From Ulota crispa (taxonomy: Eukaryota > Streptophyta > Bryopsida > Orthotrichales > Orthotrichaceae): a stretch of DNA of 64,000 nucleotides. The notes beneath the pieces were generated by a model. It searched no databases and was not told the origin of the DNA. It saw only the letters and a list, made by a program, of their open reading frames with translations. The translations under genes and the position numbers were made by a program. Shown here in pieces: positions 1 through 64,000 of this stretch (positions are counted from its first letter, which is position 1; each line of letters begins with the position of its first letter). Location: NCBI GenBank assembly GCA_963920765.1, contig OY987252.1:4945966-5009965 (forward strand). The letters run 5' to 3'.

Positions 1-749
1 AAATAAATTATGAAGTACGTAAACAAGTTTCTAAGTAACATAGCATCCAAGCAAGGTACAATTATGACTAACCTAACTCTAATGCTAAGTCATATAATTT
101 GACAATTCCTAGCACATTTTACTCACCTAAAAAGTCTTTATAGAAAGCATGTTAGGAAGCAACTCATGACAGAATATATCTACTATGCCAATCTATGAGG
201 GTTTAGGTGTGTAGAACGTCTACTAAATGCATAGTAATAAACGTAAGCGTTTTCATTTGTATTTATATTGTTGGTAGGATCTTAGGAGCTTTGACCTGCT
301 TTTAAAAATAACACATTCTAGAATATTTTATTTACAAAAATCTCATTGTACAAAAACTAGTTGGAAGTTTTATCTTCAAATTTGGTTTAAGGTTTTATGT
401 GAACATAGCTCTTCCCCAAATCCATACACAACACGGTGTGGGTATAATTGCTTCATTAACAACAATTGCCTTTCATTAAATTAGATCTCATTAAAATAGT
501 TGAAGCCAAACCTCATGATTGTTGTTGAATTGCACATGAAAGGATAAATGAACAATGTAACACAACAATAAACAACTTACATTTACAAAACAAACTGTAT
601 TGGTATAACCCATAAACTATTCTTCATATGTATTTATTTCCATGTTTAAAATTTTACACATTGGTAATAAAATAATAACCCAAAATTTAAACATAACTTG
701 TAGTGCAAGTGTAAAATGCTAACATTTCCTATGGAAAACGCGGCATAAA

Positions 750-2333
750 TTATATGCATGATATAGTGCTAAGTATAGTGCATACATAACCAAACAAAAT
801 ATGTATGTATATTTCCTTATGACAAATTAAAGTTGTTGCCCAAATATTGGCATTTGGAAGAAACTGCTTCACTTCATCAAAACTAAGATTTGCTACATGT
901 ATGAATTTGTCATCTTCAAACTTTGCGTTGCAAATATACCTATAAACATAATACAAGTGCTTGCAATTCACCCAAGGTTTTCTTTTTCTCAAGAATAAAG
1001 AACTCGTTGTAATGAAATTCTTGCAGGGACATGTTGGAAAATCGGAAAATATGACTCGGTATGTCTTTTGAGATAGAATAATACTTGATTGTAATGAAAT
1101 AATCCTTCCATAACCAAGGTAAAGGATAACCATGACAGATTCAACATTTGTATTTAGGTTTTGAGTTGTTTCCCATTTGTTCTAGTGATCCACTAAAGGG
1201 GCATTTGGATAACGCCTAATAGTTTGCCCAAGTCTTTTTGTGGGGTGAAGATTGCCACCAGATAGTGCGTGATTCTGGCCTATTAGAATTTTATCAGGGT
1301 TATTTCCATGTTCAAGGTTAATGCTTTTAAAAAACAACTACCTTAATGTTGGCTCTTCAATTCTAGTTTCTAGTTGAAATCCTGCATCTTCCAAAGACAA
1401 AACCCATGGACCTCTACATATGCTCTTGACCTTTTGCATCCTCAATGAACATATTACAAACGCATAGTGTCATGACATAACAATATTTTGCATCATACAC
1501 ATGAACCGCCATATATTTCCAGATTTTTACTTTTTTCACATGATCAAACTTGCACCTAGAGTTCTCCAAATTCCTATTAGGTTGCATTCATTTCACAACA
1601 TCAACCCCACTTCTGGATTTGTCTTTGGACATTTTAAACAAATACACCTTCTCATTCTTCTGACTTGGAAAGACACTATCTTTTATATACATGTATATGC
1701 TCTTTAGTTTTAGTGACATAATGTTGTCAATGGGTCCACTCACTCTATTGTTGGTATTATTGCTAAAACTTGAGATTTAATCCCAAATACATGGTAAACT
1801 AAAAATACGGAACTCATCTATGATAGACTCTAGAGTAGCTTCTTGTAAAAGCATCTGTTCACCTTTGTATCCTTTTGGACACATGGATTTATTTGCAAGG
1901 AAATCTTTACAAACACCAAGACAGATGACTGAGTTCTTAGCCGTGGAGGTTTTTGTAAGTCTATTGTCCTATTAGATCAATACTATACTCAATAGACTCC
2001 CTATTGACACCTTTAATGAAAAAATGATTTTGAACGCCTACATGAATACAAATCTTCCTTGAACCAATTATAGTCAAAATTTTATAGAAACAACAAGGAC
2101 ATTTAAACTTACAAGATGGATTTTTTGCAAAGTTGAAAAATAAGGTTAGACTTGGGAGGAAGTTCATAACCAACAATAAAAATATATGGCAACAACCATG
2201 CTTGTCTTCCCTGACATGGCAACAATTTGACAAACTCGACATCATAGGTGGACAAGAAACCCTCCGTCCGTCTAGTAGAGTCAATTTTAAGGTTGACTTT
2301 TAAATAAAACACTTTCTTTTTCCAATCTTGCAT
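750..2333 (-). pseudogene. SWIM zinc-finger transposase remnant (copy A)
   Basis: These are decayed minus-strand exons homologous to 10705-14398. The C-terminal piece (750-1133) keeps a SWIM finger: CPCKNF, then VNCKHLYYVYRY, that is CxC followed by CxH. SWIM fingers follow the DDE domain in many MULE transposases. The piece at 1200-1320 matches the arginine-rich stretch before the SWIM exon of copy B, and 1490-1730 matches 13690-13960. The 5' piece (1961-2333) contains IVGYELPPKSNL, the counterpart of IVGYEPPPKSNL in copy B. The exon corresponding to 13280-13675, with the putative second catalytic region, is missing here, and frames are broken. It is non-functional. Its upstream neighbour at about 2.47 kb is divergently transcribed. 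Confidence 0.65.
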
Positions 2334-2467
2334 ATTAATGTTTTTTTAAAGTATCTCAATTCAATATACACTTATTAGATTCTATATTTTGGGTCATATT
2401 TAAAATAGATTTTCAAATAATCTCATCTGTTAAATAGGGCCTTATTAGACAAGATTGTCACTCATAT

Positions 2468-5418
2468 TTGACACTTGTCATGCGCGACATCAGACGTCAA
2501 ACAGACAACAAAACAAATAGACCCCAACACATGTCCGACAAGACAACTCTAGCAACAACCCTTCCCACTATGTTTCATTGGGCCTTTGGAATTGCCAAAT
2601 CTGAAGGCACTGTTCATTCTCGCACAAAAGATGACTTATATACATTCAAAAACAAAATTTAAGACCATATTCATTTGCTGTGTTTGTTGTATGCAGATGG
2701 GTCTAGTTCTAGGCATCATACTTCCAATCTAGGCATTCTAGCGGACATCCCGTTAATCTAGGGGAAGTGAATCTTGTGAGTCCATTAGAAGGTGAAGGCG
2801 TTGCTAATGACATTAAGAACTCAAATAGAACATCTCCATTCAGAGATTGCGGAACATGTCGCACATACTCAACAAGTAACTTTTCTAAGTCCAAAAGTTT
2901 CAAATTGTTACAAGAACAAGGGCAACTTTGCACCTCTACTTAACTACAAAGCATGCTTTCTTATTAAAGAAGCTACTAAACATTGTATGAACTAAATATG
3001 CAGCATATTGAATATACAAAACAATTGAGCACATATATGTCAAAACCAAGCATATTCATTTGTTATACAAAATCAACACCTACGGGGTGCTGAAATTGCA
3101 TGAGTTTAAAGGTCTTCTAACAAAGGACAAACTAAAATTGTATTAGACGCGGCTTCATCTACACCCTTGACACCCACTCACCTAGAACACCATCAATAAA
3201 TTTTTTCATAGAGTAAGTGTTTTTTCTCTTCAACTAAGACTCAGTGTATTGCCAAAGCAGCAAGTTGTAATTATCTAAGTTTTGGTTCCATTTTGCAGCA
3301 AGAGATTGCAGTAGTAATGGATGACGTTGATGAAGCTTATAAAGATTGCACCAGAGAAAAAGACAAGAGTTGTACTAGCTTGAAGGAGGCTATGGAGAAA
3401 GCAACAAAGGCAAAACAGAAGTCCTTTCAAACCACATATGACAAGATGAGCGCTATTACGCACCTAAAGGATTGGTCAAGGTGGTTATATGAGGTAGGTT
3501 TTTTTCTAATGCAAATTTGCATTTAAGATTCACGGAATGAAGAGGCTTCAACGCAATGCTTTGTACTGCTTTTTGCTTTATATTTTTCTATTAAAAATAA
3601 GGACTTTTAGGCCTTGTGCTCCAAGAAGCCTCATGGCAGTGAGATGCATTTTCTTAGAGTTTTATATTCAAACAATGGCTGTCATTGCCAAAAGGTGTTT
3701 CAAATTAGAAAAGCCTCATGGCAATGGCAATTGGTCATAAGTTAATTTTTATAAAGTGATGGTTGTAACTCCCAAGACGCATTTTGGAATAGAAAAGCCT
3801 CATAGCAATGACAACATGTCATAGATTAAAAATAAAATAGAGTGATGGTTGTTGCTACCAAGAGGTATTTTGGAATAGAAAAGCCTCAAGGTAGTGACAG
3901 CATGTCATACATTAACTTTTTTTAGAGTAATAGCTGTCATTAGCAAGAGGCATTTTGAAATAGAAAACCTCATGGAAGTGACATCTTATCATAAAATTTT
4001 TTTAGAGTGATGGTTGTCACTACCAAGAGGTGTTTCTAAATAGAAAAGCCTCATGGTAGTGACTACATGGCATAAGTTAATTTTTTTAGAGTGATGGTTG
4101 CAACTTTCAAGAGGCGTTTTGGATCAAAAGAGGCCTCATGGTAGTGATAGCCATTGCTCTAAAAAAAATAAACTTATGACATGCTGTTATTGCCATGAGA
4201 CTTTTTGGATAAAAAAAGTCTCATAGCAATGCCAAATTGTTATAAGGTCATTCTTTAAAAGGGATGGTGGTCACTGCTAAGAGGCATTTCAAATTAGAAA
4301 TACCTCATGGTAGTGACAACTTGCCATAAGTTATTTTTTTTTATAGCAATGGTTGTCATTGCTAAGAGGCATTTGGAATTAGAGGAGTCATGGTAGTGAT
4401 TACTTGTCATAGGTTGTTATTCTTTATAGCACATGTTGTCAAGGAATGTGCCTTTTTGGAACTGAGAACCTCCATGGTAGTGACAATGTTTTTGTTAACA
4501 TTATTTTCTTGAAGTGTTAAAAGATGTAGCCTTCTTGTCTGTAGATTGAAAAAAGCTTCAAGGTATTAATGTCAATCTTGTCATGTTTTTTCTATGAAGC
4601 ATCGCAAAGGAAAATATTAGGGTTCTCAGATCCGTGATGCAATGGCACGTTCTCTTGCATTACAGTAATAGGTGACACAAAATCAATGCACATTTTTCTT
4701 CTTTGTGAATCTCATCACAATGAAGCAATGTGTTTATATGTATGTCTTGTTTTCTTGTTTGCATTAGCGGCACTCTTTGTTTATTTGAACCAAGGCATTC
4801 TTTATTCATTTGGACTTTCATACCTTCTCTAATTCTTGAACCACAAATGTTGTACATTGTAATACAATTTAGGTCTACATGAAACTGTCTATCATTTTAG
4901 TAACCTCTTTTTTGTAGCTTTCATTTGCAGGTATTTCCAACAAGAGCTTGCAAGTAAAGGCGCAATACAGCAAAGAGATGTTCCAAAGCTAATTGATGGC
5001 TAGGTGGAATTGAGTTTGTTGTTGTACATTTTTATGGATAACCAGCAAAATTCTTTCTCCTATTAAGAACTTGTTTTTTGTTTGTGGGATATTGAGTGTC
5101 TCAAGCCTTAAACCATTGTGGAGGAGCTGGTAGAGAAGGGGAAAGCCCATGTTGCAAAATTGGTGGAAGAATTGTCAAAGTAAGAGGAGGAAGTTGATGA
5201 ATCAAATGAGTCAAAGCCCAAGGCCGATCCTAAATTACATTCTCAAAAGTCCCAAGAAGCAGTTAACTATGCCGTGTTATATGCAACATTTTATTGATGC
5301 AAATGTCCCTATTCTATAGTGTTGTAACTTTGAAGAGGAAACAGATTTGTTTGCTAAACTTGTGTTGCAATATTTTGATGTAGATGCAATTGAAACTATT
5401 AGTAGTTCTAGTGATTGA
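2468..5418 (+). pseudogene. Deleted copy of the element G plus-strand gene
   Basis: I see four blocks in frame with the copy B gene. Block 1, 2550-2660, includes TLPTMFHW. Block 2, 2700-2935, includes NSNRTSPFRDCGTC against NSNKTLALNDCGTC in copy B, after an acceptor at about 2696. Block 3, 3294-3491, includes QQEIAVVMDD and KSFQTTYDKMSAIT, followed by a donor GTAGGT. Block 4 starts after the acceptor at about 4930 and ends with VLQYFDVDAIETISSSSD and a TGA at 5416-5418. The match in block 4 is VLQYFNIEAI at the end of the copy B gene. The exons encoding the methyltransferase-like domain are absent between about 5.19 and 5.22 kb. In-frame stops show decay. Function is unknown apart from what copy B suggests. 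Confidence 0.6.
3600..4490. repeat. Intronic palindrome array 1, ~84-bp pitch, 11 units
   Basis: The core GCCTCATGG or its variants recurs at 3628, 3713, 3797, 3883, 3967, 4049, 4133, 4218, 4302, 4385 and 4468, giving spacings of 82-86 bp. Each unit holds a hairpin: GTCACTACCAAGAGG pairs with CCTCATGGTAGTGAC across a loop of about 18 nt. The linker between 4133 and 4218 is inverted relative to the others, so unit orientation changes inside the array. The array lies within the intron between the donor at about 3492 and the acceptor at about 4930 of the plus-strand gene. Confidence 0.85.
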
Positions 5419-6540
5419 GATTTTGCAACTTCATGCTTGAATCTATGACACTTGTGTTCTTTATAATCATCATTCACTTATTAGTGTTTTGTAGAAAAAT
5501 TGGTTGAATTTTATAATTAAAAATTTCCTTACTTCAATGTATTGGAAATGTGGACACATTGCAAATTTAATTTAGTCTCAAATAATGTCTTGTTTTTACT
5601 AATTTCATTTGCCAAAGGCTATTGTAGACTTTCAACCTTAGAATAAATCCTCTCATCTTCTTTCACTTGGTTACCGTCCATTGAATATGTTGGTGTCCTT
5701 TTTTGTGATAGAAAAGTATTTGATTTACGCCTTTGAACCCTAAATCCTCATATTTGTAGCACTGTTTTTAGGATGCATTTGGCCATCTTGAAAACCTACA
5801 AACATGCCAAAGTTGGACTCATATTCAAAAATGTCCGTTGGAGTTTTGGTTTGTTCTCTACTTTTTGAATTCAAAAACCTTGTTCAAAAATTTTGCCTTG
5901 AAAATTGGACCTCCTAATCCCAAACCCTAATTGCAATAAGGCTATATTCAAATGTTGTCTTGGGGTGTTCTTTGATTCTCAAATGCCAATCTCATGTTCA
6001 CCTGTCAACTGTTGTATTTTATTTTCTCTTAAATATCCTTGATTGTAAAAATTCAAGTGATAGAAATTGTATGGATATTTTTACTCATTTATAATTGTAC
6101 AAGTTGATATTCTAATTGAAAATTATCCTAAACCCTAATACTCTTGCTTACAGAGCCGCTTCTCTTTGATCATTGTGTTTGCCAATTTTCTCTAATTCTT
6201 GGTATAGTTGCAAAAAAAAATTGTCATCTACTTCCAAAATACTTTTTATCTAATATTGGTCTCTAATTTGTCTACGCCAAACTTTGCAATCCTAAATCGC
6301 TCTATAATTCATCCACATCAATCCAATTTTGCTCTATCTTCATCCATTTTTTATCAATACATTCATCTAAACTATTTTTCATTCATCTAGTAAAATGAAT
6401 GCTATGGATGAAATTCATCTATCAAGTTTTTCCTCATCCATCCCTATAAGATTATTACCTATTTTAGGGGTTTCACAATTGAAAATTTCTCTTCATTCAA
6501 ACTATTTTTTGTGCTAATATTAACTTACTCTTGTTTTCCA
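5419..6540. other. Gene-free subterminal region of copy A with telobox-like motifs
   Basis: I see no coding sequence after the stop at 5418. The motif AACCCTAA occurs at about 5736, 5923 and 6131, as it does in the matching region of copy B. Runs of CATTCATC/GATGAAT near 6330-6450 resemble the sub-end regions of copy B at 8130-8150 and 28390-28540. Confidence 0.5.
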
Positions 6541-6601
6541 ATGCTTAGCAATTGCTGCTCATCCCTTGTCGCTAGTCGCTCAATGCTCAAGAACCAGCAA
6601 T
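6541..6601. repeat. Right terminal repeat of element G copy A
   Basis: This is a hexamer-rich end (GCTCATCCC, CGCTCAATGCTCAAGAAC) finishing GAACCAGCAA at 6600. It aligns with the right end of copy B (GAACTAGCAA at 28719) and, as reverse complement, with the left end of copy B at 7813. It marks the boundary with element M. Confidence 0.65.
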
Positions 6602-7794
6602 CAAGCAAGGGAATGAGATTCCTCTAAACTATTTGCGTAGCTAGACAAGGGGAAACAATGAATAGCATCCATGGTTGTTTGTGACAACTCATTCTCCATA
6701 ACCAATGGTCCTGCCAATATGGACATTTCAATGGAATTGAGTATTGTGAGAAATTGCGTAAATTGAATGTCTCACAAGGAGAAAATAATTATATGAATGT
6801 ACAAAGCCAAAAATCCTGCCTATCCAAGTTGACTAACCTACTTAGCTAGCCAACAAGGATGAAAATAAGCAAATTCAACTCAAATTGAGTTGAAATGACA
6901 GTTAGAGAGTCACTAGGAAGCACTTGGAGAATTAGCAGTCATAGGGTTCAGTCACTGCTCATTGTTTACATGAGCTTCTATGTTTGGCACTTCAACATTG
7001 CCATCCACGAGGTTGATGGCATTAGCGTCAACAACTGCCTCATTCAACAAACGTTCACCAACCAAAGATTTGGATTTCCCAATCTCCTCATGATCTGCAT
7101 TGCTAGTTCTTCACTCTTGGATAGATCCATTGCTCGATGATGACTCAGGTGGCAACGCCTTTGAGGTTGCTCAAGAGCGTGATTGTGTACTTGCTCTTGC
7201 CACATCCTTCCGGGCGCTGTCCCTCAATCCATGGGCACATTTGTTGATCATGAGAGGAGGCAGCAAATCCGCTCTAGGAATGGACTATTGGATGGGCATG
7301 CCTCCCATTATTCTTGGCACTGACGCTTCTGCAACAATACTTACTAAAATGGGCAGAGCTTTCATGAGGTTTTGCATGAAGTTGTTTTGTTCTTGCCTTG
7401 CTTGCTTGTAATCATTTGTTTGATTCTTCATAAACTGCAAAATCATTTGAGTATCCAAACTAGGCACAATGGCTTGTGACTGCCTCTTGCTACGTTGACG
7501 AGAAGATACAAGGGGGTCTTGCTTGTCATTGGATGCTCCTGATGAATCATTGGAATCAAACTTTGCACTTGAAGCCGGTGGTGTCCTAGGAGTCTAAGGC
7601 ATTGGCTAAGGCACTAGCTCATTGGCACCTTCATTCTAGCAATTTGGCTCATGTGTGTCTAGTTCAATGACCTTTGTGTCCGCCTCCTCTTTAGGCTTGT
7701 CTTCTTCTTTTGACATCCTATGTTTGCCCTTTCCAACGCTCACGCTCTTCCTTGCCGTTGACAAGGAACCCTTTGCTCCACGCTTCTTCTCAAA
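6601..7794 (-). pseudogene. Downstream exons of element M gene (severed from 28.7 kb)
   Basis: This reads leftwards from the copy B insertion. It opens with DHSRFEKKRGAKGS, which continues the SKYVIDHSR at which the gene breaks at about 28.72 kb. Next come a lysine/serine-rich segment (ARKSVSVGKGKHRMSKEED), a linker and a helical glutamine-rich segment (7285-7467, QMILQFMKNQTNDYKQARQE). An intron near 6.71-6.89 kb carries the element M palindrome at 6874-6894. A last exon (about 6601-6704) ends SLEESHSLA and then a stop whose final base is the junction with copy A. Several in-frame stops are present. The C-terminal tail looks basic and low-complexity, and I recognise no domain in it. Confidence 0.6.
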
Positions 7795-7812
7795 CCTGCT
7801 GTGGTCAACAAC
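7795..7812. repeat. Left target-site duplication of element G copy B (18 bp)
   Basis: CCTGCTGTGGTCAACAAC lies directly before the left terminal repeat. The right-hand copy at 28721-28738 is CCTGCTGTGGTCAATGAC, with 16 of 18 bases identical. In the minus-strand frame both encode the V/I-D-H-S-R codons of the interrupted gene. Confidence 0.7.
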
Positions 7813-7878
7813 AATGCTAGTTCATGAGCGTTGAGCAATGAGCATTGAACAATGAGCACTAAATGATGAGCAACGGGC
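7813..7878. repeat. Left terminal inverted repeat of element G copy B
   Basis: The sequence is made of GAGCAATGAGC-type hexamers. Its reverse complement aligns with 28660-28720 and with 6541-6601. The AT-rich stretch from 7879 to 8332 holds no gene. Near 8130-8150 it contains the hairpin GGATGAAAATCATCC, which resembles the sub-end sequence on the right side. Confidence 0.65.
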
Positions 7879-8340
7879 AATGTTTAGTAACAATTGGGAA
7901 TATATTAATATATTTTTACTATAATTAGAAAATTCTATCTATAAATGGAATGTATACCCTATTAGTAGATGATTTTGGATATTATTTTGATATTTTCAAT
8001 GAATTTGAAAATTTTGATTTTTATTATAAGAAGGGTTTTAGTTTCCTTTAAAGTTGTTCAGTTCAAAAAGTATCAATTGGTTCATTTTTCAAAGTCAAGA
8101 TTCTAGAAATTATTTTTCCGCATGGATGAAAATCATCCATCCAATATATGTATCTTCCATTACTTTTGTTGTTGTTACTTCATTTGGTCATCATGAATTC
8201 AGTATACATATGGTAGATTGCTATTTCAAGTAAAACAAGTAGGAAGTAAGAAGTATAATATGGCAAAATGATGTCAATCTATGGAATTAATGATTTGTAG
8301 TATGTTCTACCTTTTAACTAATATTGTATAAAATAAAGGC

Positions 8341-9488
8341 CTCAAGGAGGTCAGTGTGTAAAAAAATAAGGGGACAGGTGCAAACACCAAGTATTTTTTA
8401 GGGGGGTATTAGTTTTTTGTTTTTTTTTTAAAACACCCTATCATTTTGTAATTTTCTACTTTGCGTTACTAAAGAAAGGGCTTGCATTACTTATAATACT
8501 GAATTGATATGAATAATTGATATGGTAAATTAGATCAAACAAAAAATTCTACTACAATTTTTTTTAGATATTAAAATTTTTTCAAACTTTTTTTCCCCTA
8601 CTAATGACTATATTCAAGTTTTAACTATACCTTAACAAAAAAGTGTACTCAATACTACTATTGTACCTTCTATAGAAATTGTCAGTGACGCTTGTTTATT
8701 AGGAAGGTACCATATTATTGAATGCTATATAAATTGAACTTTAGGCTTAGGTCATTTTTACATGATTAATATGAATGATATAGAGATTATTTTTTGATAT
8801 TAACTTTACTTTAACCTACATTGTTTAAATCAATGTATTGTACATGTCTTTACAATATGCAAAATAATATGCTTCACTAAATTGTGGTGTACAACAAGAA
8901 ATTGACAAATATAATTTATATTATGCAAACTCTTTGATTGGCAAAAACATGCGGTACGTATGTTTGCTTCAAGGTGTTGTACATGTCTTCAGCATATGCC
9001 AAATTATATGTAAGAAATAATTTTTGAATAGCAGCCAAAGAATGGAGACAGTGGAAAAGACAGACTAAGCAATTCCCAAATCCTAAGATGGACTTTGAAC
9101 CTTGAATAACAAACAACAAATAGAGTGCTTAAAGCAGGTGCCAATTTCTAAAATTAAATGACAACCACCTAAAGCCATCCAACGTCTATTGTAGAAATTA
9201 GTAAAGTCTATGAAATTATTGAACACTTTGAATATGCCACTCACAAGGCAGCAGGATTTACGACTTTTAGCCAAAAAAAATAATACAAAAGGGGGTATCC
9301 TAGGTCTAATTTTTTTCTAATTGGACCTATTTTTCTATACCCTATAGTTGTTTGAAGACATCTCATGATATTTATGTATCCTATAGTATAAAAAACCAAA
9401 TTATAATTTTTATCTCAAATGTTTTTTAGGCACCCTATCATTTGTTTGCACATAGTTTCTATTGCTACCTCTCACTGCACCCCCTGAG
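8341..9488. mobile_element. hAT-like non-autonomous element with 8-bp duplication
   Basis: The element begins CTCAAGGAGGTCAGTG and ends CACTGCACCCCCTGAG, an imperfect inverted repeat. It is flanked on both sides by ATAAAGGC (8333-8340 and 9489-9496). An 8-bp duplication is the usual sign of hAT elements. No credible coding sequence lies inside. Confidence 0.65.
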
Positions 9489-9496
9489 ATAAAGGC

Positions 9497-10704
9497 ATTC
9501 ACATAAACTAATCATGGCAATAATAATTCCTACACCAATGAGGATGGCTTATGTGTTTTGTATGCATAAATTATAAACAAAAATAGAACATTTGTTCTTA
9601 TTGACAAGTACATTACTCTTTGTAGGGTCACTGCTTTAGGTTCACTGTTAAGATAAATAAATTTTAGAAACGGAGTTATAAAATTATTATAATTTTATGT
9701 TGAATTTTTGATAAATTTTCTTACAGATTATGAATTTGACATTATAGAAACGTGTGCCTTACCCACTTCCATATAAAATTGTATGTCACTATCTCTATTT
9801 CATTATCCGCCCCAAGTTCAACTAACTTTTTATTATTAGTTATCAGTATTTCTAGGGTGCCAAAGATGGCGTAATTTTTCTTACAATATAATTTCTATCT
9901 TGAATATCAATGAGAAGTAATCCCTCTATTCAAATTAGTATTAATCATGTCCACATAATTTAATTTATATGCAGGACATAGTGTTGTATATGAACAATTA
10001 CAATAACTCTGTTGTTATTCCAATAATTGTCATGGACATAAATGATGTTATTCCTATTTAGTTCATACTATTAATGAATTATTTATATCATTTGATCTCT
10101 CTAGGCATAACATTTATGAATAAAATATGTAAATCTTGTAAAATTAAAATGGTAAATGCTTCTACAATATCTACAATTAAATTGCAAAATTTTAACTAGG
10201 AAATTTACCAAACAAGTATATACTAAGCATTAGTTATAATGTTTTCTCTTAGCTAAGGCAAATTTCAACTAAATTTAAGAATTGTAAATAATATCACTCC
10301 TTATACCATGTGGTTAACTTGGCCTTAAGTTTGTAACAACAATTGCCTTTCATGAAATTGATGTACATTATAATAGTAGAAATTAAACATCATGGTTTGG
10401 TCAAATGTACATGATCGTATAATACATGAAGCAACACACATGTCAATAAACAATAGTCAAGATAATGAACAAACATTGTTGACATATTACAAGAAAGAAT
10501 TGTGTATGTACATATTTGAATTCAAAGGTTTAAAGTAGCTCACAATATATTAAAAACCAATCCTATAATAGAACTTCCGTTACAATTGCAACATTCTAAC
10601 ACACCGTATGGAAAACTTAGCATAATACTTATGCATCATACAATCTAAACCTAACCTAGCAAAGTAAGTATTAAAACATCTTTAGAATTTGTAACTGTTG
10701 TAGC
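9497..10704. other. AT-rich stretch inside copy B, no gene seen
   Basis: Only short open frames are present. The part from about 10330 on (AACAACAATTGCCTTTCAT) is homologous to about 460-560 of copy A, so it belongs to the 3' flank of the transposase gene. Confidence 0.5.
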
Positions 10705-11151
10705 CTAAGTAGCGGCTCTTCCAATGACCTGCTTAATATCATTGAAACTAAGACTTGGAGCATGTATGAATTTGTCCTCATTGTAATATGTCTTGCAACT
10801 ATACTTGTAAACATAATACAAGTGCTTGCAATTCACCCAGGTATTCTTTTTTCCTAAAGAAGTAGCACTCACTATAACAAAATCCTTGCAGGTACATGAG
10901 GGAAAATCAAAGACCGTGACTTGATATGTCTTTCGAGTTGGTCCAATACTTGATTGCAATGAAATTATCATTCCATACCTAGGAAGAGGGATTGCAATGA
11001 TAGACTTGATGTTACATTTTGGATTTCTAGTTGTTTCCCATTTGTTCCTGTGATCAACTAAAGGCGCATTTGGATTACGCCCAATTGTTTGCCCGAGTCT
11101 TTTTGTGGAGTGCTGACTGCCACCAGCTATTGGTTGCCTTTGAGTCATCAA
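10705..11151 (-). pseudogene. SWIM-finger exon of the copy B transposase
   Basis: The finger residues are visible as FPSCTCKDF and then WVNCKHLYYVYKYSC, giving C-x-C-x(n)-C-x-H. The basic segment before it (KRLGQTIGRNPNAP) is shared with copy A. The tail SLSFNDIKQVI matches SLSFDEVKQFL in copy A. The finger binds zinc and probably DNA in this protein class. The frame is open over 148 codons, longer than the copy A piece. Confidence 0.7.
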
Positions 11152-12359
11152 ATCTTTATAAAGATTACTTGCATTTCAAGGTTCATTGATGTCACAAAAC
11201 AATTGCTCAATTGCTAGGTCCTCAATTGCAGTTTCCAGCTAAAATCCAGCAATTCTAGTGTCAAAATCTTTGATTTTGTAAGATGCGTCCCTATAGCAAT
11301 GGGCCATATATGTGGCAACGGAGGACAATTGAGAGCCCATTTCACCTTGGAATCACCTGTACAACGCATCACATCATCTGAGCAGAATTAGAAGTAGAAG
11401 TTAATGGTTTTCCTGGTTGCATACTTTGTCATGCTTCCATTATAAGTTGGCGCTAGAATTCTAGTCTCCTTTTTTGTATTAGCCTTCGCAGCACATCTCT
11501 TTGTCATTCTAGTTTGTACTCCATGACATGTCTTTCTTGCTTGGAAACACCTTGCAATGTGCCACTATTTTGGGTTGCAGTGTAATTTGTTTATACTAGT
11601 AGCATGAAGAAAAACTAAACTTGGTTCACCTGTATGTACTGATTCTGGTGTCAACATATCACGAACAACACGTGCCTTACTAGATCTTGTCTAGACTTCA
11701 GGAATAGAGTAGTTCACTGTATTGTGACAATGAGAGTCCCTATCCAAACTCGGAGAAATATTAAGTTTCCTCTTAGACGAAGCAAAGACCTCTTCCCTCT
11801 CCAAGTGCGGAATTCAAGTATTGAAGTGCTTTGCATCTGGTAGTTTTGCAACTACGTCAGCAAACTTCACCAGATTTTTTGATAGCCTTGCTGCACGCAG
11901 GCAAAGCTCGTCCATATTAGAGCCTTTTCCAAAAGGGTGACCTTTGAGATATGCCCAATGATTAGTTAATTGTTGAATATCCCGCATCATGTCATCAGTT
12001 GTTGCATTGTAAAGGCAAACCTTCCTTTTTCTTCACATTTATTGCCACTTGTTGTGAACCGTCTCCAACAAGTTGCAAGAAAGCATTTCAGCAAGCTCAT
12101 CATGATTTGATCCTTGCAAGACATTTTGGAACAAATTGGTCAATGAATTTATATAAAATCATGCATTGAAGAGAAATACCCCTGTTCCAAGATATGCAAG
12201 AAAAAATAGAAAATACAGGATATAGTCCCTTAAACTGCTAGCATCCAAAATGAAGATCTCTTGTACTTCTACAAATCATTTGACATACGCATTCATAGAA
12301 GTAAAGACAAATGATTGCTAATCCTAAGTTTAGAAATACAATGACTTCATTTCTTATTG

Positions 12360-13085
12360 CTAAAAGATTATGTTTTATTGTTCTCAAAGATTTTGAATTT
12401 GATATTCCTCAAGTAATCAAATTTTGTGTCATACCAAAGTAGGAAATTATTTCCATATTTCTAAAATTTGAGGGATTTTGATTCCAAAATCCCTCAAGTG
12501 ATCACAGTATCAGTTATACCAAAGTAGGAAATAAAACCATAATGATTAGACTTGAGGAATTTTGATTCCAAAATCAATCAAGTGCTAAATTTATTGGGAA
12601 TACCACACTAGAAAATAAAACCATAAAAATCAGACTTGAGGGATTTCAATTCTAAAATCCACCAAGTTTCATTATTATGGTTTCATTCCTTAGTATGGTT
12701 TGCCTAGTAAATACATTATTTGAGGAATTTCAAAATCAAAATCCCTCAAGTCTATAATAATTATGTTAATGAAAATATCAAATGTCATGAGCAATAGTTA
12801 GACTTGAGGAATTTTTGATTCTAAAATCTCTCAACTGAGCAAATTCTTAGGCACTTTGCAGCTATGGATGATCATTGAATATTTGATCACCACAAGGGTT
12901 TTGGAATCAAAATCTTAAACCCTTAATACAGTTCACAAAGTTCTTGATTTTGGTTAAAGATACGTTATAAGTCTTTAAGGATTTTGATTCCAAAATCCCC
13001 CAAGTCTTAGTATTTGGCACTTTTCTAAACTCATATAACTACATCACAATTCATCACCTCAGGCATTTCAAATCCAAAAACCTAA
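12360..13085. repeat. Intronic palindrome array 2, ~84-bp pitch, 9 units
   Basis: Nine palindromes of the type CTTGAGGGATTTTG / CAAAATCCCTCAAG follow one another. A fixed point in each falls at 12405, 12490, 12574, 12658, 12742, 12827, 12913, 12996 and 13080, giving spacings of 85, 84, 84, 84, 85, 86, 83 and 84 bp. Linkers 0-2 share ATACCAAAGTAGGAAA. The linker at about 12667-12715 carries the reverse complement of this, so at least one unit is flipped. The array lies between transposase exons of copy B. Confidence 0.85.
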
Positions 13086-14477
13086 GCAAATTGTAAAAAA
13101 TGACTCAATGTACTTCTACTAACTTACAAACATTTACTAAGATTAAACAAAGTAGAAATGCTGACTAGAGCAACACTAGGAGTGCAGCCTTTGAAAAAAA
13201 AGAAGTTATCACATACCATTTGAAGATATCCACCCCATTGAAGATATCAAAAATACCAAAAGTTGAGCCAGTCATCCAACTACCTCAGATTCTCCTTGGG
13301 GGCAGCGCGTGATGACAACCACCATCCCTTGATGCCTAGGTATTGCTCTTCTGCTTCATTCATGGACTTTGAATCCTTACATTGTTTGCGCAACTTCTTG
13401 TGTGTATTTCTAAGCTTTGGACAAATGAGTTTGTCAATGTGCCTATTTAAAGATGTCATGCAATGGAGTAGATATGATTGCTTGCGGTCTTCCATTGGCT
13501 TCAATTTATCTCCACTTCCATAAACAGCTCTAATGGTATGCCTATTAGCCATTGCATTGTCAGCCATGAACTCTTTAAAATTTGGTGAAGGTACTCCGCG
13601 ACAAGCCATTACATTGTTCAACAACCTCCAGATTTGCTCTTGAGCTTTAGCTTCTTCACTCATCATGTCACACACACAGAATTGTCATCACTCAACAGTA
13701 CTCGGCATCATAAACATGGGATGCCAAGGAGGTCCATCCCTTCACCCTCTTCACATGGTCAAACATGCATAAACAATTCTCCAAATCTCCAGCTGGTTGC
13801 ATTTGCTTGACCAAGTCAACCCACCATCGGCTCCCTGTTCAGACATTTTAAATAAATACACCTTCTCTTTATCCTGACCAGGAAAGACACTATCATGTAT
13901 GTACAAGTACATGCTTTTTGGTTTTTGAGACATAATGTTGTCTATGGGTCCCTTGTTAGTGTCACTGCAAAAGCTAGATATTTTATTTTGTATACTTGGT
14001 GAGCTAAAAATACAAAACTCATTCATGATAAATTCTAGAGCTTCTCCTTGCAGGAAAATTTGTTGACCCTCACATTCATCCGAGCAGAGTAACTTGCTAG
14101 CTAGGTATTCTTTGCCAGCTCCAAGGATGATTATTGAGTTCTTAGCTAAAGGGGTTCTAATCATTTGCTAACTTATTAGATCAAAGCTATGTTCAATGGA
14201 ATCTTGGCTAACACCTGTGCTCAATGGGTGTTTGTGAACGCCCAAATGAAGACAAGTCCTAGTTGAGCCAACAGCTGTCAAGATTTTATAAAATCTACAA
14301 TGACATTCAAACTTGCAAGATGGAGGAACCTTGCAAATTTGACATACAAGGTTAGACTTGGGTGGTGGTTCGTATCCTACAATGAAAACAAATGGCAAAA
14401 ACCCTTCCCACTCTGTCTCATTGGGTGTGTGAAACCAACAATTGTGAGGACATTGCTCATTTAGACATATAAGATGC

Positions 14478-14639
14478 CACTACAAGAAAATAATGTCCAA
14501 ATCAACATGTCCAAATTGACTAAAACATCCAAATTGACACAAATTTGACAAAAAGATGTCCAAATTGACATAAACATGTCAAAATCCAATAGTCCTAATC
14601 AACTAGAAACGTCCAAATTGACACAAGTCCCTTGTTGTG
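14478..14639. mobile_element. CACTA-type MITE with TGC duplication
   Basis: The element starts CACTACAAGAAAAT and ends CTTGTTGTG, flanked by TGC on both sides (14475-14477 and 14640-14642). It contains about six copies of a TGTCCAAATTGACA-like motif, like the subterminal repeats of CACTA elements. Copy A lacks it at the matching place (AAAGATGACTTATATACATT), which confirms an insertion. Confidence 0.75.
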
Positions 14640-14928
14640 TGCCCTATATACATTGAAAACAAAAGGTGAGACTGTGATCATTTTCTATGTTTGTTGTGTG
14701 CAGGTGAATCCAGTTGGGAGCATCGTATCTCCTGTCTAGACCCTCAAGTAGACAACCTAGAGATCCCAAGAAATTAGACCTTCTTAAACTAGAAGAGGGT
14801 GATAGCGTTGCTGCCGACATTGGTAACTCAAACAAGACATTGGCATTGAATGATTGTGGAACATGCTCCACATGCTCAATACATATACTTCCTACGTCCA
14901 AGAACTTCAAGTGGTTACAAGAGCATGA

Positions 14929-15506
14929 CTAGATTTGCATACATTTCAAGATCTCTAACATGCTAAGGTGATGCTGTATTGGGTGAGACACAAAAGGGTT
15001 AGACGTAGTAGCAAGCTGGCTATCAACCTTGACTGAAAACTTCCCAAGTGTACCCTCATAGGAAAATGGACTTTTAGCAATGGCTGTCACTGGAATAGGT
15101 GATAGTTGATTGGGAACTACACTGAAGGCAACTGTATTGTCCTTTGAAGACTTTGAATTTGCAATCTCATTGCCTGAGACACTTACAATTGCCTTGCAAT
15201 TCCCCACTTTGTTTGATATGATGAAGTACCAGACAAAGGGGTGCATTCACTCTACCTTGCAGATTGTGGAGTAGAACGAGATCCAAATGCACAGTACTTT
15301 CTAGCATGCAGGTTCCACCCATCATCTTCACTCCCTTTGATATGCTGCTGCATCACAGTTGATAACACCTCTTGACTTCCAGCATCAAACAACTCCTCCT
15401 CTATCCACATGGCATTGATATGTAATTGAAATTTCAAACTTACAACCGCACTAGAAACCCAAGCAACACCACTAGGATCACAAGGAAAACACATTGGAAC
15501 ACTCAA
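14929..15506 (-). pseudogene. Unrecognised minus-strand open frames near the divergent region
   Basis: Two adjoining minus-strand frames (15252-15506 and 14929-15246) could be joined by a frameshift. The second is serine-rich (SKSSKDNTVAFSVVPNQLS). I recognise no domain and find no counterpart in copy A. They might be extra 5' exons of the transposase gene, or chance open frames. Confidence 0.25.
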
Positions 15507-16030
15507 GCTTTCTTCTTAGAGGAACTCCATTCTGAAACCTCCCTCAGATAAGATAAAAAACAATGACAAACACAAAAGTTGGTGGTGGTAAGATAGGTGT
15601 TTTGATAGTATAATTGATCACTCTTATACTACAGTAAGCAATGCAATTCTCAAGATGACATGTGAACGTGCCCACTGAAACTTCAAAAAGTCGTACATCT
15701 CCATCCGTCGTTCCATAAATAAATTAAACAATCAATTTTTTTTGAAAGTCAATGAAATAAATTCTCACCTTATGTTATAGAATGTTATTTTAAAATAAAC
15801 AACTCCCGCGCACCTAAACTGTCCACTCAACTTTACAATTGTATAGAGTTTTATTGTCCATTCACGTTTTTAGCAATTTCTATAATTGGTCTTCAACAAC
15901 ATTAGTATTGGGCAATTCAATATGAGAGGTAAAGTTTTTTCTAAAAGCATACGCCAGCTACCATCGAGACAAATCCACCCTTTTTTAAGGGACTTCCCAT
16001 TTTTTGTAATATATTGTCAATGAGTCTATG

Positions 16031-16243
16031 CACTAGTAGAAAACTGCATTGAAACCCACTAAAACATGTCTAGTTGTTTTTGTTGAGTTCCTTGTTTCCA
16101 ACGTAAAACTCAATAGAACAACTTAAAATTTTGCAAAATTTCAATGCAAAAACTCATTCTAATTCAAAAACCTATGTTGGAAACAAGGAACTCAACAAAA
16201 ACAACTAGACATAATTTAGTGGGTTTCAGCAAAGGTTTCCTTC
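16031..16243. mobile_element. CACTA-like hairpin MITE, right end degenerate
   Basis: It begins CACTAGTAGAAAACTGC and holds long inverted arms (GTTGAGTTCCTTGTTTCCAA against TTGGAAACAAGGAACTCAAC). The phrase CCCACTAAA...TTTAGTGGG is shared with the MITE at 33153-33349. The terminal bases on the right are lost, and I see no duplication. It lies in an intron of the plus-strand gene. The surrounding sequence (15540-16499) shows nothing else. Confidence 0.6.
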
Positions 16244-16861
16244 TAAATATACAAATCCAAAGCTGACTTAAATTCCGGGAATAAATGATGTGTTTTTATT
16301 AGATGGTATTTAAAATTTGAATTTCCCGCTTGATAAGTGGCGGCTACTATACTTTTCAATGTATTCACTTTTTGAGGTGAATGAATGAGTGCTGACTTGC
16401 ACATTTCAACTATAATGACATACTCTCCATTACAATGTTCCTTATGTATTCTCCAGTCTATACAGATGGTATTAATTTTTTTGTTTTAGCGCTTGTTCTT
16501 AAGCATGCAAACAAGGTGTAAGAGGCAGAGGCATAAGAGTACATTTTTCTCAACTAGAAAATAGCTGGCACGGTCAAAAATGGGTCAAAAACTTTAAGAA
16601 GAATTCTGGGACCTCTGTCAATAAGGCTCTATCTACACATCCTAAAGGTAGTCAAAAATTTAGGAAGATTTTGGGAGCTCCTTTGAGTAAGGTGTTAGAC
16701 ACAAATGATGTAGATAGTAACAATGAGTGCTAAGAGGAGTTTCAGTCAAGACAGCCTTTTGTACAATGTGATTCACATACCAAAAATATTGAAGAAAGCT
16801 CAGGTGACAACAATGATTTTAACAAGAGGTTGCTTGTTACATATGGTGTTCCATCTACAAT

Positions 16862-18181
16862 GGTAAGTAATATTTTGTACTTTTAGTTTTGTAATGTGGT
16901 TTTTCTTTATGCATGATTCCAAAAAATTTCCTTTCCAAAGTACATTAGGTAAACTATGAGTTTCTCAATTGTACTTTCTAACATTTGTCTGAATTCAAAA
17001 TATTACAACTACGATTAGTAAACATGCAAGTACTGTAAGATAAGCAAAAACAAATTATTGGTCATCAAATCATATAATATTGCAGTAAGTTCACAAAGTA
17101 AAAATAACTTAAAATTTATATATAACAAGCTGTGCTAAAGTCATGATGAAAGCAAATGCGCTTAAACATCTTGGTACATGTCATTGAACAATGATGAGCT
17201 TGAACATCATTTTCCATGTCACTAAACATTGATGATACTTGAAATACTTGAGAGGGACGATAGTACTAGGATTCTAACACTTCAGCTGTTTTCATCTTCT
17301 TCTTTCCTAAATCCTATCCGCAAAACCCTTCTTTCCTAACCTATTGGCATCTCAGATTTCTTCAATCTCTCTTCCTTTCCTTGTTGCTATCGTTTTTATG
17401 TGGCACTGCTCTTGATATTTAGCGCTGGCGCTCACTCCAACATTGCATGGAGATTGGCAATTGAGATCTTTCCAAAGCAATTTGGATCCTTGTCCTCTGA
17501 TTGACTGTTGCGCGCAATTTGTTGTTTTCTTTACAATTCGGTTACTTAATAAGTGCTTTCTCTCCTTTTCCGCTGTTGCTCATTGGTCTTAAGTCTGCTA
17601 TGATTTCTAATGCTGTTGCAAGTTTTTGCATTGTTTTGCATATAGATGTTTATGGTTTACTATCTATTATATTCTTCGTACAGTAACCGTGCAACATTGT
17701 TGCTACTTATGCTGCTGCTATTTTGAGAGTGCAGTCTATCCATGTTTCCGTAAATACTTCTACCAAGTATAATTCATTGTGAGTTGTTTGTACTGCCTCC
17801 AAGAACATGTGCTTATGTCGTTACAATGAGTTTTGTCATTGTCCGTCTTGCAAATTGTATTTGTAGTTTCATTTTTGTCAAAGCAGCAACTGGCATCTGT
17901 GTACACTGGTATTAGTAGAATAATAGTATGTTGATGCTGTTGATGCTATCTCGGATTTTGTTGTTTTGTTACAATTTTGAAATGTTATATTATAGGTCAC
18001 CCATTGTCTTGTCAAACTAGAAATCAAAAGCAGTATTTGATTTGTAGTGATGCTTCCAAATTAAGTGTACGATAGAGTGCAATGACTTCATGTAAGGTTT
18101 AGCATTGCAAAGTTTTGAATGCGGCAGCCTCAATGTGATACAAAACCTAATAGTTCAACTAATGTACATTTTCATTATTGT
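16862..18181. other. Intron-like gap of the plus-strand gene; pyrimidine-rich stretch
   Basis: The gap lies between the donor GTAAGT at 16862 and the acceptor before 18182. No coding is supported. The part from 17290 to 17400 is rich in TTCTTTCC and TCTCTTCC tracts and looks like a leader or promoter sequence, but nothing decides this. Confidence 0.35.
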
Positions 18182-19196
18182 AGACAATGGGGACCAAAAC
18201 ACAATTGGGAGCAGGAGCTACAGTAGAAGAAAGGCAAGAGTTTGAAACAAAGAATTTGAGAGAGGTCAATGTTTCCCAACCAACACCTTTGACAGCATAA
18301 CCATCGGTACAAAGTTAGACAGCACCAAACCTTGAGGACAATTTGTCACAAGTTTTGAATGATAGAATAAGTTTATCTGTACTTGGATGTTTTGTGGTGA
18401 TTTAGTACATTGATGTTGTTACTTTTATTTATTACTAGTGCTGCACTGAATATGGTGTATTGTAGTTTACTAGTCATATACCTTGGCTTTTGCTTATGAA
18501 TTCAGGAGGAAACAACGCATGAACTTTTACCAACCTATGGACATAAACAACAAGAAGCACTCTCAGTTCCTGTATTAAACGACGCAAAACATGGCAGTTA
18601 AGAGGATTCGGAAGAACAAACAGACGTTAAGAGCTGCAAATCCATCAAGACAAGTACAATGTGAAAATGATCAGGAGCCTACACAAGCAAAGACTCTTAA
18701 TGCATTCAAGCTTAAGTCCATGATTGATTCCACTCCATCATCAGGAGACATTTGTTCTGGCCAAAGGAAGCGAGCCAATTAGGGATTCCCTTGTGCAAGA
18801 TGATACCTCTACTAATCGTCCTCTCCATTTTCCAAACAATTGTATCAAAGTTGGAGTTGGAGTTCATATATGGTTACAAGAAGGGAGATAGAGTCTTCTA
18901 TGTGTCTATCAAGAATGACAAGGGTGAGACACAAACTATGTCTCTTGAAGTTGAGGAATCTTGGGATCCTTTATGGGTTGAGGCAAACCAAAAGTTTAAA
19001 AAACTATTGCTTGAACACCCTCATTGACGTGCTTTCTTCAGTCACATGTTCCTCATTTGGGATGGCAATCATTGTCATCAATCATGGATGCCATATATTT
19101 TCAAATTTAAAGCATCCCACAAAGATTGACACTTTTGGGTCGACTCTTATGTATTGGAGACTATTGGTTCAACAAAGATTTCCATTAATGCCATGA
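18182..19196 (+). pseudogene. Middle exons of the element G plus-strand gene
   Basis: 18182-18350 encodes TMGTKTQLGAGATVEERQEF. After an acceptor, 18506-19196 encodes KKGDRVFYVSIKNDKGETQT and SWDPLWVEANQKFKKLL. After a -1-type shift at about 19020 follow HMFLIWDGNHCHQSWMPYIF and WVDSYVLETIGSTKISINAM. Continuity across frames shows that this was coding and is now shifted. I do not recognise a named domain. The tryptophan-rich block could be part of the same protein that carries the methyltransferase end. Confidence 0.5.
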
Positions 19197-20145
19197 GCAA
19201 TGTGAACATGTTAGAATTTTTTTTATAATGTCTATAATAGTGTATTAAATTGATGTTGATTAGTGGTATACTGTATTGCACTAGTTTAGGTCCTCATATT
19301 TGTCTTGAGTGAACATTATCATCTATTGGATTACTAAGCATTATTTGGATGAACACATATTCACTTAATTTCACTATCTGCACCTATTCTAATCTTTGTT
19401 GAAAGTACAAATTGATGGAGCATGGACATGTGAAAACAAATAAGGTCCATCTATTACGTTGCACAAGATAAATACGTACAATGTTCTAACTTTGTCTGAC
19501 CTTAAGGATCTTCTAACGGAAGATGAATAAAAAGAATTTGAAGGTCGGCCTAAGAATCCCTCATGGCATCCATTAACCAGGAAAATCTTCATCACCTTTC
19601 TCCATACAGTAAGTTTCTATTCTTTTTAGCCTCTTGTTACTTAATTTAATTACCGTTGACCTCTATACTCATGGTTTGTATTTTGTCTAAATGCAGCAAG
19701 AGATTTTGGTAGCAATGGAGGCGGCCGCCAAAGCTTACAACACCAAGACCAAAGAAGAGGACTGCCCTTCCACAATCTGAAAGACACAATGGAAAAGGCT
19801 AAAAAGGCAAAGATTAAGTCTTTTTTTGCAGAATTTGACAATATGAGCGCCATCACTAGTCCAAAAAATGGCGTGTAAGTGGCTTCAAAAGGTTAGTATT
19901 TATTCATTAAAACTCAAAACAAAAAAGCACATATACTTTAAGATAAAAAAAAATAGAAGTACAGTACCTTAAATTTGTATATTTTTGTATAATTGACCTA
20001 GCAATGTGAGATTGGAATAGGAATTTGACAGGCATATTTTCCACTACATTAGGGTTTTTTTTAATCTAAAGCATTTTGCACAAGCAAGTATTTAGGAAGA
20101 TTTGTTGGAAATGGCATTGGAAACACACAAACATTCATATAAAGA

Positions 20146-20550
20146 GGTGCCGCTGGATGTGTTAGTAGGGCTCTTGTTCCCAATAGCCCTACTAGCACAT
20201 CCAACGGCACCTTGTTGGAACAAGAAGTCTTGATCTCCCGTAAGACCCATAAGGTCTTTTAGAAACAAAAGAACTCCTAGGTCCTATAGGAGATCAGAAG
20301 TTTTGGTTTGAATAAGGCGCCGCTAGATATGCCAGCACGGCTCTCATTTCCAAGAGCCTTGCTGGCAGATTTAGCAATGTTTTATTGGAAAAAGCAGTCT
20401 CGATCTCTTATAAGACCAAAGAGGTCTTCTGAAAACAAAAGATTTCCAAGGTCTTTCAAGAGATCAATATCTTTCCTTGTATGAAGCATTGCTAGATGTG
20501 CCAATAGGGCTCTTGAACAAGAGAGCCTTGCTGGCACATCTAGCGGCGCC
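20146..20550. repeat. Intronic palindrome array 3, alternating units, 85-bp pitch
   Basis: Five large palindromes of two alternating kinds follow each other. Their centres are at 20178.5, 20263.5, 20348.5, 20433.5 and 20517.5, so the pitch is 85, 85, 85 and 84 bp. Kind 1 is GGTGCCGCTGGATGTG pairing with CACATCCAACGGCACC. Kind 2 is bounded by GATCTCC and GGAGATC and contains AAGACC/GGTCTT. Sequence between centres is also conserved, so the array equals one 85-bp unit repeated head-to-head and tail-to-tail. It lies in the same intron of the plus-strand gene that holds array 1 in copy A. Confidence 0.85.
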
Positions 20551-21242
20551 ACTAGGGAACTATAACCAGGCGGATATCTAAACCAATCATAAGACCTAAT
20601 GACTCTTTTGGAGAGGAGAGACAAAAGAGGTTTTAACAGTGGTCAGCAAATTATTTATTTTAAGTTTATTCTAGCTTTGAAATAGTGGATGCCTTTTGGA
20701 AAGAAGAGCCCTAATTGTTGTTATGTAAGGGAGAGAGTGTTTCAATTAATTTAGGAAAGGCACTGCCAAGGTCATCATATTTAGGTAAACTGACACCAAC
20801 AAAGTACAATGTAATTTTTGTAGATTATATTAGTGCGAGGGAAATTTTATCATGTATAGTGATTCTCATTTAACCTTATTGGCATAAATTGTGTGATGAT
20901 GTTCTTTAGTTTTTCTAGCACTGAAGTTTAAATGAGAGAATAGAAATGTCTCAGGAGAAACTCTAGCTATTGTCAACATCTTTTGTATAGCCACTAGTAG
21001 AAAATTTAACACAAAATCAACAGAATTTCAACCAAAAATTGTTGATTTTTTCTGTGGATTTGGTCAAGTTGATTTAGGTACTTTTCAACAAGAGTATGTT
21101 GATTTTTTGTTGATTATTTGCTATTTTTTGTTAATTTTCTATTGGTTTCCTATTAATTTTCACATATTTTATGTTGTTCAATTCTTCTTATTTTTAATCT
21201 AGTTTTTTTTTTCATAGAATTTTTTTTTTTATAAAACAGTGA

Positions 21243-21412
21243 AATCTTTTTAGGGGCTAGGTAGCTGCCCGTAACGACGGGTAGCTGCCCAGTGGTGTGA
21301 ATAGCTGCCCGCATCACCGGATAGGGCTGCTGGTAGTGGGGTTTGAACCCTCCACTTCCGGGTTCACAAATCACAAGACTACCACATCATTCACAACCAC
21401 TAGCACGCATGT
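21243..21412 (-). mobile_element. tRNA-derived SINE (minus strand)
   Basis: On the minus strand it reads GGTTGTGAATGATGTGGTAG, then a perfect B box GGTTCAAACCC followed by CACTACCAGCAG. The tail has three spaced copies of GGGCAGCTA. The head resembles the SINE at 54425-54830. A box A is only partly recognisable. It is GC-richer than its surroundings and sits inside the CACTA element. Confidence 0.5.
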
Positions 21413-21925
21413 ACTCACACATGTGCACAATAGTATCATGATTGTATTTGTACATTAAATATTCATGTTTTTAGTAAGCCAGTAGACTTTGGAGGCTATT
21501 TCCGCCCATTAAAGGACTTTTTTTCAAAATACTTAGAACTATAAAAAGTTGGTAAATGTATTTTACTTTCACCTCCAACAATTCTTTTTGGGTTTCAATC
21601 TTTTTATCAAAAGTTATGACCTAAAATCAGAGAAGGTGTTTAGAAATTTTTTAAAAATTGTTTATTTCCATCCTTTTGATTTTGTTTCTAAATTTTTATT
21701 GGAATTCACAAATCTCAAAAAGATTGTTGCAGGCAAAGGTTGGATTCATTAATAGTTATTATTTAGTGCTAGTTTTTTTGTAAAAAAAACCTTATTTTGT
21801 TAAAATAGCCTTCATAGTTTGATAGCTCTAAATAACATGAAATTGTGAAAAGTCACGAAATTAAAACCTTGCAATTATAAAATCATAATTCTATTGACTT
21901 TTGAATAGTTTTGGATATTTTTTAA

Positions 21926-22337
21926 GGGCATTAATATGTGAACCACACCCTTTGAACTACTGTACCACACCCCCGGGGTAAATTTTAGATTTCTACCATC
22001 AAAAATTTGAGTTTGAGAATTTTGACTTCAAATTTGGACTTAGAGACCATGATATTGTCTAGGACCATAAAAAAAGTTGCAATTCAACAACACCCAATGA
22101 AAAGGCTTATCTTTTTTTACAAACAAAAGTAAAATTAATAATTTTCTCCCTAATTACACGTTTTCATTGGGTGTTGTTGAATTGCAACTTTTTTTATGGT
22201 CCTAGACAAAACCATGGTCTCTAAGTCCAAATTTGAACTCAAAATTTTCAAATTCAGCTTTTTGATGGTAGAAATCTAAAATTTACCTCGTGGTGTGGTA
22301 TAGTAATTGGAAGAGTGTGGTATACATATCAATTCCC
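21926..22337. mobile_element. MULE-type MITE with ~170-bp inverted repeats
   Basis: It starts GGGCATTAATATGTGAACC and ends with the inverted equivalent AATTCCC. The arms pair over about 170 bp, including TTGCAATTCAACAACACCCA and its complement. It is flanked by ATTTTTTAA (21917-21925) and ATCTTTTAA (22338-22346), a 9-bp duplication with one difference. Length, long inverted repeats and 9-bp duplication fit Mutator-like elements. Confidence 0.75.
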
Positions 22338-23288
22338 ATCTTTTAAAGCTTATAAAAATATTTTATAAGATTGTTTTTTTTTAATTCATTTGGTTAGTAA
22401 TAGAAGGAAAAATACTAAAAATACCCTTTAAGACTTTCAAAATATCAAGTTTATGCCGAAAATATTTGAAACATCAAAAATATTCCTTATTTTTTGTAGG
22501 AATATCAATTATACTCCTATTATTTTGGAAAAATAATAAAAAAGCTCTTCTATTTTGAAATATTAAATATATCCTTGTGTTATTTGAAATATAAAAATCA
22601 CCTTTGGTTTCTTGTAAAAATTTGCATTAAACTATACAGTTGGTTATCATATATTACAAAGATATATATAATTAAAAATAGTTGAAGAGCATTTTTAATA
22701 TTTTTCCAATATGTTAGAAGCATTGTTGATATTTATACAAAAAGGAAAGGTATTTTTGGTACTTTTAATCCTTGAGGGACATATATGATTATTTCAAACA
22801 ATTGAAGAGCATCTTTTATATTTGTTTGTAAAGAAATTTTGGTATTTAAAACAACAAAATGTTGTACTTTTCATATAAAATTTTGTTGAATTAGTGAAGT
22901 TGTGTCCAAAAGTGTCCAGATCAATAAAAAACTGTTGATTTTTTGTTATTATGGTCATGTTTTTATTTGACTTTAAAGGCTGCTAATTTTAAATCTAACC
23001 AAATTGTGAAAAGTAAAGAACATAAAACCAGTCAATGTACACTCAAACTTCTAAAAGATTCTAATTTTTTTGAAAACTTCTTTCATTTTTTAAAACTTCA
23101 AAACATTTTAATGAGGTCCAAAAAGATTCTAGAAAGATTTCAAAAACAAACCTAAACTATTGTAATAGTTGTTTTACTAAAAATATTTTCAAGTGTTTTG
23201 ATGAATTACAAAAAGATTCCTAAAGGACTCTAATTCAATTTAAGAGATTCTATTTCTATAAATAATTTGAAGTGTTTTAACAAATTTC

Positions 23289-23860
23289 ATGAAGATTTTT
23301 AAAAGATTCTCAAAGATTCCAAAAAGGTTCTTGAAAATTCTCAAAGATTCTCAAAGATTTTTAAAATTTCCCAAAAGATTCTCAAAAGATTTCCAAAGAT
23401 TTCCAAAGATTTCCAAAGATTTCCAAAGATTCCCAAAGATTCTTAAAGATTTTGGAAGCTTTTCAAAGCTTCCAAGAAGATTCTAAAAAGATTGTTAAAG
23501 ATTTTTAAAAATTCTCAAAAAAATTCAAAATTCCTAGAACAGTTCCAAAGATTTTCAAATATTCCAAACTATTTTCAAAGATTCTCAAGAACTCTCAAAG
23601 ATTCCTAAAAGATTCTCAAAGATTCCAAGAAGATTCTCAAAGATTTCCAAAGATTCTCAAACACTCAAAGATTTTGGAAAAACTTGAAAAGATTTCCAAA
23701 GATTTCCAAAGATTTCCAAAGATTCTCAAAGATTCCTAAAAGGTTTTCAAAGATTCCAAGAAGATTCTCAAAGATTCTAAAATCTTGAAAAGATTCTTAA
23801 AGATTCTTTAGATTCACAAAAATTCCCAAAAAATTTCCAAAAGATTCCAAAAATTCTGTT
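23289..23860 (+). repeat. Degenerate AAAGATTCC minisatellite
   Basis: Repeats of CAAAGATTTC, AAAGATTCTC and AAAGATTCCAAG follow in units of about 10-13 bp, with four near-perfect CCAAAGATTT units at 23395-23430. This creates an artificial lysine/phenylalanine-rich open frame that is not a gene. Confidence 0.75.
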
Positions 23861-24147
23861 GATTTAGATAATGGTGTCCAAATCAATAGAACATATTTAG
23901 TTTTTTATAGAATTCTGTTAAATTAGTCAATTAGCGTGGGCAAGTGCCCAAATCAACAAGAAACTGTTGGTTTTCTATTGTTTTGGACGGAGTTTTCTAC
24001 TAGTGAGCCCAAGTATAAGGGGAAGTGGCTAGGCTGGTAGAATTCCATTGAGATGAATTGGAAGGCTCTAAAGTTTCCTTTGCCAATTCCTACAAAGAAA
24101 ACTTTGAAGGCATGGTTGAGAATGGCCCATTTTGGGCGGAGCTTTGT

Positions 24148-24300
24148 CGCCAGAAGAAAACTATGTTGGAGTCAACATAATCTACATGATGTTTTCTTGT
24201 TCCTAACACAAAATTTTGCATTGGAAACATGAAATCTTGTGTTGGGAATAAAGAAACATCATGTAGTTTATGTTCACTCCAACACAATTTTCTTCTAGTG
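24148..24300. mobile_element. CACTA-type hairpin MITE with TGT duplication
   Basis: The left end is CGCCAGAAGAAAACTATG and the right end is TTTTCTTCTAGTG. The arms (ATGTTGGAGTCAACATAA and its partner) pair over about 65 bp. TGT flanks both sides (24145-24147 and 24301-24303). It lies in the intron just upstream of the block at 24356. Confidence 0.75.
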
Positions 24301-24355
24301 TGTGTACATTTGAAAAACCATCAACAATCTTGAAGTTTGTGTAGTCATTAATTTT

Positions 24356-25160
24356 TTGCATATGCTTTCTGATTTTGATGTTAATTCATACCATTCATCA
24401 CCCTTTGCTAAAACTTGTGGGACACAAATTGAATACAAATGTGTGAAGTTGACAAATTCTAGGCTTGAGGAGGAAAAGCTTCATATTGAATGGGATGTTC
24501 ACCCTATAGTTGACAAGATTATTGGTTACATTGAGCGAAATAGAAGTATTTTGTGGGAACACGCCTTTCATACTTTCTTTACTCCAAATGCTTCATATAC
24601 TTGCGGCATGGCTTTCATGAAGCAGGATGGCACCAAAATTGCTTTTTAGCAATGTATTTACAAATTTATTCAACGTACTTGTTAAGAATAAGGCAATTGT
24701 AAGTTAATTAATATTGTACGTTTCTTTGTTTGGTTGGGCAATTAAGTAGTATGTGGTTGTTGGGCCTGGATTTTATGCAAACAAGGAAATTTGTGTCCTA
24801 ACATTTGGCATGTGAGTAATGCTTGTATTCTTGAATTTGGTGCAAGTATTTCAAACAAAAGCTAGCAAAGAAAGGTGCCATCCATTGATGGCAAATTTCA
24901 AAGCTATTTGGTGGCTAGGTGGGGTTGACATCGTTGGATTGCATTTTTACAAAAGAGTAGAGTGAGATTTTAGTTATGAGGAACTTGTTGCTTGCTCCAG
25001 GTACACCAAATGTGAGGAGTTGTATGCGCCTTCCAAAAAGGTTGTAGAAAAGGGAAAGGCCCCTTTTTGCAAACCAAATAAGGTGGATGTGGTGGTGAAG
25101 AAGGGAAAAGCCCCCGCTGTCACTGCAAAGGATGATAATGGAGAGGAGGGAGATTAGGAG
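24356..25160 (+). pseudogene. Exons preceding the methyltransferase-like domain
   Basis: 24356-24648 is an open block with ERNRSILWEHAFHTFFTPNA and CGMAFMKQDGTKIAF. 24848-25160, after an intron, begins near VFQTKASKERCH and includes LGGVDIVGLHFYKR and ACSRYTKCEELYAPSKKVVE, then a lysine/glutamate-rich linker. The second block aligns with 4930-5190 of copy A. I do not recognise a catalytic motif here. Its position before motif IV makes it the probable N-terminal neighbour of the methyltransferase fold. Confidence 0.45.
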
Positions 25161-25733
25161 GGGAGGAGGACCTGGATTAGTCTAAGCCAAAAGAAGGTTC
25201 TGAACCCTTGCTTGAGACTTTGACCAAGAAGAAGAGAATGGGTACCGCAAGGCCAATTCCGCGACAAAACAGAATCCTACAGCATCTAAGCATTCTAGGA
25301 GAAAAGGCTGTAGTGCAATTGAATTGGAGAATTCAGAGGATGCAATTCTTGATCCAGCTCCTTTAGATGTGGCAGGACAGACAACAATTCCTTTGGGAAT
25401 CCGCTATACAAGCGTTATTTGAATTTGGGATTCATGTATAATCAATGGAAAGCAATAGAAATGCTAAAGAGAGAGTTCCAAGAGGTGGATACTTTAATTC
25501 TTGTAATGACTATAGCGTTGATGACACCATGGAGCTTAGTAAAAAAAGGAAGCATCAATCCACGAGAGGGGGTTGAATCATTCAGTCATTGGACTTGACT
25601 AGCATTCTAGACTTTGCCTACAAGGTCAAAAAGTCTATTTTTTTAATGTGATATCTTTGAGTTTATTTCTTTTGAAAGTGTGTTTTTTTTTATTATGGTT
25701 ATAATGGTTCTTTATTTAAGATCTATTATGCAG

Positions 25734-26100
25734 GTTAGCAAAGGGAGGCAGAGACGTCTTGGTTGGAGCAGTGAATGCATAGGCTTGTCTGACCTCATTG
25801 TGGAGGATATGCCAGACGGCCTACTGGTGGTAAACCTTTTAGATGACCAAATTTTTGTTCCTCTTTGTAATGTAGTGGATGAGGAGTATGCAAAAAGAAT
25901 ATTCAAGTTTGCAAATTCCTTCTTGCAAGATGATGGGACCACCCTTTTCATTTTGCCAGATAATCTTGAGATGAGAATGTTTATTGAAGAAGATCCAATG
26001 AAGTACAATTATAGCAATTATTGCAACTAGTGGGGGATCATTGAGCTACTACTCAGCTCTTACTTAACTCAAATCGCCTTGTAAGAATTGAACCCAAGCA
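25734..26100 (+). pseudogene. Motif IV exon of a beta-class DNA methyltransferase-like domain
   Basis: After the acceptor at 25733 the frame reads LSDLIVEDMPDGLLVV, which sits where active enzymes have D-x-(I/V)-x-D-P-P-Y-G. The second P and the Y are replaced, so catalysis is doubtful even before the stops. It continues KRIFKFANSFLQDDGTTLFI, which matches the helix-strand step after motif IV (a helix, then L-x-x-G-G-T-L-x-x-F). An in-frame TAG at 26028 interrupts, and the frame resumes with WGIIELLLSSY. In beta-class enzymes motif IV precedes motif I, which is the order seen with the exon at 26455-27021. Confidence 0.5.
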
Positions 26101-26454
26101 ATTTCTTTTTTGCAACTATGTTACTATGGTTGTTTGCATGTTTGTTGAATTACTTGTCCAATGTATTGCACTGTTCTTTTAGTGTCATATCCTTAGTGCT
26201 TGTACTGACTACAAGGTTTGTTGCAAACTAGAAGATTCACATTTGTACTGAATTATAGGGTGTCCTATATAAGAATGAAGAAGTGGAGTCTCAGTACAAT
26301 GTCACAATCATGGAGAAGTTCAATGGTTATTTTGATGACATCTCAAATATCTATTGTAAACCACATCTAGCAATCTCTCTTCATTACGTTTAGTACTGCC
26401 TCATAGTTTCAGAAAATAGTGTGTTATTATAAATATAATTGTTCTTCCCTTGAA

Positions 26455-27021
26455 TAGTGGATTATTTCAATGGTTGCAGCTGATGAGGATGTGTTGATGG
26501 ACTTTACCAACAATACCACGCAACTGATGAATGGAAGAGTTCCATGGCGTGGCGCTAGGAAGAAAGACTTGTCCCTTTTGTAGATTCTTATTGAGGGTTT
26601 GTTGAAATGCAATGATGTCATTTTGGGTTGCTCAGCAGCAATAGGTAAAAGAATACTCTATTCAATATTTGGTGATTATATACAATTTAGTTAAAATGCT
26701 CCAGGCTTACAATATGGTAGAAATTCTCTCATTGTGATTACAGCTAAATTTTGTTTCAAACGTACTAACTACAAAGTATTTCCTTATCAAGCATTGCTAT
26801 TCAGGCATGCCAAAGGAGTGGACGTCATGTCATAGGTCTTGAGTCCAACACAAAGATATTTGACACAATGCTCAAGGAATTGAATCAAGCACCAAAGCTT
26901 GCATCTCCACATGGAAAGAAACAAAATCTTCAAGCACCTGCCCAAGCATGGAGAGGTGGGAGGAATGAAGGCCCTAGAAACCCTTCTACAAAAAGAGGTC
27001 CAACAAAACGTCTAAATAAGT
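26455..27021 (+). pseudogene. Motif X/I exons of the methyltransferase-like domain
   Basis: The first exon (about 26455-26646) contains NGRVPWRGARKKDLSLL and, after a stop, ILIEGLLKCNDVILGCSAAIG, then a donor. The second exon (26804-27021) starts ACQRSGRHVIGLESNTKIFD and ends in a basic tail (STKRGPTKRLNK) before a GTAAGT donor. This has the form of the SAM-binding motif I region, in which a strand, a small-residue loop, a helix and G-R-x-x-I-G-x-E follow one another. The usual F-x-G-x-G is degraded to LGCSAAIG. The exon phases do not join perfectly, so one base has probably been lost or gained. Confidence 0.5.
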
Positions 27022-27128
27022 AAGTTGTGTATTTCATTCACATTTCTATCTGCTATAAATAATTACATGAACTATCAAATTGAACAGCATGATGATTTTT
27101 ATGTACTGACAATTGAGTGCATTTGGCA

Positions 27129-27310
27129 GGCTGATGGCATTACACAAAAGCCTTTCCAAAGGTTGGAGTTTGCCATGTTATATGTAGCTCTTTGTTGAAG
27201 AAGAGGAGCAAAGCTTGAAGACTTCTAAGGGTGGGAAATTGTTGTATGACAATGTTGTGCTTCAATATTTTAATATTGAGGCAATACGTTCAAGTGGTAG
27301 TGCCAATTAG
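27129..27310 (+). pseudogene. Last exon of the element G plus-strand gene
   Basis: After an acceptor the frame gives ALHKSLSKGWSLPCYM, then a stop, then EEEEQSLKTSKGGKLLYDN and VLQYFNIEAIRSSGSAN with TAG at 27308-27310. Copy A ends in the same way (VLQYFDVDAIETISSSSD, 5365-5418), which fixes the 3' end of this gene in both copies. Confidence 0.55.
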
Positions 27311-28659
27311 TAGTTTTTTGAACTCTACTCTTGAGATTGTGACTGATCCTTTTTTGTTTTGTTGTGCCTTCCATTAATGGTGATCTAGACAATGCAATGG
27401 AATTTTTTTAATGGTAATACACTAATTTCATAAGTGCCAAGAAATGAAACAAGTAGTTGCATTCCAATTAAATTGAATGACTGTTGTGACATATCTTTCT
27501 TTCCTTGAACCCACTTAAACTAAGATGAACCCTAAACTATATGTCCTCTAATGTTTTTCAAATTTGTGCTCAAAGCCAGAATTGACGCTTCTAGTATGTT
27601 TTGTCCCACAAATATTTTGCCTTCAACAAACTCTGAACCTTGAACCCTAAACTTTTAACATCCTAAATTTAAAACCTAAACCCATCTACATGGAGCATAG
27701 AACCTAGAATGTTGCAAAAACTTGAAGATGTTTAACACAAACTTCTGAAATTGTAAACAGCTCTTCAATTTGAAATGATCATTTGGTAACTAGAAATCCC
27801 ATATTCTACAACAAAAAAATTGTAAACCTTGAAATGGAATCCTCCAACAATGTGGCAATGCAGCCCAACATTTCTTCATATATAAATACTCTAAACCTCA
27901 AACCCATAGAGGCTTTTCAGACATTATACGCTTTTCAGGGTAAGCGAGATGCTTCCTAAACCTTTAAATCAATAACTTGACATGGGGAATGTTTTCCTAA
28001 AACCCTAAATCCTAAGCCAGTGCCTCTAAACTAAACCCTAAACCCTAATACCTTATTTCCTTAAATCCTCAATAGAAATTGCGATGTCTTTTCACATTTG
28101 TTTAGGCTGCCTATTTTAAAACCCTATTCCATGTCCTCCATTTGATTTACAGTCAAACATTAAAGTTGCATTTACTTCTATTATTGTTAATGACCCTATG
28201 ACCAGGTCCCATGACATATTTCATATATTCAATATATTGCATCATTTCAACTCCTACTAGTAATATTCCTTCCCTGTAGTTCTCACTCATTCTTTGTTGG
28301 ATGAATCCTATTAAAATATTGTACCTAGAGCCAATACCCCTTATCCAAGAAGTCAGTGTCATATATTGTTCCCAAACCTCTGAACAAGTTTATTTTCATC
28401 AATCCATTGGATGTTTTCCATCCATTACTAGATGCCTTCATCCTTGACAATTACGATTTCTTCCACAACACAAACATAGATTCATCTATTTTAAATTTCA
28501 TTCATCCATCTAGATAAATGTTCTAGATGTAGTCCATCCAACATGAAATTTTTTCTAGTTTTCTCTTACATGATCAAATATTTTTAGTCATTCTTAATAT
28601 AATAGTATGATATTTAACATTATTTACTAAGATTATTACTAAACCATGAATATGTGCCA
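27311..28659. other. Gene-free subterminal region of copy B with telobox-like motifs
   Basis: There is no coding. AACCCTAA or close forms occur at about 27528, 27643, 28000, 28033 and 28040, including a tandem pair CTAAACCCTAAACCCTAATA at 28031-28050. Copy A has the same motif three times in its matching region. CATTCATCCATC phrases near 28400-28540 belong to the sub-end repeat. Confidence 0.5.
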
Positions 28660-28720
28660 ATGCTCAATAATTTATGCTCATTGCTCATTGCTTGTTGCTG
28701 AACGCTCATGAACTAGCAAC
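28660..28720. repeat. Right terminal inverted repeat of element G copy B
   Basis: GCTCATTGCTCATTGCTTG then GAACGCTCATGAACTAGCAA. This is the reverse complement of the left end at 7813 and collinear with the copy A right end. Confidence 0.65.
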
Positions 28721-28738
28721 CCTGCTGTGGTCAATGAC
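28721..28738. repeat. Right target-site duplication of element G copy B
   Basis: CCTGCTGTGGTCAATGAC directly follows the right terminal repeat and matches 7795-7812 at 16 of 18 positions. Confidence 0.7.
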
Positions 28739-29368
28739 ATACTTGGATTCAAGGAAATCATCCTTGTCCATATGCTCAAAGCCCTTCGCAAGCTCCACAA
28801 ACCTATTCTTATGTTTGTTGTTGATGACAACAAAGTGGTACATGGATTTCATTTGCAAGAACACGACAAACAAAATACCAATCTACATATAGTTCAACTT
28901 TAGTTGAGTTGAAATCAAGCAATCAAGACATTAGCGTAATGAATAATAAAATGAACATCAAAGAGACATAGAGATTTAACTCAAGTTGGAGTGAAATTCA
29001 CTTACCCATGCAGCGCATACGATATTCTCCCTTGCAAAGATGGAGACAATATCTTGTCTCGCTGAGCTGAACATGTTGAGAACCTTCAAGTAGAACTCCA
29101 TCCTTAGCTTTGTGTTGTACATCCTATACAGCAGCTTATTGTACAGCCCCGTTTTGTTGTACCTGTTAGTATTTGGAGCAATGAATGTCCTTGGAATGCT
29201 CTTTGGATTTATTTTAGAGCCATTTTGGATAAAGAAGAGCAATTGCTTAGGATTCTTTGCCTTCATTGATATTTTGGGCAAATCTTGTACTTGTTTGTTT
29301 GGTGATGGGAAGGACAACGCATTTTCTACTGTAAATTCTCTACCTACTTATGAGTCCAAATGTGCTAC
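28739..29368 (-). pseudogene. Methyltransferase-like C-terminal segment of element M
   Basis: Two exons flank a clean 123-nt intron (28883-29005, donor GTAAGT, acceptor ATGTAG). The first exon holds LRMEFYLKVLNMFSSARQDI then VSIFARENIVCAAW. The second continues FLQMKSMYHFVVINNKHK and FVELAKGFEHMDKDDFLES. The pattern of a helix, D-x-V-x-x-x-F, a degraded glycine loop, a helix and then a hydrophobic strand resembles motifs X and I of beta-class DNA methyltransferases, and it parallels 26455-27021 of element G. I see no motif IV. It could also be a non-enzymatic Rossmann-like domain. Confidence 0.35.
28893..28996. repeat. Paired palindromes beside both splice sites of an element M intron
   Basis: TTCAACTTTAGTTGAGTTGA at 28893 and TTAACTCAAGTTGGAGTGAA at 28977 lie about 10 nt inside the acceptor and donor of the 123-nt intron. 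Their centres are 84 bp apart. Related palindromes occur at 6874, 30385, 30464, 32814, 33046, 33414 and 33496, all in element M. Confidence 0.7.
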
Positions 29369-30601
29369 CTGAAATGCAATTCAATCTCTATGTCGCCAGC
29401 AATCTACAACCAAATGCGGGGATCTGCTAACTGAGGTTAGTTTTATAGGCCCAGCTCATCGAGGATGTTGTTGAAGTAAGGAGCTGTACTTAGCTCCTTG
29501 TTGATGATGCCCAAGATATTGCGGAAATCCATGATCCCAAACTTCAAAGTTGACTGTAGCAACTCATTCCATACATTTGCCGGCCATTCTCCCAGTTGGC
29601 CTTTTGTCATGTCATATGCTTTATAGTAGACAGTTGCCTCCGACTTGTGAAACCCGCCTTTGCTTGATAGGAAAACTTTGAAAAACTCCTTTGCATAGAG
29701 TGACAATTTGTGGAGTTTCTTCAACTTGTTGGTGGGCTTCTTCACTTCGACAAAGAACTCCTCTCCTAGTCCATTGAGGAGGGTGTTCATTGTGGCAGGT
29801 GTAACGTTGTATTTGACCTAGAACGCCTTCCACTCTTCCCTCTTGAATGTGCCTTTTGGTTTGACCAATCAAATGTTAGGTTTCTAGTAGTGGATGCGGA
29901 GTTTTACCACTCTCTTCCTCTTGCATTGTTCTAGCCAATCCTTTGCAAAATAGCAATCCATGATGCAACGGGCAAGTTTTTTCATTGTCACCTTGGGATG
30001 CAGCAACTACCACTTAGGGATTTTGTTGAGGATGTGCAAAGCAAACCTCTTCAAGTTGTTCTCCAAGCAGTTCTCCATCCAATTGAAGAATTCTTGGGTG
30101 TTAACGCCATCTTTCTTAACATTCCAAGATTTCTTGTCTTTGAACATCAAATATGTTTTGGGATCAAGTAGTTCTCTTGCCAAGGTGTTGTAGATGACTT
30201 CCTTCCATAATCATAAATTGGCTTTGATGCGGTTATGATCTTGATCTCATTGTGGATGGCAACGTCCCTCTTCTTTTCTAGCATCTAGTTCTTTGTGACG
30301 CCAATGCAAGAAAATCGCATCTTCATTGCTTGTTCAAACTCTTGCAGTTACATAATAGTGGAATACAATTTAAAGATAATCAAGTTTTAACTCGAGTTGA
30401 GTTGAAAGCATGTATAAAAGAGAAACTGGATATCAAAATGAGGAGGACTAAAATGGATTTCTGTTTTACTCAAATTGAGTTGAACCTTACCGCATATTTT
30501 GCTTTGTTCTTCTTGTCCCTCATTATCTGTGACGCGTTCACAACTTTGCCTAATTGGTTGGCTTTCTTTGGAGGAGTTGAGGTCCCAAGATTTGTCCATA
30601 C

Positions 30602-31328
30602 GAGTAGTTGCAAGAAACACTTCACAATTTTGTCTGAAACACCCTTAGTACTGGTAGTACTAGGTAGTACTATGACTTTTTGGAATAATTTTTTTAAAAT
30701 AAAATAAAATATGGACAATTTGTAAAGCACTTAAAATAGCATATTTGTGAAAATTCATACCTAGAAAATTTTTATTCTAAAAGCTATGCGCAAAACAAAA
30801 TCACCAACAAAAAGCCAATTTTTTCTTGCTTTTTAGAAAATAGTAAAATAATTCAAAAAAATAAAATAAAAATTGGCCATTTGAGAACCCATTCAACCCA
30901 TTTACATGGTATAATTGCTTTGCTGAGGAATTTCTTTGTATTTTGCCAATGAAGGGAGATAGGATGCCCACTTTGAGACAATGTAGATGCCATGGAATTT
31001 ATAATTTTGCAAAACCCTTCTAGATATGCATGTAAGCATGCTCCATAAACATCCTTGATTTATAGCCCTAGAAAAGCTTTTTTGGACCCAAAATTGTACT
31101 GAAAACCCCCAAAATGGCCAAGGTACACACCTATTTGGGGGCTATTCAAAAATAGTAAAATAATTTTAAGAAAACTGCAAAAGTTATGGAAGGTTTGTAA
31201 CTATGACATGTACCTTTCTCTGAAATTTCAGCTCAAAAGAACTTGTTGTGCAAGAGTTATAAGCCAAAAAGCACTTGTAAGAGGTGAAGGGGACAAAAAA
31301 TAGTCAAAAGTATTTCTTGCAATCACCC
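30602..31328. mobile_element. ~730-bp MITE, copy 1, with ATAC duplication
   Basis: Ends are GAGTAGTTGCAAGAAACACT and TATTTCTTGCAATCACCC (inverted), flanked by ATAC on both sides (30598-30601 and 31329-31332). It has no coding. It is the inverted counterpart of 59304-60046. It breaks a coding block of element M. Confidence 0.75.
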
Positions 31329-32182
31329 ATACAAACTGACCTCCTATAATATTTGTTGCCCACATGGGCAAAAAATTTTGGAAGTAGGTCACTCAGTTGT
31401 AATACGTGAAAATTTTTTGGATAATTTTGTCATCCTTGTTCTACATGATAAAACACTCCCACATGGAGCAAATCTTTGCTTTGTCCTGCACTTGTGGCAT
31501 GTTGTGCATTCTCTTTCATGCCTCCACCAAGTGCTGCCCATTGATCATCCAAAACTTGAGATCCTTCACCTCTTCAAAAGATTTGGGCATCTCGTTTAAG
31601 TTTTGAAGCATGGCGCACAACGCCATATGCATCTTCAAATCTAGCATGTTGATAAAGAAGTTTAGAGCTTTCTTTAGGCTAGCCTCTTCAAGGACTCAGA
31701 GGTTGAAGTTTTTTGGCGGCATCTCTAGCTGGTCAATGCTTATGAAGTACTTATCTTCCACGCTTGGGATGTAGGAGTCTATGCAGGCTACCCAATACTC
31801 CTCATACGCCTTGCTAGACACATTGAAGTTGATGTCTTGGTCTCTCTTGTCAATGTCCTTTAGGAGATTCTCAACTTCCGAAGCCACACAACTCTCCACA
31901 ACCAGCAAAGCTTCCTTTATTTTCTTGGCTGATTTGCCTCTTGCTTTTTAAGCCAATGCTAGTATTGTGGAGGGTGTCCCTCTTCCATCCACATGTGTTG
32001 TCTTCTTCTTGGTGTGACTTTGCCTCGTACCAAGAATCTCCTTGTCAAGCGAGCCGCAGCTAGCACCTTGATTGCTATAGTTGCGAGTAAAGGATACAAG
32101 TTGCATCCAGTTTGTCTTCTCTTTGCTCAACACCTTTGCTTTTTGGAAGTCAGTGACAAGAGCGTTGCATTGCGTACACAAT

Positions 32183-32305
32183 CACTACAACACAATTATG
32201 GGCATTTTATGACTTGAAGTTATGACTATTGCAAGTCACTTATAATTCTAAATGACTCACATCAGTCATAAGTCAAAGTCAAAAAATGCTCATTTTGTTG
32301 TAGTG
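32183..32305. mobile_element. 123-bp CACTA-type MITE with AAT duplication
   Basis: Ends are CACTACAACACAATTATGGG and TGCTCATTTTGTTGTAGTG, flanked by AAT on both sides (32180-32182 and 32306-32308). It is inserted in an element M coding block. Confidence 0.8.
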
Positions 32306-32845
32306 AATGTCTTTGCTAGGAGTGGACCTCCATCTTTAGACAACCAATGTTTTTTCTAAATGAGTTTATCCCGTTTTCCTTGTAGATCCAAGAACCTAGG
32401 AGTTTGTGAAGCTGTTGTAGTAGGTTGATGGGGAGAATTTTGTCTGACAATTGTGGATGGTATATGTGAAAATATATTCTACATGCTAAATTTGGATTGG
32501 TGGTGATGCATGAGATGAGGACAGCATCACCTAGTCCGTTGCTCACGAGTGTCACTCTCTCGTGAAGCGACATTGGCAACATTGCTTCACAATTCTTGAA
32601 CTATGTCTTGAAGCTTAGTATGCTGCTCATTGCCACAAGCGTCAGCGTCTAATACTAAACACCTTGAGGCTTTTTGAGTTCCAAATTTCACCAATGACAT
32701 TGTCATCACCGTACTCAGTAGCTTCATTTTTTGATAAGTTGAGTTTGCTGTAGTAGACCTTGAGTCTTGTCTTCTATTCCTCCATTGTTATGGAGGAAAC
32801 ATTTGATGATAAGTTTTACTCAACTTGAGTTAAAGTAACTTACTA

Positions 32846-33015
32846 AATAATAGAAGATATTTTATATTTAGTAGTATGTCTCCAACTCAAAATTGCACTA
32901 AACAACACAATGTATTGCGTTTTCTAGCAGAATTTTGAATTGGAAACATACAACTCCTTACAAATCACTAATGCAGTGAGTTCCAATGCAGTTTCTTTCC
33001 ATTGCAAGATAGTGG
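32846..33015. mobile_element. Degenerate copy of the 33153-33349 MITE
   Basis: It shares GAATTGGAAACATACAACTC, ACAAATCAC and GTTCCAATGCAGTTTC in the same order as the MITE at 33153. The ends are eroded and no duplication is seen. Confidence 0.6.
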
Positions 33016-33152
33016 AATTCATTGATGGAATTAATTTGTGCAATAGTTAACTCAAGTTAAAGTGTGTTGTGCTTCATTGAGTCCTCTTGATTTCAGATTT
33101 AATTATTTTTGTCAAACTTGTGTTTCATGGCTCACTAGTAATTTTTTCTTTA

Positions 33153-33349
33153 CACTAGTAAAAGATATTTTGTTGGAACCCACTAAATTATGTAAGGTAG
33201 TTTATGTTTAGTTGTATGTGTCCAACTTGGAATTGCACAAAATAACGCTAAATATTGTGTTGTTCAAAAAATTTTGAATTGGAAACATACAACTCTTTAC
33301 AAATCACCTTACATAATTTAGTGGGTTCCAATGCAGTTTCCTTGTAGTG
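33153..33349. mobile_element. 197-bp CACTA-type MITE with TTA duplication
   Basis: Ends are CACTAGTAAAAGATATTTTG and CAGTTTCCTTGTAGTG. Inner arms are AACCCACTAAATTATGTAAG and its complement. TTA flanks both sides (33150-33152 and 33350-33352). Confidence 0.75.
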
Positions 33350-33719
33350 TTAGTTATTTTGTTGTATTTAGGCAAAGACATTATTAGGGGTTTGTTAGTG
33401 TTTTTATTTGTGGTTTTAATTCAAGTTGAGTTGAATCACAAACCTTGCATGCTCAGGCTGTCTGGCTGCATGGCCTTTGTTGAATTCTCTCTTATAATTT
33501 CAACTTGAGTCAAGTTGAATTGTGAAAATACTGTTGTGTTAGTGGCATTCAACTCAAGAAAAATTCATGTTTTCTTAAATGTCACTTAGTTTTGGTGCTC
33601 TTTGGTCTATATTCTTTGGTTGTCTGAGCTTTAACTAGGGTCGAGTTAAATTTCATGAATGCCATAGCACTTTTTTCTAACTTTTGAGTTAAACTGACAT
33701 TGAGTTAAAATAACAGCAT

Positions 33720-34709
33720 GCTTTTTTTGCTTGCAATTCTTTCTAAACCAAAATTTCAATGCTTGGTTTAGTGAAATGAAATCTAATACTGCAAAATGGA
33801 TAAGAAATAGAGAGAATTATAAATCCGAATGGTATTCTACAAATTATATTCTTTTCAGGTTACTATATTAATTACTATTTATAAGGTAATTCAAGAACAT
33901 CTAAGCACAATTTATTGCAACAGATTCAAAGCAAATTATTTGAATTTTTCTTAAAACATTCAAGTAACAATTCTATTATATATATGAGATTAACAGAAAT
34001 GGAGATGCAAGACAATAAAATGCAAGAAACCTTAGCTTTTGAAATGAAAAATACAACAAACAAAACAAAGTACATGAACACAAATCTCACCTCACAATAA
34101 CAATTACCCTAAACAAAGAGTTGGGAAGAACCATGAAACTCACCTGCAATAGATAAGGAGGTGTGTGCGGATTCTTTTGTAATGGTGGTGTAGCAACATG
34201 TAACTCCAAAAGCTTATGTACACCTAAACCACCTCATGCAACAGCAACAAATTGAACTTGCCCCACGAGCAGACGTACAGTAAACAAGAATTAAGTAGCA
34301 CCTTCAAAATGGCCTTGACGCCCTTCCTAACCTCAAGCTTTCCACTTACTCACCTCCAAATGGCAACCTTCAACCTCCAACACTTGCAAAGTAGAAGCAA
34401 CAACTACGCTTGAAGAACAAACTTTAAACCTCCCAAGGCTTACACTTCAAGCTCAACTCACACGCAATGAAGGAAAAACAACTATAGTGAATTGCAAGGA
34501 GAGTAACAACTTCCAATGCATAATTGGAATGTAGGCACCCAAACCTACCTCGACCCTAAGATAGTTGTCTGAACCAAAGCATGAATTGCTGGAGCCCCCC
34601 AAACGTGATTCCATCCTATGCAGGCCGTCTGACCTTCATTTGAGGTTGATTCAAGATTGTCAAACCCGTAAATCCTAAACCTTAATCAGACTTAGTGGAC
34701 ACCCATTAA
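33720..34709. other. Non-coding stretch, nothing recognised
   Basis: The first half is AT-rich. The part from 34130 to 34700 has a more balanced composition and CCTCC/AACTTCAA phrases, but no open frame with recognisable content. It may be the degraded end of element M. Confidence 0.35.
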
Positions 34710-35130
34710 GGGGGCTCCTTTAAGGGTCACATTATGGCAAACTTGTTGTAGGAAGAGTAGATGGCAAGTTCATTCAAATTAAATAACCCCTAAACAACTA
34801 AATAGCCCTTTGCAAACAGTATAATACCGGATCTTTTTCTTGTGTTTGGAGTGCATTCACAGCTTTATTACATTTGAGACCAACAAAGAAGTTTGAATAT
34901 AGATCAATGCTATTCTAGTGACATAATCAAGATCCCAAATTAAAACTTTTTGTTGGTAGCAAATGCTAGTTATACAGCAGCGTACATACATTGTATTATA
35001 GGAGGTTGGTCCTTTAAGGGTTGTGCAAGGATGGGTTGAGTTTTGCATAATAGGATTAGTTTGGGTGAGAGTTTATTGCAATTTTTTTTTTAATTCACCC
35101 CTAAAGGCCCAAGGCGTGGTTTCACTAGAA
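34710..35130. repeat. Isolated satellite-like monomer split by a MITE
   Basis: The flanks (GGGTCACATTATGGCAAAC near 34724, TTCATTCAAATTAAATAA, then TTTTGCATAATAGGATTAG near 35041) follow the B half of the satellite at 36745-39350. The insertion at 34787-35020 interrupts it. Confidence 0.5.
34787..35020. mobile_element. piggyBac-like MITE, copy in satellite monomer
   Basis: It is about 85% identical by eye to 46836-47060. The shared core includes AAGATCCCAAATTAAAACTT and CAGCAGCGTACATAC. It begins CCCCTAAACAACTAAATAGC and ends GGTCCTTTAAGGG. The flanking TTAA is no longer clear here. Confidence 0.6.
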
Positions 35131-36740
35131 ATTGCCAAAATTTGTGGTTTTTTGATATATTGATGTGAATTTTAATTTGAAAAATACTTTTGAATCTTCA
35201 ACTGCTCAATATTGTAGTAAAATATTTTAGTATTGAGAGCAAAAAAAATCAGCCCATTTGACCTCACAAATTGAAGGATTATAGCATTCAAAATTTATAA
35301 TACAATTTTTTTTTTGTCCTTGCCTAAATAGGTCAACATAATTTGAGCCTCTTTGGAGTCAAAAATTTGGTTGGCAAAAATTAAAGTTTTTTTTCCACTC
35401 ATATCTAAATCTTGTTAAGTACACTCATGAAAAGTTTCAAGATAAAATTATGAATCTAGCTTACTCTAAATTGCCTTGCAGTGTAAGAAAGTTAGGTGAC
35501 CTGGCAATACATTAGTCATTCTTTCATGATTTCTTGTGCATTGAGGACATCTTTTATTTGAAATTTAAATAATGAAAAGCTAGAGACAAACATTTGGAAA
35601 ATCTGAAGAAAAAAAATGCAAAAGCTTTGAATTTATACATTGAAAGATAATAGGCCTTGAAGTTAATGGAAGATATTTTTTCTTGAAACTGCCCAAACAT
35701 AGTTAACAAAGTTTGACTCCCTTTAGAATGTAACGTGAGACCTCAATTTGTTTATTTATTAGACAATTGTACACAATGTCTTTTTAGTTACATACTTGCC
35801 TAATTTCAGAAGTTGATGAGAGTTCAAGCCAAGGATTCTCCAAAGATGCCCAAACTACCCAAGTTGCCCAAATCATTATGGGTAACATAACTTTTGAACT
35901 GAGCATTTGAGTGCAAAAATAATTATGTTTCTACTTGGGGGATACTTATTTGCACCTTGTGTGACAATTTTGAAAACATCTAGTACAAATTGATTCCATG
36001 TGACCCTTTGCGAGTTCTCAAGTGGCTGTTGAACCAACACTTGGACCTTAAGGGATAAATTAGAAAAAAAACTAGTGGTAAACAGTGGAAAAAAATCTGG
36101 CTAAATTTTGCAAAATTTCTATTACAATTTTGGTTGCGCTAAAACTACATTATAAAAACAAAGAGGAAAATCTAAAAAGTAGCAAAAGTTTGAAGATGCA
36201 AAACTAACTTTGAGGTGAGGTGCAATTTGACATGTTGATTTGTTGTTGATGAGACCTCAGATTAGGAGAACTTAAGTACCTACCAATGATATTTGATCTC
36301 CCTCCACCTAGCTAAAATGCAAAGTGTAAATGCATTTTTTATTCACTTGCCCTCCCTCAAATGATTGCTTATAGTCATTGTGTCATGGCAGGGTTTGGCG
36401 CTTGTGCAAATGAACCAAATAGTCTTTTAACTGTTTTTTCACAAAATTGTTAGTGTACACATTGTATATGTGCAAGTTTAGTATTTAACATACAAAACAA
36501 AACAACTATTGAAGAGTGATGTTAGAAGTCAACAATTCATATAAATAAAGTATGTATGAACTAAACTTCACAATTGCCATTCATAATCTAATAAGTTGCC
36601 ATGTATGTAGCTAAAAGTTCTTAGGTAAAAAAAACTTGTAGACAAAATACTAAACTAAATGAAAAAATATTGCAAACTGCTTACTTCTAAAATTCAAGGT
36701 GGGTTGCAAAAAATTCAACATACAATCCACATCTTTGGCA
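35131..36740. other. AT-rich non-coding stretch, no feature seen
   Basis: There are only short open frames and homopolymer runs. I find no repeat structure, no inverted ends and no recognisable protein. Confidence 0.5.
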
Positions 36741-36744
36741 TGTA

Positions 36745-39350
36745 AAGATAAAAAAAAAACTAATTCTGCTGGTGGTGACTCCTTTTGAATTCACATTTGG
36801 CAAACGTGGCCAAAAAGAAGGGTATTTCTTATTCCGTAGCAAATAAAGTTGGCAGAGGCTAAGATTTGCAGCAAGGGTTTATATTAGTATAAGGTGCTTC
36901 CATGAACTTTTTTGGAAGCATTGGAATCATCTTCACTAGAGACCTCCTTTGGGGTCACATTTTGCCAAACGTTTGCAAGGTAAATTAATGGGGGTTCATT
37001 CAAAATCAGTAGTAAAAAGTGTGGGAATGAACTAGTTTTTGCACTATAGGGTTGAATTAAAGTGAGGGTTAATTGAGAGCTTTTTTACATTTAAATAAAA
37101 CAAAACTAATGGTGACCCCTTTTGGAGTCACATTTTTCAAACGTGGCCAAAAAGGGGGTTATTTTTAATTACATAGCAAATAATCTTGGATGAGGTTGAA
37201 ATTTGCACTCAATGCTTATATTAGTGTAACTTGCCCCCATGAATTCTTTTGGAAGCATTGGAATCATCTTCACTAATGACCATCTTTAGGGTCACATTTT
37301 GGCAAACATGCGATTAGGTGGGTAATTGGAGTTTAATTAAAATGATTGATCCAAAAGTGTGGAAATGGGATAAATTTTGCATCGTTGGGTTTGGTGAAGG
37401 TGGGGATGATGTGGGAATTTTTGTGGAATTTTTTGACCCAAAGTTAGTGGTGACCCCCTTTGGAATCACGTTTTGGCAAACATGCGGTTGGGTGGGTAAT
37501 TGACCGAGAAACTCAAGCAGGTACCATTCTTCAGGTACCAAGCAAAGAGAGGCTATGCGTACCATCTCAAGAGCAGAGGAGAAAAGACCACATGCTTAGA
37601 GGAGTTGGAAAGGATGTGCTTCTTGACAGAGCAAACACAAACACTTTATAGATTCCTTTAGCACAACTCAAGACCTAGAAAGGAGACATCCTTCATTTGG
37701 GTAGCCTTAAACAAAGGGTTTCTAATGGGAGACAAGCTCTGATATGCAAAGGCCCAATATGGCATTGGATGCAGTCAATGCGCGTGCTAGCTAGAGACGA
37801 TGACACACTTGCTATGGAAATATCCCTTTGCACAAGAGATTTGGAGGCGATTCAACCTCACAGCACAAAGCAGCAAAGCGCCAAAGGTCTCTAGCATCCA
37901 CATGGCACTGATGGGTGAGTTCAAAGTGAACAGCTCAGGAGCAGTAGGAAAGCACATCTACAAATTCCAACCTTGGGATATACTAAGGATGTGTCTGTTA
38001 TGGCAAGTTGAGTGGCACAATGTTCAAAGAAGTTTTCCTAGATTGAGCATAGTGGTGAGCAAGTGCTTGGGGCGGCATGGGTTTCTACTTTGCATGCAGG
38101 AAAGGCTGTCTGGCAGACATTCAATGAGAACAATAGTAATGCAAAGAAATTAGCAGAGTTATAGCAAGTATTTGCAGGGGAGTGGTCACCCTGATTTTGC
38201 TTGAGAGGTGCTGGAGTGTACAACTACACACCTCCACCATTGTTCACACATTTTTATTTCTAAAACAAACCGCCAATGTCGGGTCAAAGAGCCTAGAAGG
38301 CATTCAAGGGTAGGTAATTGGGGGGTTAATTCAAATGACTAATCCAAAAGTGTGGGAAGGGGATGGATTTTGCACCATAGCGTCTTGTAAGGGTGGATGT
38401 GATGTGGAATACTTGTGGAATTATTTGATCCCAAGTCAGTGGTAACCCCTTTTGGGGTCACACTTTGCTAACGTGGCCAATAATGGGGGGCATTTCTTTT
38501 ATCAATTAGCAAATATTCTTTGATGGGGCTGAAATTTGCACTGAGGCTTTAGGCTAGGGTAAAGTGTTTACGTAATTTTTTGTGGAAGCAATAGAGTGGT
38601 TTAAGGTTGTGATCCCCTGTGGGGTTAGGTTTTGGCAAACACGTGTTAGGAGGGTTATATGAGGGGTTAATTCAAATTAATAAGCAAAGAGTGTTGGAAT
38701 GGGCTGAATATACTCCATAGGGTCTAGTGAAGGTGAGGGTTATTTGGGAATTTTTGTGAATGTATCAAACCCAAAGTCAGATATGACCCCCTTTGGGATC
38801 ACATTTTGCAAACTCAACCAAAAGGGGGAGCATTATTTATCACTTATAAAATATGCTTGCATGGTGCTGAAATTTTCATTGTGGCTTCATATTAGGGTTA
38901 GGTGCTCACATGAATTTTTGTGAAAGCATTGGAATTGTTGTCATTGGTGATTACACCTTGGTTCACATTTTCATAAACATGTGCTAAGGTGGGTAAAGGA
39001 GGAGTTAATTCAAATGACTGATCAAAAAATGTTTGAATGCCCTAAATTTTGCTCCATGGGATTAAGGTAGGGTGACAGTTATGTGGGAATTTTTGTGGAA
39101 TTAATTCACTCTTGATAAGTAGTGACCCCTTCTGGAGTCACGTTTTGCAAACGTGGCTTAAGGGGGTCATTTTTTATTCTCCTTAGCTAAAATGATTGGA
39201 TGGGGCTGAAATTTACAACAGTAATATATGCTAGGGTAAGGGGCCCATGAATTTTTGTAGAAGCATTGAACTCTTATACATTGGTGATCTCTTTTGGAGT
39301 CATGATATGGCAAATTTGCAATTATAAAGGGTTTAGGGTATAGGGGTTAA
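36745..39350. repeat. Degenerate dimeric satellite (165 + 173 bp)
   Basis: The landmark GGCAAAC or its variants falls at 36801, 36966, 37138, 37303 and 37477, and after the insertion at 38470, 38636, 38809, 38974, 39148 and 39311. Spacings alternate between 163-166 and 172-174 bp, so the unit is about 338 bp, made of an A half (CGTGGCCAAAAAGGGGG) and a B half (GGTGGGTAATTGG). About six units are recognisable, well diverged. At 37303-37480 a B half is followed by another B half, a trace of unequal exchange. It ends about 850 bp from the stop codon of the ARID gene. Confidence 0.8.
37503..38307 (+). mobile_element. 5'-truncated LINE fragment (RT zinc-binding end)
   Basis: It is flanked by GGGTGGGTAATTG (37490-37502) and GGGTAGGTAATTG (38308-38320), a 13-bp duplication with one difference inside the satellite. 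The frames give YGIGCSQCAC and then ETMTHLLWKYPFAQEIWRRF, the pattern of the zinc-binding domain (zf-RVT) that ends plant LINE reverse transcriptases. Then AAWVSTLHAGKAVWQTFNEN follows in a shifted frame. Base composition is less AT-rich than the satellite. There is no clear poly-A tail, and frames are broken, so it is dead. Confidence 0.65.
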
Positions 39351-40207
39351 CGGGTAGGCAGGTACAACAAAGTGTTCAGTTGCTTCTGTATTTCGGATTG
39401 GTGTATTACGAGAATCGCAAGAATAACTATTATACAAAGATTAATTTTACGTCACCTTCTAGTGCAAACTTCAGATAATGGAAATGTTTTGAAAATCAAC
39501 AGACATTTGTGAAAAGAACTTGAAGACCAACCTCATCGTAGTTGATCCCGAATTTTTACAGAAGTTAAATAAATAATATGCTTGGAACCCTATTAGCTCT
39601 ATAAGAGTTATAAGAAGAAAAGAAAACATCCATTCGTATTCGCTTTAGGGAGCATACGAAGCAAAATAATGTGAGAATAGACAACGCTAATTGTCTTTAC
39701 ACGGATAAACCAAGGGAGCGAAATAAGGCGGATGATGTAACATCTGCTCGCCGTTAAAGCCTTTAGAAAACCTTGGAAAGAGACAACAACGGCAGCATCA
39801 CATCCCCATTTTTCACGTTGCCCAGTTTTTAAGATGTCCATAAATAAGAAGCCAGAACATAAAATTAGTAAACACTAAACTCCACAGATAGCAAAACTTG
39901 TAGATTCAGCATCATCAAGTTGCTGGCGGAACTACTGCTGCATAGCTCTACAAGAAACATCTTGTACATAATGACATTTTTAAACTTAGATTTCTTCTAC
40001 CCATTCTCGAGAACGGTGCCTTCCCTTAGGTCTCCAAAATTTGGCATGCTCAAAACCCAAGCAGCGACAGAGAAAACACTTACAAGATAAAGTTCATTGA
40101 CGCACAACATGCAGCGTTTGGAAATAGTCATCTCTAAGAATTCCATCACAAACAGCATTCTAATCTCAAGAATGAAAGGTAGACGTTAAAGTGTGCAAAA
40201 CCTTCAG
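39351..40207 (-). other. 3' flank and probable 3' UTR of the ARID gene
   Basis: No open frame of note is present. Composition changes at about 39.36 kb from satellite to gene-like sequence. I see no clear AATAAA on the minus strand, so the polyadenylation site is not placed. Confidence 0.45.
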
Positions 40208-43200
40208 CTACAATGACTTAGCTTCTGCGATGGGAACTCGTACATAGAGCTGGCCGTAGAGAGTGACTACTGCTGAGGTTTGATGAGCATCAATTCGAGA
40301 CGGCAAACTTATAACCTGGAGAAAAATATTGCACTTTTCAGAATAGTTGCAGTCACGAATCAGTATACCAAATCTACTCAAAAGACATACAGCAGCATAA
40401 AGAAACTTTTCAATTTTAGATTTTTCATGGTCGCTAAAGAAAATCCACATTCACAGCTATATTTCCTGGATCAAAAAACTGGGATCAAGAACTTAGCCAA
40501 TGGAAATATCAAGATATATGTTCCAGGACTCCAATCATACAACAATGTGCCATAATATTGAAGTCAGTATCATTCCGAATCAGTTTCACAGAAGCCTACA
40601 ATAGCACTTAACAGGACGTACATAGAAAGCTAACAAGAGTACATTTAAAGACTTTCTAAAAATACAATGCTGACTTCACTGACAGGGTAAATTGGACACA
40701 TACTTTTCTGAAAGGAGTCACACCCCAAGGATTGTCTGGATCCTCGGGCATTCCAGCAATTACCAATCTGCCTCCAGGCTCACATTGGATGCGCACCTGC
40801 AGAGACAAAAATAAGCACGTCAAACTTCAGCACTAGCGAAGTATGCATTCCGAGAAAATATACAGTCGGAGCAACGTGAAACGACAACAGCTATTATTCT
40901 GCAATTAATTACACAGTAGGACCTAAAAAAAACTACAATTCATTATCCCCATAGTAAAATGAAGGACAATAATATTATCACTTGCTCATTCAAAAATTTA
41001 TTTTTGTAATAGCTTTACGTTGTATTTCTACGCAAGGACACAGGAGCAAAAAAGCAGAAATCTTGAAAACTATCGTACTCGGTAATTGTTTTAGAACGTT
41101 CAAAACTTCCTCAGCAAAGTGAAGTCCACCTTTTAATATATGAACATGGGATCACAAATCCCAGCAAACAAACGAGGAAAACCTATAAAACCTGACTGCT
41201 CACTGGATGCACAAGTTTATAGATTAAATTTAAGGTCACAACACAAAAGATAAACCAATCTAATAATTCAGTTTAAGAAATGAAAACCAGTTACGGATCT
41301 CTCACCTCCTCACGTGCTAGCCCGGGTACCAGTGCATAAATTTCATAACAATCTAGCTGCAAAAGCAAGTTTTAAAAACTGAAACATTTCAGCTAACAAT
41401 GGTCCACTTGAAAACAGGTAAAAAAAAATTGAATAAACACAAGCAGGGAACAACTGAAATTCGTACTACGATACATCAACCTCAACATCAATGTACAGGA
41501 AATTCATTGCGCATCTTACGTGTTTGTGAATGTTGATTTTCACCCAATCAGCTCTCGGACCCTCGTCAACAATCGGAGGATCAAAACCACCGCCTGGTTC
41601 ATCCATTTTAGCAACCTTCATAGGACGTCTTCCGGAGTCCTGTTGCTTCATACTTCTCTTGCCAGTTACAGCCGAGTTACTTGGTAGATTTTCTTCAGAT
41701 AACCTTGGCCTTCCTCTGGCCTGAACAGCCTTAACCGCTCTCTCAAGCACTGTATTTGATCCTTTTCTCTTCAGCCCATTTCCTCCTGCATCAAGATTCC
41801 AAATACATTGTAGCAGGAGTTCACAATTTCTATCTGCAAGTAAAGTCTTGAAAAGATAGAACACTCACTTATTTTAAGGCCTAAAGAAGATATTCACGAA
41901 TCTAAAGACTCCAATAAATAGTCTAAAGTAGACTATCCATAATAGAAATCCACATTCACGTACTCGCTCACAACACCATGAAATCCAAGTTCCCAAAAAA
42001 AGCTCTGTGAAGGCATCTCCGATACCTATATTTGTCAGCTTTTTCTCCTTTTTCGCATATTTCCCACCAGGGCCTTTGTCCTGCAAAAATAGTGCCAGTT
42101 ATACAAGATTTGAAATACTTCAAATTTGGTTTGTTGTTTGCTATCAAACATTTTGCTTGCAGATAAGCTATATCCAGTTCCTAATCAACATAAAATACGT
42201 TCTCTAGCATAGAAGCTGTTGCTCCCAAAATAGTAATAATACATCAGCATAAAAGCCTGTGTAACGCACACACTTCAAATCCTAATCTTCAGAGAATATA
42301 AGACAAGAATTTAAATGTGAAATCTTCATTTATCAATTGACTACAGTAAGACAACAGAAAAGACATTCTTCTGCGCAATCCCAAGTCTTACTTTTGAGAT
42401 GGGTTCTTTAGAATCCCCGCTCCCCATGCGCTGAGAGTGCCAGCCCTGCATTGCCCGTGCAGCGGCATCTCTCCGAGCGCGACCAGATCCCGACCCTGGT
42501 AATCCGCCCATACGTGGCTACAAGAAAACCAATGGAATTGCGATATTTAGAATTTGGGCGTAGAACACCAAGCCGACAGAAAACACCAAGAGACCTCTCA
42601 ATGTGGGAAATCCCTTCGAGATCTCACTTTACGTGGAACCTCAATCAGGAAACGTGTACTATTTAATCCTTCAAAAAAAACTTGATGCACAATACCTAGG
42701 AACTTTCAAACCGAGTAAATAAAAACAAATGCCAAATAGTGACATACTTCGGAGGATGGGGTAGCAGGGGATGTTGTTTGCTGTTCATTCATCAGATAAC
42801 TGGGTATTTGGACTCGTCCTTGACTACAGTCAGGAGCTGAAACTCCACTCTTAAACCTCTCATAGTCCAGTAGGGCCTGCATAGTCGACAACATAACGAA
42901 ATCAGATGATAAACAATGGCTAGCTCTGAAAAGAACGTATCATACGATCTTCAAGTCCACGTTTTAGTTCGAACATAAATCGAAACAGCAAAGCCATAAA
43001 ACAAAAAAATCAGGTGCGGAAATCACAGACTTCAAAATCATTTAGGGGAGAGCTGCACTCAAGGCTCAAAAGCCAAAAAATGTATCTACAGTACTGTTAA
43101 CAAGCTATACCTTCTCATAGAAACCTCGAAATGACCATGAAATAGTCGTACAGGTCCTGTGGATAATCTTTCAATCAGCACAGCATCCTACGAACAGAAA

Positions 43201-46116
43201 CGGTATAGCAAAAAAAGTAAACAAGAACAGCCCTAGTCGAATATTGCAGTAATTATGCAGTCAGAAAGGGAATGTATATCTTATATCAAATACATACAGC
43301 CAGCAAGCAGAAAGCACGATAAGAAAATCTCATCACTTCACAGTTCCTACTTTGCTCGCGACTGCCACTTTGTATCAACACCTCGATTTCAAAATCCAAG
43401 AGAATTAGACCATCTTACTTTGGGGGTTTAAATTCTTCACCGACTGTCCTCCAAAGCTTGCTTACCGTAACCTGGGAAGGTAAAGGAACGGATAGCTTTC
43501 AATAGCTGTAGAAAATGCAACTACATCAACAAGACAAGAATGATACAGATATACGTTTGTTTGTGAAATAATAATTACATAAATGCATGCGATTGAAATC
43601 AGCTGAACTCCTAGTTACTTACCATCGATGGGATGTCAAATATTTCATAAACACTAATGAACTACCATCTCTTTTCTCCAACATGGATGCAAGATGACAA
43701 GAGAGTTTTAATTTCATTGATTTAATTTTTCCTGATGTAGATTTTCATATTTTATTTAAATCAGTTCCGCTCTTACGAAGGACTACAATAAAAAAAAACT
43801 GAAATTGCAAAGTGCATGTATAGATATTTATTTCTCTTTAATTTCATCTGATATTGCAGATTATATATTTCACTGAGCTATGAACATAAAAACCTGAATC
43901 AAGCAGGAGCTATCAGCAAAAACAATCGATTGAACCTGAAAGACCTACCTACCTGTACAAACACAAGTTACTTCAAAATGGAAACTGCATTTGCAGTGGA
44001 ACACATCCAACGGTTCACTCAATATGATCCAGCACTGATATTCTTACCATCAGATGCATGCCGTCATTAAGAACGAAATTTTCTTATTATAAGGTGTCGC
44101 TTATGCGACAACCATCATAGTAAATTCACGATAACATCAATGCACGCTTTAAGGCTAAAATGCCTAGAATCCCAATTTTAAGTCAGCATTGAGAGCGTGG
44201 GCATTGCAAAATTACATACATGGTCATAGCCACCATATCTGGACACCACCCTCCAAAGCCTGCGAACACCAAAAGACAAATTATTGAACAATTTAACATT
44301 CAACGAAAAAAAGAATTGCAGAATTCCCGCTCTTTCAATAATAGCATGCAAAATACACAAGGTAAAACATCTACTCGATAAAAGCTGGAACTAAGTTCAC
44401 GAAGTAACAACAGTCACCAGTCTATTGAAACTGACTAACATAATCTGTTACCATTCCTAAACGATTCCAAATAATTAAGTAACCATAATTTAGCAAACGA
44501 CAAACAACTCACTTTAAAACATTTAATTCAAGCCCATAAAACTTCGGCGCTTTATACTCCAGACTTCTTTGCTTAAAAAGTTTCTCCAGCTCCTCGACAA
44601 ACGACATCTGCTCTTCGGGAGTCCCTTCGTCATCTTCATAATCGTCATCATCCATCGCCTTATTTGCATCCTCAGCAATCTGTTCTTCCAAATCAGCAAT
44701 TTCATGACTGTCTCCATCCATTCTCTCATTCTCTAGGGCTCCATCAGACCTTACAAAATCCCCATTCAGAACTTCATCTGCCACTTCATCGGCCATTTTA
44801 GCAACCATTTCATCAACAGCCATTTCATCAACGGCCATCCTGTCAGTCATTTCGTCAGCAATCTTGTCGGCCATTCTGTCGGCCTTTTCGTGTGCCATTC
44901 TATATGCCCTTTCATCTACCATTTTATCCGCCATTCTGCTGTCTACCATATCATGGGCGATGCCGCCAGCCATCTCGTCAGCCATCTCGTCAGCCATCTT
45001 ACCAGCCATTTCGTGGGCAATCCTATCAGCTATCTGGTCCGCAATTTCATCGGCAATAGCATCTGCCATTCTACCAGCCACCACGTCGGCAAACTTACTG
45101 GACATTTTGTCAGCCATTGGAGCAACAGATTTATCACCCGAGTCCTCTGTAAACTTCTCGGAAGTAAGCAATACATTTCTCCCGATTGTATAGCCACTTA
45201 CGCTATTAACGACTTCATTTCCACCTCCAGTAGCACCAACTGTATGTAAAGAGATACTACGATTCATGACAGATACTGCTCCGTCCATCAATATTTCTCC
45301 ATTTTGCTTAACGTAGATTCCATCACAGAGTTGGTGGCCAGCATCTTCATTCCTTGTCGGTGGTAATTCCTTGACCGTGATAGATTGTGATGCTATATCC
45401 ACGCTCTCGTTCTTGAATGTACAAGTAAGAGACTCTAGCTCGCCTCCTAAACCGTCCTCAACTACATTCCGGGGAAGAACACTTTCACCCAAGTGAGTAG
45501 CCTCCTCATCGAAGTTTGCCCTGACGGTTACGTCCATATCATGTGTTACTACGGTACAAGCTTCAGTAACATGTATTCCCGGAGTAGAAACTGTCACGGA
45601 AGGTGCCTCCATGGAAATTTCTTCACGAGTATATGTCCCCACAACAGGTGTTGCCCCAATAGATAATTCTACTGCAGCTTTCTTCAACGCAGATATTTCC
45701 AATGCATGTAAATCCTCGAAAATCTCTGCTTTACGAGTACTTGAAACTGCATTTTTCATACAGCAATCGTTCGTAAACTGTAGTTCCCGCTGCGGACTAT
45801 CAGGAGACTTTTTCGAATCCTCTGCTCCAAACGAAACTTTCCTCCTCTCTGCTAAACGAGTAACATCACCGTGGCCTGGAATGGCTCCTCCAGGTAAGGT
45901 GTTAGAAAGTGATGAGACTTTCTCAGAAGGGCCAACATCAAACTCTAAATTCCGGTCTGTAGCACTATTCATTGAATCATTAACAATACTACCCACAGAA
46001 GTTTTTGAGCACGGGGAGAGCATCGAAGATACGAAGCCCTCCGGTCTATCCTGAAACGAAATATCTTCAGTTGCTGACATTGTTACTGAATTTCCATCAC
46101 CAACTTCAGTCATCAC
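40208..46116 (-). CDS. ARID domain protein with C-terminal HSP20-like domain, 11 exons
   Basis: Exons (minus strand): 44513-46116, 44220-44259, 43419-43471, 43111-43156, 42748-42876, 42392-42517, 42026-42080, 41520-41785, 41306-41356, 40704-40796, 40208-40315. All introns are GT-AG, phases join without a stop, and the total is 856 residues. The first in-frame ATG after the leader was chosen; a second ATG follows at once. The tetrapeptide repeat is at 334-448, an acidic run DDDDYEDDE follows at 489-497, and the ARID fold is at about 499-590 (PKFYGLELNVLKLWRVV, SKLWRTVGEEFKPPK, SWSFRGFYEKALLDYERF). The conserved segment GSGSGRARRDAAARAMQGWH is encoded by exon 6. The HSP20-like domain is at about 765-852 (YEIYALVPGLAREEVRI, GRLVIAGMPEDPDNPWG, HQTSAVVTLYGQLYVRVP). 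This is the plant ARID/alpha-crystallin family (Arabidopsis ARID5 type), nuclear DNA-binding subunits linked to ISWI remodelling in Arabidopsis. It is intact and surely real. Orthology to one Arabidopsis member is not settled. Confidence 0.93.
44773..45117 (-). repeat. Coding minisatellite: MADE-type tetrapeptide repeat
   Basis: Residues 334-448 consist of some 28 four- or five-residue units of the type M/I-A-D-E/K/R (MADE, IADE, IADR, MADK, MAHE, with three five-residue units MVDSR, MAVDE, MAVDE). In DNA this is a 12-bp tandem repeat (reverse complement of CATTTCGTCAGC-like units). It keeps the frame throughout and produces long open frames on the opposite strand that are not genes. Confidence 0.85.
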
Positions 46117-48400
46117 ACTTTAAAACCAATATAATTTAACCCGTGACAGACGCTGAAGGTTCTTAGTACAGATCCACTCCTGGTCTCCTGCCTGCACCAC
46201 AGGTAGCCAACGCAGGAGTCAAAAAACGGACAATTACAGTTATAACTGTGCAGAAGCACGGACTATTTCAAAAAAAACAAAAATCCCACGCCTGAACTAG
46301 AACACCAGCAGTTAGTAATAACACAAGTGTAAATATATTCCATAAGAAACATTGATAATTAAATAGCAATCAACAATTCATATTGTAGTCTACACTGACC
46401 ACAGCGTATTGTGGAGCGAATGATTCCAAAAGAACGTCCCTCAATTCTCCAATCTACTGCTCTATTATGACTTACAAGTGGTCAAACAGGTAAGTTGAAA
46501 TATATTCACACCGTGACTCAATCAAAGATGCTGTTACGATACATGTTCCTTCCAGCGATGAGAACAGCAATCCGCAAGAGAGCGTACTTCAAAAATTGCA
46601 TTAATCAACCGTTTCAATAATTACCAATAAAAATTATGAAAAGATCACTATCTCTTACACACGGAAAGAAGTCAAGTAGTAATCTCTGCAAGCCCTTGGC
46701 ATATAAAGGGTCCAGGCAATGAACGAGTATTTACAATGTGTGAATCTACAATTCGTCGCAACCCCGAGCAATACGATAAAAGGAAAGACTATATCAAATA
46801 TCCACCCAAACAGACAGCCAAAATATCTCAGTTAACCCTTGAACGACCGAGCAGCCCTTTGCGACCAGTACGATACAGAGTATTTTTCTTTATTTGGAGT
46901 GCATCCATACCTTTATTACATTTGAGATCAACAAAGAAGTTAGAATATAGATCAATGCTGTTCTATTAAGGTAGTCAAGATCCCAAATTAAAACTTTTTG
47001 TTGGTAGCAAATTCCAGTTATACAGCAGCGTACATACTATGTAGCTCGGTCCTTTAAGAGTTAACCCTAGCTTAAACTGGTCCGGATGGGGCATATAAGA
47101 AATCCGCGTTCAACATGCCATACTCAACGATGCAATACCGTAATAACCACCGGATATTACGCCGACGTCTCTTGTGCGAAAACTAGAGTAAGGTAGTCCA
47201 AAGACTCGCGCAATAAGATAGCGACGCAGGAAGACAAGTCACACCAAGACGCGTTAAGAGCAAAACCATTGGTATTCCATGTCCCAACCTTGTATAGAGC
47301 AATTTTCTTCAGGATCCGGTGCCCTCCAAACCGCAATAATTAGTTCCTAACAACCTCCTTGTTCAGTCATAGACAAAGACACTCTGATACTTCAGTATCT
47401 CAGCATAGATAGAGCTAAACGAAACGGAACACCTATATTTTACCAACAAATGAAGGAACTACGCTTTCATTGACGTCATTCCGGCCTCTGCTCAAGGACC
47501 AACGAGCACTCAATGGAAATCGGAGTTGCTTGAATATATACTTTCAATCACTTTATCCTCCACAAATAGAAGATTTCCGATTACAGTATCATAGAGACAC
47601 TTCAGAGATTAGCAAAAATTAGCAGAAACGAGCAAAAACGAGCAGAAAATATTCCAACCATACAGGAACTCTTTTTTCTATGTTCAACAATAAGCAAAAC
47701 ACAAAAACCACAGATTAACAACTGTTGATCATCTTCGAAGATAACGACTCGGGGTAACGGAATGGGAAGCGCACCAACCTACACTACAACCGCTGTTGAG
47801 AACTCGTCGGTTCCGCTGCGATGTCTTCCGCCGATAAGAAGAGGATAACAGGCAGTGTGACCAAACGCCTCCAGAAACGGTCAATTCGTAGGAAAGTGTT
47901 CACTCTCCTTGCACGCCCTCTCCCCGCAGACTGCCTTCAAACCTCAGCATTGACCATATCGTCCTAGGTCCCTCAAGGTTACCATTTCTTCAATAAATAC
48001 GCCTACTTATCACAAGCCAACCTCGAGATAATCGCTCAACTGGTTTATAACGCAACCCACTAGTAGTTAGAGCTTAGGCACGAGAAAGTATTCGCAACCG
48101 TCTTTATACCACACCCGCGATATTTGCAGCACAGTCCTCAACGAATCGACGCAACCAGCACCCAACAGACGTATACAATCCAACCAAAAAGAATCGAAAC
48201 ACGGAAACACCTGTAAGACCACTCCGACACTCTTTTTCTTGTACTTCAATATCTAAAAAGCTTCCAAGAACAAGACCAATGATCCTACAACGATGTCACA
48301 ACCAAGCTAAAACGAAAACAAAAAAGAAGTTGAAATAAACAAGGGCCTGCTTGCTAAATAGAGCCAAATCGAGACAAATGGTGACAAATTGCAACAGATG
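46117..48400 (-). promoter_or_regulatory. 5' leader, likely leader intron and promoter of the ARID gene
   Basis: The sequence is clearly less AT-rich than the regions beyond 48.4 kb. A good acceptor (GTGGTGCAG, exon side 46191) lies 75 nt upstream of the ATG. A possible donor (GTAG|GTTGGTG) is at about 47.78 kb. This suggests a leader intron of about 1.6 kb and a first non-coding exon in 47.78-48.3 kb. The exact start and any TATA box are not visible to me. Confidence 0.4.
46836..47060. mobile_element. piggyBac-like MITE in the ARID leader intron
   Basis: It is bounded by TTAA on both sides (46832-46835 and 47061-47064). Inverted ends are CCCTTGAACGACCGAGC and GCTCGGTCCTTTAAGAG. A TTAA duplication and ends starting CCC are typical of piggyBac elements. 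The second copy is at 34787-35020. It lies inside the proposed leader intron. Confidence 0.65.
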
Positions 48401-50052
48401 CAAGTGAGAGTGAGGTACAGTAACGGGCCGCTTTACATATGGGGCTGGGCCAATTTGATGTGTAAGAGGCTTAAAATCCTTATTTGAATTGGTTCAACGG
48501 TTGAAATTGGTCCCAATTCTTTTACACTAAAAAGTCGGGCCAATTTGGTGCATTAATTTTTTTTAGAAAGGGCAATTTCTGACATGGCCCAAGCTCGATG
48601 AATTAGGTGCACCAAGACCTTGAGGTCAATGTCAATTTTCATTAAAACAAATAATCTTTTTTTCTTTTTTCAAGATTTCTATGCAAGTATTAGCTTAACC
48701 CCTCATCACCCATGGTGGTTTGGAGTATCTCAAAATTTGCTTGACAGTGAACAAAAATGCCAACATTTTTATCAATCTTATCTAATTTGTCTGAAGCGCA
48801 ACTGCACAAACTCAAAGTAGACATGTTAAGGTAGGTGCACCCATAAGTGTGGAAATAAGGGTTTTGGAGTAGGTAAAATAATTGAACAATTTTGAAAAAA
48901 AAACTGTAAGCTAGGAAATGGAAACAAAAAATATTGGCAACAATATCAAGGTTCCAATAGCAAGTATTTATTCACAAAGATTTTTCAAAGTCCAAAATCA
49001 CTAGAATTGCAGGAACCATGTGTAAGAGATGCTAAAAACAAGGCTTGTTGGTTCTCAAATAGTGAGACGGGTACTCAAAACCGTCATGGCATCACTTTGT
49101 CACCCATAAATATCACTTAAATATCCATAAGCACCCTGACATTGTTAGTGATGCCCATGAGGACGTCATGCCCATGGGTGTGGCTACCTTATAGATCACA
49201 TAGGAAAAGAAATCACAACAATATCATTTATTAATTGAAAGATTATAATGTTTGATCAAGAGGGTGTTAAAACTGCAAAAGTGACTTGAAGCCTTTCAAT
49301 CCTCTTTTTGCATCTCAAACCTAAAATTGAGGGTACCAACAAAATATGAGTATGTAAAATATAACATGCATAACTCCAATCAATTTACGGCTTCTCCAAA
49401 TTTATTCCACAATTTTTTAAATTGAATTTTTAATGTGATTTTTTTCTCCAAGTTCTAGTGTACTTGAGGTTCATTTCCAAAAGCCTTCAACACTAGAAAG
49501 TGAAATTTTGCAATAAAAACCCTTGTACAAAATCTTAAATAGACAAATAACCTTAATTCATTCTCAAAATCAAACTCTTGAATCTGAAACTAGACTTCAG
49601 TAAGAGTTTAAAAATAATAATAATCACTAAAAAAATCTTGTACAAAGATTGTGCATCCCTAAATAAAATTTATAGATGCCCGATTTGGGCCCCTTGGACG
49701 GTGTGGGGACAAGATACTTTGCTTACAGAAATTGGGTTACAAGTATAGTAAATACAACTATGTTATGTACCTTTTCTATATGGTTAAATGACAATTAAAT
49801 GACTCCATGATCTTAAACTATCTTGAACCACCTAGTTGGTTCTTGATAAATACTCCTATAGACTCTATACCCTAGACTCTACTATAAATGGCAAGACACT
49901 ACTAGACACATAAATAGATTCTGATACATTTCATGCTTTTGTTTTAAGCATCACATAATAATAATCTAAGCTTACATAGCCTATAATATGCTATATAAAG
50001 TATTTTTGTATACCTCTTATACAATAATGGCAATGAGCTTGCAAAATTCCTA
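48401..50052. other. AT-rich intergenic sequence, no gene
   Basis: Only short open frames are present. GGGCCAATTTG occurs twice (near 48449 and 48538) as a short direct repeat. Nothing else is recognised. Confidence 0.5.
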
Positions 50053-50317
50053 TTAAAACACCATATTTGTTAAATTGGGAAAAACAAAGATACCATTTTG
50101 TACTCCACCTTAAACCCAAAAAGTTACCTTAAACCAAATTTGAAGGTATCAGATTCAATCCAAGCCACTAAGATTATTTCCCTTGCAAATTCCTCCTTTT
50201 AGGTGAGGTCACGTGTACCAAAAAAATGCTACGAGCTCGGTTTCAAGTGGCCCCCTAAAACTTTCAAAAGTCCCAAAACGTACTATTTTTCCCAATTTAA
50301 CAAATATGGTATTTTAA
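50053..50317. mobile_element. 265-bp MITE with 32-bp inverted repeats at TTAA
   Basis: Ends are TTAAAACACCATATTTGTTA and its complement, ending ACAAATATGGTATTTTAA. The arms match over 31 of 32 bp. The outermost TTAA may be the duplicated target. No coding. Confidence 0.7.
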
Positions 50318-53300
50318 GCAAAAATACTATCTATTGTATAGTAAGATGCTTATAAAAATGAGTACAAACACTTGATTTTTTTAAAATACTTTTCTAAGAA
50401 AAGTTTCTTTGAATACATGCTCTTAACCCTTAAATTTTTTAGCCATTTTGAAGGTGTTTTGGACCTCAATTTTGTAAGAAATGAAAGGGTGAAGCTTAAG
50501 GAATGATGAGTCATTTTTAGGCCAAAGTAACCATAAGATCTTATAGAAAGCCAAGTCCTTATCATCTCTGCAAAGTTTAGTTTCAATCCAAGGGTTTGAT
50601 TGGAAGATTATAACAAAAATGTAAATGGTACTACTACAAGCAAACCAATGTTTTGGAGTAGTTGAAATTGTGCTTTGATTGGCTCTTTTGGACTCATAAC
50701 ATTTTAAAAAGTTGGTATCTTATGCTCATTCTCAAGGTAAACAAGTTCCACATGCATAAAAACAAGTCTTGTATTTTTAGGATAAAAAATGAGTGAGAAA
50801 ATGGTCTTGCAATAATCCCACTTTACCCTTAAATTTCAAAAATTGTGAGTAAAATTGAAGACTTTCACAAATCTAGGGCCAAAATTTAACACTACAACTC
50901 CAAAACCACCCATGGTTTGAAAATTTCTGTAAATTCAATGGTGACTCTTCTTCTAAATTTGAAAACACCCCTACATAGCTAACTTGTTTATTTTTCAAAT
51001 GAGCCAAAGCTCAAGTGACTCTTTGCATTCCTAAGGTCATAAATGGTATTGCTATAAATTGATCAACCCAATTTGGGTCAATAAAAAATTTAAGAGTTCA
51101 AGGTCAAAGATGCAAATTGTATTAACAATCTTGATATGCTTTCACAAGTTATTACTCGGTAGGTGAGATTTGCCTAAGTTGTAGTACAACTTGGCTTAGT
51201 AAACAATCCTCCAAATAAGCCCTCATGCTTCATGTAGATAAGTCAACTTGTAAATAAGTAAGCTAAGTTAAGGCAAGCTATTGTGCTACTGCTACTAGTG
51301 AGGCGCTTTTTAAAAAAAATGCCATATTTAACTATTTTTGGACTTTGGTGAGTCCAAAATTTGTAAAGACCACAAATCCCCCCATACAATGGATCATGAG
51401 ATCTATTGATGATTTTTTCAAGCTGGAATATTTTACAATTGTTTGTCGGTAGTGCACAAATTCACAAAACTGTATCGAGAGATCCGTTGATGTATAGTGC
51501 AAAATTCATGCACAAAAAATAAATTTGTGGCACTGCACTTTAATAAGATTAATTGAATGGGGAGATCCCCCATGTTATCCTAAAGCTAGCGAGATCTTTT
51601 GTAACTGGCAATGTTGCTTCTGCATATGCTAGCGCAGATAATGATTGGCAACCTGAAGATATTTGGTACATAATCTTATACTAGCTAATTGGCCATTATC
51701 ATTTGTAAGAGTTAAACGTGTATACAACATTTGTTTCTGATATTCCTCTATGATTGTAACATAACATCACAATCTCTAATTTTAATTATTCAGCAATTTC
51801 ATCTTCCCAAAATGAAGAACATACTCAAAAAATAATTTGCTGAAAACCTCGTATGTTTATGATACAAAACTGAACTTTGATACCAGATACCAAGCTGCAA
51901 CATATGGGTCCAATCAATGTTTTTATTGTTTACATATTTTGTCAATCTACTGTACAAGTCCTTACAAAAATAATGAATAGAACCTAATACATGAATTGCC
52001 TTGCTAAACCATGCACATTGAAAGGTGGGCCATTGTAAGTGCTTTTTCCTCCACCCATGAGGAAAAAGTAAACACAACCGGGTTCTAGAAATAGAAATAG
52101 GAAAAGTTTAAAATTTAGGTGGATTTACATTTGGTTCAACTATTGCCTTCTAAGCAACGAACAAAACTTAAATTTTTTATGTCTAAAAGTTTTAATAATA
52201 GTTTAAGGTGTTTTAAACAATTAGTAATTCAAACTTTCAATGAAAAAAACCTCAAAACACAAGAAAATGTAAAACAAAGGCAACGATGGAGGGTAATACT
52301 TATATCTCTATCTCCTCCACAAACCATGTCTCATCCCCGGGTTCCATGGAAAAACAAAATCAAATCAAAACTCAAGGACAGCTCACTTTTTTTTCTTTTG
52401 TCTTTGTCTTTTGTCTTTTGTTTTTATTTTTTTATTTTTTATTTTTTCTAAATCCCCATTTCAGCATTGTTCTAAAGGAGCTATCATGGAGTTATATTAC
52501 TAAGCATGTATACTTTAGTAGATGAAATCTAACCTAAGAACACTTTAGAGACTCACATAAAGTATTCTTGACAAACTTTTATTTATGTTATGATATGCTA
52601 TTGGCTATGGCCTTTTTATTTGAAAGCTTTTGATTATAGAACAAGGAGTAAAGAAAGCTCCTTTTCTATTGATACTCTTTCTATGCCCACATAAGCTAAT
52701 TTTGCTACTTTAAAAGCAATTGACCTACTTTTTTGAAAAAAGTGGCTCTGACTAATACAATTAACTGGATCTAAGGCAATTGTAGTTGAGCAACATTTCA
52801 ATTTGAAGAGATCAAATAATTGATAGCATAGATGCTAATCAATAAGCCCACTACCTGGCTTTACTCACTAAACAAGCCCTACTCATGCCCTAATCTCCGC
52901 TGAGGAGATGGCGTACAAACCTTGACTGGCAAACAAGTCGTAAGCCAGTATTTATAGGAGTATATAGAAATTTTGATCTGGCGCAGCCTTTCTGCGTGAG
53001 TGAACACGCAAACTTGTTGTTCCAGATTGAGTGAACACAAGAAATGTGTCTAGCAATGCATGTCGTGTCTCAGACATGAACAACAAGGCTGCTTGTGTGG
53101 AATGCTACTACAACATACAGATGTGAGTACGCTGCAACGTTTTTCAAAAAACTTTTTTTGAACGTAATGCTTGCCTTGGATGTGAATTTTCTGTTTGGTT
53201 ATGAATTGCATGGTTGTGAGTTACAGTTGCGTACAACACGAGTTTTTGTTACAATTGCTTAAAACATGTAAGCCGACGCAAAGGATCAAAACATGTAGAT

Positions 53301-54424
53301 CCATGCTCGCTTTGTCTTTTTTTTTTAGCATTTAGCTACAGTTCTCACTTGTGAGCACAAGAATGCTTCAGGCACGTACACTAATGCAATTTCTTTTTAA
53401 ACATGTCATTTGTTGTAAGGGCTTAAAGTAAGCATACTAATGCTTTGCATTAGAATGATACCTTTGAAGGAGGCTCCATACTAAGGCAATTACTTATGTC
53501 TAATGATTTGGCACTAATGCTGCGACTTACACAGCCAATACATATCTAGGCAAGCTTTCAATACAACAAAGCAAGTAAAAATTGCTAAAGTACAATACAT
53601 ACAGTGTGAGATACTCTGAAGAAGTTGCAATATGGCTTCTTCATCAGGCAACCAAGTTTTGTGAGTTTCATTTTTGGATGCTGGTTTTATAGGACTTGTA
53701 TGCGTAAGTTAGCATTCTTGTTTCTCCAATTTCATTTATGCAAAAACAATAACAAGTGACAGTAGGGCTGAAGACACCTTGTATGCATACAATAACAAAC
53801 TAATTGTCTGTTTTTGTGCATGAGTGCAAGTGAGGCCCTTGTCCTCATAAATGATATTGGAATACTTGCTAAGGAGCTTTCTAAACTCTTTGGTGTCCAT
53901 ACTAGAAAAAAGAATGAATAGATGCATTGTTTTTTTTTTTTTTAAAGAAACCTAAATGCTATAGGTGAGCCAAACTTTTCAGAAGTTATTTATCTCTTCT
54001 CTAAGAGTATGCAGATTGGCTCTATGATATGTTGTTAAATTTTTATTGCTGAAGTTGATACTTAACTTAACAAAGATGCTTGAGATTTTGAGTTCTGAAA
54101 ACCTAAATGAAAAAGAGAGATAGGTTTAATGTAGCGCTCTTGCAAAAAAGATGTACCAAAAGACAATTTTTTACTAATCAATCTTTGTTTAAGAAATTGC
54201 TAATTGTGTTTAGCATTCCCCAATTAGCAAAAGAAACTTAAAGTTCACAATATAAGGTGCTAAAGTTGATGTTGGACTTTGAAGCTCGACAACTGGTCGC
54301 AGCTCCTCCCAGCTCTTGGTTGTTGCTATTGTCACTCAATTGCATGGTGATGGGCGCGATCTTGCTCACCACTATAAAAGGAAACTACAGCAACAATGGT
54401 TTAAATAGACTGTTGCCCACTCCT
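50318..54424. other. AT-rich intergenic sequence, no gene
   Basis: I see no conserved coding. Pyrimidine runs at 52385-52450 produce a low-complexity open frame. No repeats of note are visible. Confidence 0.5.
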
Positions 54425-54830
54425 TTTAACACGAGCTACGGTTGTGGGGTTGCTGGCTCAGTAGTTGTGCTTGGGCCTTCCGGTGGAGGCCGGAAGGTCT
54501 CGAGTTTAAATCCCCTTTCCCGCGCTCTCTTTTGCCATTGGCCGCTTGTTGTGTGTTTGTTGCAAGTTGTCCGTTGTCCTACTAGCCTTGTTGTCTTTTG
54601 TCCATTGGTTAGCTGTCATTCGTCGGCGGCGCCTAGCTTGTCTGTCGCCAAGAAAAGAAGGTGCACGATAGTGTAGAAATACACTAAGCACAACTTTCTT
54701 TGTACAATGAGTGCTGCGGTTGGTCAGGCTAGCCCGTAGCTTCGAGCAGGGCTCTTGGCTCCCGACCAGCAGGTGCAAGATTTGAGCTCGTGCGCCCACG
54801 GTTTCTTTTTTTAATTTTTTGATTGTTCAT
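54425..54830 (+). mobile_element. tRNA-derived SINE (plus strand)
   Basis: A box A-like TGGCTCAGTAG at 54454-54464 and a box B-like GAGTTTAAATCC at 54502-54513 lie 48 bp apart, the spacing of a tRNA promoter. A GGCCTTCC/GGAAGG arm lies between them. The body is GC-richer than its surroundings. A second, weaker tRNA-like segment is at 54719-54795 and a T-rich end at 54804-54835. The head resembles the SINE at 21243-21412. Confidence 0.55.
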
Positions 54831-55200
54831 TTTATCCAAGGTTAGTTGCATGAACGAGCTTTTCACAAAAAGAGAGGCTTATTGCCCGTCAACAAACTAG
54901 TATGAGTGCAATTTCAAAACTCTCTCATGTCTTTGAATTCTCAACACTTGTAACTAGTATTCTTAAAGATTCTCAAAGGTTTCAATTAGTATTTTCAAAG
55001 TATCCTCAGTTGTTTCAATTAGTATTCTCAAAGGCTTTCAAAGTGCTTTCACTCAACTAACCAACAATTGCCAAATGTTTCCTTACAATAAAACACTTCT
55101 AATTCTTGCAAATATTTGCCAAAGGTTCTCTTTGATATTATAACTTTTGAATTACAACTCTAATTTTGATGAAAATTCTTCATAGGTTCCCTAGATTAGT

Positions 55201-55466
55201 AACAATCCAAAACCAAGACATACTCAAAATAGAAGGGTTAGTACTAATTTGCACACAATGTTAGTATGAGAACTTCAATATTACTTAATAGGTAAACAAA
55301 GCATATAACAAGGACTGTAGGAGCCCTTGGCCTAACAATCCAAAATCAAAACACACTCAAAATAGAAAGAATAGTACTACTTTGCACACAAGGTTAATAT
55401 GAGGACCTCAATATTAGTTAATAGGTAAGCAAAGTATATAATAAGATCTCTAGGAGTTCTTTGCCA
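55201..55466. repeat. Tandem duplication of ~133 bp
   Basis: AACAATCCAAAA at 55201 recurs at 55334, and the following phrases ACTCAAAATAGAA, TTTGCACACAA and TTAATAGGTAA recur in order. There are two copies with moderate divergence. Confidence 0.75.
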
Positions 55467-56949
55467 GCGACATTGCTAGGTCTTGGCCAAAACCTTCCTA
55501 GTGGTTAAAAATTGACATCATAACACCTTAAACTAACACTTATGAGTCTTAATTGCACCCACCAAGCATAAACACAACAAGCAACAAGAATTTGACTCTA
55601 CATTTTATGTTACTAGCCTAAAATGAACTCTTGAGTTCTTCTAAGAACAAGACTCACCAAAAAAACCTTAAAAAACATCACATGGGCACCAAAATACAAA
55701 GAAAGTTCAAAACTTGAAATTACAAAATTGAACAAATGAAACAATGGGGTGAGAAAGAAGGAGAAGGGAGGTATTATAAACTACTCATCCAAGGATTTTT
55801 CATCCATCCATGGAGTGGTCTTTAGTCTTTTAACTCCCTTTTCTTCCAATTTTTGAACTTTTTAATAGTAGTAATTTGGAGTTACAAGTTAACTTTTGAA
55901 GAAAAGCTCCAAATCTCAAACAAATGATGCAAATGGCTTCAAAATGCCAAAATTAGTTCATTTAGACACCAAAAACTCTTAATTCCGATAGTTAGAACTC
56001 AAAAAGTCTAAAATTAGTCAAAATATGGAAGATAAAACTCCAATTTTGGAATTTATTTTTTTGTAAAACTTTAACTTCACCAACTTCTTCAAAAGGTTTG
56101 TGAAAGTAGAAAAACACTTTTTTTTTTACTGAATTTGGACTTTGAAGTCTCCTGGAATCGCAGTCAATGCTTTTCGCGGTCGCGGAGTTGTTGAAGTCGT
56201 CCGTCGTTACTCGTTGATGTAGTTTCCGCGTTCAAATTGCCTCCAAATTTGTTGGGGAATCTTATTAACATAAAATAACATATTTTGATTTTTTTGTGGG
56301 ATTTTACCACTAATTGGGAATTTTTTAGGAATATTTTGTCGTTAAATCTAGTGGTTGACCATCCGGTGAGAGTGATTTGACAATCAAAACTTTTCGGAAA
56401 TTTTTGTGGAACCTCCCATGGAGTTCTACAATATGTAGGCAAACTTCTAATTTTAGTCCAATGTCCTTAAATTGTGACCAATTTAAAATCGGCTCTACTC
56501 CTGTCATACTATTTATAATTTTATCTTTTTAACTATTTTTAATTTACAAAAACTAAGAAATAAGTAGTAAAAATTGTAGGAGACATCTATATACATCTAA
56601 TTATTTCTAAATTTAGTTTTAGCTACTTTTAGGTGTTTTTTACGCTTTTGATTACTAAAAATGCAAAATAAAAATAAAAAGTGAGCTTTTTACCCAAGGT
56701 GTAATTTTTGGGGCTCACAGCCACCGTAGGTGAAGCCTTGCATAAATATATCATCTGCACTAACATCATTCAAAAACTAATGTATAACAAAATTTGTATT
56801 GTAAGGGCTACAATGTGAAATGACTAAGTTACAAAATCCCAGCATCAACCTAAAAGTCACGTCATTCACATGTCCACAAAATCAATTAATAACTAACAGA
56901 AGTTAATTTGGCTCTAGATGATCTAACCATATTACTCTAGAGGAGTTGG
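55467..56949. other. Non-coding stretch, no gene
   Basis: There are AT-rich runs with short open frames only. A small GC-richer patch is at 56155-56235. Nothing is recognised. Confidence 0.45.
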
Positions 56950-56989
56950 ACTAGATGCCATAGGCCCGGAATTGTAGAGTCATGGAGAA

Positions 56990-57215
56990 ATTCCACACTA
57001 ACTTGGGAACCTTGAGATGAGAAGCTTGAGAACCATAGAGGATCCCAGATACCAATGAAACCTTGACGACTGCAACTCTAGAATGATACAAGGATCCCAA
57101 TATGGAAGCAGAAAGATAACAGCAGGAACTTGGGAGATATTGAGGGATCTCCAATGGAAATGAAACTCTGACGACTACACATTGCAAAGTATCGAGAGAA
57201 TCCTTGACGATAGTG
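56990..57215. repeat. Left subterminal repeat cluster
   Basis: GGATCCCAATATGG, GGGATCTCCAATGG and related motifs recur. A longer unit (GAAACCTTGACGACTGCA, then GAAACTCTGACGACTACA) repeats at a distance of 105 bp. Read as reverse complement the motifs match the right cluster. Confidence 0.6.
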
Positions 57216-57406
57216 CAACTTGAGAGGTATTTACTTGATCATGGATTTTCCGCATTGGACTTATCCAAATTTACTAATGCAGCCACTCGGCACTTTATAG
57301 AAATAGTTCTTGTCTTTGAATTCACGACCTTAGATCAAATGGAGTTTACTACACAAGTAGCATTGATTCAAGTGGAAGTCTTGTTTTTAGGAATCCATCT
57401 CTTGAA

Positions 57407-60400
57407 CTAGCAATTATGGTATTTCAATTGAAGACCAATCTTGGAGTTATCTGGTTCCCAGTATTGAAAAAAGAACTTTCCGTAATTTTCTCTTACCACT
57501 TTGTTGACAAAGGACATTGCTCTTCCTAGCCAAACAACACAAACCTTAGGATCCTTAGATCTTAGAAGAACCCAAGAGCTACAACATACATTGACCCATG
57601 GATTGTAGCTTTTATGTGAAGCTGTGTTTGCAATTCTGTAGTAAGGCTCTAGCACTTCTTATTCAGGAATGACGTCCAAGGGATGAATCGTCGACCCTAG
57701 ATGGGAGATGTCTTTAGTCGCCAGCTTCCAATTGTGCTCAAACCAAAAATCTTTTGCCAATTCTGTAGGATCGTCACATAGTGGTTTCTGAAGCTCAAGT
57801 AGCACTTGGTTCCAATAGTCAACAAAAGGACCAAACGCCACCCTAAATCCATTGCATTTTGACACACTAATCTTCTAGTATTGAATGTACTTCTCTAATC
57901 CAACTAATATGAAACCCTTGTTTACGGTAGCTTTGCGAGCCATTTCTTGTGCTTTGTCTTGATTGCATGTTAAGTTTGGAACTTTGATGCTCCACATGGG
58001 CTTGAACGGAACAAGCTTTGGACTCCTTTGAGGTAACAGAAGGCGGGTTTTATTGTCTCACTTCTATAGGAGAGCAGCAGGTTTATCACTCGATAACCAC
58101 TAAGTATCAATAGCGGACTTCTTGTATCTCATGATGGACACCCCTTCATTATCTACATAGAACCAGAACAAGTGCATTTCCTTTAGCCTAATTAATCTAG
58201 AAGAGCCGCTGCATAAGAAATCTTTTACAAAGGACTTGAAGTCACCAACCTCTTGTATAATCTCCAACATGAATGATAATTCTTGCAATTGCATGAAGGC
58301 CTTCATCAAGTCAGCAAGTACAAAAGTGTTCTTGCTCTTCAAGGCTTTTGAGGGATGACTGAAGTATGCATTGATGTCCTTGTGAGTGTGTTTAAATAGA
58401 AGAAATCCAACTTGAATTTCCTTAAAGACACCTCAAGTAGTGAGAAGTGACAAAAATGCCATTAAATACTAATTTTTGTTATCCTTTGCCGAGTTGTCAA
58501 GCTGCAAATATAAACTTCTAGAAAGTGGAACAAACCTAATGCAAACATCCGGATCACTTAGATTCAAACTATCTATATACTTAGATTTTCCTCTTAGAAG
58601 TGCCTCAAACATTGGATTTGCTGGTGGATATGGAAAGAGTTTGCTAGTCTCACATACTAGAAGACCCTCCAGTCGGTGAAGTAATCTAACTACCAAAGAG
58701 ACTGTGAAGTTCGAGTCTCTTGGCCAACACAAATGAGCATAATGAGTGTATGCACCATCACCGTGACCATGCGCTGCCATTCCAATTACAATGATAGGAA
58801 GATGGCCAAGACCTTTCGTTACCTTTGTTGTCACACACATTCTCAGAATAACTATTTTTGCAGTATCTATCTTGTTGTGAATGATACATAGAACTTCCCT
58901 CAGATTTTGTTTGGACTCTTCAAGCCATGACGCATACAATTGACAGCACAACATCTAATGATTCAGATGTTTGAAGTGATGTTTAATGAACTCTACGAAC
59001 TTGGGACTTCCCTTGGGCAACATAAAAAGAAATTGTTGAAGTTAGTTGTAAGTACTAGACTTGCAAATGCACTTTGAACAGGTTTAATAGAGACATTGTT
59101 GAAAAGTTCCTTCTTGATTCTACTAATTGTTGACTACCTCATTGGAGGAAGCTCGTAGTAGGCATTCAACTACGCATTCAAGACAACCAAAAATAGCATC
59201 AGCATAAACAGAATCAAATCAAAAAAATGGCACAGCCACTAATAGAGCAGCAAGACACTTGCAATGTAGAAGACCACTATAGAGCAAAACTACTTATCTA
59301 GGGGGGTGATTGCAAGAAACACTTGTACTATTTTTTGTCCCCTTCACTTCCTGCAGATGGTTTTTGGCTCCTATCTTTTGCAGACCAAGTCATTTTGACC
59401 TAGAATTTTAGAGTAATGTTTACTTCAAAGTTATAGACGTTCCATGATTTTTTTGTTTTTCTTAAAATTACTTTACTATTTTTAAATAGCCCTCAAATAG
59501 ATGTCTACCTTGGCCATTTTGGGGGTTTTTAGTACTATTTTGGGTCCAAAATAGCAAATTTCATGCCACAAATCAAGGAAGTTGTTCATCATAGGGCATT
59601 GCATGGATACTTAGAAGGAATCTAGGACATTGTGAATTCTCTGCCTTCCATATGCTCTCAAAGTGCGCATCCATTCTCCTTGCTTTGATGAAATAGAATA
59701 AAAAATCCTCCAAAAACCACTTGCATCAGGTGAAACTATTCAAAGAGATAAAAAATGGCCATTTTTATTTTTATTTTGTTGAATTTTTTTATTATTTTCT
59801 AAAAAGCAAAAATGAAATTGTCTTTTTGGGTGTAATCTTTGTCCCTCTATTTTTGTGCATAACTTTTAGAATAAATTTTTTCTAGGTCTGAATTTTCACA
59901 AGTATGCTATTTTAAGTGCTTTGTAGATTTTCCATTTTTTACTTTATTTAAAAATATATATATTTCAAAAGCTCATAGTACTACTTAGTACTACCAATTT
60001 TAAGGGTGTTTGAGACAAAATTGTGAAGTGTTTCTTGCAACTACCCGGGGATCCTCCAATAAACCAAATCATAGCAAGAAGGAATGGATAGACTTACATA
60101 ATTGGCATCAGCACAAACTCATTTCGAGTTATTCCTTGCCAAAAAATATTTGAGAATATCCATTATACCATTCCTAATGCTGCGCATTTGATAGGGCATT
60201 TGGTCCACGCTATCATCCATTATTGCCTTCATGGTCTTTGTCATGTGGACAGTTCCAACCCTAGAATGCTTAATCCTTTTGCTCTAGTGAGAGCTGAATA
60301 TTATACCTGCCTTGTAGAGAGCTATGTAATTGTGATAGGTTGATTTAGGAATCTTGTGAATTAAATACCACGCCCTTGTGCAGACCTCTAGGCCATCAAG

Positions 60401-61371
60401 TATGATGCTTGTAATTCCAAATCCCTTTAGTGTTATGGATTTGATCACCGACTCAATTTTATATTCTTAGCAATCCTCAAATGATCTTCAATAGAACTTC
60501 TGCCTATCCATCAAAGTCATTTTGTGTAAAAAAAAGTCAATAGCAACAACTATTAAAATACTTCAAAGAGCTCACTTTCCAAATTTTTGTGAGTTTTGTT
60601 TTGCGGATATATTGAGATTCCTTGCAAAGATTGGGCCTCTTTACAATATATCGATAGGGTGCTTTCAACATTTCACCAAGATATGCAAGGGGATTTTAAA
60701 CAAGAGATATTGCCGCAAAATGCTCTAAAATCTCTTTCAAAGATTGATTGCTGCAGAACCAACACAAAGACAGTGGCCAATATGCATGAGTCATAATGGC
60801 ATCCCTATAGACGCAAAAAACATGACAATTATTCCAACATCCTCTTCACCTAAAGTACCACCCTGAAAATAATCATCTAGTTTGCAGCAATTTATGCAAC
60901 TCAAGGAAAGAAGCTGACTGGCAACATCCTCCAAGAGGACTTCAAGTCCAACCCATTTATCCATATGAACAAAGGGAGAAGAACCCATTAGGGGATTCCC
61001 AATGACTTCACTACAACAGAAACCCTTCACAAAATGGTTTGGTCAATAACATCCTCCAATGTCCTCAACTCCCTTACAAAAGGGTCAACTAAAACAATAA
61101 GAGCAGCAAAGGTAATAGATAGAGGCCGCACCAAAATTGAAATCCAAGGCTTCAATAGAATGACAACCCCAAGCCATTGTTCCTCAAGACAAGCTTCTCC
61201 AACAAAACCTTCACCAACTTCACCAACTTCCACAATTAGAAGCTTTTCAAAATCTCCATCACATATTGATTCAAAATGCCTTGTGGAGCTTTGAGACTCC
61301 TCTCGAAAGGATGGAAAAAGTTCAATGGGTACTATGGCATTAACAAGTGATTTGTTACAAAATGAATCCAT
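57407..61371 (-). pseudogene. DUF7869-type transposon protein, broken
   Basis: The best block is 58469-58954. It contains SKQNLREVLCIIHNKIDTAK, HGHGDGAYTHYAH and SRSLYLQLDNSAKDNKN, where DUF7869 proteins have a conserved L-x-x-Q-x-D-N. The frame continues at 58350-58460 with VGFLLFKHTHKDINAYFSHP, the G-H-T-H-x-D-I-D motif of the family with glycine replaced by lysine. It runs on through 58100-58342 and 57659-57865 to a stop at 57407. Upstream blocks (60050-60470, CTRAWYLIHKIPKSTYHNYI; 60791-61371) are weaker. A MITE at 59304-60046 splits it. DUF7869 has been regarded as a likely integrase-type core, but its chemistry is not firmly known to me. Many stops, so dead. Confidence 0.6.
59304..60046. 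mobile_element. ~740-bp MITE, copy 2, inverted relative to copy 1
   Basis: Ends are GGGTGATTGCAAGAAACACT and AGTGTTTCTTGCAACTACCC. The whole length matches 30602-31328 as reverse complement (for example AAGTGCTTTGTAGATTTTCC against its partner in copy 1). Flanks AGGG and GGGG could be a decayed 4-bp duplication. It interrupts the DUF7869 gene. Confidence 0.75.
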
Positions 61372-61659
61372 ATTGGTCGTTGAATTTTCAATCTGACTTT
61401 ATGAAAATAAGTTGTGCCTAATCAAAAATGTAAACCTACAATACCATTCAATATACCAAAATGAAATAATGTCTAGGTCACTTATTGCATGATGGCTGAC
61501 CAATTACTTTGAATATTGTGCAGTTGAGCCACTCCAAAGTGAGGCAGGAACAATATCCTATGTGCTAGTTATGATTGAATAAATCAACCATGGGCTGGCA
61601 ATAAATCACAACTCAAACCTAAATCACATCAACAAAATAAACAAGTCCCCCTTCTTAAT

Positions 61660-62380
61660 CATTCCATTGTTTGCTTGGATTCCAAATTATAGTGAATCTG
61701 GAGAACAATCCAAACTTAAATCTAAGGATCCCTTGATGAATAGATATTTGACATCTGAACATACATATAATCAATCAAGGGATTCCTCAATAGAATTCAT
61801 TCCTCCAAAGAGAATAACAAACATTTGTTGGGCTATGTTGAAGTACAAAAGATCATTAAAGGCAAATTATATAACATCTATCAGGGGATCCCCAAAAGAA
61901 GTGATAACTAACGTCTAAATGCAAATAAGATCTATTGGGGAATCCCCCGATAGAGTGTTAGCACCAGTTTACAAGATGCAAACCTTGACAACATGTATCT
62001 GGGTATAGCCCAATGAAGAAATATTGAGCATCTAAATTTAAACTCATTCCATGGGGGGATCCCTCGATAGAAACTCTCCTTAAATTGGTGAGCACCAACC
62101 ACAATAGAACTATTCAACTATATAGTGAGAGATAGAAGGCAATACTTACCACCATCTATTGGGGGATCCCTTGATGACTTGAATACCATGCCTCTACAAA
62201 GCCTGTTACCATTGGGAGATCCTCAAATAGAGCTTAAACATCCTAGCAATTTGAATGGATCATGGTACAAAACATAAAACCCTAACTTGAACAGCTAATA
62301 TCTGCCGTCTGTATTGAGGGATACCCAATTGAGGAATATTCAAGATACAAGACGATTGAGCCATTATATGATTGTATTCA
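61660..62380. repeat. Right subterminal repeat cluster, ~53-bp period
   Basis: A motif of the form CTATTGGGGGATCCCTCGAT recurs with drift at about 61724, 61780, 61886, 61938, 62054, 62162, 62212 and 62318. Spacings are near 53 bp or twice that. The palindromic GGGGATCCC core is the best conserved part. Confidence 0.65.
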
Positions 62381-64000
62381 TGAATTGTATGGACTGTAAC
62401 ATTTGATTCAACATAAATATATGGATTATTGCAGCTCAAATTACTACTAGAAGATAGACTACCCTATGTCTTGCACTAATTATTCCGTATAGTACTATGG
62501 ATGAAGTTCTTCGTGGACTTCGTAGTGCAATAAATCAATCCACGTAATGGATTCCAACATTCAAACATGTGTGCAACCCAAGCTATTGTGTTTCAATTTA
62601 ACCCATCATTTGTGTGTGCAAATTCCTATACACCATAAAATGTGCTCATCTCTATCCATATAAGAATTGTAACTCAACAATTGCAGCATTAGACAACCAC
62701 CAACAGTAGAATAGACTGACAAAGCCGTAAGTTGAGTTTGCATGCATGCAGCGTTTATACTACATACTGCAATTGGACAAACACATAGTGTACTTTTAGA
62801 ATATGGTTGTAGTCATGAAGCTAGCAATAATGGCAAAACATCAAACCAAGTAATCGGCAATGCAGAGATGACTACTTGTTGATAATAATTGCCAACTCTC
62901 TGCAAGTTGATGTTGCGCTTTGCCTTGCTCTTCATCGATATCCTACGCACTAAGCAATGTGCAACATCTTCTTCTCTGTCACTATGTGGCAAAATCCAAA
63001 CTACAGAGCTCCAATGTAAACAAAATGATTCTTAATATGCGACTTGGCAAAGTAGCACAACTCATATACAATAAATCTTACAACTTCATGAGGAAAGATG
63101 CAGTCAAAGCACGACTTCAAACTTTTGAAATTTAGTCTAGAAGCAATAGTGTTTCTGGCTGCAGAACCATAGGCGACAAGATTCTTGATTAACACCGTAA
63201 GTCCCGAATTTTGCCAAAATTTGATTTAGAATCTTCTTGCTTTTCAAATTTGATCCTGCCAAAAGTATGGAAAATTCTAATTTGAAGCGGGCCCTGACCA
63301 TGCGCACAAATGATAATTTGAAGTTGTGGGCATTCATTAGTAAAAAACAGCATCTTATATGACCACCTATTCTATGATTGGGCGTCCTAGACAACTGTGA
63401 AATGACTATGAAGTGACTACAAAATGACTGACATTAAGATAGATATTCTTTAGTCATTCTTTTGAATGTTTCATCAAAAAGTCTCCACAAAATTGTATTC
63501 TCCTAAATTTGTAAGTACATTCACATCCATAAGCAAATGAGGTTGTTGTTGTGTTTGACATTTTTTAGTTGTGGTTGTGATTTAGTCATACAACCAAAAC
63601 ATGAGTTTGTAGTACCATTAAGGTGTTACTAATGAACTACTAAAGAGTTATTGCTTTCATTTCATTTCATTTTCTTGCAAAAACACTTTTTTCATTGTTT
63701 TTTCTCAAAATTTTGGGGCTTCCTGGTAGCATTATTTTCAGCTCTTTCTTGTTTTTTTGAGACTGCGTGAATGTAGACCACTATAGGAGTCATTTTTTAG
63801 TTGTTTCAAGCACATTCTACAGCACTACTAATCTACTACTTGAATATGACTTTTGTATTTAAATTGGTTTAGGGTAGGTAGGCTATTCAAGTAGTTAGGG
63901 AATAAGTGGTCTAGGGGTTGGATGTGGCTAGAGACATATTCTATATCTACTAATGTGCGACTAACCTAGCACTAGTAAATGACTTTCAAATGATTTTAGT
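62381..64000. other. Non-coding end of window, nothing firm
   Basis: Two minus-strand open frames at 63001-63195 and 63137-63394 overlap, but I recognise no domain. The stretch 63400-63900 contains several AATGACTA/TAGTCAT phrases that may belong to a MITE running off the window. Confidence 0.35.

Follow-up and report, generated by a model that had tools for sequence, protein, structure and literature searches.

Organisation of the locus

The window, the whole stretch of DNA analysed here, comprises 64,000 nt of the Ulota crispa contig OY987252.1 (GCA_963920765.1; positions 4,945,966–5,009,965, forward strand). It contains two copies of a transposon family, G. A C-terminal exon is found on the minus strand at 753–1181 in the first copy and at 10708–11175 in the second. 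It is SWIM-like by eye, with a C-x-C...C-x-H pattern. The exon of the second copy has 150 scored matches out of 235 candidates, on all 11 large contigs, and G is therefore a dispersed family of many copies. Two further minus-strand exons of the second copy, at 13283–13684 and 11817–12032, flank an intron. The former looks DDE-like. A second G gene is represented by a plus-strand exon at 3290–3493 (18 genome matches), directly followed by a GT donor as judged by eye. Its counterpart in the second copy is the plus-strand open stretch 19660–19875, with a DNA match at 19692–19740 and a match of 19774–19869 to the exon.

The Pfam SWIM domain had no match in either window copy and a match below the cut-off (E 0.53) in one of seven relatives. 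The MULE transposase domain PF10551 has 54 matches genome-wide, none of them in the window, in the open reading frame 13283–13684 or, compared by eye, within 20 kb of 20 G loci. Pfam searches of 10, 10 and 7 open stretches gave nothing over the cut-off, and the pieces of the second G gene gave no significant match. G is possibly a diverged MULE.

Three palindromic arrays in the introns of G

Array 1 (3603–4510) consists of about ten tandem palindromic units of 84–85 bp, with self-shifts at 85, 169, 255, 339, 420, 505, 590 and 674 bp. Array 2 (12390–13085) has about eight units of 84–85 bp with a palindromic core of about 34 bp, a TRF period of 84 and self-shifts at 169, 252, 256, 337, 422 and 506 bp. 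Each of the two contains one inverted unit that stays in register, at about 4124–4209 in array 1 and, relative to the first three units, at about 12651–12734 in array 2. Array 3 (20143–20553) is built from a 169-bp unit holding two different palindromes, with self-shifts at 170 and 339 bp and five centres about 84.6 bp apart. All three are head-to-tail tandem arrays and are listed without strand. The fitted pitch of the main centres is 84.07 ± 0.19, 84.78 ± 0.28 and 84.55 ± 0.26 bp for arrays 1, 2 and 3; these errors are too small, because refinement could shift a centre by no more than ±6 bp from its seed, the seeds themselves were already spaced at about 84 bp, and a few centres are weak.

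The initial annotation had described palindrome centres 84–85 bp apart in all three arrays. This holds for the main centres, but the description is imprecise, since arrays 1 and 2 have a symmetry centre every ~42 bp within their units and the true repeat of array 3 is the 169-bp unit with its two palindromes. The same annotation rightly called the sequences unrelated, as no homology among the arrays was detected at E ≤ 1e-3. Even arrays 2 and 3, which belong to the same copy of G, have no common motif above chance (6 common 8-mers against 10.0 expected and 2 common 9-mers against 2.6).

The intron positions are also as annotated. Arrays 1 and 3 occupy the same intron of the two copies, with the homologous exon before it, GT donors that align by eye, and homologous segments behind it that match each other (4926–5031 and 24842–24946, both without strand). 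Related copies thus carry different repeats in one intron. Array 2 lies between the two exons of the opposite-strand gene.

A seed-free scan of the window found 50 palindromes; three shuffles under a first-order Markov model gave 13–19. Spacings between pairs of the 50 accumulate in 6-bp bins that begin at 84, 168, 252 and 336 bp, with 5, 5, 3 and 3 pairs. The same bins outside the window held 1, 2, 3 and 0 pairs (152 palindromes in 180 kb elsewhere). The eighteen 10-kb stretches sampled there contain neither an array of this kind nor an 84-bp peak.

Several other repeats were set aside. The common pitch had also been claimed for two palindrome pairs in an element M, and this part did not stand: the best centres, at 28903/28985.5 and 33427.5/33509, are 82.5 and 81.5 bp apart, and three of the four are near background (scores 7.0, 6.8, 6.6 and 10; background 6.8 at 95% and 8.8 at 99%), only 33509 standing out. 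The region 32837–33356 repeats at a shift of 340 bp, with its dyads spaced by about 169.5 bp; it was left out of the count because its palindromes, of about 180 bp, belong to a dispersed foldback/MITE-like family. The 338–340-bp array at 36752–39331 has no inverted self-matches and belongs to a different dispersed family.

Repeats in relatives of G

Behind the C-terminal exon, 13 of 18 G relatives carry a 3′ array, which was found in neither window copy; in relative L030 no lag exceeds shuffles there. The 13 arrays are homologous, at 64–94% identity, and all have a 167–169-bp shift, so that here a unit length outlasting its sequence is seen directly. TRF gives 167–168 in 12 of them and 147 in L042. 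In the eight arrays analysed for dyads, the main dyads recur every 168 bp, with weaker spacings near 36–42, 72 and 126–132 bp and none at 84.

In the array-2 intron, L032 and L037 also have palindromic repeats, of largely different sequence. L032 shows a lag of 84, scoring 27 where the highest of 60 shuffles reached 13. A 69-bp part of it is similar to the end of array 2 (71%, E 3e-5) but lies at a different place within the intron. L037 shows lags of 82, 94 and 170, retains a 21-bp piece resembling the array-2 palindrome (E 0.09) and has 16 9-mers in common with array 2, where 7.7 (sd 3.6) would be expected. These similarities hint at a common origin with array 2. Of the 18 relatives, 15 have both exons; their exon matches lie about 340–380 bp apart, and the first 620 bp hold no self-repeat. 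Together with the lags of L032 and L037, the 154 bp of L045 indicate a pitch that reappears, though with drift. The earlier proposal that symmetry and pitch are kept while sequence changes is supported for arrays 1–3, and in L032 and L037 the array-2 intron again has palindromes while its sequence differs. The lengths in L037, L045 and the 3′ arrays show that the pitch is not universal, and selection on an 84–85 bp geometry found no support.

The spread of lengths bears on whether the common pitch is a coincidence sharpened by the reader's selection. G would then hold arrays of many unit lengths, three similar ones having been noticed together. The relatives do have other lengths (74, 82, 94, 147, 154 and ~280 bp), the sample of independent arrays is small, and the regions were chosen for their likeness. 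Against this, the pitches of arrays 1–3 differ by no more than about 1 bp, another 84 comes from L032 and 168 from the 3′ arrays. We consider coincidence rather unlikely.

The 3′ array also has 8-mers in common with the sequence upstream of the C-terminal exon: 34 against 18.7 expected in L029, 33 against 17.7 in L035 and 40 against 20.4 in L039. No alignment between the two regions was obtained in 12 of 13 relatives; L042 gave one of 28 bp (E 0.003). The upstream region looks coding-like by eye. Such an excess in several relatives would fit palindromes that are putative sites for a dimeric element protein, a transposase or a VANC-like anti-silencing factor, spaced at eight helical turns; sequence would co-evolve with the protein and spacing would be kept. 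The palindromic form, a pitch of 84 bp (about eight turns) and the precedent of VANC targets, described as fast-diverging tandem repeats in VANDAL introns and noncoding regions, point the same way. However, the excess mostly yields no alignment and falls in coding-like sequence, arrays 2 and 3 of one copy have no motif above chance, and units of 154 and 168 bp depart from 84. Binding sites of this kind are an unlikely explanation.

Nucleosome, hairpin and RNA signals

Periods of 84, 84, 169 and 168 bp, and 338–340 bp in an unrelated family, approximate half, one and two nucleosomal steps, and duplication or retention of units might follow nucleosome structure. Some satellites have units of nucleosomal length and dyads, as outlined in PMC8122249. 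Yet the A/T power at 10–11 bp in arrays 1–3 is 6.6, 7.3 and 1.7, all under the 95% level found for other DNA (8.3), which lends no support to the nucleosomal-gyre geometry offered by the initial annotation. Only two of five other arrays exceed this level (11.9 in the second part of 36752–39331 and 9.4 in L043), and pitches of 74, 82, 94, 147 and 154 bp occur too. A chromatin ruler is quite improbable on these grounds.

Slippage or template switching at hairpins might instead make and correct the palindromes, or selection might keep RNA hairpins in the introns. The units are palindromic and some are inverted, and the fold energies lie far under shuffles (z −11.9, −11.6 and −16.6), but low energy follows from the palindromes themselves. 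A first arm test seemed to give a signal in two sets (52 and 24 of 2000 permutations); it was rejected, as it optimised own pairs only. The fair test, a permutation test for arm pairing within a hairpin, found no co-variation in any of five sets, two of which have only 2–3 units; its motif pattern did not pick up dyads in the 3′ arrays of the eight relatives, which it therefore left out. Sense-strand G-U against A-C mispairs number 21:9, 12:14 and 14:18 in arrays 1, 2 and 3, an inconsistent bias present in array 1 alone. The hairpin mechanism to which the palindromes had been taken to point thus found no backing, and we give it little credence.

Arm similarity differs between the arrays. In array 1 the similarity is higher between corresponding arms taken from different units (16.0) than between both arms of a single hairpin (12.5), a pattern that duplication of whole palindromic units would produce. 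Array 3 has the opposite pattern (20.0 within a hairpin, 15.5 for the same arms of other units), which counts against unit duplication, with three units only.

Origin of the arrays

We give about even odds to arrays 1–3 being satellite-like tandem arrays grown in introns of the dispersed family G. A short palindromic seed would have been duplicated in tandem, in keeping with direct shifts that fall on multiples of a single unit. Unequal exchange, together with a unit now and then being inverted between palindrome arms, would then have expanded and homogenised the array. Unit length would be inherited, and similarity between copies would be lost through substitution and turnover sooner than indels alter that length, so that homologous introns may come to be unrelated in sequence while their unit lengths stay similar. 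As 15 of 18 relatives have no self-repeat in the array-2 intron, an ancestral array would have been gained or lost by lineage.

Inheritance within one intron leaves the pitch common to the array-1/3 intron and the array-2 intron without explanation, as it does the near double length (168 bp) of the 3′ array. Palindromic arrays might instead arise repeatedly and independently in G introns at about eight helical turns, a physical ruler (a protein multimer or a half-nucleosome step) setting the spacing and leaving sequence free. This is quite improbable in our judgement; were it so, repeats would form under a rule independent of sequence. Arrays 1–3 are real, but their appearance is closer to that of rapidly evolving, satellite-type repeats than to what would establish a new geometric rule. 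If unit length and symmetry do outlive sequence, the arrays would be a compact natural test of what causes repeat length, be it inheritance, chromatin or a binding protein.

Comparison with known repeat systems

In a literature search, the titles and abstract openings did not name fixed-pitch palindrome arrays in transposon introns. Three known systems are comparable in part. The satellite of Palorus subdepressus is outlined in PMC8122249 as a 72-bp repeat with inverted repeats and 144-bp dimers. Its inverted-repeat units and monomer-to-dimer relation recall the 84 and 169 bp of the G arrays, but the high copy number and long arrays of a satellite are lacking: arrays 1–3 measure 0.4–0.9 kb, lie in transposon introns and have no other copies among the scored candidates. 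Aphid Phantom elements, according to a table in PMC6446971, have a minisatellite after the transposase ORF, a position like that of the 167–169-bp array of the G relatives. The hosts there are animals, and the window arrays are intronic.

The Arabidopsis VANDAL elements, which are Mutator-like, have noncoding tandem repeats that are targets of VANC proteins, as presented in PMC5735166 and PMC10398659. The G arrays differ in being palindromic, a word absent from the main text of both papers, and arrays 2 and 3 have no counterpart to the short motif common to the noncoding regions of one VANDAL element. No VANC relative was found, and the genome is a different one. The likeness lies in tandem repeats placed in introns or other noncoding parts of a DNA transposon and strongly variable between related elements, and noncoding tandem repeats that diverge between copies are found in G as well. 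On our best reading, the arrays resemble these fast-diverging VANDAL repeats, and as it stands they extend the fast-evolving tandem repeats known from DNA transposons by a case that is both palindromic and intronic.

Palindromic arrays of a common pitch

Three tandem arrays with strong inverted self-similarity lie in introns of the two window copies of the transposon family G: array 1 at 3603-4510, array 2 at 12390-13085 and array 3 at 20143-20553. The unit of arrays 1 and 2 is 84-85 bp with a symmetry centre every ~42 bp, while array 3 carries two different palindromes per 169-bp unit, their centres ~84.6 bp apart. When the window is scanned for palindromes without seeds, the pair spacings among the 50 detected cluster at 84, 168, 252 and 336 bp. 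This clustering is absent among the 152 palindromes of 18 hand-chosen 10-kb stretches from elsewhere in the genome (17 on contigs C1-C10, one on C11), and none of these stretches contains tandem repeats whose unit is 84 or 168 bp. For arrays 1-3 the initial annotation was correct in observing palindromic arrays at a pitch of ~84 bp. Equally common arrays of this kind outside the elements, which it had named as counter-evidence, did not appear in this small sample of 18 stretches. The palindrome pairs it placed in M, another element of the window, do not hold. Foldback DNA itself is abundant in the sampled genome: inverted self-matches, the longest 1.5 kb, cover 11% of the 180 kb of outside stretches.

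Host element and its relatives

The genome searched comprises 274.8 Mb in 157 contigs, of which C1-C11 range from 41.4 down to 6.3 Mb (C11); the window lies on C11 at 4945966-5009965, and its introns and style of genes would fit a plant. The C-terminal exon of G (10708-11175) gave 150 scored matches, with all 11 large contigs represented. For the exon that precedes array 1 there are 18 matches, 16 of them outside the window. Judged by eye, 13 of these 16 have a C-terminal exon match at a distance of 2-11 kb and are oriented away from it; for two the distance is ~25 kb, and the last has no such match nearby. Arrays 1 and 3 are flanked by the same pair of homologous segments. Array 2 sits between the DDE-like exon and the following exon of the opposite-strand gene, whose patterns make it putatively Mutator-like; the gene gave no match to the Pfam MULE model, and the SWIM model matched only one of seven relatives (E 0.53).

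The set of 20 G loci comprises the two window copies and 18 relatives. Behind the C-terminal exon, 13 of the 18 relatives show a self-shift of 167-169 bp. These 3' arrays are homologous to one another, their main palindromes recur every 168 bp, and both copies translated (three frames, n = 2) are rich in stops. Less regular are the relatives L033 (also ~280 bp) and L042 (147 bp). The corresponding region holds a 154-bp array in L045 and a two-copy 74-bp repeat, seen by TRF only, in L047; L032, L037 and L044 have no 3' array, nor a DDE match within the locus. Both exons flanking the array-2 intron are found in 15 of the 18 relatives, with ~340-380 bp between their matches and no self-repeat there. 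In L032 this intron, cut by the locus end, shows a lag of precisely 84 and one palindrome of 20 bp without mismatch; in L037 it has palindromes at lags 82, 94, 170 and 175-176. Both keep a small match to array 2 (L032 69 bp, E 3e-5; L037 21 bp, E 0.09). Pitches of 82, 94, 154 and 168 bp in the relatives indicate that the pitch drifts.

At E<=1e-3, arrays 1-3 do not align with one another, with the relatives' 3' arrays or with a 338-bp tandem family of the window, and the scored genome candidates include no further copy of any of them. Array 2 shares about as many words with array 1, and with array 3, as expected; arrays 1 and 3 have eight 9-mers in common vs 3.3 expected (sd 2.0), a weak hint of relation. 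The relatives' 3' arrays share excess 8-mers with upstream sequence, with no alignment in 12 of 13.

Other repeats in the window

The 338-bp family (units 338-340 bp, halves ~165-166 bp apart; 74 matches genome-wide) occupies 36752-37500 and 38305-39331; the sequence that interrupts it contains an ORF judged LINE-like by eye. Three adjoining long palindromes (380, 459 and 539 bp) followed by a AAAGATTCTC-type minisatellite fill 21462-23857; this arrangement recurs in the outside stretch L007 and, partial and reversed, in L010. Palindromes of ~180 bp at 32837-33356, of which two show a shift of 340 bp, belong to a dispersed foldback/MITE-like family (81 matches, 287 candidates) with kin at 16039-16239 and 24152-24296. 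An inverted repeat pair (30601-31304 and 59327-60047, ~28 kb apart) has pieces 72-90% complementary, and a 133-bp unit is directly duplicated at 55200-55456 (85% matches). The 536-aa open frame at 44509-46119 has a repetitive Met-Ala-Asp-rich stretch; at the DNA level, 44967-45045 contains 12- and 24-bp repeats.

Possible causes

Hairpin correction or selection on RNA pairing should make the arms of one hairpin match better than arms across units. Co-variation of arms within hairpins was null in five sets (permutation p = 0.31, 0.89, 0.60, 0.33 and 1.0). Corresponding arms across units are the more similar in array 1, own-hairpin arms in array 3, which has three units only. Sense-strand mispairs summed over arrays 1-3 comprise 47 G-U and 41 A-C, with a lean towards G-U only in array 1 (21:9). 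The fold energies of the arrays are extreme, as is inevitable for palindromes. A 10-11-bp A/T periodicity stays at or below the 95% level in arrays 1-3 and exceeds it in two of five other arrays. The proposal of a hairpin mechanism or of selection on geometry is unsupported.

Palindromic seeds would have been duplicated in tandem, with unit length outlasting sequence, which would explain most of the observation. Arrays 1 and 2 each contain one inverted unit in register, which fits inversion between palindrome arms. Seed duplication does not account for the ~84 bp common to two different introns, with 168 in a third place; this may be coincidence, given that the regions were selected for their resemblance.

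Comparison with known systems

The closest precedent for arrays 1-3 is found in VANDAL elements, whose noncoding parts carry fast-diverging tandem repeats bound by VANC proteins (PMC5735166, PMC10398659). A common motif, as VANC would predict, was not seen in arrays 2 and 3, which share none above chance. Aphid Phantom elements are listed with a minisatellite behind the transposase ORF (PMC6446971), and satellites can have inverted repeats, dyads and units of nucleosomal length (PMC8122249).
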